From contig NC_091661.1 of the NCBI RefSeq assembly GCF_042453785.1, positions 28,077,501 through 28,141,500 of the forward strand: DNA of 64,000 bases, given 5' to 3'. The stretch comes from Malus domestica. Taxonomy: Eukaryota > Streptophyta > Magnoliopsida > Rosales > Rosaceae. Below the pieces are notes generated by a model. That model was not told the origin of the DNA, did no database searches, and worked only from the letters and a program-made list of their open reading frames with translations. How positions within the stretch are numbered: the stretch's first letter is position 1; every line of letters starts with the position of its first letter. Made by a program: the position numbers and the translations under genes. Positions 1 to 64,000 of this stretch are shown in pieces.

Positions 1-1110
1 CACGAGATCACACAGAAAACCAATTCCCACACCGGGAACTATTCTGGTCAAGTCATTATACTAGAGCTAACGTCAAATTTTTAAATGTCCTGTAGGTATT
101 TAGTTAGTAGAGTCAACACCAATCTTTTTGAAGGGCCAAACATTAATAGTTTCAAAAGTCTAACCTAATAACGCAAATTTTCGAAAATCCTAAACTCTAA
201 AACCTAAACTAAGCTAATAATTAACTTTAGAAATGATGGACATTACAATAAGTCCGACTAGTTGTTGGCTTGTAGCTTGATCTATAAAATGGTGGAAATT
301 ACAAACATTGAGAACACTTCCCATTATGGTTGATGGTACCCAACTTGCGCCACTTACACTTGGTGCCAATCGAGTTGACTTACTACATAGCCACAAGTTT
401 GTGGCTTGTTCTAGATTTATATCCAACGCATTGGTATTTTTGAATATATTGTTCTAAATTTGTCCCACACTTGCTCACAAATCCGCATTAGTTTTCAACA
501 GAATAAGATCATGAATTGAATAATGGCTGCCAAATCAAGGTCAACTTCTGAGTTCCATTCAGCTTCATGGGTTTTAAAGTATACATATCCCGTTGTCATC
601 TAATACTGGGGTTTAGTATTTATTTTCTTTTACGTGTAAATGAGGTCTTAGTTTTAAATCTCGTGAATAATAAGTTCGATCTCAATTTATTTTTCAGCAC
701 TTTGTGTAACTAAATCTTTTATGCAGAAAAAAAAGGTAGTCATCCATATGAACAAATAAAAAATTAAAAATTAAAAATTAAAAATTAAAAAAAATAAAAA
801 TATCGCAAATAATAATGCATTAAGAAAGTCAAGGATCACTACCCCACAAACACAACAGTATCGCAAATAATATCACAAACAATAATCTCAACATTGATTG
901 TTTTATGACGCCATTCATTCATTTTCCAGCAACGTTTCACGCTACATTACTGTAGTCCATGCAGACTTTCGTGCATGTGCCATGCTTACATGCGTGATGA
1001 ACTTGGTCTTGTTTCAGCCTTAATAATACATAGCATTGATGGAAGAATAAAAAGAGCCGGGGGACACGGCCACCTCTGGCAGCGCCGTCACTTAAGACCT
1101 TGTCGACCAC
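1..1110. other. Spacer upstream of the first receptor kinase
   Basis: AT-rich non-coding sequence. I see no coding feature. A short A-rich tract built on an AAAAATT unit lies at about 757-800. ORFs here are short and show no known motif. Confidence 0.6.
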
Positions 1111-1116
1111 CAATAT

Positions 1117-1124
1117 TATAAATT
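1117..1124 (+). promoter_or_regulatory. TATA box of LRR receptor kinase 1
   Basis: TATAAATT lies 54 bases upstream of the ATG at 1178. The second receptor kinase gene has the same octamer 49 bases before its own ATG, which supports both calls. Confidence 0.55.
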
Positions 1125-1177
1125 TACGTATTCCAACTTAACAGTTTCACCCTCGATCATTGCATACACAACTCAAG

Positions 1178-4100
1178 ATGAAGGTTTTGGTTGTGAATTT
1201 GATTTTCATACACTCAGTTTTCAATATGTTTGTCTGCTGCTTTAGCTCCTCCATCAATCTGATACCCGGTGGGAACGAAACTGATAGGATGGCGTTGCTC
1301 GCCATCAGAGCTCAAATAACGGAGGACCCCAATCAGTTCCTGAGTACATGGAGCGAATCGTCTCATGACTTCTGCCTATGGCGCGGCGTCACATGCAGTC
1401 GAAGGCATCGACAAAGGGTTACTAGGTTGGACCTAGGCGAACAAAACTTGGCGGGCTCCATATCCCCACACATAGGAAATCTAAGCTTCCTAATGGAGCT
1501 GTATTTCCAGAACAACAGTTTGAGCGGCCAAATCCCACCAGAAATTGGGCGTTTGCGTAGATTGCAGGTACTACGTTTGAACATCAATTCACTAAGTGGT
1601 TTTATTCCTGTCAATATATCCAATTGTCTCAACCTCGTTATTCTAAGTTTCGGTTACAATCGGTTAGAGGGTATTATTCCTAGAGAGTTTGGATTCTTCC
1701 CAAAACTCGAAAGACTGGTTCTTCAGTATAATACCTTAGCAGGAGAGATCCCTGACTCATTGGGGAACCTTTCTTCTCTTGATATGCTTGCTTTCTCTGG
1801 AAATAACCTGTCGGGTAAAATCCCTAATTCCCTTGGTCAGTTGACAAAAATAACAATTTTCACATTAGGCTTAAATAATTTGTCTGGTATCATCCCTCCC
1901 TCCATTTCTAATCTGTCCAATCTAGTTATTTTTGACATACAACAAAATCAAATTCGAGGGTCTAATCCATTAGCCTTGACCAAAAGTTCTCCAAATCTCG
2001 AAAGCTTTTTCATTTCTTGGAATCAATTTACCGGATCCATTCCTGTGTCAATATCCAACGGCACAAATTTAGTAGAGTTTCAAGTTCATGGAAACAAACT
2101 AACCGGAAAAGTGCCAAATTTACAGAAGCTTGTTAATCTTGAATTATTGACACTTTACAACAATCAACTCGGAACTGGTACTGATGGCGACATGAGTTTT
2201 GTCTCGGACTTGACCAATGCCACAGAGTTAAAGTGGTTGATTTTGTACCTGAACAACTTTGGAGGGATGTTGCCCACATCCATATCCAATCTCTCAACCA
2301 AGCTTGAAATCTTTGGGGTTCAAGGAAACCATCTATATGGGAACATCCCAGCTGGGATAAGCAACCTTGTCAACTTGCAGTTATTAAGTTTTGGGTTGAA
2401 CAACTTCACAGGTAACATCCCTACAGGCATTGGAAAGCTTACAAGGATTGACCAATTAATTTTTGAAAGCAACCAATTATCAGGGAGCATTCCAATCTCT
2501 CTTGAAAATTTAACAATGTTAAGCAAACTTGAGTTGCAAGGAAATAACCTTCGAGGAAATATCCCTTCAAGCCTAGGGAAATGCCGCATGTTATTGCACC
2601 TGGATCTTTCTCAAAATAACTTGAACGGCACAACACCTCAAGAAGTTGTAGGCCTCACCTCCTTATCAATTTCTTTGAACTTGTCTGGAAACCAGTTAAC
2701 AGGCTCTCTTCCAATGGAGATCGGAAAGTTGATCAATTTAGGCAAATTAGACTTTTCTGATAACATGTTATCAGGAGAACTTCCAAGTAGTCTTGGTTCT
2801 TGTGTGAATTTAGAAGTCATGCAATTGCAAGGCAACTTGTTCAATGGGTCAATTCCTTCCGCGATGGTTTCATTGAGAGGGATTCAATATTTGGACCTTT
2901 CACGCAACAATTTGTCTGGTGAAATTCCACAATTTTTAGAGGGATTTGCTATGAACAGTTTGAACCTATCTTTCAATGAGTTTTGGGGTGAGGTACCAAT
3001 TGAAGGTGTTTTTAAAAATGCGAGTTCGATTTCGGTTGCTGGAAATGCCAGGTTATGCGGTGGTATTTCTAATCTCCAACTTCCGAAGTGCAACTCCAAG
3101 GTGTCCAAGAATGGCAGATTGTCCCCTAGATTGATATTAATAATCTCTTTAGGATCCGGGTTTGCATTTCTTGGAATAGTGATGGTTATTTCCTTTTTAT
3201 TTGTTCGTTCATCAAGAAAGAAACACAAGGGAACTGCACCTAGCACTTTGGGAAACTCTTGTTTGCAAGTGTCTTATAATACTCTGCTCAAAGCAACTGA
3301 TGGGTTCTCTCCAGCTAATTTGATTGGCGTGGGTGGTTTTGGATCTGTGTACAAAGGACTTCTTGACAACTATGAAGCTCAGCCTGTTGCTGTCAAGGTA
3401 TTCAACATGTTACGCCAAGGAGCCTCGAAGAGTTTCATAGCTGAGTGTGAAGCAATGAGAAATATCAGGCACCGAAATCTTGTCAAGGTTATTACTGCAT
3501 GTTCAAGTGTTGATTTTCGTGGTAATGATTTCAAGGCTTTGGTGTATGAGTTCATGGACAACGGGAGCTTAGAGGAGTGGTTGTACCCAACTACGGGAGC
3601 ACCCAAGAATTTGAGTCTTGCTCAGAGGCTCGACATCGCCATTGATGTTGCCTGTGCATTGGATTATCTTCATAATCAATGTGAGACACCAATTGTTCAT
3701 TGTGATCTCAAGCCCAGCAATATTCTTTTGGGAAAAGAATTGACTGGACATGTTTCTGACTTCGGCCTGGTAAGATTTCTCACAGACCAAACCAGTAATG
3801 TTCCGGGAAATCAAACAAGTTCCCTTGGAATAAGAGGATCCGTTGGCTATGCCGCTCCAGGTAAAATGTCCATATGATTCTTTGTTTTGTCTTTTATCCT
3901 TCTTTATACTTGGCCTGGAAATAATGAGTTCAATATGTCGCTCACTTGTGATTTTTGAATTGTAGAGTATGGTATGGGAAGTGAGGTTGCAACAAACGGG
4001 GACATCTACAGCTTTGGCATTCTCTTGTTAGAGATGTTCACGGCGAAGAGGCCCACTGACCACATGTTTAGTGATAGTTTCAACCTCCATAATTTTGTCA

Positions 4101-4351
4101 AGGCGGCTTTGCCTCAGCAAATTACTGAGGTTGCAGATTCACTGCTTCTTCACAAAGGAGGAAACTCGGGCGCAAGCACTAGTACTGCCACTCCCAGTCA
4201 ATGCAGCACGACTATTGAAAAAATCCAAGTGTGTTTGAGTTTAATATTTGGAATTGGAATCGCATGTTCTGTGGAGTCCCCAGGAGACCGAAAGGATATC
4301 AACGAAGCTATATCTGAATTGCTATCTGCAAGGGTTGTTCTTCTTGGATAG
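1178..4351 (+). CDS. LRR receptor-like kinase 1 (LRR-XII, EFR/FLS2/Xa21-like)
   Basis: Two exons, 1178-3860 and 3966-4351, with a GT-AG intron 3861-3965, encode about 1022 residues. A hydrophobic signal peptide comes first, then an LRR N-cap with FCLWRGVTC, about twenty LRRs, a membrane segment (about 651-675) and a kinase domain from about 715 (GVGGFGSVYKG, VAVKVF). The catalytic loop HCDLKPSN has Cys before Asp, so this is a non-RD kinase. The intron splits the APE codons (APEYGMGSE once spliced). An in-frame TTG at 1160 is not needed; ATG 1178 gives a clean signal peptide. Non-RD LRR-XII kinases are known pattern-recognition receptors at the plasma membrane; the ligand here is unknown. The reading frame looks intact. 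DFG is followed by L-V where the second copy has L-A. Confidence 0.93.
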
Positions 4352-4740
4352 AAGATTTTGCCACTATCTTATGGTGCGAGTGTGGCGGTCAACTGTGTTT
4401 CTTCGCATAATGCAAATAGGGGGGCTCCTGTTTAAGGCTGCCTCAGTCCTCACTTTATTAATATTTTTATCTTCTTGTTTTTCAATTTTCGTTTCCTGCC
4501 TCTTGCAGCAGTGAAGTTTTATAGCTGAAGCTGATCAAAAAATCGAAGTGTACACCAATGATGTACATTGTTCTACATAATGTGTAAACCTTTATTTTAG
4601 TCTCAAATTTCAAACACTTAATCCAAGTCGTATGACTAAGATATAAACTTGACAAAGGCGGTAATTGAAGAACCAAACTGGATTCTGAGCATCTACATTT
4701 ACCATCCATGCATGCATTTAGAAAATTTTGACACTTTGAT
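4352..4740. other. 3' flank of receptor kinase 1
   Basis: Non-coding sequence between the stop codon and the receptor-kinase remnant. It probably holds the 3' UTR; I saw no certain polyadenylation signal and no other feature. Confidence 0.5.
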
Positions 4741-4813
4741 CAGTCCAATAATATTACTTAGTGCACACTTTGAATTGTAGAGTACGATATGGGAAGTGAG
4801 GCGTCAACAAATG
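4741..4813 (+). pseudogene. Left half of a dead LRR receptor kinase exon 2
   Basis: Bases 4771-4780 read as an intron end (GAATTGTAG). From 4781 the sequence matches the start of exon 2 in both intact kinases (codons for EY-MGSE, then the Val/Ala-Ser/Thr-Thr-Asn region). It stops at CAACAAATG (4805-4813), where a MITE begins. The rest of the exon resumes at 26659 after the repeated 9-mer. Exon 1 of this copy is absent, so it was already a partial duplicate or later lost that part. Confidence 0.8.
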
Positions 4814-5719
4814 GAGAAATTTTTAGTTATGATAGGAACACGGTTGGTACAACACGTGTTTTTATATAAGTGGTGATAAATTTTATTGTTTAAGTTATTA
4901 ACTTTTTATATTACAACCACCCCCATATTTCCATTTTATTTCTATTTTCCTTGGAACATTATTTAAATTTATCAATTTAATCCCTTATTCTCTTTTAATC
5001 CTAACCCTTGATCTAGATTATGTATTGTTCTTAAACTGCCATGTGGCAGCTCTCTGACTCTCTTCTCTTCCCTCTCTTCCCGAAACACTTTCCAATCTCA
5101 GACACCTCTCTCTTTCACGGGAAACCCTCAAGCATTCTAGAGCTCCGAGAGCTCATCTTTCCTCTTCGAAAAACAAATCAAACCCAACAGTTAACCTCAT
5201 ATCTGGAATCCTTGGAACTTGAGGATCACAGCTATAACCCTGCATGCGTTGGTATAACACCTCTGTGTGTTCTGCCATTGAAGCCGAAAGCTTCAAACCT
5301 CTGAAACTCGAACTCAGGCAAGGCTCACTACTCTATTTCTATTTTTATTGAGCTATTCTCAGTTCAAATGAAGGTTCTAATCAGTGCATGACTTATCTTT
5401 TTGTTTTCCAAAACCCGGCGAGAAAACTCGACGAGTTCCGAGATACACCCAGTCATTCTCGACCACAGTCGAGACTTTATGTGGTATATTTCCATTTCCA
5501 TCATCTCAGCTATTTTTCCTCTTCATTTTGGTACTTGGTTTGGGTTTTAGTTTGCACGTTTGCCGTCGACCAGAACTACAACAGTCCTGGTGTTCTTCCC
5601 CGAGCATACCCAAAGTCACCAGGCCATCAGGCCTTCTTAAACCCACGGGCCTTAGCCTTAATTGAATTAGCCTATTTCCCATTTTGGTTATTTAACATGT
5701 GGACCATGCCCTGCTTGAG

Positions 5720-5925
5720 CCGTGAGTGTGTGTGGAGTGTGCGTGTGTGTGAGTGTGTGTTTGGGCCGTGCCCTGCATGGCCCATGTGTGTGTTTTGGAT
5801 TGTGTGGTGTGTGTGATGTGTTTGTGTAGTGTGTGGGCTGCATGTGTGTGTGCAGGCTTCGTGTATATGCACAGGCTGTGTGTGTGTGTGCACAGTACGT
5901 GTGTGTGAGTGTGGGTTTGGGTTTA
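5720..5925. repeat. TG-rich low-complexity tract
   Basis: Irregular runs of GTGTGT with interspersed GGGCC and CATG motifs. Both strands give open frames made only of repeat-coded His/Thr or Val/Cys residues; these are not genes. It lies in the long solo LTR. Confidence 0.8.
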
Positions 5926-6187
5926 AGCCCAAACCACCTTTTTCACCCTACACCCTTTTAACCTAAAAACCTTAGGATCCTAAAAACCCATTCAACCCAA
6001 ATCCTTTAATTAGTTTTAGTTAAAGTCCAAATCCTTTAGAAAATCCTTTTATTTATTTATTACATTTTTTGTGCTTAGGTGAAGTTGCTAGTGAGGGAAT
6101 TCGTAATCCTTATCCGCACAACTCTAATGCTAAGGAGTATCTGTGAGTGGACCCTTTCTAAAATTTGCATAATTTCATGTTTAATTG

Positions 6188-6708
6188 TGTTGATGCACAA
6201 AATCAGCGAGGACTTTGGTACAACAGAAAGTGTCAGGTTTTGTGACCTTCGCTTGGTTGCTTGGTTGCTTCAGTCACTAGTGAGGATAAGTACGTAAATG
6301 AATAGAGACAGAGAAGCAAACACAGGATGTACGTGGTTCACCCAGATTGGCTACGTCCACGGAGTAGAGGAGTTCTTATTAGTAGTGAAGGGCTTACACA
6401 AGTACAAAGGATCAAGCTCTCAATTTAGTGAGTTCTTGTGAATGATTTAACACAAAATGGCATTAGGAAATATTGTGGGGGAATGACCCCTATTTATAGA
6501 AAAACTTGTAGCTTTGTCACATTGACATGTGTCATGTTATGATTGGTTCTTGATGTTGACACGTGCTGCGCTCTGATTGGCTTCTAATCTTGACACGTGT
6601 CGAGTAGTGATTGGCCTCCTGGTCGGAGGGGAACTCTTCTGGGTCCTTGACAGTATAGCGTTGGCCGGTGCTCGGTAGTTTCGGGATTGGTCAAGTATGG
6701 TACAAACA
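6188..6708 (-). repeat. 3' LTR of the Tat element
   Basis: 521 bp, same length and by eye the same sequence as the copy at 19022-19542. The polypurine tract lies just inside at about 6709-6722 (read on the minus strand as a purine-rich run ending GGGGAGCAC). Confidence 0.92.
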
Positions 6709-8599
6709 GTGCTCCCCTAAGTTCCCGAGTGAGGGAAACTCCTCGGTTGGGGACTTGCAAGATCCAATCCCTTGAGTAATCACGAAACTTCTAAGTACCG
6801 AAGTGTGGTCTGATCTTCATCTGCCCTTCTCTGGAAGTACCTTTCCTCCATCCGGGAATGGTGTATTTAGCTGATGTTGACGCACAAGGTAATGTATCAA
6901 TTTCACTTGAAGCTTAGTTGTAGTTTCGGGCTTAGTCAAGTGTGATACAAACCCTATAGTAGGAGTCCCCCAAGTCGCCGAGCTAGGAGATCTGCCGAAA
7001 GAGGTGACAGACAAGGTAAGCAGTCAAACTTCCAAGTAAGCAACCCAGGATCAGAGGTTTGACGTCGGCTTCCGGTTGATTGTTCTCATTCTCCTTGTCT
7101 CTCATTCAACTGCCAGGATAAGGAGAAGCAAATGGATAAGAGATGATATGAGATACTTTTGCTTTTGAAGAAGTAACTTTCCACAGGCTTATTCTTGAAC
7201 TGTGCTGGAGGGTGTTCTGGTGCCCTTCAGAGTATAAGGCCGACTCAAAAATTTGAGGGTCAAAACAAGTCCATCAAATCTAGAGTACGTTCGACCTTGA
7301 TGATATGGGATACTTTTGCTGTTGACGGAATAATGAATGTGGTATGGAAAGGTGTCGTGCTGTAGTGATCTGTTTCAGCTCACCGTTGAACCTTCTGCTT
7401 CAATCTTTTGCATGGCAGAAGTGGTGTGCAACCTTTGCATTTAAATGGTCCTTCAGAACATTCCTTCATAGTGACTCATCCACGCTTGGCAGCTTCAGTG
7501 TAAAGAGCCAATATCTGATCAACTGTCATGAGGTATTTGCCGGTGGAATTCGTGACCTTGACAGCAGTTGAGGATGAGTACTCGAGAGCAATGCTAAGTA
7601 AGCAACCAGGCAAAGGCTCCAGGCAGTCAGTTCCAAATTGGAGGTTTGATTTCAGGTTCCGACTGACTGCTCTCTTTCTCCTTGTCCTGCAGGTGTGGAC
7701 AAGGACAAAGACAAAGACAGGGAGAAAGCATGATATGGGATACTCTTGCTTTCGACCCTGATGATATGAGATACTCTTGTTCTTGGTGTGGCTTATTTGC
7801 TGAGGTATTATCGGGGGGAAATAAAGCTGAGTATTTCGAGAGGTTATGTTGAGGGTGCCTTTTCGAATGCGAGAAAGGGTTGAGCATTTTTGCAGGTTTG
7901 CCTATCCGTTGAGGAGGGAGGTCAATGTATATAGGGATTTCCCAATAACAAGTAGTAATGCTATTCCTTTACCCTTCTTGGTCACAGCAATGTAGTGGGA
8001 GCTGCCAGCTTCACGTGTTTTAATTTTGTCAGAGCACTTTGAAAAAGTGGTATGTGGTATCTGGAAAGCTGATATTACGTGTGGAGATTACAGACAAGCT
8101 TTATCTAAGGAAATCTGGCTCTCGAAGTTCTGAGAGTTGTGCCTCTTCGGTTTTCGAACAAGCAATCCCGTCGAGTATCTGACTCTAGAGATTCGGAAAG
8201 CGGTGCTACTCCGGTTTTTGAGAAAGTAATTATGTTGGGAGTCTTTTCTCGAATGTGAGTAAAGGTTGGACGTTCTTGCCAACCTGTCTTGCCGGAAAAC
8301 ACGGAGGTCGACACACATAGGGACTTTCCAGTTGTCAAGCAGTGGTGCTGTTCCTTTACCCTTATGGGTAATAGTAGGGTAGCTGGAACTTTGAAATTCT
8401 CGTGCCTAAACTTTGTCAGAAATCTTTGACAAAGTTATATGTGGTACCCGAGGAGTTGATGGTGCATATGGAGAGCGGTGATTGATCAGTAAGATTCACG
8501 TGCTTTCTATTTCACCAGAAATCTTCGACAGAGTGCCCGTAATTTCCGCAAAGCTGATTGTGCATGTGACAGGTGCTGACGAGGCTGCAAAAGCAGGTG

Positions 8600-8812
8600 C
8601 TTCTTCGATTTCTGAGATCGGCCCTCGTGGTCTCTGAGCAGCCCAGCTTTTGAGAAAGCATTCGCCTCTTCGATTTCTGAGATCGGCCCTCGTGGTCTCT
8701 GAGCAGCCCAGCTTTTGAGAAAGCAAACGCCTCTTCGATTTCTGAGATCGGCCCTCGTGGTCTCTGAGCAGCCCAGCTTTTGAGAAAGCAAACGCCTCTT
8801 CGATTTCTGAAG
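8600..8812. repeat. 65-bp tandem repeat, about 3.3 copies
   Basis: The unit starts CCTCTTCGATTTCTGAG and includes GGCCCTCGTGGTCTCTGAGC; it repeats at 65-bp spacing with very few differences. It lies just upstream of the TATA-like box of the antisense ORF and so sits in its promoter region. Confidence 0.88.
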
Positions 8813-8830
8813 CTCCGTCGAGTGCAGATT

Positions 8831-8836
8831 TTTATA
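8831..8836 (+). promoter_or_regulatory. TATA-like box of the antisense ORF
   Basis: TTTATA followed by GAGG, about 115 bases before the ATG at 8950, on the strand opposite to the element's own transcript. Confidence 0.4.
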
Positions 8837-8949
8837 GAGGCTGGCATTAAGTTCCACATCACACTTGAATCTCTACCAGTAGAAGCTCATTTCTTGCACT
8901 TCTAAGATCTTGATTTGTCTGACCTCTTCCTTCTTCAACACATTTGAAA

Positions 8950-9624
8950 ATGTCTGGACCCTCCGACCGTCGTTTTGACTTGAACCTTGGAGAAGAGACA
9001 GCCACGCCTTCTCCAGACAACATATGGCGCCCATCCTTCATATCCCCTACTGGTCCTCTTACCGTTGGGGATTCTGTGATGAAGAATGATATGACCGCTG
9101 CAGTGGTGGCCAGGAACCTTCTCACTCCCAAAGATAATAGACTACTTTCCAAACGGTCTGATGAGTTGGCTGTTAAGGACTCTCTGGCTCTTAGTGTTCA
9201 GTGTGCAGGTTCTGTGTCTAATATGGCCCAACGCCTATTTGCTAGAACCCGCCAAGTTGAATCATTGGCTGCTGAAGTGATGAGTCTCAAACAGGAGATT
9301 AGAGGGCTCAAGCATGAGAATAAGCAGTTGCACCGGCTCGCCCATGACTATGCTACAAACATGAAGAGGAAGCTTGACCAGATGAAGGAATCTGATGGTA
9401 AGGTTTTACTTGATCATCAGCGGTTTGTGGGTTTGTTCCAAAGGCATTTATTGCCTTCGTCCTCTAGGGTTGTACCTGGTAATGATGCTTCAAATGATGA
9501 ACCTCCAATGCCTCCTCCTTCTGGGGTTTTGTCAAGTACTGAGGCTCCGGATAACCACCCTCCGGTGCTTTCTCTTTCTGGGGCTCTACCGACTGCTGAG
9601 ACTTCCCCTAAGCAACCTTTGTGA
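8950..9624 (+). CDS. Antisense ORF of the Tat element, coiled-coil protein
   Basis: 224 codons on the strand opposite to gag-pol. The start is ATG 8950; the in-frame TTG two codons earlier is not needed. The N-terminal part is polar (SGPSDRRFDLNLGEE). Residues near 95-145 form a likely coiled coil (RQVESLAAEVMSLKQEIRGL, then HENKQLHRL). The C-terminal 60 residues are Pro/Ser-rich with two similar PP-SG-L-STE/TAE blocks. I know of no enzymatic domain. Antisense ORFs in the region between pol and the 3' LTR are known from several Tat-group elements, with unknown function. A TATA-like box precedes it and AATAAA (9692-9697) follows it, so it may be an independent transcription unit. Confidence 0.7.
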   Translation: MSGPSDRRFDLNLGEETATPSPDNIWRPSFISPTGPLTVGDSVMKNDMTAAVVARNLLTPKDNRLLSKRSDELAVKDSLALSVQCAGSVSNMAQRLFARTRQVESLAAEVMSLKQEIRGLKHENKQLHRLAHDYATNMKRKLDQMKESDGKVLLDHQRFVGLFQRHLLPSSSRVVPGNDASNDEPPMPPPSGVLSSTEAPDNHPPVLSLSGALPTAETSPKQPL

Positions 9625-9691
9625 AGGCTCCCTTTTGTTTGTTTATTTTGACTCATGTATATGTACATATTTGTGGCTTATCGAAAATATT

Positions 9692-9697
9692 AATAAA
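9692..9697 (+). terminator. Polyadenylation signal of the antisense ORF
   Basis: AATAAA 68 bases after the TGA at 9624, in an AT-rich 3' region. Confidence 0.45.
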
Positions 9698-9825
9698 TAA
9701 GCTTTGCTTCATTTCAACATATTGTGTTAAATACACCAAAGCCTTCTTCATAAAGTTCTTTGAATTTTTGCTTTTGTTGAAACCTGTATTGTTGAAGCTT
9801 TGTGAGTGAAGCATGTAGTTTGAGG

Positions 9826-9990
9826 TAGTGTTCCCTTAATTTCCCGAGTGAGGAAAACTTCTCGGTTGGAGACTTGAAAAATCCAAGTCACTGAGTAGTC
9901 ACGAACTTTTGAGTACCAAGGCGTAGTAGCATATGGTGGGAGTCCCCCAAGTCTCTAGTCGAGGGAGTTGACGAATGAGGTGTCTTGCTA
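9826..9990. repeat. Second copy of PPT-adjacent sequence
   Basis: It resembles 6709-6800 plus 6955-7016: both carry GTG(C/T)TCCC, TTCCCGAGTGAGG-AAACT, CTCGGTTGG-GACTTG and AGTCCCCCAAGT in the same order. The antisense ORF region therefore lies between two direct copies of sequence normally next to the 3' LTR. Confidence 0.65.
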
Positions 9991-10129
9991 ATAGTCCATG
10001 TCGTAAGTACCAAAACTTCATTCTTTTGTTTTCTAAGTGGTAGCCCCGGACTTTTTCTTCATAGATTTTGTTTATGAAGGTTGCTAGGCCCGAATAAGTG
10101 GAATTGCAGAAGGTGTAACCGTTGGTGCA

Positions 10130-10229
10130 TTAACATCATAATGGAAGCATCACAATGATGGAAGCATCACAATGATGAAAGCATCATAATGATGAAAACA
10201 CCATAATGATGAAACATCATAATGATGTT
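10130..10229. repeat. Short tandem repeat, unit near 16-17 bp
   Basis: About six units of the type GAAGCATCA(T/C)AATGAT with small length variation. Confidence 0.8.
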
Positions 10230-10311
10230 TCTTTGGTGGAATTGTTTTTCATTTCCCCTAACAACCGGAATTGTTTTTCAACATAACACCATCATCTGTA
10301 GGTCGAATCAC

Positions 10312-11070
10312 AAAGTTGTCTTCATGAAAGTTGTTCGTTAATTCCTTAACTACAACATATCCAAATTGGAGAGCCATCGGAGCAGTACAACTCCAGAAAT
10401 CCAGGTATGATGAGTGACTGTTTATCATTTGTCTGTCAACCCGTCAGATTTGTTGTGAGCTTTGAAACTCTATTTTCTCTTGCTCAGATCAGCATGCTTT
10501 CTTCATTGAAGTTGTTCCTCAGCTTGTGAACTACAACATATCCAAATTTGAGATCCCTCGGAGCTGTATAACTCAAGAAACTCAGGTATGATGAATGACT
10601 GGTTATTATTTTTCTGTCAACCCGTCAGATTTGTTGTGAGCTTCGAAACTCCATTTTCTCTTGTTCAGATCGGTATGCTTTCTTCATTGAAGTTGTTCCT
10701 CAGCTTGTGAACTACAACATATCCAAATTTGAGATCCCTCGGAGCTGTATAACTCAAGAAACTCAGGTATGATGAATGACTGGTTATTATTTTTCTGTCA
10801 ACCCGTCAGATTTGTTGTGAGCTTCGAAACTCCATTTTCTCTTGTTCAGATCGGTATGCTTTCTTCATTGAAGTTGTTCCTCAGCTTGTGAACTACAACA
10901 TATCCAAATTTGAGATCCCTCGGAGCTGTATAACTCAAGAAATTCAGGTATGATGAATGACTGGTTATTATTTGTCTGTCAACCCGTCAGATTTGTTGTG
11001 AGCTTCGAAACTCCATTTTCTCTTGTTCAGATCGGTATGCTTTCTTCATTGAAGTTGTTCCTCATCGACC
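10312..11070. repeat. 181-bp tandem repeat, about four copies
   Basis: The marker CTTCATTGAAGTTGTTCCTC recurs at 10501, 10682, 10863 and 11044, exactly 181 bp apart, with a more diverged first copy at about 10320. The inner copies are nearly identical, the outer ones more diverged, as expected for unequal exchange or slippage. Confidence 0.92.
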
Positions 11071-11639
11071 CTTTCATAACATATCAAAAATTCAGGATGA
11101 ACTAACGGTTAAATATTTCCAGATCTTCGAAACATCACAACAGCTTCGAAATCTGCAAGAAGCCGACTATCATGTTTGGAGCTTCAACACTTTAATTTCC
11201 GTCGCTCAAACAGAAATGGTTCCTTCTTGAAAGTTGTTCATATGCTCAAGAACTATAGGGTGTCCAAAATTCAGCTCCATTGGAGAAGAGCAGAGGTTGC
11301 AGAAATTTGATAGATGAAAGGAGGCGGAAGAGGGAGAGAGAGAAAAAGTCTCCTGGGTTGGATTTCTATTTTGGGGCAGATTCCAATTTTTGTAGCACCT
11401 TCATTATTGATGAATTGCTTGTACTTTTGTCCATTATGAAATTTGGGACTTTGGCTTGTTGTTGGATCTATTATAATATGTTTGGGAACATATATAAGTG
11501 AATAAATAAGAAGGAAAATTGTGGGCCCTTGTGGGTGTAAAACAAAAAATGTTTATGTTTACCCAAGTGTTTTTGTACAAGTTCAAGGGCATCTTGGGTT
11601 TTGTGAACAAAATTTGTTTATTTGGAGCAAGGTTTTGTG

Positions 11640-12646
11640 TTGAAGCTTTGTAGGTGAAGCTTTGGTGTTGAAGCTTTGTGGGTGAAGCTTTGGAGGTGAA
11701 GCTTTTCGGGTGAAGCTTGTTGGGTGAAGCTTTTTAGGTGAAGCTTTGTGGGTGAAGCTTTTTAGGTGAAGCTTTTCGGGTGAAGCTTTTTGGGTGAAGC
11801 TTTTTAGGTGAAGCTTTTCGGGTGAAGCTTTTTGGGTGAAGCTTTGATGGTGAAGCTTTTTGGGTGAAGCTTTTTAGGTGAAGCTTTGTGGGTGAAGCTT
11901 TGTGGGTGAAGCTTTGATGGTGAAAGTATGTAGAGGGAGCTTTCTAGGTGAAGATTTTTTAGGTGAAGCTTTGTAGGTGAAGCTTTGTTAAGTGAAGCTT
12001 TTCGGGTGAAGCTTTTTAGGTGAAGCTTTGTGGGTGAAGCTTTTTAGGTGAAGCTTTGTGGGTGAAGCTTTGGAGGTGAAGCTTTTCGGGTGAAGCTTTG
12101 GAGGTGAAGCTTTTCGGGTGAAGCTTGTTGGGTGAAGCTTTTTAGGTGAAGCTTTGTGGGTGAAGCTTTTTAGGTGAAGCTTTTCGGGTGAAGCTTTTTG
12201 GGTGAAGCTTTTTAGGTGAAGCTTTTCGGGTGAAGCTTTTTGGGTGAAGCTTTTTAGGTGAAGCTTTGATGGTGAAGCTTTTTGGGTGAAGCTTTTTAGG
12301 TGAAGCTTTTTGGGTGAAGCTTTTTAGGTGAAGCTTTGATGGTGAAGCTTTTTGGGTGAAGCTTTTTAGGTGAAGCTTTGTGGGTGAAGCTTTGTGGGTG
12401 AAGCTTTGATGGTGAAAGTATGTAGAGGGAGCTTTCTAGGTGAAGATTTTTTAGGTGAAGCTTTGTAGGTGAAGCTTTGTTAAGTGAAGCTTTTCGGGTG
12501 AAGCTTTTTAGGTGAAGCTTTGTGGGTGAAGCTTTTTAGGTGAAGCTTTGTGGGTGAAGCTTTGGAGGTGAAGCTTTTCGGGTGAAGCTTTTTGGGTGAA
12601 GCTTTGGAGGTGAAGCTTTTCGGGTGAAGCTTTTTGGATGAAGCTG
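11640..12646. repeat. GTGAAGCTTT minisatellite, 14-15 bp units, about 1 kb
   Basis: About 65-70 units of GGTGAAGCTTTNN with a HindIII site (AAGCTT) in nearly every unit. A variant block with GTATGTAGAGGGAGC occurs at 11936 and again at 12418, giving a 482-bp higher-order period. A run of about 26 T follows at 12647-12672. ORFs read through here are repeat-coded and not genes. Confidence 0.93.
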
Positions 12647-12884
12647 TTTTTTTTTTTTTTTTTTTTTTTTTTGGCGCTTGACACGGTCTTCATTTGCTTG
12701 TTTTGTAGTGACTGTGGAAGACGGATTGCTTTCTGATTGAGAAGGGTTCCGGCATCGCTTGCTATGAATGTAAAAGAGTGAGGGGTGAGTTGGCTAAATT
12801 ACCTCTTTATTGAATTCATTGCCAAATGACCTTCATTACATAGGATGCCAAACGGCTATAGCTCAACACTTGTACATCGTGAGT

Positions 12885-15800
12885 CTATTTGTAGTAGTAC
12901 TTCAAGTGATCAGCGTTCCATGGATGGCCAAGGGTCTTGCCATCGGAGCTTCTAAGTGTGTAAGAGCCAGGGCGACTGATGCCAATGACTTCATACGGTC
13001 CATCCCAGTTTGGACTAAGTGTGCCTTCACTCGGGACTCTGTCGCAGAGTAATCTTTTCTTTAAGACCCAGTCTCCTATTTTGAAAGAACGAGGCTTGAC
13101 CCTAGAGTCATAATAGTTGGAGATGCGCTGCTTGTAGGCGACATTCCTCAAGTGAGCTTGGTTTCTGTGTTCCTCGACTAAATCCAAGTTGAGGGTGAGT
13201 TGTTTGTCATTTTCACTTTGAATGTAGTTCTGGACTCGGAATGTTGCTTGCTCGAGCTCAACAGGGACAACCGCCTCTGTGCCAAAGGCAAGTGAGAATG
13301 GAGTTTCTCCTGTTGAAGTCCGATATGAAGTGCGATATGACCAAAGAACTTGGGGTACAAATTCTGGCCAACAGCCTTTAGCTTTGTCCAAGCTGGTTTT
13401 CAAAGTGCGCTTGATTATTTTGTTGATGGCCTCAACTTGTCCATTAGACTGGGGATGAGCTGGAGAGGCAAAGCATAAGTTGATGTTGAACTTAGAGCAG
13501 AACAACCTGAACTTCTTGTTGTCGAACTGTCGCCCATTGTCAGTGACTATCGCATTGGGAATGCCGAATCTACAAAGGATGTTCTTCCACACGAAGTCTT
13601 CTATCTTTGCCTCAGTAATGGTTGCCAAGGGTTCTACTTCGGCCCACTTTGTGAAGTAGTCCACTGCAACGACTGCGTAACAGACTTTGCCCTTCCCTGC
13701 CGGCATTGGGCCGATCAAATCAAGTCCCCACTGGGCGAAGGGCCAAGGGCTGATCATAGGAGTAAGAGGCTCTGGAGGGGAATGAGGAATAGCCGCATAT
13801 CGTTGACATTTGTCACATTAGCGGGATACTTTGATGGCATCCTGGTGGAGTGTTGGCCAGTAATATCCTTGGCGAAAAGTCTTGTGTGCTAGGGACCGAG
13901 ATCCAGCATGATCTCCACAGACTCCCTCATGTATTTCCCGAAGGACGATTTCCGCCTCGGCAGGCGTAAGACACCTTAAGTATGGCAGGCTAAAACCTCG
14001 CTTATAGAGTTGATCATTGATGATCAGGTAGCGGGTAGACTTGTATCGAATTTGCTTAGCCTGGACTTTATCATTTGGGAGGGTGCCATGAGCAAGGAAA
14101 TTATAGATCGGGGTGATCCAACTATCCCCCTGTTGTAAGTTGCACACTTCTGCGGCCATGGTGCTTGGTGTTGCCAACAGTTCGACATGAATTTTTCTTC
14201 CAATCTTGTCTTCCACAGCCGAGGCGAGGCGAGCCAGGGCGTCTGCATGACTGTTTGCCGCTCGAGGAACTTGGGTGATCTGGTAGTGGAAGTGCTTGAG
14301 CAAAAGTTGTGTTTGCGCAAGATATGCTGCCATGGAGCTGTCCTTAGCATCAAAGTTGTTGGTAACCTGGTTGACCACCAATTGGGAGTCACTGAAAATA
14401 TCAATTTGTTTAACCCCGAGGTGTTTGGCCAAACGTAATCCTGCTAGAAGGGCTTCATACTCGGCCTCATTATTTGATGCCTTGAATTTGAAACGAAGAG
14501 CATACTCCATTGCTACTTTGTCGGGTGTAGTCAAGACTAGTCCCGCTCCACAGCCCTGTTGGTTGGATGAGCCATCAACATACAGACTCCATGCTGGGGT
14601 TGTTGGTTCTATCTTCTGAGCTTCCGGGGGTAATGAAGCCACTGCTTCAGGTGTAGAAGCGATGTCAACCGGATATGTGAAGTCGGCAATGAAGTCTGCC
14701 ACTGCTTGGCCCTTCTCAGCTGGCTTTGGTTGGTAGGAGATGTCAAACTCACCCAACGCTATTGCCCATTTGATCATTCGCCCTGAAGTGTCAGGACTTT
14801 GGAGTATCTGTCGAAGAGGATAATTGGTAAGCACGATGATGGAGTGCGCTTGGAAGTAAGGGCGGAGTTTTCGAGCAGACATGACCAATGCCAGAGCCAA
14901 TTTCTCAATGTTAGAGTACCGTGTCTCCGCATCTTGTAAGGCTTTGCTAGCGTAGTAGACAGGTCGCTCAATATTCCCATCCTTTCGGATGAGAACGGAA
15001 CTTACGGCTGAAGCTGATACCGATAGGTAGATAATGAGAATGTCTCCTACCTCGGGCTTGGAGAGTAGAGGGGCTTTACTCATGTACTCCTTGAGGTTTT
15101 TGAATGCCTCGGCACATTCATCAGTCCATGTAATGTACTTCCTACTTCCCTTAAGTGCTTTAAAAAAGGGAGCACATTTGTCTGTGGCCTTAGAAATGAA
15201 CCTGGTTAAGGCTGTCACCTTGCCAGTAAGGCTCTGGATGTCCTTTGAAGTTACCGGTTCCTTCATGTCGAGGATTGCTTTGATCTTCTCGGGATTAGCT
15301 TCAATGCCTCGTTGGCTAATCATGAAACCTAAGAATTTGCCAGAGCCTACGCCGAAGGCACATTTGTTGGGGTTTAACCTCATTCGATACCTCTTCAAAA
15401 TAGTGAAAGTTTCAGATAGGTTGGTGATGTGTTGGTCAGCATGTTTGCTCTTGACTAACATATCATCAACGTAAACTTCCATGCTCTTCCCAATCTGCTC
15501 GGCGAACATTGAGTTGACTAGTCTCTGATAAGTCGCTCCTGCATTCTTTAGGCCGAAAGGCATGACTTTATAGCAGTATAGTCCTCTGTCGGTAGTGAAG
15601 GCTGTGTGTTCTTGATCCGAAGGGTTCATGAGGATTTGGTTGTATCCTGAGTAAGCATCCATGAAGCTCAGGAGTTCACACCCGGCCGTAGAGTCTATAA
15701 GTCTGTCAATAAGAGGAAGAGGGAAGCTATCTTTCGGACACCCTTTGTTTAGGTCGGTGTAGTCAACACACATTCTCCACAAGACCTTTTGAAGCAAAAG

Positions 15801-18800
15801 ACTTTCTTTGGTCGGATTTTTCTTAACAAGGACCACATTTGCTACCCATGTCGGGTAATTGACTTCGCGGACAAAGCCTATGCCTTTGAGTTTTTCAACT
15901 TCTGCTTTCATTGCCTCGTATCGTTCAGCGTCATAAAATCTTCGCTTCTGTCTCACCGGCTTGATCTTGGGGTCAATACTCAAACGATGACAGATGACAT
16001 CGGGAGAGATGCCTGGCATGTCCTCGTATGACCAGGCGAAGACTTCAGTGTTCTCTTTCAAAAAAGATATCAATGCTAACCGAAGGGGTGGTGACAATGT
16101 GGTGCCAATCTTCACCATGCGATCTGGATAATCTCTTGAGATAGGTACCTTCTCCAACTCTTCAGCAGGTTGGGCTTGCTGGGTGAAAGAGTCATCTCGA
16201 GGATCATCGGGTTGATTGTTGCTATCAGGAAGATCCAAGTTCGCTTCATCTAGGCTGGTCTTTGTGACTTGGTCATGTACAGACAGGGTTTCCTTGGGTC
16301 CGGGCAAGTGTTGTTGCTTAACTGAAGTGTTGTAACATGATCGTGCACTAAGCTGATCTCCTCTGATGTAGCCGTTTCCATGGGGGGTTGGAAATTTCAT
16401 CAACAGCATATGCGTGGATACCATAGCCTTGAGATCATTGATGCCTGTGCGCCCAAAGATGACATTGTATGCCGTTGGGCAGTCAACCACTAGGAAGTTA
16501 GTGGTAATGGTAGCCGTGTAAGGGCCTGTACCAATAGTAAAGGGTAAATGTATGCTCCCTAAGGGTTGCACGATATCACCGGAGAAGCTTATCAGAGGAG
16601 AAATCGAGCGATCGAGCAAGTGTTCAGCTACACTGAATGCCCTGAAAGCTTCGGCAAACATGATATTGACCGAAGCCCCTGTGTCTACGAGGATTCGTCG
16701 AACATCAAAGTTGGCTATGTGAGCCTCCACGATCAATGGGTCGTTATGAGGGTAGATGATGCCTCTTTCTTCCTCAGGGTAGAAACATATCGGATCCCAG
16801 TTAGGCTTTTGATACTTCCCTCCCCTGATGTCTTCCACGTGAAACACTTGGTGACCAGGCCTCAGAATTCGTTCACTGTTTTTCATGGCCCTATTGGAAG
16901 ATTCAGATATGGGTGTGCCGCCGCTTATGGAATATATGACATTCACCTGGCGTTGGTTACGGTTATCCCTTTGAGGGTGAAGGAGGAATTGATCAATTTT
17001 TCCTTCTCGTGCCAAAGCTTCAATACGATCACGGAGGATGATACATTTCTCGCTATCATGGCCGTTATGCTCATGGTAGCAACAAAACATGCCCGCGTTA
17101 TTCGGGGGCGTGTAATCTGGGTGCCTCGACTTTGGCTTTGGTATCAGGTGAGCTATGCTGGGGTAAATGGCCGCGCATGTGGCATTCAAGGGCGTGTATG
17201 TCTCATACCTTGGGGTAGGGGGTATCTTGACGCGGGTTTGACCCACTGCATTGACTGCCTGGGGGCGAGCGTTATTGTGGCGATACCCTTGGTTATCGGG
17301 ATAGTGTCCCTTACTCTTTTTACTGAAATGAGAGTGGTGAGGATGGAAATCCTTCCTCTTGCCTTGAAATTGATATGTCTGTTGATTCGGCGAAGCATTA
17401 TGCAAGGCATGGGGAGGTGCCACTGCTGTTTGGAAAGTCGAGGTCTTCTCATTTAGGTGAGTCTGGCTTCCACCTCCCACCTGTTGATAAATGATGGTTG
17501 TAGGGGGTTTCTCCTGATATGTCTTTGCCTCGGCGGAGGCATGGTTATAAGCCTGCGCCATCACCTCAGAGTAAGTCTTCCAAGTATTGGCATTGATCAT
17601 GTATTTAAAGAAACAATCACGTAGGCCTGCCGTGAAGGCTTTGAGGGCAGTCTTGTCGTCTGCCTCGGCACACCGGGAGTATTCATGGCTGAAGCGGCCA
17701 GCATACATACATAATGACTCGTCTGGCTTCTGGCGGATAGTGTACAAGTCATCTGCAGAGTGCAAGCGATCGGTTTGGAAAATGTGTTGGGAAACAAATA
17801 GTTTCCTCAATTCTTCAAATGAGTCTACCGTCTCGGGTGTAAGACGACAATACCAATTTAGAGCTCCACTAGAGAGGGTGGAGGGGAAGAGAAGACATCG
17901 CTCTTCGTCGGTGTGCATCCGGTATGCCATGGTGGACTCAAAGAGGTTAAGGTGCTCAATCGGGTCCTCTTTTCCAGTATAAAGTTGCAAGCCAAGCTTT
18001 TGCTTTGTCTTTGCTTGAAGGGGGGTGTTGAGGATCCTCCTTGTAAGAGGGCCAGGCCTGGGTTGGTTCCAGTCAGGTATTTCAGCCTGACGTTCAGCCT
18101 TCAACTTGTTTACTTCCTCAATAAGTTGTAGGACAAGGGGGTCCTGAGCGGAGTTATGTGCCACTGGAGCTTTCTTTCGTAAATCTCCATCTCCTCTTGG
18201 AATTAGGAAGGTTTGATCAAGGGCATGTGATTTTTCCCTGGACTCGTTGTACTGGCTTCCAGGGTATGTCTGTCGGAACACCTCTGAGTCCCCTGTACCC
18301 TCATGTCTCTCTAGGACTTGTTGCCCCTTCCCCAAATTGGTGGCCGGCTCGGGCCGTGGCAGGGGACCGAGTCTCTCAGAAATCCTTGGGTCATTGATCT
18401 TTGAGCTTATATGGATGGAATTCTCTCGACGTTGCTTCAGGAAATCCCGACAATCGCGAAAGACGGCTTTCGATCCTTCTGCCCCTTCAGCAAAAAGGTG
18501 TCTCCCTCCACTTCTCATGGTTCGGGTCGAAGCAACTGGGTTAAGAGAAGCCTCATGTTGATTATCAAGTCGAGGGGTAATCTGTTCCCTATCAGGGATA
18601 TCTATGTCGAATGCATGTGACCCTCCATGTTGGAGGGCACCCAGTTGATGGTTGACTTCCACGGGGGCAACAAGCTCTCCCACGGGGGCAACAAGCTCGC
18701 GTGTCTGAGCTTGCCTAGCTTTGTGGAGTGTCTCGAAGAGCTTCTCATATTGCTCCTGGAGGACCTCATTCCTCATTGCTATCTTGTTGTTCTGAGTTTC

Positions 18801-19020
18801 CAACTCATCGACTTTAGCTTGAAGAAGAACTCGTTTTCCTTCCTTCTTTCGTTGTTTCGCACTATGTGCAAGGGGGGTGTCATTCTGTGTGCTATGGCTT
18901 CCTTCGCTTCCCATGTTGGAGAGGGATGCCTGATCAAAAGAAAGTGTACGAATGATAGAAACCAGCTTGACACAGCTGAAGAGAGTAGGAATAAGTGTCG
19001 TTTCCCACAGACGGCGCCAA
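12885..19020 (-). mobile_element. gag-pol coding region of the Tat element (fossil)
   Basis: Parts in order on the minus strand: N-terminal coiled coil (about 18700-18900), Ty3 gag core with GALNWYCRL (about 17590-18010), Cys/His knuckle-like stretch (about 17060-17100), aspartic protease with LVDTGAS (about 16660-16700), reverse transcriptase with MPFGLKNAGA and YVDD (about 15300-15900), retroviral RNase H (about 14750-15050), a second archaeal-type RNase H with LYVDGSSN and IFSDSQLVVNQV (about 14210-14600), then integrase with a zinc-binding head and a DDE core (DLIGPMP, VTDNGRQF, HPQSNGQVE; about 12900-13960). The paired RNase H domains place it in the Tat lineage. It reads almost whole, with about one break. 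Confidence 0.9.
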
Positions 19021-19021
19021 A
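19003..19021 (-). other. Primer-binding site region of the Tat element
   Basis: On the minus strand TGGCGCCGTCTGTGGGAA follows the 5' LTR directly. It matches the tRNA-Asp type site used by many Tat and Athila elements. The 4.1-kb element at 21695 has nearly the same leader. Confidence 0.75.
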
Positions 19022-19542
19022 TGTTGATGCACAAAATCAGCGAGGACTTTGGTACAACAGAAAGTGTCAGGTTTTGTGACCTTCGCTTGGTTGCTTGGTT
19101 GCTTCAGTCACTAGTGAGGATAAGTACGTAAATGAATAGAGACAGAGAAGCAAACACAGGATGTACGTGGTTCACCCAGATTGGCTACGTCCACGGAGTA
19201 GAGGAGTTCTTATTAGTAGTGAAGGGCTTACACAAGTACAAAGGATCAAGCTCTCAATTTAGTGAGTTCTTGTGAATGATTTAACACAAAATGGCATTAG
19301 GAAATATTGTGGGGGAATGACCCCTATTTATAGAAAAACTTGTAGCTTTGTCACATTGACATGTGTCATGTTATGATTGGTTCTTGATGTTGACACGTGC
19401 TGCGCTCTGATTGGCTTCTAATCTTGACACGTGTCGAGTAGTGATTGGCCTCCTGGTCGGAGGGGAACTCTTCTGGGTCCTTGACAGTATAGCGTTGGCC
19501 GGTGCTCGGTAGTTTCGGGATTGGTCAAGTATGGTACAAACA
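19022..19542 (-). repeat. 5' LTR of the Tat element
   Basis: 521 bp, partner of 6188-6708. It holds a TATTTATAG motif near 19325-19333 that reads as CTATAAATA on the minus strand, a plausible TATA box for the element's transcript. Confidence 0.92.
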
Positions 19543-19718
19543 AATTGTATAAATGAAATGCATGCCTTACAAGTTATTAACTGATCTTTATGTTAAGTAT
19601 GATTATGAAATATGTTGTTTATCGTCTTGTTTTGGTGAAGAATTTATTATTAGCCTATACTGAGCTATATTTTAAAATATCGTATTTTTCTATAAAAACC
19701 ATGAACTGGTAGACTATC

Positions 19719-21644
19719 TGATATGAGCATATTTATGCGACTTAGTATGTTTGTTTTCGTGCATTTATGTTCTTAGTTCTTAGTTATGTTAGTAGTTTAA
19801 GCCATTTTTGTGTGTTTATAGGTTCTATGGGCCAAGGATGCAAGAAGATGCATTTTGGAGCATTTTTGGGCTAAGATTGGATGGTGCAAACATGGAGACA
19901 TGAGGATGGACGTTTTGGGCTTTTGTGTGTGCAAGTGTGTGTGTGTAATTGCAAGGATAAACACATGCAAAGAAGCCCACATGCAAACTCAAGGCAAGAG
20001 AGGGAGAAAACACATGCAAAGAAGCCCACATGCAAAGTGAAGACAAAACTCATGGCAAAGGTGAAGGAATTGTGTGTGTTTTGTGATTGAAATGATGAAG
20101 CATGTGTGTGTAAATGTAAAGGGGAAAACATGGCAGCAAACACATGGCAAAGAAAGCAAACACATGGCAAAGAGAAGAACATTGAAGCATACACATACAA
20201 AACTCATGGCAAAGGTGAAGGAATTGTGTGTGTTTTGTGGTTGAAATGATGAAGCATGTGTGTGTTAATGTAAAGGGAAAAACATGGCAGAAAATGTGTG
20301 TGTTTTGTGGTTGAAATGATGAAGCATGTGTGTGTAAATGTAAAGGGGAAACATGCCAACACACACCCACACAAGCTCACATGCAAAGGAAATGGAGTGG
20401 TCCTATCTCAAGCCTATAAATACCACCTTCCATATTCATCAAAGTCATAACAGATTTTCTCTCCAAATTTAGCCAAAAACCACCCCTAGCCACACCACCC
20501 ATCAATCCTAAACCTTTCCATACCATTCCCCATCCTTTCTACACCATAAAAACCACCCAAAACCGTCCAAAACCTCTAGTGCCGCTGCTTGCAAGGAAGG
20601 AAAGAGAAGGAACATCTTGTGCCGTGCCTATGCCCAAACCTTGGGAGTGTTGGAGCGTTTCTAGGTGTTTTCTATCTTTGTTTTTAATGTCTAAATTTAT
20701 GCATCTTTGCTTTGTAAGTATGAGGAACTAAACCCCCCTTTAGCTAGGGGGTGATTCGAAACTATGTTTATGCTTGCAATATGAATTGATTATCTTTGGT
20801 TGGAATTTCATAAGTTGTGGATTCAATTTGTTTAACCGTTTGATTGATAACTTATTTATGTATGTTTATTGAGAGTGCACGCTTAATTTTCATGCATAAA
20901 TATGACGCTAGAATATAAGTGAGTTTCACCTAATCGTTATGAACTTATATTCACAAGTAGTGGAGGTTGCTTATAAACAATCGCGTTAAATGAATTCTTG
21001 GCACTAGTTTCATGCTTTTCATAGTAACGAATGCCTCGTCAACACTTATAGTTTTCATGATGCTTACTGATCTTTGATTGTATCTTTATTGTGCTTTTCA
21101 CGTAAAGGACTTTTGGAGAATGTTGTGAATTGCGTTGCGCAAACCCATCCAATTCATTAACTTAAGGAGAACTTGACGGTTAATTTAAGCGGACCTAATT
21201 AACCTAGGGTGTTGAGTTTCATAATTTATCGAAAGACCAACTGAGAATCGATCTTGTATTGCAAGTGTGACATGTGTGGAGAAGAACCCCTTAAGCTATT
21301 CCATCATCCATATTTTTCATTGCATTCATATTTACATTTTGCCCTTAATTATAATCTGTCCATTTAATTTAATCTCGTAAAAAACAACTCAATTTCCCCC
21401 CCCATATTTTGTTAAAGTCTTAGTCGTTCAAATCTATCTTATTTTATGCTTTTAAGTATTTGGAGTCTTTTGAACTTGTTTTGAGTCTTTTGGTTTGTCT
21501 TAGTGTTTTAAAAGTTAGTTTTATTTATTTGAGTCAAGTGTTTAGCACCCCTAGTTAATCCCCGGTTAGAACGATCCCTACTTACATCATTACTACAATT
21601 GTCACAAATAGGGTTTAATTTGTGTGCTTATATATTTCGCATCA
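19719..21644 (+). mobile_element. Solo LTR, 1.9 kb
   Basis: It begins TGATATGAGCATAT, ends TATTTCGCATCA and is flanked by CTATC at 19714-19718 and 21645-21649. No coding domain is present. A TATA box (TATAAATA, 20415-20422) lies about 40% of the way in, as in an LTR promoter. The family is unknown to me; the length and the GAACGATCCCTACTTAC-type end suggest a long-LTR Gypsy group. Confidence 0.8.
19960..20370. repeat. Imperfect tandem repeats in the solo LTR
   Basis: AACTCATGGCAAAGGTGAAG recurs at about 20047 and 20204 (period 157 bp), with further part-copies of the GTGTGTTTTGTG-TTGAAATG segment. It lies upstream of the LTR's TATA box, so it may be repeated promoter sequence. Confidence 0.75.
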
Positions 21645-21694
21645 CTATCTGATGGATGACGATAGGATGCTAGAACATGTTTTAGAAACCCCTC

Positions 21695-22053
21695 TGTTTA
21701 TACCATATTTAGGGCCTCGTATTTAGATCTCGTACAAATACTCAGGGGACTTAAATGTAATTATGTGATAAAGGAAGGGGCAAATATGTAATAAGTGAGG
21801 AGTCCTTATTCTATAAAAGGACCCCTAACCTTCACAATTAGGGGAGGCCAATTCCTAAGGCTCCTCACCCTTTCAACGCTCTCATTCTCAGAGCTCTCTC
21901 TCTCCCTCACTTCTCAGAGAAATACAATACAATCAGTGTGGACGTAGCCCAAACCTTGGGGTGAACCACGATACATCTTGTGTTATTTACATTTCTTGCG
22001 GATTCACGGTCGGATTTACGTTGTACCAAGACTTCCAATTTTGTGCATCAACA
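21695..22053 (+). repeat. 5' LTR of the non-autonomous element
   Basis: 359 bp, begins TGTTTATACC and ends GTGCATCAACA. TTCTATAAAAGGACC at about 21811-21825 is a likely TATA box. Its R-U5 part shares GTGGACGTAGCC and GGTGAACCACG with the Tat LTR. Confidence 0.88.
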
Positions 22054-23337
22054 TTTGGCGCCGTTTGTGGGAAACGACACAAAAAGCTATGTCGGTTCTC
22101 TTTCATTTTTTCATCTCACCACCGTGAAACCTCACCACACTCCACTTGAATCTGCAAAAATCTGCAAAAACCCATTTTCCATCCCACCACCGCATCTTTT
22201 CATAATTTGCGAATATTTAAATGGCTAGGAATTGTCTGTGGCTTGACACTCACAATACACATTTTTCGAAAACCCAACTCTCATGTCTCCGTCTCTAAAA
22301 TAAACACACAAATTTGAAGTTCTTTCTTGCTCGTTTGAGTTCCGAACGCAGAGAAAGAGAGTTGCCATGGGTAGGCCTCCGAGCAACGGAGGCCCTGCCT
22401 TCCGCTTCGTCCAGTCTAAGGTGTAAAGACAAAGAAATGCTTTGGTTGGAAAGCACATAGATGGTTTATGGATACAAGAAGTAGCAGTAGTAGTGGCATG
22501 TTCATCATCAGATCTGCAATCTGCAAAGTGTCGAATCTTTACCAGCTCGAGGAGAAAGCAAAATCTTTTCCAGCTCTGACTTTATGGATGGCTTTCTCCT
22601 TTTGCTCTCCGTACATGCAAAGCGCCGAATCTTTGCCAGCTCGATCTTTTCCCTCTCTCCTCGGGTCCCTAAGAGAGAGCAACCTTGCTGCTCCGCTGTT
22701 ATTTTTGAAATAGAAAGTGGCATCTCTTCCACAAACTCCAACAATCCACTAGCACCGCCGCCGCCAGTTCCCTCTCACCCCGGTACCCAGAGATGATTAT
22801 GGCGACAATCGACCTAAGAAACCAAAACTCCTCTCTCTTTCTGCAACTTTTGCTTTTTGAATTTTATTCTATTAAAGAAAACAGCAATCTCGACCGCGTC
22901 CTCTCCTAAGACCTCGTCGAGATCGTCCCTCTCGTCCAATCCCTCATCGATCGGAAAAGTTGCACAAAAGGGGGGGAATGCAGCTTAATCCATCCCGACA
23001 AGGTAGAAGAGAGATCCGTGAGACAATGGCTCAAGCAAAAACGCTGGCAGCCTCGATGCTGACCCAGCCACCGACCCAGCCATCGTCACCTGCAAAGCTG
23101 ACGCCACAAACCCATCTGCCGTCACCTGCAAAGCTGACGCCGTCGCTCTCTGCGTCAGCTGCGACACCAACCTCCACACGGCTAACCCACTCACGCAATC
23201 AACTACATGTCGCCGGCCCCCCACCGCAAGATCTTGATTCACTTGCAGGCTGTGATGAAAAAGAAAAAACAAACAATTGACTGAAAATTGGTCCTGCTGC
23301 TGCTGATTTGGGTTAATTTGCTGAGTTTGTCAATAGC

Positions 23338-23577
23338 TTGATCTCCGAGGTTGCCGATGTTCCCTTTATGGATGCTCTTGTTGCAGCTTGGCTTCCAAGA
23401 ACGGAAAGGCAGGGCGTAGCTGATGTTTTATTTGGTGACTATGGCTTCACGAGCAAGCTTTCTCGAACCTGGTTCAAAACCGTTGATCAGCTACCGATGA
23501 ATGTAGGAGATGCACATTATGACCCTCTCTTCCCCTTTGGATATGGCCTCACTACAACACCGGCCAATTCCAACTAG
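23338..23577 (+). pseudogene. Captured fragment of a GH3 beta-glucosidase (glucan exohydrolase) gene
   Basis: An open stretch encodes [37 protein letters not shown] and [14 protein letters not shown], the C-terminal part of the second domain in plant GH3 beta-D-glucan exohydrolases. Only about 80 residues remain, with no catalytic domain. It lies inside the non-autonomous LTR element, so it is a retro-captured piece and not a working gene. Usual family members glycine at WLPG and EGQG are Arg here, consistent with decay. Confidence 0.8.
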
Positions 23578-23720
23578 TTATAAAATCAAGTGCGAAGTTT
23601 ATGGGCGGCGGCCCTCATCGTTTTGGTTGCTGCCTCTACACTCAATTTCCAGATGTTGGGGATTATTGACAAGTGTGGAAATTCCAGTCTCTCTCCGCCT
23701 GCATGTTTATGGAGCGTAGG

Positions 23721-23759
23721 CTGCAGGTTTTCGATAGCCGTGGCAATCCCACCGTCGAG
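23721..23759 (+). pseudogene. Short enolase-like fragment
   Basis: 13 codons read LQVFDSRGNPTVE, the conserved N-terminal signature of enolase (FDSRGNPTVEV). It is too short to be certain, but the match is exact over the diagnostic core. It is a second apparent capture in the same element, 140 bp from the GH3 piece. Confidence 0.5.
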
Positions 23760-24387
23760 AGAAAACCTTCAGCAGATGCTGATGGAGATACCAAGAAAAG
23801 CAAAAGATGAGATCTTGAACCGTTGCCAATGATGAAAGTAGAGATACAGATAAGCTATCTTACAACAATACCATTATTATTCCACTTTGGCGTTGTCTGC
23901 CATCTGCCAAAAGAGAAAAGAGGTGAGCCCTATTAGGAGCAGGGAGATCAAGAAAAGCAGAAAAGCAGTGGGGAACAAAGCAGAAAAGAGAAAGCAAAAG
24001 TGAGGAATAAACACCCCACCAGAATTATGTGATTTACTTTCCTTATTTTTGAATGATGTAATTTATTTTTATTATCTTTCGGAGACATCTATATAAACCC
24101 CATAAGAGGGTAATATGTATAAACCCCATCAGAAAAAAGAAAAAAAAAAAGGGCAAAGCCCAAAACAAATGGGCTAGCATGTTGTGGAGGGCGAAGGCCC
24201 ATAAGCCCAAAATAGCACCAACCAGGTTATCAAAAGTACACCCAGTACTCCAAAATTATTTGACAACCTGCCGCTATTACCACCAACCAAGTGATGAAAT
24301 GTACAACCTGTACTCTAGTATCATTTGGCAACTAGCCATTCATGCCACCAACCAGGTGATCAAAAGTACGCCAAGTACTTCAAATTA

Positions 24388-24600
24388 TACATGAGCATTA
24401 CTCATGTCATTCATACATAAAACATTCATGAGCATCACTCATAACAATCATACATAAACATTCATGAGCATCATTCATGTCAACATTCATGAGCATCACT
24501 CATGTTAACATTCATGAGCATCACTCATGACAACATCCATGAACATCACTCATGTCAATCAACATAAACATTCATGAGCATCACTCATGTCAATCAGCTT
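24388..24600. repeat. CATTCATGAGCATCACTCATG tandem array
   Basis: About seven units of 25-40 bp built on ATTCATGAGCATCACTCAT. It is followed at 24597-24700 by AAGCTTCA-rich units resembling the Tat minisatellite in the opposite orientation. Confidence 0.8.
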
Positions 24601-24879
24601 CAAAAGCTTCATTTACAGAGCTTTAGCTTCAAAAGCGTCATTTAAAGAGCTCTAGCTTCAAAGCTTCACTTGCAAAGCTTCACCTACAAAGCTTCAGTGC
24701 AAGGTATACAAATACCGCCTCCGAACAAACGCCACTTCGGCCCATACATGGATTCAATTTGAAGTCTCCAGCGAACAGACTCTATTAATCGAAGACTTGG
24801 GGGACTACATTATGTACCGTATATTGGGCCTCAACTGGGCCTCATAAAAAATACTTGGGGGACTTAGCCCATTATTTAT

Positions 24880-25200
24880 GTACTGAGGAGCGAGCTCTTA
24901 TTCTATAAAATGGACTTCCTCACTTTCACTAGAGAGCACACATCACTTATGTATTGAAGAGCAAGCCCTTAGTTTATAAAAGGGACTCTCACTTTCATTA
25001 GAGAGTATCGCCGCTTACTGAGCAACCGCCTCGCGGCGAGCATCAACTCTAACCCATCACTTATGTTTTGAGGAGCGATCCCTTATTCTATAAAAGGGAC
25101 TCCCTCACCATCATTAGAAAGCATCAACTCTAGCCCATCATTTATGTATTGAGGAAAGAGCCCTTATTCTATAAAAGGGACTCCCTCACCTTCAACACCA
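24880..25200 (+). repeat. Array of four TATA-bearing LTR-like units
   Basis: Each unit has TTATGTA/TTT-TGA-GA, then CCTTATTCTATAAAA-GGACT (or a near form) and a CTCAC-TTCA tail. The TATAAAA motifs are at about 24904, 24973, 25089 and 25170. All resemble the promoter part of this element's own LTR. Confidence 0.75.
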
Positions 25201-25406
25201 CAAGCCAAGCCAACCAAGACAACATAAGCCACGAGCCGAACAGCCTCGCAACATATGTTACTTCTAGTTGAGCATCACTTCAGATTGAGCACCGCCTCAT
25301 ACCAAGTACTAGTTCAAGACGACATCTAGTTACTTCGGCCCACACATGGACTAAATTTCAAGTCTCCAGCCAAAAGACTCTCTTGACTGAAGACTTTAGG
25401 GATTAC

Positions 25407-25765
25407 TGTTTATACCATATTTAGGGCCTCGTATTTAGATCTCGTACAAATACTCAGGGGACTTAAATGTAATTATGTGATAAAGGAAGGGGCAAATATG
25501 TAATAAGTGAGGAGTCCTTATTCTATAAAAGGACCCATCACCCTCACAATTAGGAGAGACCAATTCCTAAAGCTCCTCACCCTCTCAACACTCTCACTCT
25601 CAGAGCTCTCTTTCTCCCTCACTTCTCAGAGAAATACAATACAATTAGTGCGGACGTAGCCCAAACATTGGGGTGAACCACGATACATCTTGCGTTATTT
25701 ACATTTCTTGCGGATTCACGGTCGGATTTACGTTATAACAAGACCTCCAATTTTGTGCATCAACA
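25407..25765 (+). repeat. 3' LTR of the non-autonomous element
   Basis: 359 bp, partner of 21695-22053, with about 17 differences by eye. Confidence 0.88.
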
Positions 25766-26658
25766 CCCTCTTTATAGTATAGACGATGGATGACTTTATA
25801 CTATGAAGTGGTTATTTATGAGAGGCGTAACTATTTGTGTGTACCTAGTGGACACTATGCTGCCTGGGGCGAGGATTTGGTGTTGGCAGTTAAGCCAGGA
25901 GAAATAATCCCTAGCTACAGGTTGAGGGACACGAAGCAGGCATTGAGCCGGGAGTTGGTAATCTCTGGCTACGGGCACAGAGACCATGGTGCTGGCATAG
26001 GGTCGGGAGTTATATTCATTCAGTGATTTTTCTAGCAGTACACCGATCTTACGAGACGATCTATGAGACGTTTACTATTTTGATTTCCGCGATGTTATTC
26101 CGCTATATGACTTTTGAGATATTTTTGGCATGCTAGGATTTTTATTAAATTCATCACTTATTATGCTAGTAGTTTTCTTTATATAAGTTGTGGGGGTTAT
26201 TATCTTGATAACTGTTTTATTATTATTGTATATATGAACTTGGTCCACTCACATTTGTTTTGCGCCCCCATTCAGGTCTTAGAAACGAGAACTACGACAC
26301 AACGCATGAGGCATTCCCCTACCAGTAGTAATCTATCACTCACTTGTGTGATATCCTGTAATGATCGTTCCTTTTGTGATCTTGTTTTAGAATGTGTTAT
26401 GTGCACTCTAGATACTTTCTTAAACTTTGTTTATTACTTCTAGATTCTAATGTTTATTCATGAATATTTCCTCCTAATCATTACTCTTGTAATCAATAAA
26501 TGGCTTTCGTCACCCTCAGGTGTCGGTCAGTACGTGCCTATCCGGGTATTCAGAGAATATCAGGATCGGGATGTGTCATTTTAACACACATATCCCACCA
26601 TTTATATAGCGACACGTGGTATACCACTCCGTGTGACGGTCACACTGAAAAATCTCTC

Positions 26659-26752
26659 CAACAAATAGGGATGTCTACAGCTTTTGGTATTTTCTCTTGT
26701 TAGTGATGTTGTAATTCAACTGCAATCCATCAGGAGCCTTCTTCTTGGCTAG
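26659..26752 (+). pseudogene. Right half of the dead LRR receptor kinase exon 2
   Basis: After the repeated 9-mer the sequence continues as GGGATGTCTACAGC, the next codons of exon 2 in both intact kinases. One extra T shifts the frame in the CTTT(T)GG run. Most of the exon is then missing: the text jumps from CTCTTGTTAG to the last 45 bases (GTGATGTTGTAA...CTTCTTGG-TAG). About 100 bp of the gene's 3' flank follows, recognisable as GCTATAAAT-AA-GGTGA. Confidence 0.8.
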
Positions 26753-26759
26753 AAGCTTT

Positions 26760-27810
26760 TTCTTATGTGCTTCCTCTTTTGATTGTTGCTATAAATTAAG
26801 GGTGACAAATTGCAAATAAGGATCACCGATGAGATGCGTAGTGTGTAAACTGTAAAGCAAAGTCTTGTAAAATATATGGCACCTGAAATTTTAGTCTGAT
26901 CACAGTTACCTATCACATAACCATTGTTCTTTTCAACATATTCCAACTATCTTCGCTGAATTTTCAACAGCGTTTACTTGGGAGCGGCTGGGAAGCAACT
27001 CAGATGATCCCGTGACCTACTGGTTCGTGACCCTCTGGTGACCACAACCGGTTCGACAAAATGCTTGAACGGGCTGTCCAAACTAGCTGCGGCTTGCAGC
27101 GTTTTTAAATAAAGGTATATAAAAAAATAAAACCCACAAACCCAGACAACCAGGAGGCCAAGATATCCCCTAAACATTCAAATCCCTATTAATATTTTGT
27201 CTCCTAAGTTGTACAGTCACATCTACATACCATCCCTAACCCACCAAATTTATGATAATATAATTTATTTGGCACAAATAACATCACCGAAAATCGTAAT
27301 TAACTTGGCAAAAACTACGTGCTACTTACTAGATAGGGGCGTAGGGACAAGGAAGAAAACTATAAACACAACTGAGTATGTATAGGTTGGTATAAAGATG
27401 ACGATAATGATAATGAACATTAACGTAATAAGGTTACACGTCTTTTTGGTCGAAACAAAACAATATATACATATTTAAATGTTAAAATAAAATTCTTTCA
27501 CCTTCTTCTCCTACTTCTCTCCTACTTTCCCGTTTTCACTCACATGCATGCATAGCATAGGATTGCATACGTAAGAATAACAAGTTGATAAGGTGAAGAA
27601 TGACAAGTTTAACAAGTTGATAAGGTGAAGAATGACAAGTTGCTAAAGTGGGGTGTGATAAGCAAAACAACGGTAGCCGTCCTGTTGGAAGCCAGCAAAT
27701 TGTATTGGAAAAACTACTCAACTTTGCAGCTGATCGTATTTGAATTTTGTTTAAAAGTATAATATTTTATATGCAGTTAACATCATCTTCCTTTATATGA
27801 TCCTATCCTT
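26760..27810. other. Spacer upstream of receptor kinase 2
   Basis: Non-coding. A 32-bp tandem duplication (ACAAGTTGATAAGGTGAAGA) lies at 27580-27643. The GC-richer patch at 26970-27110 may be an old repeat; I do not recognise it. Confidence 0.5.
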
Positions 27811-27816
27811 TAAGGC

Positions 27817-27824
27817 TATAAATT
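27817..27824 (+). promoter_or_regulatory. TATA box of LRR receptor kinase 2
   Basis: TATAAATT 49 bases upstream of ATG 27873; same motif and distance class as in receptor kinase 1. Confidence 0.55.
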
Positions 27825-27872
27825 ACTTCTTCATACCGGAACTGAAACTTGCCAATTCAAAACTCATACGAA

Positions 27873-30800
27873 ATGGGAATTTTGGTTACGAAATTCATCT
27901 TATCATACTCACTTTTCATTGCAATTTTGAGCTTTTCTTTAGGGTTGGGGTTGCTGCAGGGAGGGAATGAGACTGATAGGTTGGCACTGCTAGCCTTCAA
28001 AGCTCAGATAAACCAGGATCCTCATCAAGTCATGAGCTCCTGGAATGAATCCACTCACTTCTGCCAATGGCACGGTGTCACCTGTGGTCGGCGACATAGT
28101 CAGAGGGTCACTACGCTGGACCTGCGATCCCAAAATTTGGGGGGTTCCATATCTCCACACATAGGTAATTTAACCTTCCTTAGAAAGCTATTTCTCCAAA
28201 ACAATAGCTTTGTTCATGAAATCCCTCCAGAGATCGGGCGTTTGCGTAGATTACAGTTTTTACGTCTTTTGGATAACTCGCTCAGTGGCTCTATTCCAGC
28301 CAACATTTCCAATTGCTTCAACCTCATATCTCTCTATTTGGGTGGCAACAATCTGGTGGGTAAAATTCCTCCACAACTTGGCTCCTTATCGCAACTTTAC
28401 GCATTTGCTTTAGACCGAAATAATTTAATAGGAGAGATCCCTTCTTCCCTGGGAAACCTTACAGCTCTCGATAGAATTTCTTTTCTCTATAATAACTTGG
28501 TAGGAAACATCCCTACTTCTCTAGGCCAATTGAAGCAATTGACATTTTTCTCAGCTGCTGCAAATAGGTTTTCTGGTCTCTTTCCTCCTTCCATCTATAA
28601 CATCTCTGGTCTCCAAATTTTTGATGTAACGCAAAACCAACTTCAAGGAAGCATTCCCTCAAACTTTGACAAAACTCTTCCGAATCTCTTACACTTTAGC
28701 ATCGGCGCCAACCAGTTCACTGGATCCATTCCTCTCTCGATATCCAATGCTACAAGTCTAGTGGGTTTCGAAGTTGCAGATAACAGACTGACCGGAGGGG
28801 TGCCAAATCTTCAAAAGCTTCACAACCTCCAAAAATTCAGCATTTTCATCAACCAACTTGGAAGCAATGAACCGGGTGACTTGAGGTTTGTGTCAGACTT
28901 AACTAATGCCACAGAACTGATATGGTGCATTTTCAGTGATAACAATTTTGGAGGGACGTTGCCCGCTTCAATATCCAATCTATCAAAACTCGAAATACTT
29001 CAGGTCGGTGGAAACAAACTACATGGAAGCATCCCAGCTGGGATTGGGAATCTGGTTAACTTGCAAACATTAATTTGGGGGATAAACTCCTTCACAGGTA
29101 GCATCCCCATTCAAATTGGGAAGCTTACAAAGCTTGGGGTATTGTATGGTCAAGACAATGAACTAACAGGGAGCATTCCTTTGTCTTTAGGAAATTTAAC
29201 CAAGTTAACTGAACTCACATTGCAACGAAATAAACTTCGGGGAGGCATCCCTTTGAGCTTAGGGGAGTGCCACGGGCTTCTAGAATTAGATCTTTCTCAA
29301 AATAACCTTGATGGTGCAATACCTCTACAACTCCTAAATGGCCTCACATCCTTATCAAGATCTTTGAACTTGTCCAGAAACCAATTAACTGGTTCTCTTC
29401 CGATGGATGTTGGAAAGTTTAGCAGTTTAGGTAAACTAGACTTGTCTGATAACAGGTTATCAGGAAACCTTCCAAGTAGCCTTGGTAGTTGTGTGAGTTT
29501 AGAAGTCCTGCACTTGCAAGGCAACTTCTTCAATGGGACCATTCCATCATCTATGAGTTCACTAGGAGGGATTCAAGATTTGGACCTTTCTCGCAATAAT
29601 TTGTCAGGTGAAATTCCACAGTTTTTAGAGGGCCTTCGCGGCTTGAAGAATTTGAATCTATCTTTCAATGAGTTTCGGGGAGCAGTACCAGTTGACGGAG
29701 TTTTCAAAAATGCAACTGCAACTTCGGTTGTTGGAAACAGTAGGCTTTGCGGCGGTATTGAGGATCTCCGGCTTTCCAAATGCAGCTCTAAAGGGACCAA
29801 GGGAAGAGGTTTGTCTCGTCGATTCAAATTAACTATCTGTATAGTATGTGGGTTTCTCGGAATAGCTATGGTCCTGTCATTATTATTTCTTCGTTCGCTA
29901 AGAAAGAAAAGAAAATCAACTGCACAGAGTACTTTGGCTAATTCTGTTTTGCAAGTGTCATACAATACTCTCTTAAAGGCTACCAATGGGTTCTCTTCAA
30001 CTAATTTGATTGGTGTGGGAAGCTTTGGGTCTGTGTACAAAGGAGTTCTTGACAATGATAGAGCTCAACTTGTTGCTGTGAAGGTTTTTAACCTGTTACG
30101 TCGAGGAGCTTCAAAGAGTTTCTTAGCCGAATGTGAGGCAATGAGAAACATCAGGCATCGAAATCTTATCAAAATTATAACTGCATGTTCAAGTGTTGAC
30201 TTTCACGGAAATGATTTCAAGGCTCTAGTTTATGAATTCATGGGCAATGGGAGCTTGGAGGAGTGGATTCATCCAACCGATGGACCAGAAGAGGTAACTG
30301 ATGCATCCAAGAAATTGAGTCTTCTTCAGAGGCTAGACATCGCCATTGATGTTTCTCATGCAATAGACTATCTTCATAATCATTGTGAACCACCAATAGT
30401 TCATTGTGATCTCAAGCCGAGCAATGTTCTTTTGGACAACGAGTTGCTTGGGCATGTTTCTGACTTTGGACTTGCAAGATTCCTCTCAAAACTAGCCAAC
30501 AACGTCTCTACAAATGATCAAACAAGTTCCATGGGATTGAGAGGATCAATGGGTTATGTTGCTCCAGGTATTTCACTATATGCTCCATTTATTGTATTTT
30601 TTTCCTTCTTTTATTTTGCAATATTTGTGACAATATGTTTTGATGTTTGAAACGTATGTAGAGTATGGTATGGGAAGTGAGGTTTCAACAAATGGGGATG
30701 TCTACAGCTTTGGCATTCTCTTGTTAGAGATGTTTACAGGGAAGAGACCCACTGACCGCATGTTTAGTGACGGCTTGAACCTTCATAATTTTGTGAAGGC

Positions 30801-31032
30801 GAATTTTGGTGGACGAGTTACAGAAGTTGCAGATTCGATACTTGTTCAAGAAGGTATCACTACCAATACCACCCCCAACCAATTCAGCGCAAGATCTGAA
30901 AATGTGGAGGAGTGCTTAAGTTTGATCCTTGGAATTGGAGTCTCTTGTTCTGCTGAATCCCCAAGAGACCGAAAAGAGATAAGTGATGTTGTAAACGAGT
31001 TGCAATCTATCAGGGCTATCCTTCTTGGGTAG
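27873..31032 (+). CDS. LRR receptor-like kinase 2 (LRR-XII, EFR/FLS2/Xa21-like)
   Basis: Exons 27873-30567 and 30662-31032 with a GT-AG intron at the same codon as in receptor kinase 1; about 1021 residues. Order: signal peptide (MGILVTKFIL...), N-cap with FCQWHGVTC, about twenty LRRs, membrane segment near 652-675, kinase from about 715 (GVGSFGSVYKG, VAVKVF), HCDLKPSN near 843 (non-RD), DFGLARF, and APEYGMGSE across the splice. The upstream in-frame TTG at 27849 is not needed. It is clearly a tandem paralogue of the first kinase, with close similarity in every domain and the most change in the LRRs. Likely a cell-surface immune receptor of the LRR-XII class; ligand unknown. Confidence 0.94.
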
Positions 31033-32495
31033 AAATTTCTTCTTAACTTTTGTGTTTACTTCAAAGCCCTTCTTTTCTTTTTAACCTTCTTTTTTAATTA
31101 TGTACCTCCCTTGAAGTGTTATCGCTGCTATAAATAAAAGGTGATGAATGGCAAGTAAACATTCACCAGTGAGTTTGCATATAATTCTCCGATCTCAAAT
31201 CATTTAAAATTTTATTTGATCAACTAAATCATATGAGAGATGATGAGTCTTGACGCAATAGAAATGTTGCTTCTTTGTGACCAAAAGATCACAAGTTCGA
31301 GTCATGAAAATAATTTTTTTTGCAAAACAAAGATAAGACTACATACTATATATATGTTCTTCCCGACCTTCGCAAAACGAGAAGCTTTATCATAAATTTG
31401 GGAACTGGATCATATGAGAGCCGCCAGAAACCAAGTTGATGAACCCGGCTTCACCTTGTGTTAGTTTGGACCACGTTTCAATTGCATGAAAACGACGTTA
31501 TGAATGGCTGCCAAAGATGCTTTTTCCTTGTCGGTCGTAAGCTTTGTAAATTATTGGAATTTTGTCCAAATGCAATTAAAGTTTTTTGTATGATATATCT
31601 CACCTTGGCACAATTGGGTGTTCTTCTCACTATCTTTCTTCCATGGCAGAAAATGTGCTGTGTCTAGCAAAAAAGTAGAACCATGAGCTGGGGACCTTGA
31701 CCTAACAGACATCCTCAATTTGATAAACTGATAAGCTTCCTGTCACCATCTCCCAAATCACAAATAAGTCCATAAGTATTCTGGTCTTTCTTTCCCTTCC
31801 ATTCCTTAATTTCTCATTATCGAAAAGTTTCATATTATCGAAATTTATATCATATGAACATTATTTGAAGCCTTCGATAAACATAAGGGTTTGTATGGCA
31901 CGCAATTCTCTTAATCTATACCTCTACTTAATTAAAGAAACCCAAAAACAAACTGCTGGTCTAGTACATTAAAGAATTTTTGGTTTTTTTTTTTATATAT
32001 AAAAAGAAAAAGGCTCCTAAGCTTTTTTGTTTAAGATTTTTATTTATTTATAAATATGAGCATTAATTGTGATTTGCTACGCACCTATCAGAAGTGAGTG
32101 TACCCTACTAACTCAAGGGTTCAAGGGGTGCTTTAATATAACCTTAATTTTGAGATGATAATAAATCTCTTGCCCCCTTTATTTAATTTAGTGTTTGAGC
32201 TCTCCCAAAACATTTTTACTAAAAATCTTTAATACATGTCATAATTTGTCTACATTTCAAAACTTCCTTGTATTTTAGCATACGAAAATTTGCACCATCT
32301 AATAAAAATTGATTCATAAATTTATTTATACAATACAAGACCAATTTCTCAACATTTGTAGAGATGCAGATATTCACCCAAAAAAAAAAAAAAAAAGAGA
32401 CATGGTACAGTTCAAATGTAGCAACTTATACAATATATACTGCTAGCATCTAATTCTTTAAAAATTTATCTAAGTACAGTAAACTAGTTGATAGT
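31033..32495. other. Spacer between receptor kinase 2 and PMEI copy A
   Basis: AT-rich. From about 31120 (GCTATAAATAAAAGGTGATG) it is the start of the segment that recurs at 34069 and 38058. I see no gene here. The part 31450-31670 matches 34205-34320 and 34611-34680 of the next unit. Confidence 0.6.
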
Positions 32496-33104
32496 TTAAC
32501 CATGAACTGAGGCGTATCTGTTGATCAGAGCCAAGGCATTGCTAGTCAATTGTGCAATATTCACAACTCTACCCCTCACAACAGTCTTCAAATTACCGTT
32601 CATCCCATTTCCACCAAACCCATCGGAGCATGTTGTCTCATCCGTCAAAGCGGCACTAACCCAAGTTTGCACATCACTTATCATGAGCTGAAAATCCGAA
32701 CTTGTAAAGTTGCCCATCTCAGCTATGGACCTTTGAATGACATCGACCGAATCACTTAACTCTTCGATGCAGTCCCTCATGGCTCCGACTTCTCTAGGCT
32801 TCATGCCATGACTTTGGGAGAGCTTTGACATCATGGTAGAGGTTGATTTGGCGGAGGCAAGGGTCACGGTGAGGGCTGTGCTGGCCATAAGTTTAGGGCT
32901 TGTTTGGATTTCACTTGAATGTCTTGAAAGAGAAGTAAGGCAAAGCTTTGGGTAGGTTGTTGCACTGCAAGATGTTTTCATGAATTCATTGTTGGTTTTT
33001 TGTGCAAGGTCTCTTGCTGCTGAGGTTGAAGAGAATATGTAGCAACTAATAAGAAGTGCCAAGAGAAAAGATGTGACAAAATGGCTAGAAGATGAGAATG
33101 CCAT
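32496..33104 (-). CDS. Pectin methylesterase inhibitor (PMEI/invertase inhibitor domain), copy A
   Basis: Single-exon gene, 202 residues, usual length for the family. The signal peptide is residues 1-29 (hydrophobic LLALLISCYIFSS, then SAARD). The four conserved cysteines are present: C46 and C55 (SCSATTYPKLC), C112 (RDCIEELSD) and C159 (TTCSDGF). Family members fold as a four-helix bundle, are secreted to the cell wall and block pectin methylesterases, or in some cases invertases; sequence alone does not separate the two well. TATAAATT on the minus strand (33183-33190) lies about 80 bases upstream. Start chosen as the only ATG before the signal peptide. Nearest relative is the pseudogene at 35576. 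Confidence 0.93.
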   Translation of the reverse strand: MAFSSSSHFVTSFLLALLISCYIFSSTSAARDLAQKTNNEFMKTSCSATTYPKLCLTSLSRHSSEIQTSPKLMASTALTVTLASAKSTSTMMSKLSQSHGMKPREVGAMRDCIEELSDSVDVIQRSIAEMGNFTSSDFQLMISDVQTWVSAALTDETTCSDGFGGNGMNGNLKTVVRGRVVNIAQLTSNALALINRYASVHG

Positions 33105-33182
33105 CTCTTTTGTGTCTTTGATTTTGGAGGCAGTAGAGTAGCAGTGTAGAGAGTGTGAAGAAAGTAGGAAGGGAATGACACT

Positions 33183-33190
33183 AATTTATA
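33183..33190 (-). promoter_or_regulatory. TATA box of PMEI copy A
   Basis: TATAAATT read on the minus strand, about 80 bases before the ATG; conserved in units B and C. Confidence 0.55.
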
Positions 33191-33591
33191 GAACCAATTC
33201 TAAAAAGCACATGGAAAAGTCTTTTTTCGGTCCCAAATTACAGCTGGAGGCAGGTACATCTGTTTCCTAAACATAATTTCGAGTTGCCAGTTGGTTTTGT
33301 TGGTTTCTCATGAACTTGCTGCAATTGGTTCATTGACGTCTAAACTCTAAAGCAATGTGAAACCAAAGAGCCATACTCGAACTTGTCTAAATCATTGTGA
33401 TCAATCGATCCCAACTTGATCGGTGAGTGAAGGCATTCAACTTGTGCGTAATTTGCATGCGTCTTCCCGCAACTTGAGATTTTCAGTCGACATGTATACA
33501 AATAACTCTCTCCTTAAATGTAGCACTTGCGAAAGAGATTTAATGCATGGAAGGGTACAGACTCGACAGGGATTTTTCATAGATATATGGA

Positions 33592-33716
33592 TAATGTTAG
33601 GGAGACTACAATTGAGTTATTACTTAAATGTTGATTAACGTACTTATTCTTTATTGGTGACACATTACATAATTTATAAATATAGTCTAAAAAAATGATA
33701 TACCTAACATTACTCT
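33592..33716. mobile_element. MITE, GTTAGGGAGACT family, unit A copy
   Basis: Inverted ends ATAATGTTAGGGAGACT and CCTAACATTACTC. Copies sit at matching places in units B (36684-36857) and C (40166-40328), so this insertion predates the tandem duplications. Confidence 0.65.
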
Positions 33717-34321
33717 AGATATATATCAAAATATCACAACTATCAATGGATAGATATCAAAATTAATCATGTGGGATGGTTGAGGGCAATATACATATCA
33801 AAGTGGAGATAGGAGTGGTAGGAGTAAATGGAGACAAAAAAGGAACTGGTGCATTTGATTCTTTTTTAGAAGACTCCTTCTAAAGTGGAATTCTTCATAA
33901 ACTCTTTGTTATCTCACAGTTTAATGTCAATTCCTGTGTCAATATTATAAAATATTGTACCAAAAATTATCGCTGAGTAGACTCTTGTACCCTAAATCTA
34001 ACTTAATAAAAGGTGCAGCCTCTTATTCCAATACAAATTTAGATTATGCAAAGTCCATCAAAAATTAATCATGCAATAAATAAAAGGTTATGAATGGCAA
34101 GTAAATATTCACCAATGAGATTGCATATAATTCTCTAATCTCAAATCATTAAAATTGATCAACTGAATCATATGAGAGCCTCCAGAAACCAAGTTGATGA
34201 ACCCGACTTCACCTTGTGTTAGTTTGTACCACATTTCAATTTCATGAATAACGTTATAAATGGCTGCCAAAGCTGTCTTTTCCTTGTCGGTCCTAAACCT
34301 TGTAATTATTGGAATTTTTTC

Positions 34322-34610
34322 TGTCGACTACAGTTGACTGACGGCTCATCAATGGCGGCTCATTATAATTGTTAAGAAGGATTGGAATCCAATCATTGTA
34401 ATAAGTTGAAGAGTTAGTTCAAGTTGGTTGAAAAAGCTTGTGAGCTAAGTAATGTGCTCAACTATATAAAGCATTGCAAAACAGATTGTACAATTCATTC
34501 AGAAAGAGCAATAAAAAAGTTATAAGCATCATCCCTCTCCATTCTTTTCCTCTCTGTAAAGCTTCATTCCTTCTGCTTGTTCGTGTTCGATCTTTCTCAT
34601 TTTCTCATCA
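34322..34610 (+). mobile_element. Probable solo LTR of a small Copia-like element
   Basis: About 289 bp, begins TGTCGACTACAGTTGACTGA and ends CTCATCA, with TATATAAAGC near 34470 as a TATA box. Unit A lacks it; unit C holds its first half at 38300-38620, so it arrived after unit A split off and before B and C separated. Target duplication not clear. Confidence 0.5.
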
Positions 34611-34901
34611 CAATTGGGTGTTCTTGTTGCCTATCTTTTTACCATGACAGAAAATGTGCTATGTCTAGCAAAGTACAACCAAGAGCTGGGGACCTTGACC
34701 TACAAGCAGCCCGTCACCATCTCATAAAATTAAACAAGCCAAATCACAAATAAGTCCATAAAGTTTTCTGGTCTTTCTTTCCCTTCCACTCCTTGGTTTC
34801 TCATTATCGGAAAGTTTTTTATTTGTCCGAAATTCTATTATCTGAACAATTTGTTGAAACGTTATATCAACATAAGGGTTTGTAGGCAAGCAATTCTCTT
34901 A

Positions 34902-35134
34902 GAGCTTGTTTGGATGTGTTTTTAAAATAACTAAAACCGCTTTTGATGAAAATGTTTTTGGAACCACTCCTTAGTAAAAATGCAAGAAAATCATGGAAAA
35001 ACACTTAAAGTGCTTCCTGGAAGAATCACATAACTAATGCTTCTTGCAAAAAGCACTTAACGTGCTTTTGTAACCCAAAAATATTTTCTCTAAAAGCGCT
35101 TTCAGTCATTTTAAAAGTACATTCAAACGAGCCC
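34902..35134. mobile_element. Tourist-like (PIF/Harbinger) MITE, 233 bp
   Basis: Inverted ends GAGCTTGTTTGGATGTG and ACATTCAAACGAGCCC flanked by TTA at 34899-34901 and 35135-35137. Unit A has the empty site (CAATTCTCTTAATCTATA near 31900), which confirms both borders. Confidence 0.82.
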
Positions 35135-35575
35135 TTAATCTATACAAGTACTTAATTAAAGAAAGTGAAAAACTACCTGTTGGTTTAATACATTAAAGAA
35201 TTTGTCAAATCCTAGGTGGAAATGCCATTGTACAATGCATATTTGACATAAAAAAAATTAGTGTACGAGCTCTCCCAAAACATTTTACTAAAAGTCTTTA
35301 GTACATGTCCAAATTTGTCTACTTTTCAAAACTTCTTTGTATTTTAGCATATGCAAATTTGCACCATCTAATAAAAATTGAATCCATAAATTTATTTATA
35401 CAATACAAGACCAATTTCTCTACACTTGTAGAGATACGTATATTCACTCAAATAAAAAATAAGTAACAGTCACACGTACAAACCGAATGTAGCAACTTAT
35501 CTTATCATACAACATATATTGCTGACATCTACGTCTTTAAAAAATAATCCAAGTACAGTAGACTAGTTGACTGGT

Positions 35576-36184
35576 TTAACCATAAACTGAGGCGTATCTG
35601 TTGATCAAAGCCAAGGCATTGCTAGTCAATTGTGCAATATTCACAACTCTGCCCCTCACAACAGTCTTCAAATTACCGTTCATCCCATTTCCACCAAACC
35701 CATCAAAGCATGTTGTCTCATCCGTCAAAGCAGCACTAACCCAAGTTTGCACATCACTTATCATGAACTGAAAATCCGAGCTCCTAAAGTTGCCCATCTC
35801 AGCTATGGACCTCTGAATTGCATCGACCGAATCACTTAACTCTTCGATGCAGTCCCTCATGGCTCCGACTTCTCTAGGCTTCATGCCATGACTTTGTTAG
35901 AGCTTTGACATCATGGTAGAGGTTGATTTGGTGGAGGCAAGCGTCACGGTGAGGGCTGTGCTGGCCATAAGTTTAGGGCTTGTTTGGATTGCACTTGCAT
36001 GGCTTGAAAGAGAAGTAAGGCAAAGCTTTGGGTAGGTTGTTGCACTGCAAGATGTTTTCACGAATTCATTGTTGGTTTTTTGTGCAAGGTCTCTAGCCGC
36101 TGAGGTTGAAGAGAATATGTAACAACTAATAAAAAGTGCTACGAGAAAAGATGTGACAAAATGGCTAGAAGATGAGGATGACAT
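35576..36184 (-). pseudogene. PMEI copy B, broken by one nonsense codon
   Basis: Same length as copy A and collinear with it. Codon 96 reads TAA (plus-strand 35897-35899) where copy A has TCC (Ser), which needs two adjacent base changes. The rest of the frame is open on both sides: signal peptide and first cysteine pair upstream, the REVGAM and DCIEELSD region and TTCFDGF downstream. The upstream TATA sequence is kept. It may be a very young pseudogene; re-initiation at the Met 6 codons later would give a protein without signal peptide. Confidence 0.88.
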
Positions 36185-36292
36185 CTCTTTTGTGTCCTTG
36201 AATTTTGGAGGCAGTGGAGTAGTAGTGAAGAGAGTAGGAAGGGAATGACACTAATTTATAGAACCAATTCTAAGAGGCACATGGAAAAGCTC

Positions 36293-36314
36293 TTTTTTTT
36301 GGGGGGGGGGGGGG
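36293..36314. repeat. Homopolymer junction, T8 then G14
   Basis: Units A and C read TTTTTTCGGTCCC and TTTTTTGGGCCC here. The G run is unusual in plant DNA and may be a real slippage event or an assembly error. Confidence 0.6.
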
Positions 36315-36683
36315 CCAAAAGCTGGAGATACATCTGTTTTTTAAACATAATATCGAGTTGCAAGTTCGTTTTGTTGGTTTCTCATTAACTTGCTGCACTT
36401 TGGTCGGTTGGGGTCTAAACTCTAAAGGAACTTGAAACCAAAAGAGCCTTACTCGAACTTATCAAAATTATTGTAATCAGTTGATCCCAACCATCTTGAT
36501 CAGTGAGTGAAGACATTCAACTTGTCCATAATTTGCATCTGTCTTCCCGCAACTTGAGACTTTCAGTCGACATGTATACAAATAAATCTCGCTCCTTAAA
36601 TGTAGCACTTGCGATAAGGATTTAATGCATGGAAGGGTCCGGACTCCACAGGGATATCGAAAGCAAGATTTTTTTTAGATATA

Positions 36684-36857
36684 TAGGTATTGTTAGGGAG
36701 ACTATCAATTTAAACCATATTGTGTAAGTCATATGTGTGGTTGTTGATAATTAAATTATTATTTAAGTGATGATTAACGTATTTACTTTTTATTAGTAAC
36801 ACATCACATAATTTACAAATATAATCTAATAAAATTGTTATACTTAACATTACTATG
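36684..36857. mobile_element. MITE, GTTAGGGAGACT family, unit B copy
   Basis: Matches the unit A copy in place and ends (TTGTTAGGGAGACTA and CTTAACATTACT), but longer inside. Confidence 0.65.
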
Positions 36858-37284
36858 GATATATATCAAAATAGCACAACTATCGATCGATAGATATCAA
36901 AATTAATTATGTGGGATGATTGAGGGCAATATCAAAGTGGAGATAGGAGTGCAACCAAAACAAAAAGGTGGAGGTAGGAGTAAATGGGGACAAAAAAGGA
37001 ATTGGTGCATTTGATTCTTTTTTTGGATAAATGCTAAAGGGACTCTTTCAAATGTGAAACTCTCTATAGACTATCTATCATCTTACAGTTTAACGTCAAT
37101 TTTCATGCTAACATTATAAAATATTGTGTCAAAAATATGAGGTGAAAGAGAATCAATGAAGAGATCGCTCTACCCAAAAGATTTATCTTTGAATAGACTC
37201 GTGTACCCTATATCTAACTTAATAAAAGGTGCAGTCTCTTATTCCAATACAAGTTTAGATTATGCATAGTCCAGAAAAAATTAA

Positions 37285-38048
37285 GAGTAAATTACATAGT
37301 AGCACCTCAGGTTTGAGGTCTATTGCAATCTTATACAACATCTTTAAAACATTTCATTTTCATACCTCAAGTACTATTTTATTTCAATTTCATACAACCG
37401 TTACATTTTCCATCCATGGATCTGTTAAATGCTGATGTGGATGCCACATATATGCCACGTGGCTACCAAATGTCTGACACGTGGCAAATAAAATAATTTT
37501 TTTTTTTTTTTTAAAACCTGTCTGCCACATATCTTTTTTTTTTCTCTTTCTTCTTCTTCTTCTTCTGGGTTCGGTCCCTTTTTTTTTTTTTCTTCTTCTT
37601 CTTCTTCTTCCTCCTCCTCCTCCTTCTTCTTCTCTTCTTCTTCTTCCTCCTTCTGGTTCGGTCCTTTCCGGTCCCTTTTTTTTTCTTTTTTTTCTTCTTC
37701 TTCTTCTTCTTCTTCCTCCTCCTCCTCTTTCTTCTTCTCTTCTTCTTCTTCCTCCTTCTTCTGGGTTGCAGGGGTTCGGTCCCCTTTTTTTTTTCTTCTT
37801 CTTCTTCCAATTTCAGGTTTTTTTTTTAAAAAAAAATTATTTTATTTGCCACGTGGTAGACATTTGGCAGCCACGTGGCATATATGTGACAACCACGTCA
37901 GCATTTAACAGATCCATGAATGGAAAATGTAACGGTTGTATGAAATTGAAATAAAATAGTACATGAGGTATGAAAGTGAAATATTTTAAAAATGTTGTAT
38001 AAGATTGCAATAGACCTCAAACCTGAGGGGCTACTATGTAATTTACCC
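37285..38048. mobile_element. Fold-back / MULE-type element with CT-rich core
   Basis: Arms of about 210 bp are inverted copies (GTAAATTACATAGTAGC and GCTACTATGTAATTTACCC). The 9-bp target duplication AAAAATTAA lies at 37276-37284 and 38049-38057. The core (about 37498-37830) is almost pure CT on this strand, with internal duplications around GGTTCGGTCC. Unit A carries the empty site. Long open frames in the core are low-complexity artefacts. Confidence 0.85.
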
Positions 38049-38393
38049 AAAAATTAATCATGCAATAAATAAAAGGTTATGAATGGCAAGTAAAATATTC
38101 ACTAATGAGATTGCATATAATTCTCCAATCTCAAATCATTTAAAATTTTAATTTATCAACTGAATCATATGAGAGCCGCCAGAAACCAAGTTGATGAACC
38201 CGACTTCACCTTGTGGTTGTTTGGGCCCAATCTGGCTTCCAGAGCTACCCCTTCCTTGTCAGTTGTCAGTCGTAATCTTTGTAAATTATTAGAATTTTAT
38301 GATGACTATAGTTAGACTGACAGCTCATCAATGCCAGCTCATCAAAATTGTTAAGAAGGATTGGATGATCTAATAAGTTGAATAGTTAGTTAG

Positions 38394-38563
38394 GAGAAAT
38401 TTTTAGTTGTGATGCAAATACGGGTGGTACATATTGTGTTTTTATGTAAGTGGTGAGAAATTTTATTTTTTAAGTTATTAACTTTTTAAAACACATATCT
38501 CACCATTTATATAACGATATGTAGTGTACCATCCTATGTGATGATCACACTAAAAAATCTCTT
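38394..38563. mobile_element. Complete MULE-like MITE, 170 bp
   Basis: Inverted ends GAGAAATTTTTAGTTGTGAT and CACACTAAAAAATCTCTT with 9-bp duplication GTTAGTTAG at 38385-38393 and 38564-38572. It is the reference copy for the split MITE at 4814/26658 and for the copies at 42729 and 59298. Confidence 0.88.
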
Positions 38564-38623
38564 GTTAGTTAGAGTTGGTTGAGAAAGCTTGTGAGCCAAG
38601 TAATGTGCTCAACTACATAGAAC

Positions 38624-39701
38624 TAGGGATGGGCAAATACCCATTGGTTAAGGGTAACCGTAGTTACCCGCCCATTTAAATTAAACGGTTATGGCTATGG
38701 GTAACCATTTAGATAAATAAACGGTTATGGATATAACCGTTTACCCGTGAAGTTTAAATGGGCAGTTATAGGTACTAACCGCGGTTATAAACAGGTAACC
38801 GTTTACCCATTTATTTTATATATGTAAAACTAACACAAACCATGTTCTCGATCCAATAATACTTAGCACCCAATAAATTAGCAAGGAATTCATCGGGGGT
38901 AACCATTTAAATAAATAAACGGTTATGGATATAACCGTTTACCCGTGAAGTTTAAATGGGCAGTTATAGATATTAACCGCGGTTATAAACGGGTAACCGT
39001 TTACCCATTTATTTTATATATGTAAAACTAACACAAACCATGTTCTCGATCCAATAATACTTAGCACCCAATAAATTAGCAAGGAATTCATCGGTCATTC
39101 TCTCAATAACACTGCTACAGGAATGATGATTCTCATCATCAAGGAATTGGCCAAATTAATTTAAATTCCTTGCGAGTAACCGTGAAATTGATAGAAATGC
39201 TTTGACTTAAATGTTTTCTAAACAATTTTTGTAACCCAATAATACTTAGCAAATATTATATTTACCTTCATTGGTAACAGTTAAAAATATCTTCCGTAAA
39301 CTATTATTTCAATTATTGTAATGGTATAAGGACTTAAAAAATTAAAATATGGAAATGTATGATGAATGTACCTATAACGGTGTTTAATTGTCAAAAAAAA
39401 AATTATGAATTTTTTTTTTTAATTTTCAAGCTGTTAAAAAACATGTAGAAGGGTGAAAAAGGGGTAATGGTAAAAAAAAAATAAACGGGTTAAAAATGAT
39501 TAATGGGTAAACGGGAATTAAACGGTTACGGTTAAATGAGTATGCGGTTATGAGTATGGTTAACTGTTTATAAACAGTTATGGGTATGAGTATAACCGTT
39601 TAGGCAATTATCCAATAGGTAAAGGTTATGCGGGTATGAGCATAAACGGTTATGGGTAAATAACCATGATTACCTGCCGTCATAACCGTTGCCCATCCCT
39701 A
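38624..39701. mobile_element. Non-autonomous hAT-like element, 1.08 kb
   Basis: Terminal inverted repeat TAGGGATGGGCAA / TTGCCCATCCCTA with 8-bp flanks CATAGAAC (38616-38623) and CATAGAAT (39702-39709). Inside, a 198-bp block (38703-38900) is repeated directly at 38901-39095. Many short AACGGTTA/TAACCGTT motifs occur on both strands, as subterminal transposase sites do in hAT elements. No transposase. Confidence 0.85.
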
Positions 39702-40165
39702 CATAGAATACCGTAAAACTATGGTGAAAAGAGTGTGAAGGGAGTAGGAAGGGAATGACTAATTTATAGAACCAATTCTAAAAGGCACATGGAAAAGTCT
39801 TTTTTGGGCCCAAAAGCTAGAGATACATGTATTATTTAACATAATATCGAGTTACAAGTTGGTTTTGTTGGTTTCTCGTCAACTTGCTCTAATTTGGTCA
39901 ATTGGGGTCTAAACTCTAACGCAATGTGATCCAAAGAGCCTTACTCGAACTTATCTAAATCATTGTAATCAATCGATCCCAACTTGCTTGGTGAGTGAAG
40001 GCATTCAACATGTGCGTAGTTTGTATCTGTCTTCCCGCAACTTGAGATTTTGAGTCCACGTGTATGCAAATAAATCTCTCTCCTTAAATGTAGTGCTTCC
40101 GAAAGGGATTTAATGCATGGAAGAGTCCAAACTCCACATGGATATAATAAGCAGCTGCTATATGG

Positions 40166-40328
40166 ATAATGTTGACGAGACCATCGATTTAAATAATGTA
40201 ACTGTGTAACGTGGTTGTTGATGATTTGATTATTACTTAAGTATTGATTAATGTGTTTATTTTTTATTTGTGACATATCACATGGTTTACAAATGTGTCT
40301 AAGAAATGGTTTACCTAACATTACTCTG
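40166..40328. mobile_element. MITE, GTTAGGGAGACT family, unit C copy
   Basis: Ends GGATAATGTTGACGAGACC and CCTAACATTACTCTG; position matches units A and B. Confidence 0.6.
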
Positions 40329-40345
40329 AATACATATTAAAAGAA

Positions 40346-40556
40346 TAATGCTAGGGATAACAAATTTGCAAACTAAATAATGTGTTATCAATAGGAAATG
40401 AGCATGTTAATCATCACTTGAGTAATAATCAAATCGTCCACATCATCCAGATCTAGCATTACCCATATCGTAAGAGTAATGATAGGGAGAATAATTTGTA
40501 GATAAAATTTACAAACTAATATTTTGTCTATAAATTTAGTCTCCCTAACATTACTC
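40346..40556. mobile_element. Two short related MITE copies side by side
   Basis: 40346-40463 has ends AATAATGCTAGGGATAA and CTAGCATTACCC; 40485-40556 has GAGTAATGATAGGGAGA and TCTCCCTAACATTACTC. Both belong to the GTAATGTTAGGGA family. They lie next to the unit C copy and may have targeted it. Confidence 0.6.
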
Positions 40557-41828
40557 ATAACAAAATATCACAACTTTCAATCGATACATATCAAAATTAA
40601 TAATGCGGGAGGGGCACTAGATAAACAAACAATAAAGCTAAAAATCCTAAATTAAGGACACCTTTGAAACTAGCCATGGTTCGTACAAACTAATTAAAAA
40701 AGATTTCAGATTCAATTCAAGTAAATATATAACAAAGAAAATATATATTCATAATTAATGAGTTTATACTTAGATATGGCTCAACTTGATTAATATTGTA
40801 GCTTTGTTGTGACTTTGTAAATGCGTAGTAAAAAATGGATTGGTTGGTGGCTTTGCTACAACAATCTACCTTTCAAAGGCAAGAAAGACTCATAGACACT
40901 TTTCAGCACAACCATCGTGTGATTTTGAAATCAAACTTAAAAAGTGTCCTATAGAATATGAGTCTGTAATAACTAACTTAATAAAAGGTGCAGCCGCTTA
41001 TTTCAATACAAATTTAGATTATGCAAAGTCCTTCAAAAACATGCAACGAACGAAATAAAGAAAATAGAGGTAATTAATTTATCTTCTTAATTGTGGCTCA
41101 AGTTCACTCAAAAACTAAAGAAGTGACTTCAACTTCTAATAACCTGCACATAAAAAACAGCCTGATACCAGAGAAGGAGATTCGAACTGGCTTTAACAAA
41201 ACTCAAATAATAGAAAAGCAAAAAGAAGGTATAGCATTATAAATAATTAAAAAAGACTTAAAATATAAATTTAATTATCTGAATAAGAAACCCGGACTTA
41301 TATAAGTACAGTTGGTACTTGGAACAGAGGCCAAATAATTGGAATGGAAACACAAACACATGAATTGTGGAACTGGAATCTTAATTGTAAGTTAATACTA
41401 ATTCACTCGAAAATTATGGTGCTGCAAAGTGGGAATATTAATTTAATTACTTTTTGCCCTCTTTAAAAAATGTCCAAGAAGCAACAATCACCGGAAAATT
41501 TCTGAAGACCATATTTTTCCAAGGCAGAAAGGTAAAATCATGAAAAAGAAGAGGTAAACATGATATTTACAAAGTTGTCAGGGACCTCTATGTCAAGAAC
41601 TCTATTTAATTATTTTCTTGCACAGGTTGCGGTAGGGGTTTTGTGCTTTAATTTATTTTCCTTTATGTTTATTTTTGGCTGCATAAACTTCTCGTCTTTT
41701 GTTTTTGTAACGATTAAGGGAATTGAACCATTACCCTAATCCTAATTAGAAATTTTTTAATTAATAATGGTCATTACATTAATGGGAAAGAAACACAAAA
41801 CCTTGCTTAATTTCTTTCATAAATCGTG

Positions 41829-42246
41829 TGAGGATAATATTTGCATCCTTTTTGGGGATGAGCTCATTCCTCCACTTGTAATAATGTATCTTCAACGTAA
41901 AATTTCATAATCAGAATTGATCAATCTCTCAATCTTCATTTGAAGATCATCCTTACAAAACATCATTTGAATTGATGGTCCCTTAGTCATTCAAATATAT
42001 CAAATAAATCAATTTGTAGATACCAAGCACCACATATATGATGAAATGTTGATTTTTAGAGATAGTCTTTAAATGAAGATTAAAAGACTAAACAATTACT
42101 GATTTGAATGATTTTTTGTAGAAATAATCTTCAAATGAAGATTAAGAGATTAGCCGGTTTCGTTATGAAATTTTTACGTTGAAATGCATAATGAGAAATT
42201 AACATTAACTATCGATTGAGAAAGAGGGATGCACACATTATCCTCA
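41829..42246. mobile_element. Long inverted-repeat MITE
   Basis: Arms of about 150 bp: left TGAGGATAATATTTGCATCC and CTTCATTTGAAGAT, right the complement (ATCTTCAAATGAAGATTA ... TTATCCTCA). No coding sequence. Target duplication not clear. Confidence 0.65.
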
Positions 42247-42533
42247 TGTGATTGAGGAGTTAGCATTAACAGGTAGAATTGATCAGTTGCTTTGCACATT
42301 GATCGAGGTGAATGCTCCATATCCAGTTTTAATTGATCAGTTGCTTACGTAAATGACCACATCCACAGGTCCTCCACATCAACCGCCCAGGAACATCGCC
42401 GGTCGTCCAGCAGAGTTTCGCGCTACTCTACTATGCATTGCATGCAGTATGCAGACCCCATGTGTCATGCGCGCACGTTCATCTTTTAGGATTTTGACTC
42501 TGCATGCAGTATGTAGACCCTATACGATCCGTG

Positions 42534-42613
42534 TCCACATGCGATTGGGTAGGGTAGGCATCATATATCAGGATCCACATGTGATTGGGTAGGGTAGGCA
42601 TCACATATCGTAG
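42534..42613. repeat. 40-bp tandem duplication
   Basis: TCCACATG(C/T)GATTGGGTAG starts at 42534 and again at 42574 with two or three differences. Confidence 0.85.
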
Positions 42614-42728
42614 CTCCACAGAGCAACCTTCAACTGATGCAAGCAGCGGCGACCCTCATTTGGTTTAGAAGATTGATGAAGAGTCGGCCGCCTATAGAAT
42701 TAAAGTTAGAAACAGGGTCCTCCTTCTA

Positions 42729-42895
42729 GAGGATAGACTTTTCGATGTGATCGGAATATGAAGTGGTACACCACATATCATTATAAAAGTGAGATATAAG
42801 TATTAAAAAGTTAATAACTTAAAAAATAAAATTTTCCATCAATTACATAAAAACACAATATATCATCCTTTTACTGTCACAATAAAACATTCTTC
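42729..42895. mobile_element. Diverged MULE-like MITE copy
   Basis: Same family as 38394-38563 in the opposite orientation (GATGTGATCGG..., AAGTTAATAACTTAAAA, CATAAAAACACAATAT). The flanking duplication is eroded. Confidence 0.65.
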
Positions 42896-43479
42896 CTCCC
42901 AGAGAAAAGGCTGATTAATTATATACCTTTTAATAAAAATTCATTTTCCCCCTCAACTCTTCTAAATAAAAAATTTCCGCTAAACATTTTCTCACATTTT
43001 TTTTCTCAGCTAAAGTGTCAAGTTCGTAGTCATTCCGTTGGGTTGTTGATTGGTCATGGTTTGACATGATTCACGTGTTACCAGTTATGGCAGAGCACTA
43101 ACATAAGGCTTTTGTTACGTGTTATTAATTTGAGTTTTTAAAAAGACTAAACAACTTGTAAATTACAAAAATATCTCTAATCATGATTGAAATAAAATGT
43201 TTCTAAATTCAAAAAAGATACTTGAAGTAAATTGTGGAAGAATGACATGGTATGTGCTTATATTTCCATTGTTTTCAGTCGTGTGTTTTTCATTATATTA
43301 GCTCGCTCTATCATAATTCTATTATTTTAATGGGTCTACTGCAAGTTCTAAAATGTACCCTCAAGCTAGCGAATGAACATGTACCCTAATTTGGATTTAT
43401 AAAATGGCTAGCGTGGACTTTATTTATTTTATTTTATTTTTAAAACCGCTTGGAGTTTCAAAGTCACCTGAGAGGTGCC

Positions 43480-43487
43480 TATAAATT
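43480..43487 (+). promoter_or_regulatory. TATA box of PMEI gene at 43.5 kb
   Basis: TATAAATT 60 bases before ATG 43547. Confidence 0.6.
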
Positions 43488-43546
43488 TGCATTGGCATCC
43501 CATCACACACATAAACACACAAACCCATCAATCCCAGACAACAAAA

Positions 43547-44173
43547 ATGGGTGCTCAAACTTTCACAACCCCAACTTCAAATTCACACCATGTTCTCACA
43601 TTTCTTCTCCCAATTATTCTACTCATCATCATGACAAACATGCAAACAACCGTGGCAACCTCCTCTTCCTCTCAAACCTACAAAACCTACGTCAAAACCG
43701 CCTGCAATTCAACCACATACCCACTCGTTTGCTACCAATCCCTTTCCTCGTACGCTTCCAAAGTCAAATCTAACCCTCGAAAGCTTTGCATCTATGCCCT
43801 CTCCGTGACCCTACAAGCATCGAAAAACGCCTCTTCTGTCGTGTCAAAACTGTCTAAGAGGGCAGGACTAACCCCAACGGAGAAAGGGATCATTAACGAT
43901 TGCTTAGAAAGTATTAAGGAATCCATCGACGAGCTTAAAGATTCGTTGAGTTCAATGAAAAATTTGGGGGTCAAGGGTGCTGATATGCAAGCTCAGTTAG
44001 ATGATATTAAGACTTGGGTCAGTGCCGTCATCACAGACGACGTTACTTGCACTGATGGATTCGATGGTCTGAAGGTAAGCACGGCGGTTAAGACCCCCAT
44101 CAACAATAGCATTGTGTATGTTGCTAGGTTAGCTAGCAATGCTCTGTCGCTCATCGACAGCCTCATCTACTAG
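43547..44173 (+). CDS. Pectin methylesterase inhibitor, divergent plus-strand member
   Basis: 208 residues, single exon. The longer open frame from a GTG at 43475 covers the TATA box, so ATG 43547 is the start. Signal sequence near residues 16-36 (VLTFLLPIILLIIMTN). Conserved cysteines C53 and C62 (ACNSTTYPLVC), C119 (INDCLES) and C168 (DVTCTDGF), with an extra C81. Ends with ARLASNALSLIDSLIY, matching the LTSNALALINRY helix of copy A. Same family role as copy A: a secreted inhibitor of pectin methylesterase or invertase. It lies outside the tandem segments and on the other strand, so it is an older paralogue. Confidence 0.92.
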   Translation: MGAQTFTTPTSNSHHVLTFLLPIILLIIMTNMQTTVATSSSSQTYKTYVKTACNSTTYPLVCYQSLSSYASKVKSNPRKLCIYALSVTLQASKNASSVVSKLSKRAGLTPTEKGIINDCLESIKESIDELKDSLSSMKNLGVKGADMQAQLDDIKTWVSAVITDDVTCTDGFDGLKVSTAVKTPINNSIVYVARLASNALSLIDSLIY

Positions 44174-45279
44174 TGCAATTAATTAAAGCACCCTTGTAAT
44201 TCCTTGACTCTATCTATTTTCTTTTTGGTATTTAACTTTATATTGCTGATAGTTTATAGATTGTTACAATTTCTGTTGTGGTTGTTTATGTAATTAAAAG
44301 CTGTTTGAAATGGTTTTGCTGTAATTTGCTGGAAGAGTGGTGTGTATAATACTATTATTATATGTAATATGTTAAGGGGGAGCTTTGAGAACTATAATTT
44401 TTTGAGCAACCAATAAGCTAAGCCGCACGTTGAAGATCCAATCTCATGACCCATAAGGCCATAATATCTCGATCGATAGAACGTTGATTTCCCCAGCTGC
44501 CTTATACATTTTGTTTCCGGTATACATACTTCCCATGCATGTGTATCACCAGAACAAAAAAAAAATGAACAGATTTAATTCCCATTCCAGCTCCCATGAG
44601 AGTTATAATGATGGTGAATCATACGATGGTGGCCAATGAGAGACTGAAATGCCTCTGTGACTCTTTCCAGTCTCCGAAAAAATAGACTGCTGTAACAACG
44701 CCACCATATAATATATTTTTAAAATGATTTTCACAATAAAGAATGGACGAAGATTCCAAGCATGCTTAATGTTTTGTTATAGTTTTAAGGAAAAGATTTT
44801 CATACATAATTTTTTAGCCTTTAATCAAATAAAACAAAGAAAAAAATATAAATAAACCAAAAAGTACACAAGAAGAATAAGAGCGCAAAAATCATTTCTC
44901 TATTTCAATTATGGATCGCTCGTCGTGCCAATTGTTACAATGAACGGATAGTTATTACTCAATTTTAATTTCCTAATTTTCCAATATTATATTAAAAGTC
45001 AAACATAACAAAGGAACACATGTTCGTTTTGTTTGGAGGTAGTTATGCTTATGGAAGATGGAGAACATGCACTAAGAAGGGTTTGAAAGCAAGACTTCTT
45101 TATTTTTACGTATATTTTGTTCTATAATGGTTTGTATTAGGCAGTTTTGGATTTTTTTTTTCTTCTGGTTATGTCAGAAAAATATTAAATAAGCAAATTT
45201 TAGTTTCTCTTGGAATTTCAACTAAGTAATGTATTGCTTCTTTTATTGTTTTTATTCTTAGGCATCCTCCTTTGTATAA
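44174..45279. other. Spacer downstream of the plus-strand PMEI
   Basis: Non-coding, AT-rich; no gene or clear repeat seen. Confidence 0.5.
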
Positions 45280-45690
45280 CTGGATTAAAGTGATACAGAT
45301 GGGCTTGCTAAGGGTAGCCCAGGAACTGCGACCTGTGAGGTGGTCCTTTATGGTTCTGCGGTTTTTTTTTTTTTTTTTTGGTGTGGTTCCTCTAAGACTA
45401 AGAGTTGGGGTTTCATACTTCTTTCTATGCAGAGCTCATGCTTCATCTTTGTTGTGGAGTTGACCCATATGCAGGGTTGTGTAATTTGTAGCTCAAAAGT
45501 GACTCTTTCAGTTTGATCTCCTACTTTTCTTTTGTATTTTTTCTCCTTCTTGGCAGCTTTAGATTCGTTGAAAAAATTCTTCCCTTTTGCAAAACATGGT
45601 TTTCCTTGTCTCACATTTTTCAATAAGAAAATGAGGTTGCTGATAAATTAGCTAATTTAGGGTTAGATGCGAGTATGCATGTGATGATCT
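45280..45690 (+). pseudogene. LINE RNase H domain remnant
   Basis: The frame near 45290 reads DTDGLAKGSPGTATCEVVL, like the VNTDGA/LAKGSPG start of the RNase H domain in plant L1-type LINEs. Near 45630 EVADKLANLGLDAS matches its C-terminal NEVADALANLG helix. The middle is decayed, with several frame changes and a T run at 45361-45379. No reverse transcriptase part is seen. Confidence 0.65.
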
Positions 45691-46055
45691 TGAAGGTTGG
45701 GGTGGAGCAAATCCCATCTAAAGTAGTTTGTTACGTTTAGTCCGTAGCTCGCTTAATTGGAAGAACAATTAAACAAAAGGCGCGCATGAATTATAATTAT
45801 ACACACAAACATAAGGTGTTGGGTTTCAAAGCATGCGTTCCGCGTTCGAAACTTTTTCCTCTTCTAAATTATTGTAATAGTTTTGAACCCTTCCTCCTCC
45901 CCTTAATAATAATAAAATTTAAAAATATATGAATAAAGCAGCTAGCTATATATACACATGTGATTACAAATGAATGTGATATTGATATCACATTTTTCTT
46001 TTAGTATTAATATTCTAAATTTTCACCAAAGTTTAGGTTTAATTATAAATCAATT

Positions 46056-46059
<4 letters not shown>

Positions 46060-46089
<30 letters not shown>
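46060..46089. repeat. (TA)n microsatellite
   Basis: About 15 TA units. Confidence 0.95.
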
Positions 46090-46092
<3 letters not shown>

Positions 46093-46953
46093 GGGTAATT
46101 TAATTATTTAATTGCAAGCACATGTAAGATTCTTTCTTTTACAAATGTGGTTCACACAATAAATTATCTCTTTTAGAGAAACTTCAGATTGATTATGCAC
46201 TTCTCATTTTCCTTGTATTTGATTCACTTGTAATTTATTCGATCTAGAAATTTATATAAAAAAATGAAAAAAGTTACACGTGTAGAAATAATGAGTGCGG
46301 AAATCGTCACTAATGTGGACATATACCTTATTGTTCAGATGGAATTGAAAATTGATACAATCTACAATAATACAGGTATGGGAGTGATCACATGGAGAGA
46401 ATATATGAGTAAGGTCATAATCTTAATTATTTCAAGTCCTTTCAACCTTGTGAAATTATTACTAATGGAGTTTAGAATCTGTTAAATGATTTTCGTGAAA
46501 TTAATCAAAATCGTCTGCTTTCATCAGCGCTACTGCCCACCCATGCTTCCTGCTGCCTGGTGCCCGCAGAACATCATATTGGAAGTTTGGAACCATGAAG
46601 AGCCAAACATCATTAATACAATATTCATGAATTTTTTTTCACTCATTAATTTTGATAAACATTGTATGTAAACGTTAAAAATAAAAAATAAAAAAAATAA
46701 ATATCAAATTCAATATTTGCGGTATTCAAAATTAAAATCTCATCATACTTATAAGCAAAAGAGTATCACAGGGCCATGGTTTAAGTAAATTTTTGTTTTC
46801 ATTTGATTCCATTCAAACAGAAATATCTTACATGCCTGCAGTATGGCGTGGCAGTGTGGCCTGACTGAACAGTGTCGTGATAACTAACCGATAAGTGATG
46901 GGTGCCCATGCCATCGCGACTTGCGTCGATGCCTGGACGAATAGATTATAGAC

Positions 46954-47166
46954 AAAGATTGTCTGCCCTTTGCTTCTGGTGCTTTTTTCATGTCTTTTTT
47001 TTTGTGTGATCACGATTGAATCATGTTAATATTTTATTTTATTTTTTATAGATATAATAAGACAAAAATAAATAGTAATATAAAATGTTAATGTGACTTA
47101 ACCATGACCACACAAACAAAAAAGTACGGAAAAGACATCGAAAGTGGAGGGCAGACAATCCTTGTC
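46954..47166. mobile_element. Inverted-repeat MITE
   Basis: Left GACAAAGATTGTCTGCCC and right GGGCAGACAATCCTTGTCC, with inner arms GTGTGATCACGATTGAATCA and GTGACTTAACCATGACCACA and an AT core. Related in its inner part to the element at 48740. Confidence 0.7.
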
Positions 47167-47486
47167 CATATTACACGGCTTCGAGAAGCAAACTGTCTTT
47201 TAGGAAAAGACTAAAGTTCCATGAGAAGTTGTAGGGTAGCATCACACATAGATCCAATCCAAGAGTTAGTTTACCTGAATTTGTTTATTATTGTGAGGAG
47301 TCAAAGACTTGAACTAAATAACCCCTTTCCCTCATAGGAAGACGCTACAAAACAATTACAGACTGACAAATAATTTAAGGGAAAAAAAGGGTCCCTAAAT
47401 CTTCATTGGTGGCTTCTCCCAATGCCATCGATATTATATAGTATGGAGTCAATTCGTGGGACAAATATTTGTGATTAAGTAGTTAG

Positions 47487-48000
47487 GTCATCTCCAACCG
47501 ATCCGGCTAAAAAGTTATAGGGCTAAAAATAGTTCGAAATAATACGAAAATCGTCTTCAATCGAGGGTTAAGCCGAAGAGCTTGTGGGCCCCACCGAGCC
47601 AAAACCATATCCAGCCAACCTGATGAGCCCAGCCCACTTTTTTTTTTGAACGAATTTTTTTTTAATTCTAATTTTTTTCATACATCATTTCTCACATATT
47701 TTTCACAATTTCATATTGTCTTACCTTATTTTATTTTAATTCTTCACATTTTATTCTCTTCCAATAATTTTTCCTTTAATTTTTTTCAATAATTTTCAAA
47801 TGGTCACCTCTTTCAATAATCTTCCAATCTGTCTGAAAATTTTATTTAAATATGAAAATTTTATTTAATTAACTATATTAATTCAACTAAAATAATAAAT
47901 TATGTATGACCTATAGCCCTTTGACCCACTGGATTAGATGATTTTTTATCAATAGGCTATATTTAACCTATGGCCCTTTGACCCCCTCAATTGGAGATGA
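47487..48000. mobile_element. MITE with TCATCTCCAA ends
   Basis: Ends GTCATCTCCAACCGA and TCAATTGGAGATGA, with inner inverted GGCTAAA/ATAGCCCTTTGACC motifs. About 514 bp, non-coding. Confidence 0.65.
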
Positions 48001-48739
48001 TACAAAATATGATATGATACTATTTATTAAAATATAATTTCTTACGGAATTATAAAGTTAAACATAATCATTTGACCCTCCTTCGATTAAAAATTGTCGT
48101 ATAGTCCATAGTCAGGTAGTCATCTTCTCGTTCACGTGGTCTTCATTCTCCTCTTCACAATCAAAGGCAAAACGAGAAACCTCGGCAGTCGCCGGTCGCC
48201 GCTCTCACCTGCCAGTGGTCTTACGCCCACTCACGTGCTCACGGCCACTGGCGAGTCGCCACAAACAACCCCACCGCCTCTCTCCCCCCACCACCGTCTG
48301 CACCGTTTAACATTTTCACACTTATCCTATTTCATTTATTTTCCTACCGACTCTCTACTCAGTCCTCATCCAAACATATATATTGTTAATTATTGCTTTT
48401 GCATAACCGCCATGACTCACGAGTAAAGGTATACAGGTACAAAATAAAAATAAAAATTAGTTGATATTTGGTACTAACAAATCCGTTTTATCCCTTCGAT
48501 CAAGGATCTCTTTTGTCACTTAAAAACGTTATATTAAGCCGCTTCAGCTTTTTGACTTCTTTCCACCGTAAATTGCGCAAAAAGTTGATTTTAGTGTCTA
48601 TCGGTCGGTAAAGAGACCGCAACTTTTCCTGATACCTGCTTTTATTTTAAATTTCAGCTATATCAAACTAGTACTAAGTTCAATTTATCCCTTCGATCAA
48701 GGATCTTATAGCTAACTTATTTAGAACAGGTTTAATTAA
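48001..48739. other. Spacer with a repeated 20-mer
   Basis: TTTATCCCTTCGATCAAGGATCT occurs near 48489 and 48690 (shared core of about 20 bases). A GC-richer patch at 48180-48300 gives no recognisable protein. Confidence 0.45.
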
Positions 48740-48932
48740 GGGACCTAGCTTCTTCCATTTTCTATACATTTCTACTTGTGCAGTCACGTTAACATTTTAT
48801 ATTACTATTATTTTTTATCTTATTATCTTTATAAAAAAAATCAATATAAAATATTAACGTGATATAACTGATCGCCCAAAATAAAAAAAAGTTAGAATGT
48901 ATAGGAAGTAGGAGGGCAGGAAAGCCGGGTCC
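48740..48932. mobile_element. MITE, 193 bp
   Basis: Ends GGGACCTAGCTTC and AAGCCGGGTCC, flanked by TTAATTAA at 48732-48739 and 48933-48940; inner arms CACGTTAACATTTTATATTA and AATATAAAATATTAACGTGA. Confidence 0.75.
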
Positions 48933-49138
48933 TTAATTAAGTTACAAAAGATAGACACCAAAGGTCCAAAACAGCAGCCTGCATAGCTTCAACATATGGA
49001 AGATCCAAAGCACTTGATCATATCTTACATATCTTTATATATATTATATATAACATACTGAATATACCAAACTATACATTAAAACTAAACAACATCAACA
49101 GTTCTTCCAAAAAGAAAAAACAAAAACGCAGTAGCTCA

Positions 49139-49723
49139 TCAGTGATTGCCAGCAAACCGGTTGCACAAGGCGAGTGCGTTACTAGTGCACTGAGCAACAT
49201 TAAGCACCTGAGCTCTAACGGAGGATTTGATCTTGCCGTTCAAGGCCTTCCCGGAGAACCCATCAAGACACGTATTATCATCGGTCAAAGCGGCACTGAC
49301 CCAAGTCTCCACATTGCTCATGTGCCACAAGAAATCCTGACCCTTGGATTTCCCCATGTTCTTCAGTTCCGTCACCGACTTGCTCATCCTGTCCACGCTG
49401 TCCCCCATCTCCTCCAAGCAGTCCTTGATGGCTCCGTACTCTCTGGATTTTAGTCCCTTAAACTTGGCCAACTTGGTCACGAATGTTTTGGCGCTCTTTG
49501 CTTTCGTTAGGCTGACGGACAAGGCGGCCTGGGCCAGCTGGCGGGGGCTTTGCTGGATAGAGTTGGCGTAGGAAGAGAGGGATTGGATGCAGACTTGTGG
49601 GTAGGTGGTTGCCCTGCATGAGGTTTCGATGAAGTTTGTAGTAGTTGTGGTGGATGCAGATTTGGCTGTGCCAACAAGGTAGAAGATGGGAAGAAGAAGC
49701 AAGAAAACTGAGGCTCTAGCCAT
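49139..49723 (-). CDS. Pectin methylesterase inhibitor, divergent minus-strand member
   Basis: 194 residues, single exon. The open frame continues upstream to a GTG at 49828, but that stretch includes a TATA box (TATAAATA, 49809-49816), so ATG 49723 is the start and gives a proper signal peptide (MARASVFLLLLPIFYLVGTA). Cysteines C36 and C45 (SCRATTYPQVC), C102 (KDCLEEMGD) and C152 (NTCLDGF) are all present. WVSAALTDD and SNALAL match the other members. Likely a secreted cell-wall inhibitor of pectin methylesterase. It is the closest PMEI to the PPR gene. Confidence 0.93.
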   Translation of the reverse strand: MARASVFLLLLPIFYLVGTAKSASTTTTTNFIETSCRATTYPQVCIQSLSSYANSIQQSPRQLAQAALSVSLTKAKSAKTFVTKLAKFKGLKSREYGAIKDCLEEMGDSVDRMSKSVTELKNMGKSKGQDFLWHMSNVETWVSAALTDDNTCLDGFSGKALNGKIKSSVRAQVLNVAQCTSNALALCNRFAGNH

Positions 49724-49808
49724 TGAAGGAAAGTTGGGAATTTGGAGTGGGATTGGACTTGGAAAAGGTTGAGACTTGAGAATGCGAAATGATAGTGAAA
49801 GGATTGCG

Positions 49809-49816
49809 TATTTATA
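49809..49816 (-). promoter_or_regulatory. TATA box of the PMEI at 49.1 kb
   Basis: TATAAATA on the minus strand, 86 bases before the ATG. Confidence 0.6.
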
Positions 49817-50421
49817 GAGACGTGACACTATTTTTTTTTTACACTATGTTTCATCTTATACACATTGCTCTTTATTTTAGTTTTTTTATTTGTTTAGTCT
49901 AAAGATCATAAACAATAAAGTGTGACATGAAATAACATAAATGTACGGAAATTATTCGTTTACATATAAAATGTATAATTAGTCGGAAAAATCATTACTT
50001 TATGTTAAGTTGTACTAATTAATTGACACCGTGTGTAACAATCTGCGTACTAGATTCATTCTTCCTAGTTTTATTTCTTTGATATCTCGAGATGTGGAAA
50101 AGGCAAGGATAACAGATAAGGGTGTAAATAAAGGGCTTCTGATTTTTATATATATCTTTGTCAACTTCGTGGAAACTTAGGCACATGACCAATCGTATTT
50201 TTCAAACATATGTATAAATTACCTAATGTTTTGTCGACCAACGTGACATAGTTTCTATTTTTTACGGGTACAAATCCAGTAAGCTTTGTAGGTTAAGTGG
50301 GATCCACATATTATCTAGAGGCTGCGAGTTGATTGAGGCCAAATCTTGAAAGAAAATTAATGTCCCACACCATGTGATACGCAAAATCTAAACAAGAAAA
50401 CGTGATTGGGGCATAGATTAT

Positions 50422-50618
50422 AGAAGGGATCTTCTCCAGATCCCTTCCATCAAATTCACACAATCAATCAATCAGGATCCTTGAAATTTAATCAAACAGT
50501 TACAAACAGAAAACTCTTTTAAAAGTTATAATAACTTTAGTTGTTAAATTAAATTTCAAGAGCCCGAATTAACTGATTTGATAGATTTGGTGGAAGATAT
50601 CTGAAGAGAATCCCTTTC
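50422..50618. mobile_element. MITE with CATAGATTAT target duplication
   Basis: Ends AGAAGGGATCTTCTCCAGAT and ATCTGAAGAGAATCCCTTTC; flanks CATAGATTAT at 50412-50421 and 50619-50628 (9-10 bp, Mutator-like). Inner arms TTGAAATTTAAT and ATTAAATTTCAA. Confidence 0.82.
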
Positions 50619-50628
50619 CATAGATTAT

Positions 50629-52487
50629 TTGCACTTCCTTGAATTATGCAGCAGGACTTAGGGAATGCATGCTAAGCGGCAACTATTTGGGTTCCGGTTT
50701 TACCTATTTCAAAGTCATCAATGGAAATATAACAAACTAACAAACTAACTTCAAAGAAAAATTAAAAACAAATACATAAACAAACAAAAAAATAAAACCG
50801 ATGAAAACCAACGACCTTTTGGTAAAGTGATAATTTTCTTCATTAAACGGTATTAGGTAATTCGACTCTGCATAATTGTGATTAAGAATACAACATATAT
50901 CTTCCATACAATTGATATATTTAGTTGTGATGTAACTTTATTATGATGTGTTAACCCGTTGTAATATCTTTTTGACGGCCCTATCGTTCATACGAACAAA
51001 GAAGTTATAAATGGGAAAGCAAGCTATGTGAAATGAGAGGCCAATAGAACAAAGGCAGAAGAAGGGCAAAAAGTGACCAAAACCCTAACAAATTAGGGAA
51101 AGAAACAAGAAAGCAATGTAAAACGAGATGTGAAACCCACGGTTATAATTGAAGGCAGTCTAAAGTAATGTGAAGGGAACATATGTACCTACCTAACTGC
51201 ATGCATGGTATGAGTTTTTTCTTGTGTTTTTACCCGATAATTAATTTCATCAACGACCAAGAGAAAGAGAAAGGTTGCAACCCCTTTTGCTCCAGTCCCT
51301 TGCCGACCTATTAATTTGTTAAGTCACATAATATCAGAAGGCCAGAAACTAAGATTTACTCGTTGTTAAGTGGCTTGTGATATTTGTTAACTTTTAAATT
51401 TTGATACTGTTTTTATAAAATTAGTTCTTATGTTAGTGTTTTTATGTTAGATTATAAAATTAATTAATCTGAAATTATTTCCCTAATTATTGCATGTGTT
51501 AGTTCATGCCTGCATGAAGCAACGCAGAGATTAATGGAAAATGCTGCTGAATAAGTTAACTGTGCTTGTTCCTACCACTGCAAAATATCCCCACCAAACT
51601 GCATTATAGGCAAAACAATATGAGTCATGTGATTGTGACCAACAAATGAGCTATGAAGTAAATAATTCAAGCACTAGATTATGTCAATTTGCAGTCGACA
51701 TGCCCCTATCAAGGTTCTGGCTGGCTGAAAAAATGGGCATTGTTGTGAAAAAATGGGCAACTGTAACTCTCAGTGAAATCGAAAAACGAAGTAGTTACAC
51801 TTAGTAAAGGGTATTAAGCATGTAATGCAGATTTATTTGTAATAATGATTTAACCCGAATAAGGAGAGATTATGAGCTATTTCTATTTTGTATATTCTCG
51901 TGTGTATCTCTCTAACATTACATAATAAGAAAATTAAACACAAAAAGATATATAATCAATTACGAGACAGATATTATTTCCAAAATAAGATTGACACTTT
52001 CGCTTTGTTACTTTTGTACATCTAAAAAACATAGGTTGGTCCATATCATAATCAATAGAGTTCTTGCCATGTTTAATGAGCAATTATTGGATTAACAACG
52101 TAACCACAGCCGTTATGATTATACCAATGAAACGAGAGTGTCTTAAACTAATCATGTATTAACGAGGATCAATGATTAGTTGGGACGTAGGGATATTTCC
52201 GAATCATACTACTATTACCAAAAGTTAAGACCTTTTTGGATGATAGAGGCCGAAAGCAAAGAATGGTACAAGGCTATCTGGAAGCATCTGTCGAAAAATA
52301 ATGGAGTAGTACTAGCCAACTAGGCCAAGTTTGATCCTTAAGATTGAGGAGGACTTCCTCTTTAAGGTGTTTTGTTAATGATTTACGAAATTTTGTGTTT
52401 AAGATTGGAATCGTTCATATAATAAATCACTCTGCATATTTAAGAGGAATTCCTTGTCTTTTCAGGAGTCAAGTTATTAATTCCTTG
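50629..52487. other. Spacer
   Basis: AT-rich, non-coding as far as I can see; no gene, RNA gene or clear repeat recognised. Confidence 0.45.
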
Positions 52488-53881
52488 AGAGCAATTCCAC
52501 TCCTAAAGACTTTGCGCCAGCACCCAGCTCATTTATCCACTCAAGTGAACAGTAATAGACTCCAGTAAATAGTAATAGGCCAAAGCATCTCCACCCCTAA
52601 AACCAAATAGCCTAGTCAATTTTATTAAAATATTATTAATTTTTATTATAAAATAATAATTTAATTTTTAACAAATGCATCTCCGCTCCCCTCCCCTGTC
52701 TCTGCCTCAGAAGCTCCCCTACTGCTCCCCTCCAATGTGCAGAAGAAAGAAACCCATTAACAAGATGAAGGGATATAAGAAGAACACAGTGGAAGGGATC
52801 TCTCTCTCTCTCTCTCTCTCTCTGAACCTCAGCCTCAAGGAGGGCGTCGAAGGCCCCCAAACCCCCATCCCCGCCGCCCTTTGCTCCGCCTGCAAATTGG
52901 CCTTCTTCAACCTCATCCTCAAGGAGCTCTGCACCAAGATCTCTCTGCAACGCGTTGATCGTGCGGGAGGTTGATGGCCCGACTGACGTCAAATGACCCG
53001 GCATATGTGTAACATCCCACATTACCCAAGGGAGTGATCCTTAAATGTATATTCTCATCCCTACCTAGCACGAGGCCTTTTGGGAGCTCACTGGCTTCGG
53101 GTTCCCACATCGCCCAGAAGAGTGATCCTTAAATGTATATTCTCATCCCTACCTAGCACGAGGCCTTTTGGGAGCTCATTGGTTTCGGGTTCCGTCGGAA
53201 TTCCGAAGTTAAGCGAGAAAGTGTCCAGAGCACTCCCATGATGGGTGACCCACTGGGAAGTTGCTCGTGAGTTCTCAGAAACAAAACCGTGAGGGCGTGG
53301 TCAGGGCCCAAAGCGGACAAGATCGTGCTACGGTGGTGGAGCGGGCTCGGGAAGTGATCCGCCTCCAGTCGGGATGTGACAATGGTGTATCAGAGCCTAA
53401 CCCTGGCCGTGGTGTGCCGACGAGGACGTCGGGCCCCTAAGGGGGGTGGATTGTAACATCTCACATCGCCTAGGGGAATGATCCTTAAATGTATATTCTC
53501 ATCCCTACCTAGCATGAGGCCTTTTGGGAGCTCACTGGCTTCGGGTTCCGTCGGAACTCCGAAGTTCAACGAGAAGGTGGCCAGAGCACTTCCATGATGG
53601 GTGACCCACTGGGAAGTTGCTCGTGAGTTCCCAGAAACAAAACCATGAGGGCGTGATCGGGGCCCAAAGCGGACAATATCGTGTTACGGTGGTGGAGTGG
53701 GCCCAGGAAGTGGTCCGCCCCGGCGGGGATGTGACAATATGGGTCTATAGATTTTAGGCCGGTCTCTTGCCTGGCTTGGGTTGGGTGCCAGTCAAAATGC
53801 TAGGCTGGAGTGGATAGCCTGGGTACTGGGCTGGTTTTTTGGCTGGGTGATGGCCTATCAGTTCCCTGGTGGAACTGCTCT
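52488..53881. mobile_element. Inverted-repeat element enclosing a Cassandra TRIM
   Basis: Ends AGAGCAATTCCAC and GTGGAACTGCTCT. Net size is about 665 bp without the TRIM. Its inside includes a GC-rich patch (52670-52980) with a CT run at 52799-52823; open frames there on both strands have no known domain, so it may be a captured host sequence. No certain target duplication. Confidence 0.5.
53008..53736 (+). mobile_element. Cassandra TRIM retrotransposon
   Basis: LTRs 53008-53381 and 53452-53736 begin TGTAACATC and end GATGTGACA; target duplication ATATG at 53003-53007 and 53737-53741. The LTRs carry the 5S-rRNA-like stretch that defines Cassandra (CTCCGAAGTTAAGCGAG, GATGGGTGACC, GGGAAGTTGCTCGTG). 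A tRNA-Met type primer site (ATCAGAGCCTAAC) and a purine tract (GGGGGGTGG) lie in the 70-bp middle. The left LTR has its first 94 bp or so repeated. No coding capacity, as normal for the family. The LTRs differ at a fair number of sites, so it is old. Confidence 0.93.
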
Positions 53882-54608
53882 GACATATTGCATGGTAGAA
53901 GGGACTTAGGTTTGGGAGCTTAAGAACTGAATAATAATAGGGTTTTAAAGTATTGATCATCTATCCATAATAAGCAGTTTTGATCAATCTATGTTTAACA
54001 CTAGAGACTTTGAAAGCAATATAAAACAATTTTATTCATAAGCGCTTTTACTAAAAGCTCTTTTATTAAAAACACGTCAAACCAAATATTAATAAAAACC
54101 TAGGTGTTTCTTGAAAGCACTACATGCTTCTTCAACGTGCTTACAACTCATAAAGAGCTTTAGTTTTTTAGTCAAATCTTATCGAAAATACTTTTAATTA
54201 TCCAAAAAATTTGGTCATTCGAAAAATAACTTCAAAGTCATGCATCGTATCGTTCTAACAGAACAAATAACAATTGCTCAAACATTAGAGAAATTTCAAG
54301 TGAAGTGAAAAAGAATTGAATGCTTTTATTTTTCTCTTATGTTCGACGTGTACAAGTATTAGATATGAGTTGGGTTAGGAACATCCAGCTATGGCTGAAC
54401 TGAACAGAACAATATTCTTAGTCAGATTTCTTCAGAAGCTTTTTGCAATTGCATGTGTCTTCTCTGTCACAACGAAGACACGGAAAAGATGAACAGCTAG
54501 GGTTTCATGGCTTCGAGCAACCGACCTTCACTTGTCTGCCAATCCTTCAGTTTTGTATCAATGTTGAACCAGAAGGACCAAAAGTCACAAGATTTTAATT
54601 TTGTGGGT
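53882..54608. other. Spacer between the TRIM-bearing element and the PPR gene
   Basis: Non-coding; includes the 3' flank of the PPR gene. The stretch 54040-54190 with AAGCGCTTTTA and AAAGAGCTTTAG looks like a decayed inverted repeat. Confidence 0.45.
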
Positions 54609-56171
54609 CTATGAGTCCAATCCTCTCTCCATCATCATCAATCTCACTCTCTCCACATCCTCCAACCTACCCACATTGCCATAAATCATCATCAAAAGCT
54701 CGAAATTATACTCGTTATCCGGCTCCAGATCGAAAAGCTTCTCTGCAGCAACCTCCCCGATATCAACATTGCTATGAAGGTAGCAAGCATACAGCAGTGC
54801 ACCCCACACCGTCGGACCAGCCTCAAACTCCATTCCATCCGTTATGATCCCGTAAGCTTCTTTGATCCGACCTGACCTTCCGTAAAGATTCACCATGCAA
54901 GCATAATGCTCCATAATTGGACTAATTCTGTATCTATTTTTCATGACAGAATATAGTCTCTGACCGTCCTTGACCAGACCTAAATTGGCGCAAGCCGATA
55001 AGATTGACACAAATGTGATACTGTCTGGCAAAGCACCGTCCTTCTCCATCTGATCAAAATACAGCAAGGCTTCCCGGCTTTTAGAATGAGCTGAAATGAT
55101 TGTATTCCATGTTACAACATCCCTCTCCGGCATATGACTAAACAACCATCGCGCTCGATTCAACTCGTGGTGTTTGGAATATGCAGCAATCAAGGCATTG
55201 GCAATGGACAAGTTCCACTCAACTCCCATCCTAATTACCCATCCGTGTATTTGAACTACAAGCTGTAATGATTGAACCGCAGCGAGGATTGTGGATATAG
55301 AAACAGAATCGGGCTGGTAACCTTCATCAAACATTTGGCGAAAGATGTCCAGCGCCTGCAGCAAAACCCCATGGCGCATATAACTAGTGAGCATTGTGTT
55401 CCAAGAAACCTTGTCCCGACTGGAAATCTTATCGAACACTTTCCGAGCCTTCACAATATCGCCACATTTGGCATACATGTCCACCAGTGCATTAAGCACA
55501 AACCTATCATTCAATAAACCCGAACGCACAACATGCCGATGCACAGCCTCACCAATCTGAATGAACCCAATTCCCCCACAAGCTTTCAAAACTCGAGGGA
55601 ACGTGAACCGGTCAGGTTCAACTCCCTCTTCCTCCATTTGAAAGTACAGCGCCATAGCATCCTCGTACAAACCCAATTCAGCATACCCCGAGATAAGCGC
55701 ATTCCATGCAAAAGCAGAAGCGTCCCTCTTAGGCATTTCATCAAACACCTTGTGCGCCTCCTCCATACGCCCACTTGCAGCATAAAGTCTAAGAAGCTTC
55801 GACGAGAGGCCTACATTTCGACGCAAAAGGCTTCTGGGAATGAGCTTATGAACCCGGTGGCAATACTTCATTGCTTCTAGCTGGTAGCATATTTCCAAAA
55901 GGGAAGCAAAGGTTTGCGTGTCGACATTTACGCCTTTGTCGACGGATGCTTCCAGGTCCTTGACGACGGCGTCGAGGGCTTGGAGCTTGGTCTGGGCGGA
56001 GGGTTTATGGTAAATAATGAGGGGGGTTGGGGTTGATTTGGGGAAGGAGAGGGAATTGGTGTTTTGGTTTTGGTGAAGCTGTTTTTGCTTCTTGTTCTTC
56101 TTGCTTTTGGAAGAAGTGCAGACGCTCAGTTTTGCTGTGTGGAAACTTAGCGGTTGAAATGTGGTCACCAT
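54609..56171 (-). CDS. OTP70: PLS-class pentatricopeptide repeat protein, OTP70-like, organellar
   Basis: Single exon, 520 residues. Residues 1-60 are Ser/Lys/Thr-rich and look like an organellar transit peptide. About ten PPR/PPR-like motifs follow (for example AWNALISGYAELGLYEDAMA, NALVDMYAKCGDIVKARKVF, WNTMLTSYMRHG, ACMVNLYGRSGRIKEAYGII), then a short E-type end (GPTVWGALLYACYLHSNVDI, EPDNEYNFELL). No DYW domain. It matches the Arabidopsis At4g25270 protein as I remember it, in length and in blocks such as QTKLQALDAVV and DRFTFPRVLKACGGIG. That protein, OTP70, is reported to act in splicing of the plastid rpoC1 intron; the same role here is inference. Intronless, as usual for PPR genes. 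Confidence 0.9.
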   Translation of the reverse strand: MVTTFQPLSFHTAKLSVCTSSKSKKNKKQKQLHQNQNTNSLSFPKSTPTPLIIYHKPSAQTKLQALDAVVKDLEASVDKGVNVDTQTFASLLEICYQLEAMKYCHRVHKLIPRSLLRRNVGLSSKLLRLYAASGRMEEAHKVFDEMPKRDASAFAWNALISGYAELGLYEDAMALYFQMEEEGVEPDRFTFPRVLKACGGIGFIQIGEAVHRHVVRSGLLNDRFVLNALVDMYAKCGDIVKARKVFDKISSRDKVSWNTMLTSYMRHGVLLQALDIFRQMFDEGYQPDSVSISTILAAVQSLQLVVQIHGWVIRMGVEWNLSIANALIAAYSKHHELNRARWLFSHMPERDVVTWNTIISAHSKSREALLYFDQMEKDGALPDSITFVSILSACANLGLVKDGQRLYSVMKNRYRISPIMEHYACMVNLYGRSGRIKEAYGIITDGMEFEAGPTVWGALLYACYLHSNVDIGEVAAEKLFDLEPDNEYNFELLMMIYGNVGRLEDVERVRLMMMERGLDS

Positions 56172-56781
56172 TTTTTGAAACTAACAAATTGTTTGAAAAA
56201 TTTCTAGTTAAAGGGCCTATAAACTACCTGTCGTGTACACTACTCTGACCAACTGGATGGACAACACCAAATATTTACATAATTAAAAAAAAATCTTGAC
56301 AAAACAATATAAATTATTTACATGCCGAGTACACTGCTCTGATTGACTGAGTTAACTCACGTATGCAACATAATTTAAAGTATTGTTTTACATTGAAATA
56401 ACCCATTCAAGGTTTTAGCTTTCTCTAGTACAACAAAATTATAGTCTGTTCCTGTACAACAGTACATGCATCTTAAATATCAGATTAGATCTTGGATTAA
56501 CGGTAACCAGATCAGATTGACCTCAGTTATACATTTTTCACTTGCAGCATAGTTTTCCTTCCAGCTTAAGAGGGGTAAATGCAACCATCAAAGTGACACA
56601 TTCGGGGTAGATAAAATTAACCCGGTTGATCAGTAATCGATTTAGATTTCGCCACGCTTCTTTTAGTAGAAACTTTTACTCCTCAAGACGCTTCTGGACA
56701 GCAGACTAATCTCCGGTGATCTTTGCCAGAGAGACGAAAGCACGAAAATCTTACAAGCCCTGCTATCTTTTACTCGAGCGT
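56172..56781. other. Spacer between kinase gene 3' end and PPR gene
   Basis: Holds the 3' UTR of the kinase and the promoter of the PPR gene, both on the minus strand. A GTACACT(A/G)CTCTGA phrase occurs twice (56234, 56328). No other feature. Confidence 0.5.
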
Positions 56782-59180
<2,399 letters not shown>

Positions 59181-59297
59181 GTCTCTGTAGCGTTGAGCTG
59201 CTCCGATTGGTTTAGCTTTTTGGTTGCCGTTTTTTACTGAGGCATTACGTCGAACAGGTAGATTGCTTGATTGCCTCCTTGGTGGGGTCCACCGTAC

Positions 59298-59466
59298 GAG
59301 ATATTTTTTTTAATGTGATCAGTATACGGAGTGGTTGTCATTATACAAATTATGAAATATGTATGTTAAAATGTTAATAACTTAAAATGTAAAATTTTCC
59401 ACCACTTCCATAAAAACATATGATGTGATGTACCATCTACGTTCCGTCGCAAAAAAAAAATTTCTC
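59298..59466. mobile_element. MULE-like MITE, 169 bp, near the kinase gene promoter
   Basis: Same family as 38394-38563, opposite orientation (GAGATATTTTTTTTAATGTG ... AAATTTCTC), flanked by CCACCGTAC (59289-59297) and CCACCGCAC (59467-59475). It begins 118 bases upstream of the kinase ATG. Confidence 0.83.
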
Positions 59467-59929
59467 CCACCGCACGTTGGTCCGTCAATCCACCAATCCG
59501 GGTGGGGGTGCAGTGCACCGCATGTTTATGGGCTGTTAGAACTTCAACCCACCAAGTTCATTTCAGGTTTCAGTTGGGCTCGAAGATAAATGGCTAAGCC
59601 CAAAACCTCAACTGAAAAGGACATGTCTTAAAATGTGTTGTTAACCCACTAACTAAACAAGTTATCATGGTCGTCATCATCATCACTAAGCACTCTTTTT
59701 ACGGGAATATAACAACGTCCTCACTTGGACATTCTCGATTCTCTTTCTTATTCTGTAATGTTGTTTGATGACCATGACTGTCTACTTTTCTACATCACTT
59801 TATACTGATTGACTATTGCAAAAACTCAATTACGTCAGAAATCGTTTAACTATTCGATTAATATTATGAATTTTTTAGTATTTACGTGAGAATCATGATT
59901 TTTCTATTTATTGGATAACCGTTAAGTCA

Positions 59930-60675
59930 ATTAATGAGAACTCCTCTATTCCGTGGACGTAGCCAATATGGGTGAACCACGTACATCTTGTGTTTGCTTT
60001 CCTATCTCTATCCATTTATATACTTATCCACACTAATGACCGGAGCAATCTAACGAAGATCACAAAAAGTGACCGTTTTCGCTACCTAGGATCTATCTTG
60101 CAAGAGAACGGAGACTTAGATGAAGATCTCAACCATAGAATACAAGCTGGATGGATGAAGTGTAAGAGTGCATCCGGCGTGTTGTGTGACCGTCGTAGGC
60201 CACTGAAGCTCAAGGGAAAATTTTATAGGACGTCAATAAGGCCGCGATGTTGTATGGCACAGAATGTTGGGCGGTGAAGCATCAACACGTACACAAAATG
60301 GGTGTAGCGGAGATGAGGATGCTTCGTGGGATATATGGGCACACGAGAAAGGATAAGATTGGGAATGAGGATATCCGAGGTAAAGTAGGAGTAGCCAAAA
60401 TTGAAGGAAATATGAGAGAAAATCGGTTCCGGTGGTTTGGACATGTGCAAAGAAGGCCTACTGACGCTCCGGTTCGAAAATGTGACTACGGGACAGAGGT
60501 TCAGGGCCGAAGGGGTAGAGGAAGACCTAGGAAAACTTTGGAAGAGACCCTAGGAAAAGACTTGAGTACTTGGATCTAACGGAGGACATGACACAAAACC
60601 GAGCGCAATGGCGTTCTAAGATTCATATAGCCGACCCCACTTAGTGGGAAAAGGCTTTGTTGTTGTTGTTGTTGT
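59930..60675 (+). mobile_element. 5'-truncated RTE-type LINE fused to an LTR fragment
   Basis: It lies between two copies of ATTGGATAACCGTTAAGT (59912-59929, 60676-60693). From about 60072 it encodes the C-terminal part of a plant LINE reverse transcriptase ([73 protein letters not shown], then ADPT), with one frame change near 60240, and ends in (GTT)n, the tail type of RTE-like elements. The first 140 bp (about 59939-60071) instead match the R-U5 part of the Tat LTR in its sense orientation. Confidence 0.85.
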
Positions 60676-60693
60676 TGATTGGATAACCGTTAA

Positions 60694-62602
60694 GTGACCA
60701 ACATATTCTGGATTTAGTTAATTTTTTTGAATGCTAACTTTGAAATAGACGATACAAAAATGTACTCCCTTTTCAAGATGAGAAAAGGTAAAACAAGAAG
60801 ATTGTTATCATTGTTCCTCTTTGTAAGAGCTAAGTTCACACACGTCAACTGATTCTGACCATTAATCGCGTGAGATTCACAAAATATTAATGGTTAAAAT
60901 CAATCAATCGCTCATGCGTGCAAACTAATTCTCATCGTTCACGATATTATAAATAACCAGATAATCGCACATGCACAAAATTCACATATCAATTGCCTTG
61001 TTCTAATACTGTCCATCAAAACCAACCTCCAGTCAAACAAATCAAACGTTAACAAAGTCAAAAACACTCGACAACGATTTGGTAATTGGGATCTTATGAT
61101 TTGATTTGTGAGTTAAGATAAGGATGGCTTTGGTTAATGGTGGGTTTAACGTTTTGCACACGAGGATGTGATTGTCTGTGCCCTTTTAGGCTTTTTTGAA
61201 AGAAAATTGTGGACCGCCCGGCCGAAGAAAAACGGGATGTTTGCTGCCAAAACACTCAAAGTTTATGTATATTGTGAGAGCAAACAACTCCAACACACCC
61301 CCCCCCCCCCACCACAACCCACCAACATGTTTGAAAAACTTAAACACCACACCTACACCGGTTGAATTGATTGGACAAATGTCAAACTACTGGGAGAAAG
61401 TTTTGGAAGTTTAATTGTATTTAATTTTTGACTTAATGACTAGGGATTACCTCACGCATTACATCATTAATTTGGATAATGATATCATGGGTTTATCATA
61501 AAAACAAGAACTCATTTTCCCTTGTTTATAGTTTTACTGTTTGTTGATCTTAACAATAACAAAGTGCTTTGATGCAAAAGTTGTGTGTTCAAATGCTCGT
61601 TGTTTGTGTAGAGTTTATAGTTAAGTTGCTTAAAAGCATTTATTCATTTTCTCTAATATTGCATGTAGTGTAAAAATTGTACTACTCAATGTTTGGTTCC
61701 AAGTAATAAAAGTAGTAACAAATTTTCTACTTTCACACGTCATTAATCGGCAAGAAAATTTATTTCCTAGTTTTTAATTCTTTTGTTGTACAATAGTTTA
61801 TCAAGGTTATAGTAGTATGCATGTGATTCAATATCCTAGGTAAATAAGGTGGTGGGTTTCCACTCATTCGTAGTAGCAGAGTCGATGCGGCGGCATTAGC
61901 ATTCCTTGACCCCAATAAGTTTGTGAGTATACCCTTTTGAAAAAAATATTTGATCCCTAGCTATACCACCAGCAGATGAAATAAATAAGGATCTTTAATA
62001 TATATTATTTCAACAGGCACAAAACTAAAAAGAAAAATTGAACACACTAACTTGTCTTTGTCAATTCCAAGTTTCTCCGTTGTTCAAGTTCAATCAGGCG
62101 CTTCCACCGCAATTGATTGTACTATTCCAGGAATCTCAAATATCCAATCTTCAATAATTGTTCTTATCTTAAATTATTGTGGTTTTTAGGCTTTCACTCA
62201 ATTCCAATTTTGAACGGAGGAAAGGAAGAAATCATACGGCGGCAACAGAACTTAGAATTTGATGGTCTGAGTGCCATCGTCTCCATTTACAATATTGGGC
62301 ATGAAAAAAGGTTCTTGAATGTAGTATAATTTAGTCAAACTTAGATATTTTTTGGTGCATATGGTCATTTCAAGATTCTTTATTCCAAATTTCACTTGTT
62401 AATTCCATAATTCATAATTATATATTAGTTAATTCGAAAATCCATTGGATTTATATAATTATATGTAGTAATTGGAAAATGGCTTTGTATGGTTTCTGAT
62501 CATTCGATTAGATGGTATAAATATTTGTCTCTATGAGAATATATATATGATAACGAACTGAAGACTGAAAGTGCCGAATTAGGTTTTTTTTTTTTTTTTT
62601 TT
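60694..62602. other. Spacer
   Basis: AT-rich, non-coding. A run of ten or more C lies at 61300-61311 and a long T run at 62584-62602. No gene recognised. Confidence 0.5.
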
Positions 62603-62795
62603 GTTGCGACTGCTTCAATTGAAAGAGCTTTTTCGTTGATGAATATTTGAAGATCCACATCGTAATAGGATGAGAGTTCAATAGTTGAATGATAGTTTGG
62701 TTATATACATTGAGAAATATGTATTTGATTATACTGATAATGATGTTGTAATACGACGTTTTCAAAATATGAGAACACATTGTGGACAATTATAA
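62603..62795 (+). pseudogene. hAT transposase C-terminal (hATC) relic
   Basis: The first frame reads VATASIERAFSLMNI, the conserved start of the hAT dimerisation domain; after a frame change VIYIEKYVFDYTDNDVVIRR and FQNMRTHCGQL end at a TAA. This matches the end of plant hAT/TTF-type transposases. The rest of the transposase is missing. Confidence 0.75.
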
Positions 62796-63408
62796 ATAAA
62801 GTATGATTGATTTTTTAAAGTTATTTTTTTACCTGGTCAATCATTGTAATTTCTGGCACTGCCACTACTCATACGTCCCGGAACTCTCTATTTTCCTAAA
62901 TTATTGTAATAGTTTTGAAGCTTCCTTCTCCCCCTCCCCATCCCCCTCTCCTCCCCTCCCCTTAACAATAATAAAATATAAAAAAATTAAAAATTATAGA
63001 AGTTTTACTTTCTACTTAAAAAATGACTTCTCTTTAATTTATCCGCAAGAGAAACACGATCATATCACAAAGATTGTGAAGCATGCATTACACATTTTTT
63101 TAAGGTTAGATCAAAGAGTAGTGGGGCTGACGATAAAGGTGATGCAGTGCTTAAGTAAGAGTGAGATCAGGGAGAGTGCAAAGGTGGAGCTTATTGTTTG
63201 GTTTCTGCATTTGGAATGGAAGAGCCCAGAACCGATATGGACAGTGGAATAAAATCAAAAGGAAATACATAGATCAATTACAGGTCCCATGCACTTTCTG
63301 CTTCCCCTCTGCTCACTCTTATTATTCCCTTTCAGCAAGCAAGTGCGATCAAGCGTCACTAGAATTAACTAATCCTAGTAAGTGTTCATATGTATTTTAG
63401 GGTTAAGT
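62796..63408. other. Spacer with a dispersed repeat
   Basis: AAATTATTGTAATAGTTTTGAA followed by a CT-rich run and AATAATAAAAT near 62899-62975 is also present at 45866-45925 (shared core of about 20 bases). The open frame 62803-63252 shows no family motif. Confidence 0.45.
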
Positions 63409-63853
63409 AAGAATAATTACCCAATTTTTTAGAGTGATTCTAAAATTAGTTCCAATCTTTTAAAACGTTTTAAAAGTTAGACATTCGTTATGTTGCAGAC
63501 ACTAAATGATGATTTTACTAGTATTAAGTGATGATGTTACTAGCATTAAATGATTAGGTAAACAAATACTAAAGTTGGTCTCTACTAGTTGTTGTTTTTG
63601 GAGCTATAATTCCTCAAATTGATTCCTTTTAGGCAAGTTAAGCCATAAATTTGCTTAGCTAAACTGCGTCAATCTGAAAGATTCGAAGCTCCATAGATGA
63701 CTTGAGAGTAAAACCCCGCTTTAATAATTGTCCTCATCACCACTTAACATTAGTGAACCTTATAAATGTTTACTTTTCAAAACGTATTTATTTAGAATGT
63801 TATAAAAGGTTAGGACCAATTTGGAATCACCACTAAAAATTGGGTAGTTATCT
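63409..63853. mobile_element. Inverted-repeat MITE
   Basis: Left ATAATTACCCAATTTTTTAG and GTGATTC, right GAATCACCACTAAAAATTGG and GTAGTTAT; about 445 bp, non-coding. Confidence 0.7.
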
Positions 63854-63877
63854 AGACTTCATCCTATTTTTAATTTG

Positions 63878-64000
63878 GGGTGTGATATCCACACACCCTT
63901 TTTTACTTCTCTCACACCTTTTTGGTTTTCGGCCGTCGGATCGGATGAATTAAAGAAGATCAACGGACAGAAATTAACAAGGGGTGTGTGAGAATTATTA
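63878..64000. mobile_element. Short MITE at the window edge
   Basis: GGTGTGATATCCACACACCC at left and GGGGTGTGTGAGAATTATTA at right form imperfect inverted ends; it may continue past the window. Confidence 0.5.

Follow-up and report, generated by a model that had tools for sequence, protein, structure and literature searches.

Between two LRR receptor-kinase genes, a decayed tandem duplicate of a gene of this kind almost certainly carries a stack of nested transposons, comprising a short Mutator-type MITE in the remnant of exon 2, a long LTR in the MITE, and three further LTR insertions in the long LTR. A sequence-only reading of this DNA had claimed that the five junction pairs of such a stack are visible, and all five were read in the sequence at the places that it gave. 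We analysed a window of 64,000 bp (C1:28,077,501-28,141,500) in a 651-Mb genome of 19 contigs, and all controls for empty insertion sites are paralogous copies in this same genome.

The kinase exon-2 remnant

The stack is bordered on the left by kinase A (ORFs 1160-3877 and 3974-4351) and on the right by kinase C (ORFs 27849-30650 and 30640-31032). Pfam matches to LRR and Pkinase domains in the long ORF of each (1160-3874 and 27849-30647) identify both neighbours as LRR receptor-kinase genes, and the two are 73% identical across 3.1 kb; insertions totalling about 22 kb now separate the members of this tandem kinase cluster. By its similarity to these genes, the host of the stack is a small LRR-kinase pseudogene remnant, a decayed tandem duplicate lying between its two larger relatives. 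Its left part (4769-4813, plus strand, 45 bp) consists of the final intron bases and the start of exon 2, ends in the left target copy of the MITE, and matches the window kinases at 3954-3996 (88%) and 30657-30694 (89%), as well as kinase loci on C11, C7, C10, C13, and C16. The right part (26659-26765, plus strand, about 107 bp) holds the other target copy, about 50 bp of exon, an internal deletion and about 60 bp around the stop codon; 26659-26710 is 88% identical to 30686-30734 of kinase C, and 26702-26765 is 77% identical to 30982-31045 around its stop codon, and by these offsets the deletion amounts to about 256 bp. The right end at 26765 agrees with the 26760 proposed earlier, and in some C11 loci the match extends to 26772. 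No kinase similarity that could represent exon 1 was found from 4769 back to 4359 (410 bp), and a search of the flanks 4359-4768 and 26773-27700 that skipped common words yielded nothing further at E 0.001; a weaker match of 48 bp leads to 31126-31173 (E 0.006).

When the exon is joined over the duplicated 9 bp, no interruption is seen in any of the 17 kinase loci compared (14 distinct places) or in the two kinases of the window; the comparison drew on the 12 best of 41 matches listed and left aside the general kinase loci L001-L008. Three pairs of loci (L035/L065, L036/L063, and L042/L066) share one place each, and L037, L040, L043, and L056 were excluded as the window itself or as repeats of a given place. 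The claim that exon 2 of a third kinase is split is supported by the uninterrupted paralogues, but it was overstated, as the split exon is a fragment with a deletion and without an exon 1. An empty site of the whole locus was also sought on C7, next to the kinase-A paralogue that matches best; the 8 kb analysed there (L068) align with kinase A up to window position 4363 and from there with other kinase pieces and stretches matching about 31.4-40 kb, and so give no empty site.

The small size of the two kinase pieces, the missing exon 1 and the internal deletion could cast doubt on their origin from one gene copy, in which case they would flank the stack through rearrangement or an assembly joining. 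However, the pieces abut precisely in the 9-bp duplication, with order and strand preserved, the alignment of the rejoined exon continues past the site in every kinase locus compared, and the bases beyond the MITE site agree with kinase C, making this explanation most improbable. A different question is whether the insertion of the MITE, and not prior decay, inactivated a working third kinase, with the other losses following later. The MITE does lie inside a coding exon of which both sides are still recognisable, whereas exon 1 is absent from the 410 bp to the left, the deletion of about 256 bp is present, and whether these two losses preceded or followed the MITE cannot be told from the sequence; we regard inactivation by the MITE as unlikely, and the kinase copy was probably non-functional already before the MITE arrived. 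With a small pseudogene remnant as its host, the locus does not demonstrate that the stack inactivated a working gene.

The Mutator-type MITE

The insertion of a 170-bp MITE in the exon, as previously proposed, was borne out, with 9-bp target copies that differ by one mismatch. The left copy, CAACAAATG, lies at 4805-4813, and the right copy, CAACAAATA, at 26659-26667, so that 8 of 9 bases agree; kinase C reads CAACAAATGGGGATG at this site, which is the G form, and the left copy therefore retains the older base. The left part of the MITE (4814-4908) includes the left TTTTA copy, and the right part (26579-26658) starts with the right one. Most genome copies start within 4812-4815 and end a few bases from 26658, as mapped with 40 of 1973 left and 40 of 1842 right candidates scored, and counting the first base as part of the duplication gives the length of 170 bp. 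The two termini of the element are imperfect inverted repeats of each other across about 65-70 bp.

Target duplications of 9 bp are a criterion for Mutator-type elements. Among 21 full-length copies of the family, once partial matches and L031, a place counted twice, had been removed, the 9-bp duplication was exact in eight, had one mismatch in five and two in three, and differed at six to eight positions in the remaining five; thus, 13 of the 21 show at most one mismatch, and eight are without a clean duplication. By its shortness, terminal inverted repeats and 9-bp target duplication the element is classified as a Mutator-type MITE. A target duplication of 8 bp was also considered and dropped, as 8 of the 21 copies agree across all nine bases, the lengths being compared informally.

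The site of the TTTTA insertion (MITE base 95) is spanned by all 21 full-length copies, partly by construction since these were chosen as full-length matches, and seven partial copies (L002, L010, L012, L015, L017, and those at window positions 42856 and 59467) also pass it. In L026, the outer MITE copy is broken by another MITE about five bases from this site. Together with the junctions, the MITE copies that pass the site bear out the earlier claim of a long LTR inserted into the MITE with a TTTTA duplication. The string that remains when this insertion is removed had been said to match the MITE at 38394; it does match, except that one base of 20 differs.

Other members or parts of this MITE family are found in the window at 38394-38562, 42732-42856, and 59306-59467, of which the first is full length and is flanked by GTTAGTTAG as its 9-bp target copies. 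Two family members lie close together at L019, L012, L025, and L026, and in L026 one is apparently inside the other. On C7, L068:2706-3263 contains the same MITE between parts matching window 31421-31625 and 31650-31776, while the window itself (31421-31776) has no MITE there, which likely represents an insertion difference between paralogous regions.

The long LTR in the MITE

The TTTTA insertion occupies 4909-26578, with target copies at 4904-4908 and 26579-26583, and measures 2303 bp when the three inserts and their extra target copies are subtracted. Its target copies are exact, and it starts with TA and ends with CA. Among its relatives, TG was found at 9 of 10 readable left ends, L052 starting with TA like the window copy, and CA at 8 of 10 right ends read. 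Relatives covering nearly the whole left 1279 bp reach 82% identity, and shorter pieces reach 95%. Directly after the LTR, one copy only (L048) carries TTGGTATCAGAGC (cited also as TGGTATCAGAGC), which we take to be a tRNA-iMet-type primer site, and L048 would therefore be the 5' LTR of a longer element. At the window copy neither an internal region nor a second LTR was found, and since it lacks an internal region we interpret the TTTTA insertion as a solo LTR.

Could the 2303-bp sequence be a repeat of another type? The TA start, the missing second LTR and the four of nine copies with no clear target copies (L045, L047, L048, and L049) would fit such a view, but the TG and CA termini prevail among its relatives, and where both ends were read, in nine copies, exact 5-bp target copies occur in three (L050, L052, and L053), with one mismatch in L051 and a 6-bp match in L054. 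As L048 in addition carries the primer-site string, a non-LTR identity is hardly credible, and we continue to treat the sequence as a long LTR.

All three of the inner insertion sites are crossed in 11 of 11 long-LTR copies given, which make up the empty-site set, with 38 further matches lying outside the comparison; in L052, the alignment at the AATTG site starts only at probe base 62 and is preceded by a separate piece.

Three insertions in the long LTR

The long LTR had been said to contain three LTR elements, with AATTG, CTATC and CCCTC duplications. The three insertions are there, and the description is refined in two points: the long LTR itself is a solo LTR, and so is the CTATC insertion.

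The largest of them spans 13,355 bp (6188-19542, minus strand), with AATTG at 6183-6187 and 19543-19547, and its LTRs (6188-6708 and 19022-19542) are identical at 521 of 521 positions. On the minus strand, Pfam matches, in pieces, follow the order gag, reverse transcriptase, RNase H, integrase, by which the element is assigned to the gypsy (Ty3) LTR retrotransposons; no protease was matched in Pfam at E 0.001. As the main reading frame ends before the integrase ORF, this copy is not one open unit. LTR copies of the family are 99-100% identical (2778 candidates, 40 of them scored, including both from the window), which points to recent activity. Two traits only, a TGGCGCCG-type primer site and a long 3' region, both of which we take to be characteristic of the Tat lineage, suggest that the element belongs there. 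Between the integrase and the 3' LTR, an ORF of 226 aa (8944-9624) runs antisense to pol and has no Pfam match; additional antisense ORFs occur in some Tat-type elements. The 3' region also contains tandem arrays at 10285-11127 and about 11517-12600, with units of 181 bp and 14 bp, and the 14-bp array resembles 24602-24696 of the CCCTC element on the opposite strand.

The CTATC insertion (19719-21644, 1926 bp) is flanked by CTATC at 19714-19718 and 21645-21649; its orientation, given as plus, is uncertain and comes from the TG...CA ends only. In this family, paired copies lie about 8.2 kb apart elsewhere, and the two nearest full-length relatives of the LTR, L070 and L071, have their own target copies (TACCA and GTCCT, respectively) and K values of 0.0115 and 0.0126, the latter for L070. 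Judged from its TG...CA ends, its 5-bp target copies and the paired copies elsewhere, the insertion is a solo LTR.

At 21695-25765 (4071 bp, plus strand), with CCCTC at 21690-21694 and 25766-25770, lies an element whose LTRs (21695-22053 and 25407-25765) are identical at 342 of 359 positions (K 0.049). The one ORF scanned of its two of at least 90 aa gave no Pfam match to a coding domain, and the element may have been mobilised by the proteins of a relative. The AATTG element and this one have the same LTR end, GTGCATCAACA, and the same primer-site region, which reads TTTGGCGCCGT(C) or TTTGGCGCCGT(T).

Order and age of the events

The order of events that had been read from this sequence, namely kinase duplication, MITE, long LTR and then the three others, is supported by the junctions and the paralogous empty sites. 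As the sequence shows, the exon-2 remnant of a kinase paralogue lies between the two larger kinase genes, and the 170-bp Mutator-type MITE inserted into this remnant with a 9-bp target duplication. Subsequently, an LTR retrotransposon, now a solo LTR, entered the MITE with duplication of TTTTA, followed by the three LTR insertions (AATTG, CTATC, and CCCTC) within a 216-bp stretch of the long LTR, one of which is now also a solo LTR. Each solo LTR is presumably what LTR-LTR recombination has left of its element. The idea that nesting also orders the three inner insertions was rejected, as they lie side by side.

As the sequence-only reading had proposed, LTR divergence was compared for the two elements that keep both LTRs, and with 0 differences in 521 positions against 17 in 359, the AATTG element appears younger than the CCCTC element. 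With mutation rates, per site and year, of 1.3e-8 and 4e-9, the CCCTC element has a rough age of 1.9 or 6.1 million years (95% range 1.1-3.0 or 3.5-9.8, respectively). An equally rough estimate for the AATTG element is at most 0.27 or 0.89 million years, from which we infer a difference of roughly one to several million years. Gene conversion can also yield identical LTRs. The CTATC solo LTR has no LTR pair and hence no direct date.

Comparison with known nested insertions

The locus is a textbook case of nested transposons, which are nothing unusual in plant genomes, and changes no principle. It may serve as a clear illustration, since one sequence suffices to place most events in relative order, and its five junction pairs are usable as presence/absence markers among relatives. 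Jedlicka et al. (2019; PMC6911290) describe nesting of LTR elements in plants as common and non-random, and the present stack shares with the cases described there the insertion of LTR elements into older ones with short target duplications, but here the container lies inside a MITE inside a gene remnant, and the target is an LTR, which according to these authors is not a common target. LTR retrotransposons within Mutator-like elements are described for maize and rice by Zhao and Jiang (2014; PMC3903597); LTR retrotransposons in a Mutator-type DNA element are common to both situations, whereas the container here is a 170-bp MITE and not a transposase-bearing element. In Rosaceae, Mutator-like MITEs are reported to predominate, with an average of 45% (PMC12550479), and the present MITE likewise has inverted ends and a 9-bp duplication; exons are reported there as the rarest target, with few exceptions, in contrast to the exon hit here, which possibly belonged to a dead gene. 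For the Malus genomes named in a study on Maleae (PMC11197308), the reported ratio of solo LTRs to intact elements is 7.43-8.98 or 11.32-11.46 to one; two of the four LTR insertions here are likewise solo LTRs, with no notable difference from that study.

Only one feature is slightly unusual, namely the clustering of three insertions in 216 of the 2303 bp of an LTR. The chance that three uniformly placed sites lie within 216 bp of 2303 bp is about 0.025, a value computed after seeing the data, and we consider it very unlikely that the three independent LTR-element insertions mark this stretch as a preferred landing site and not as a chance cluster.
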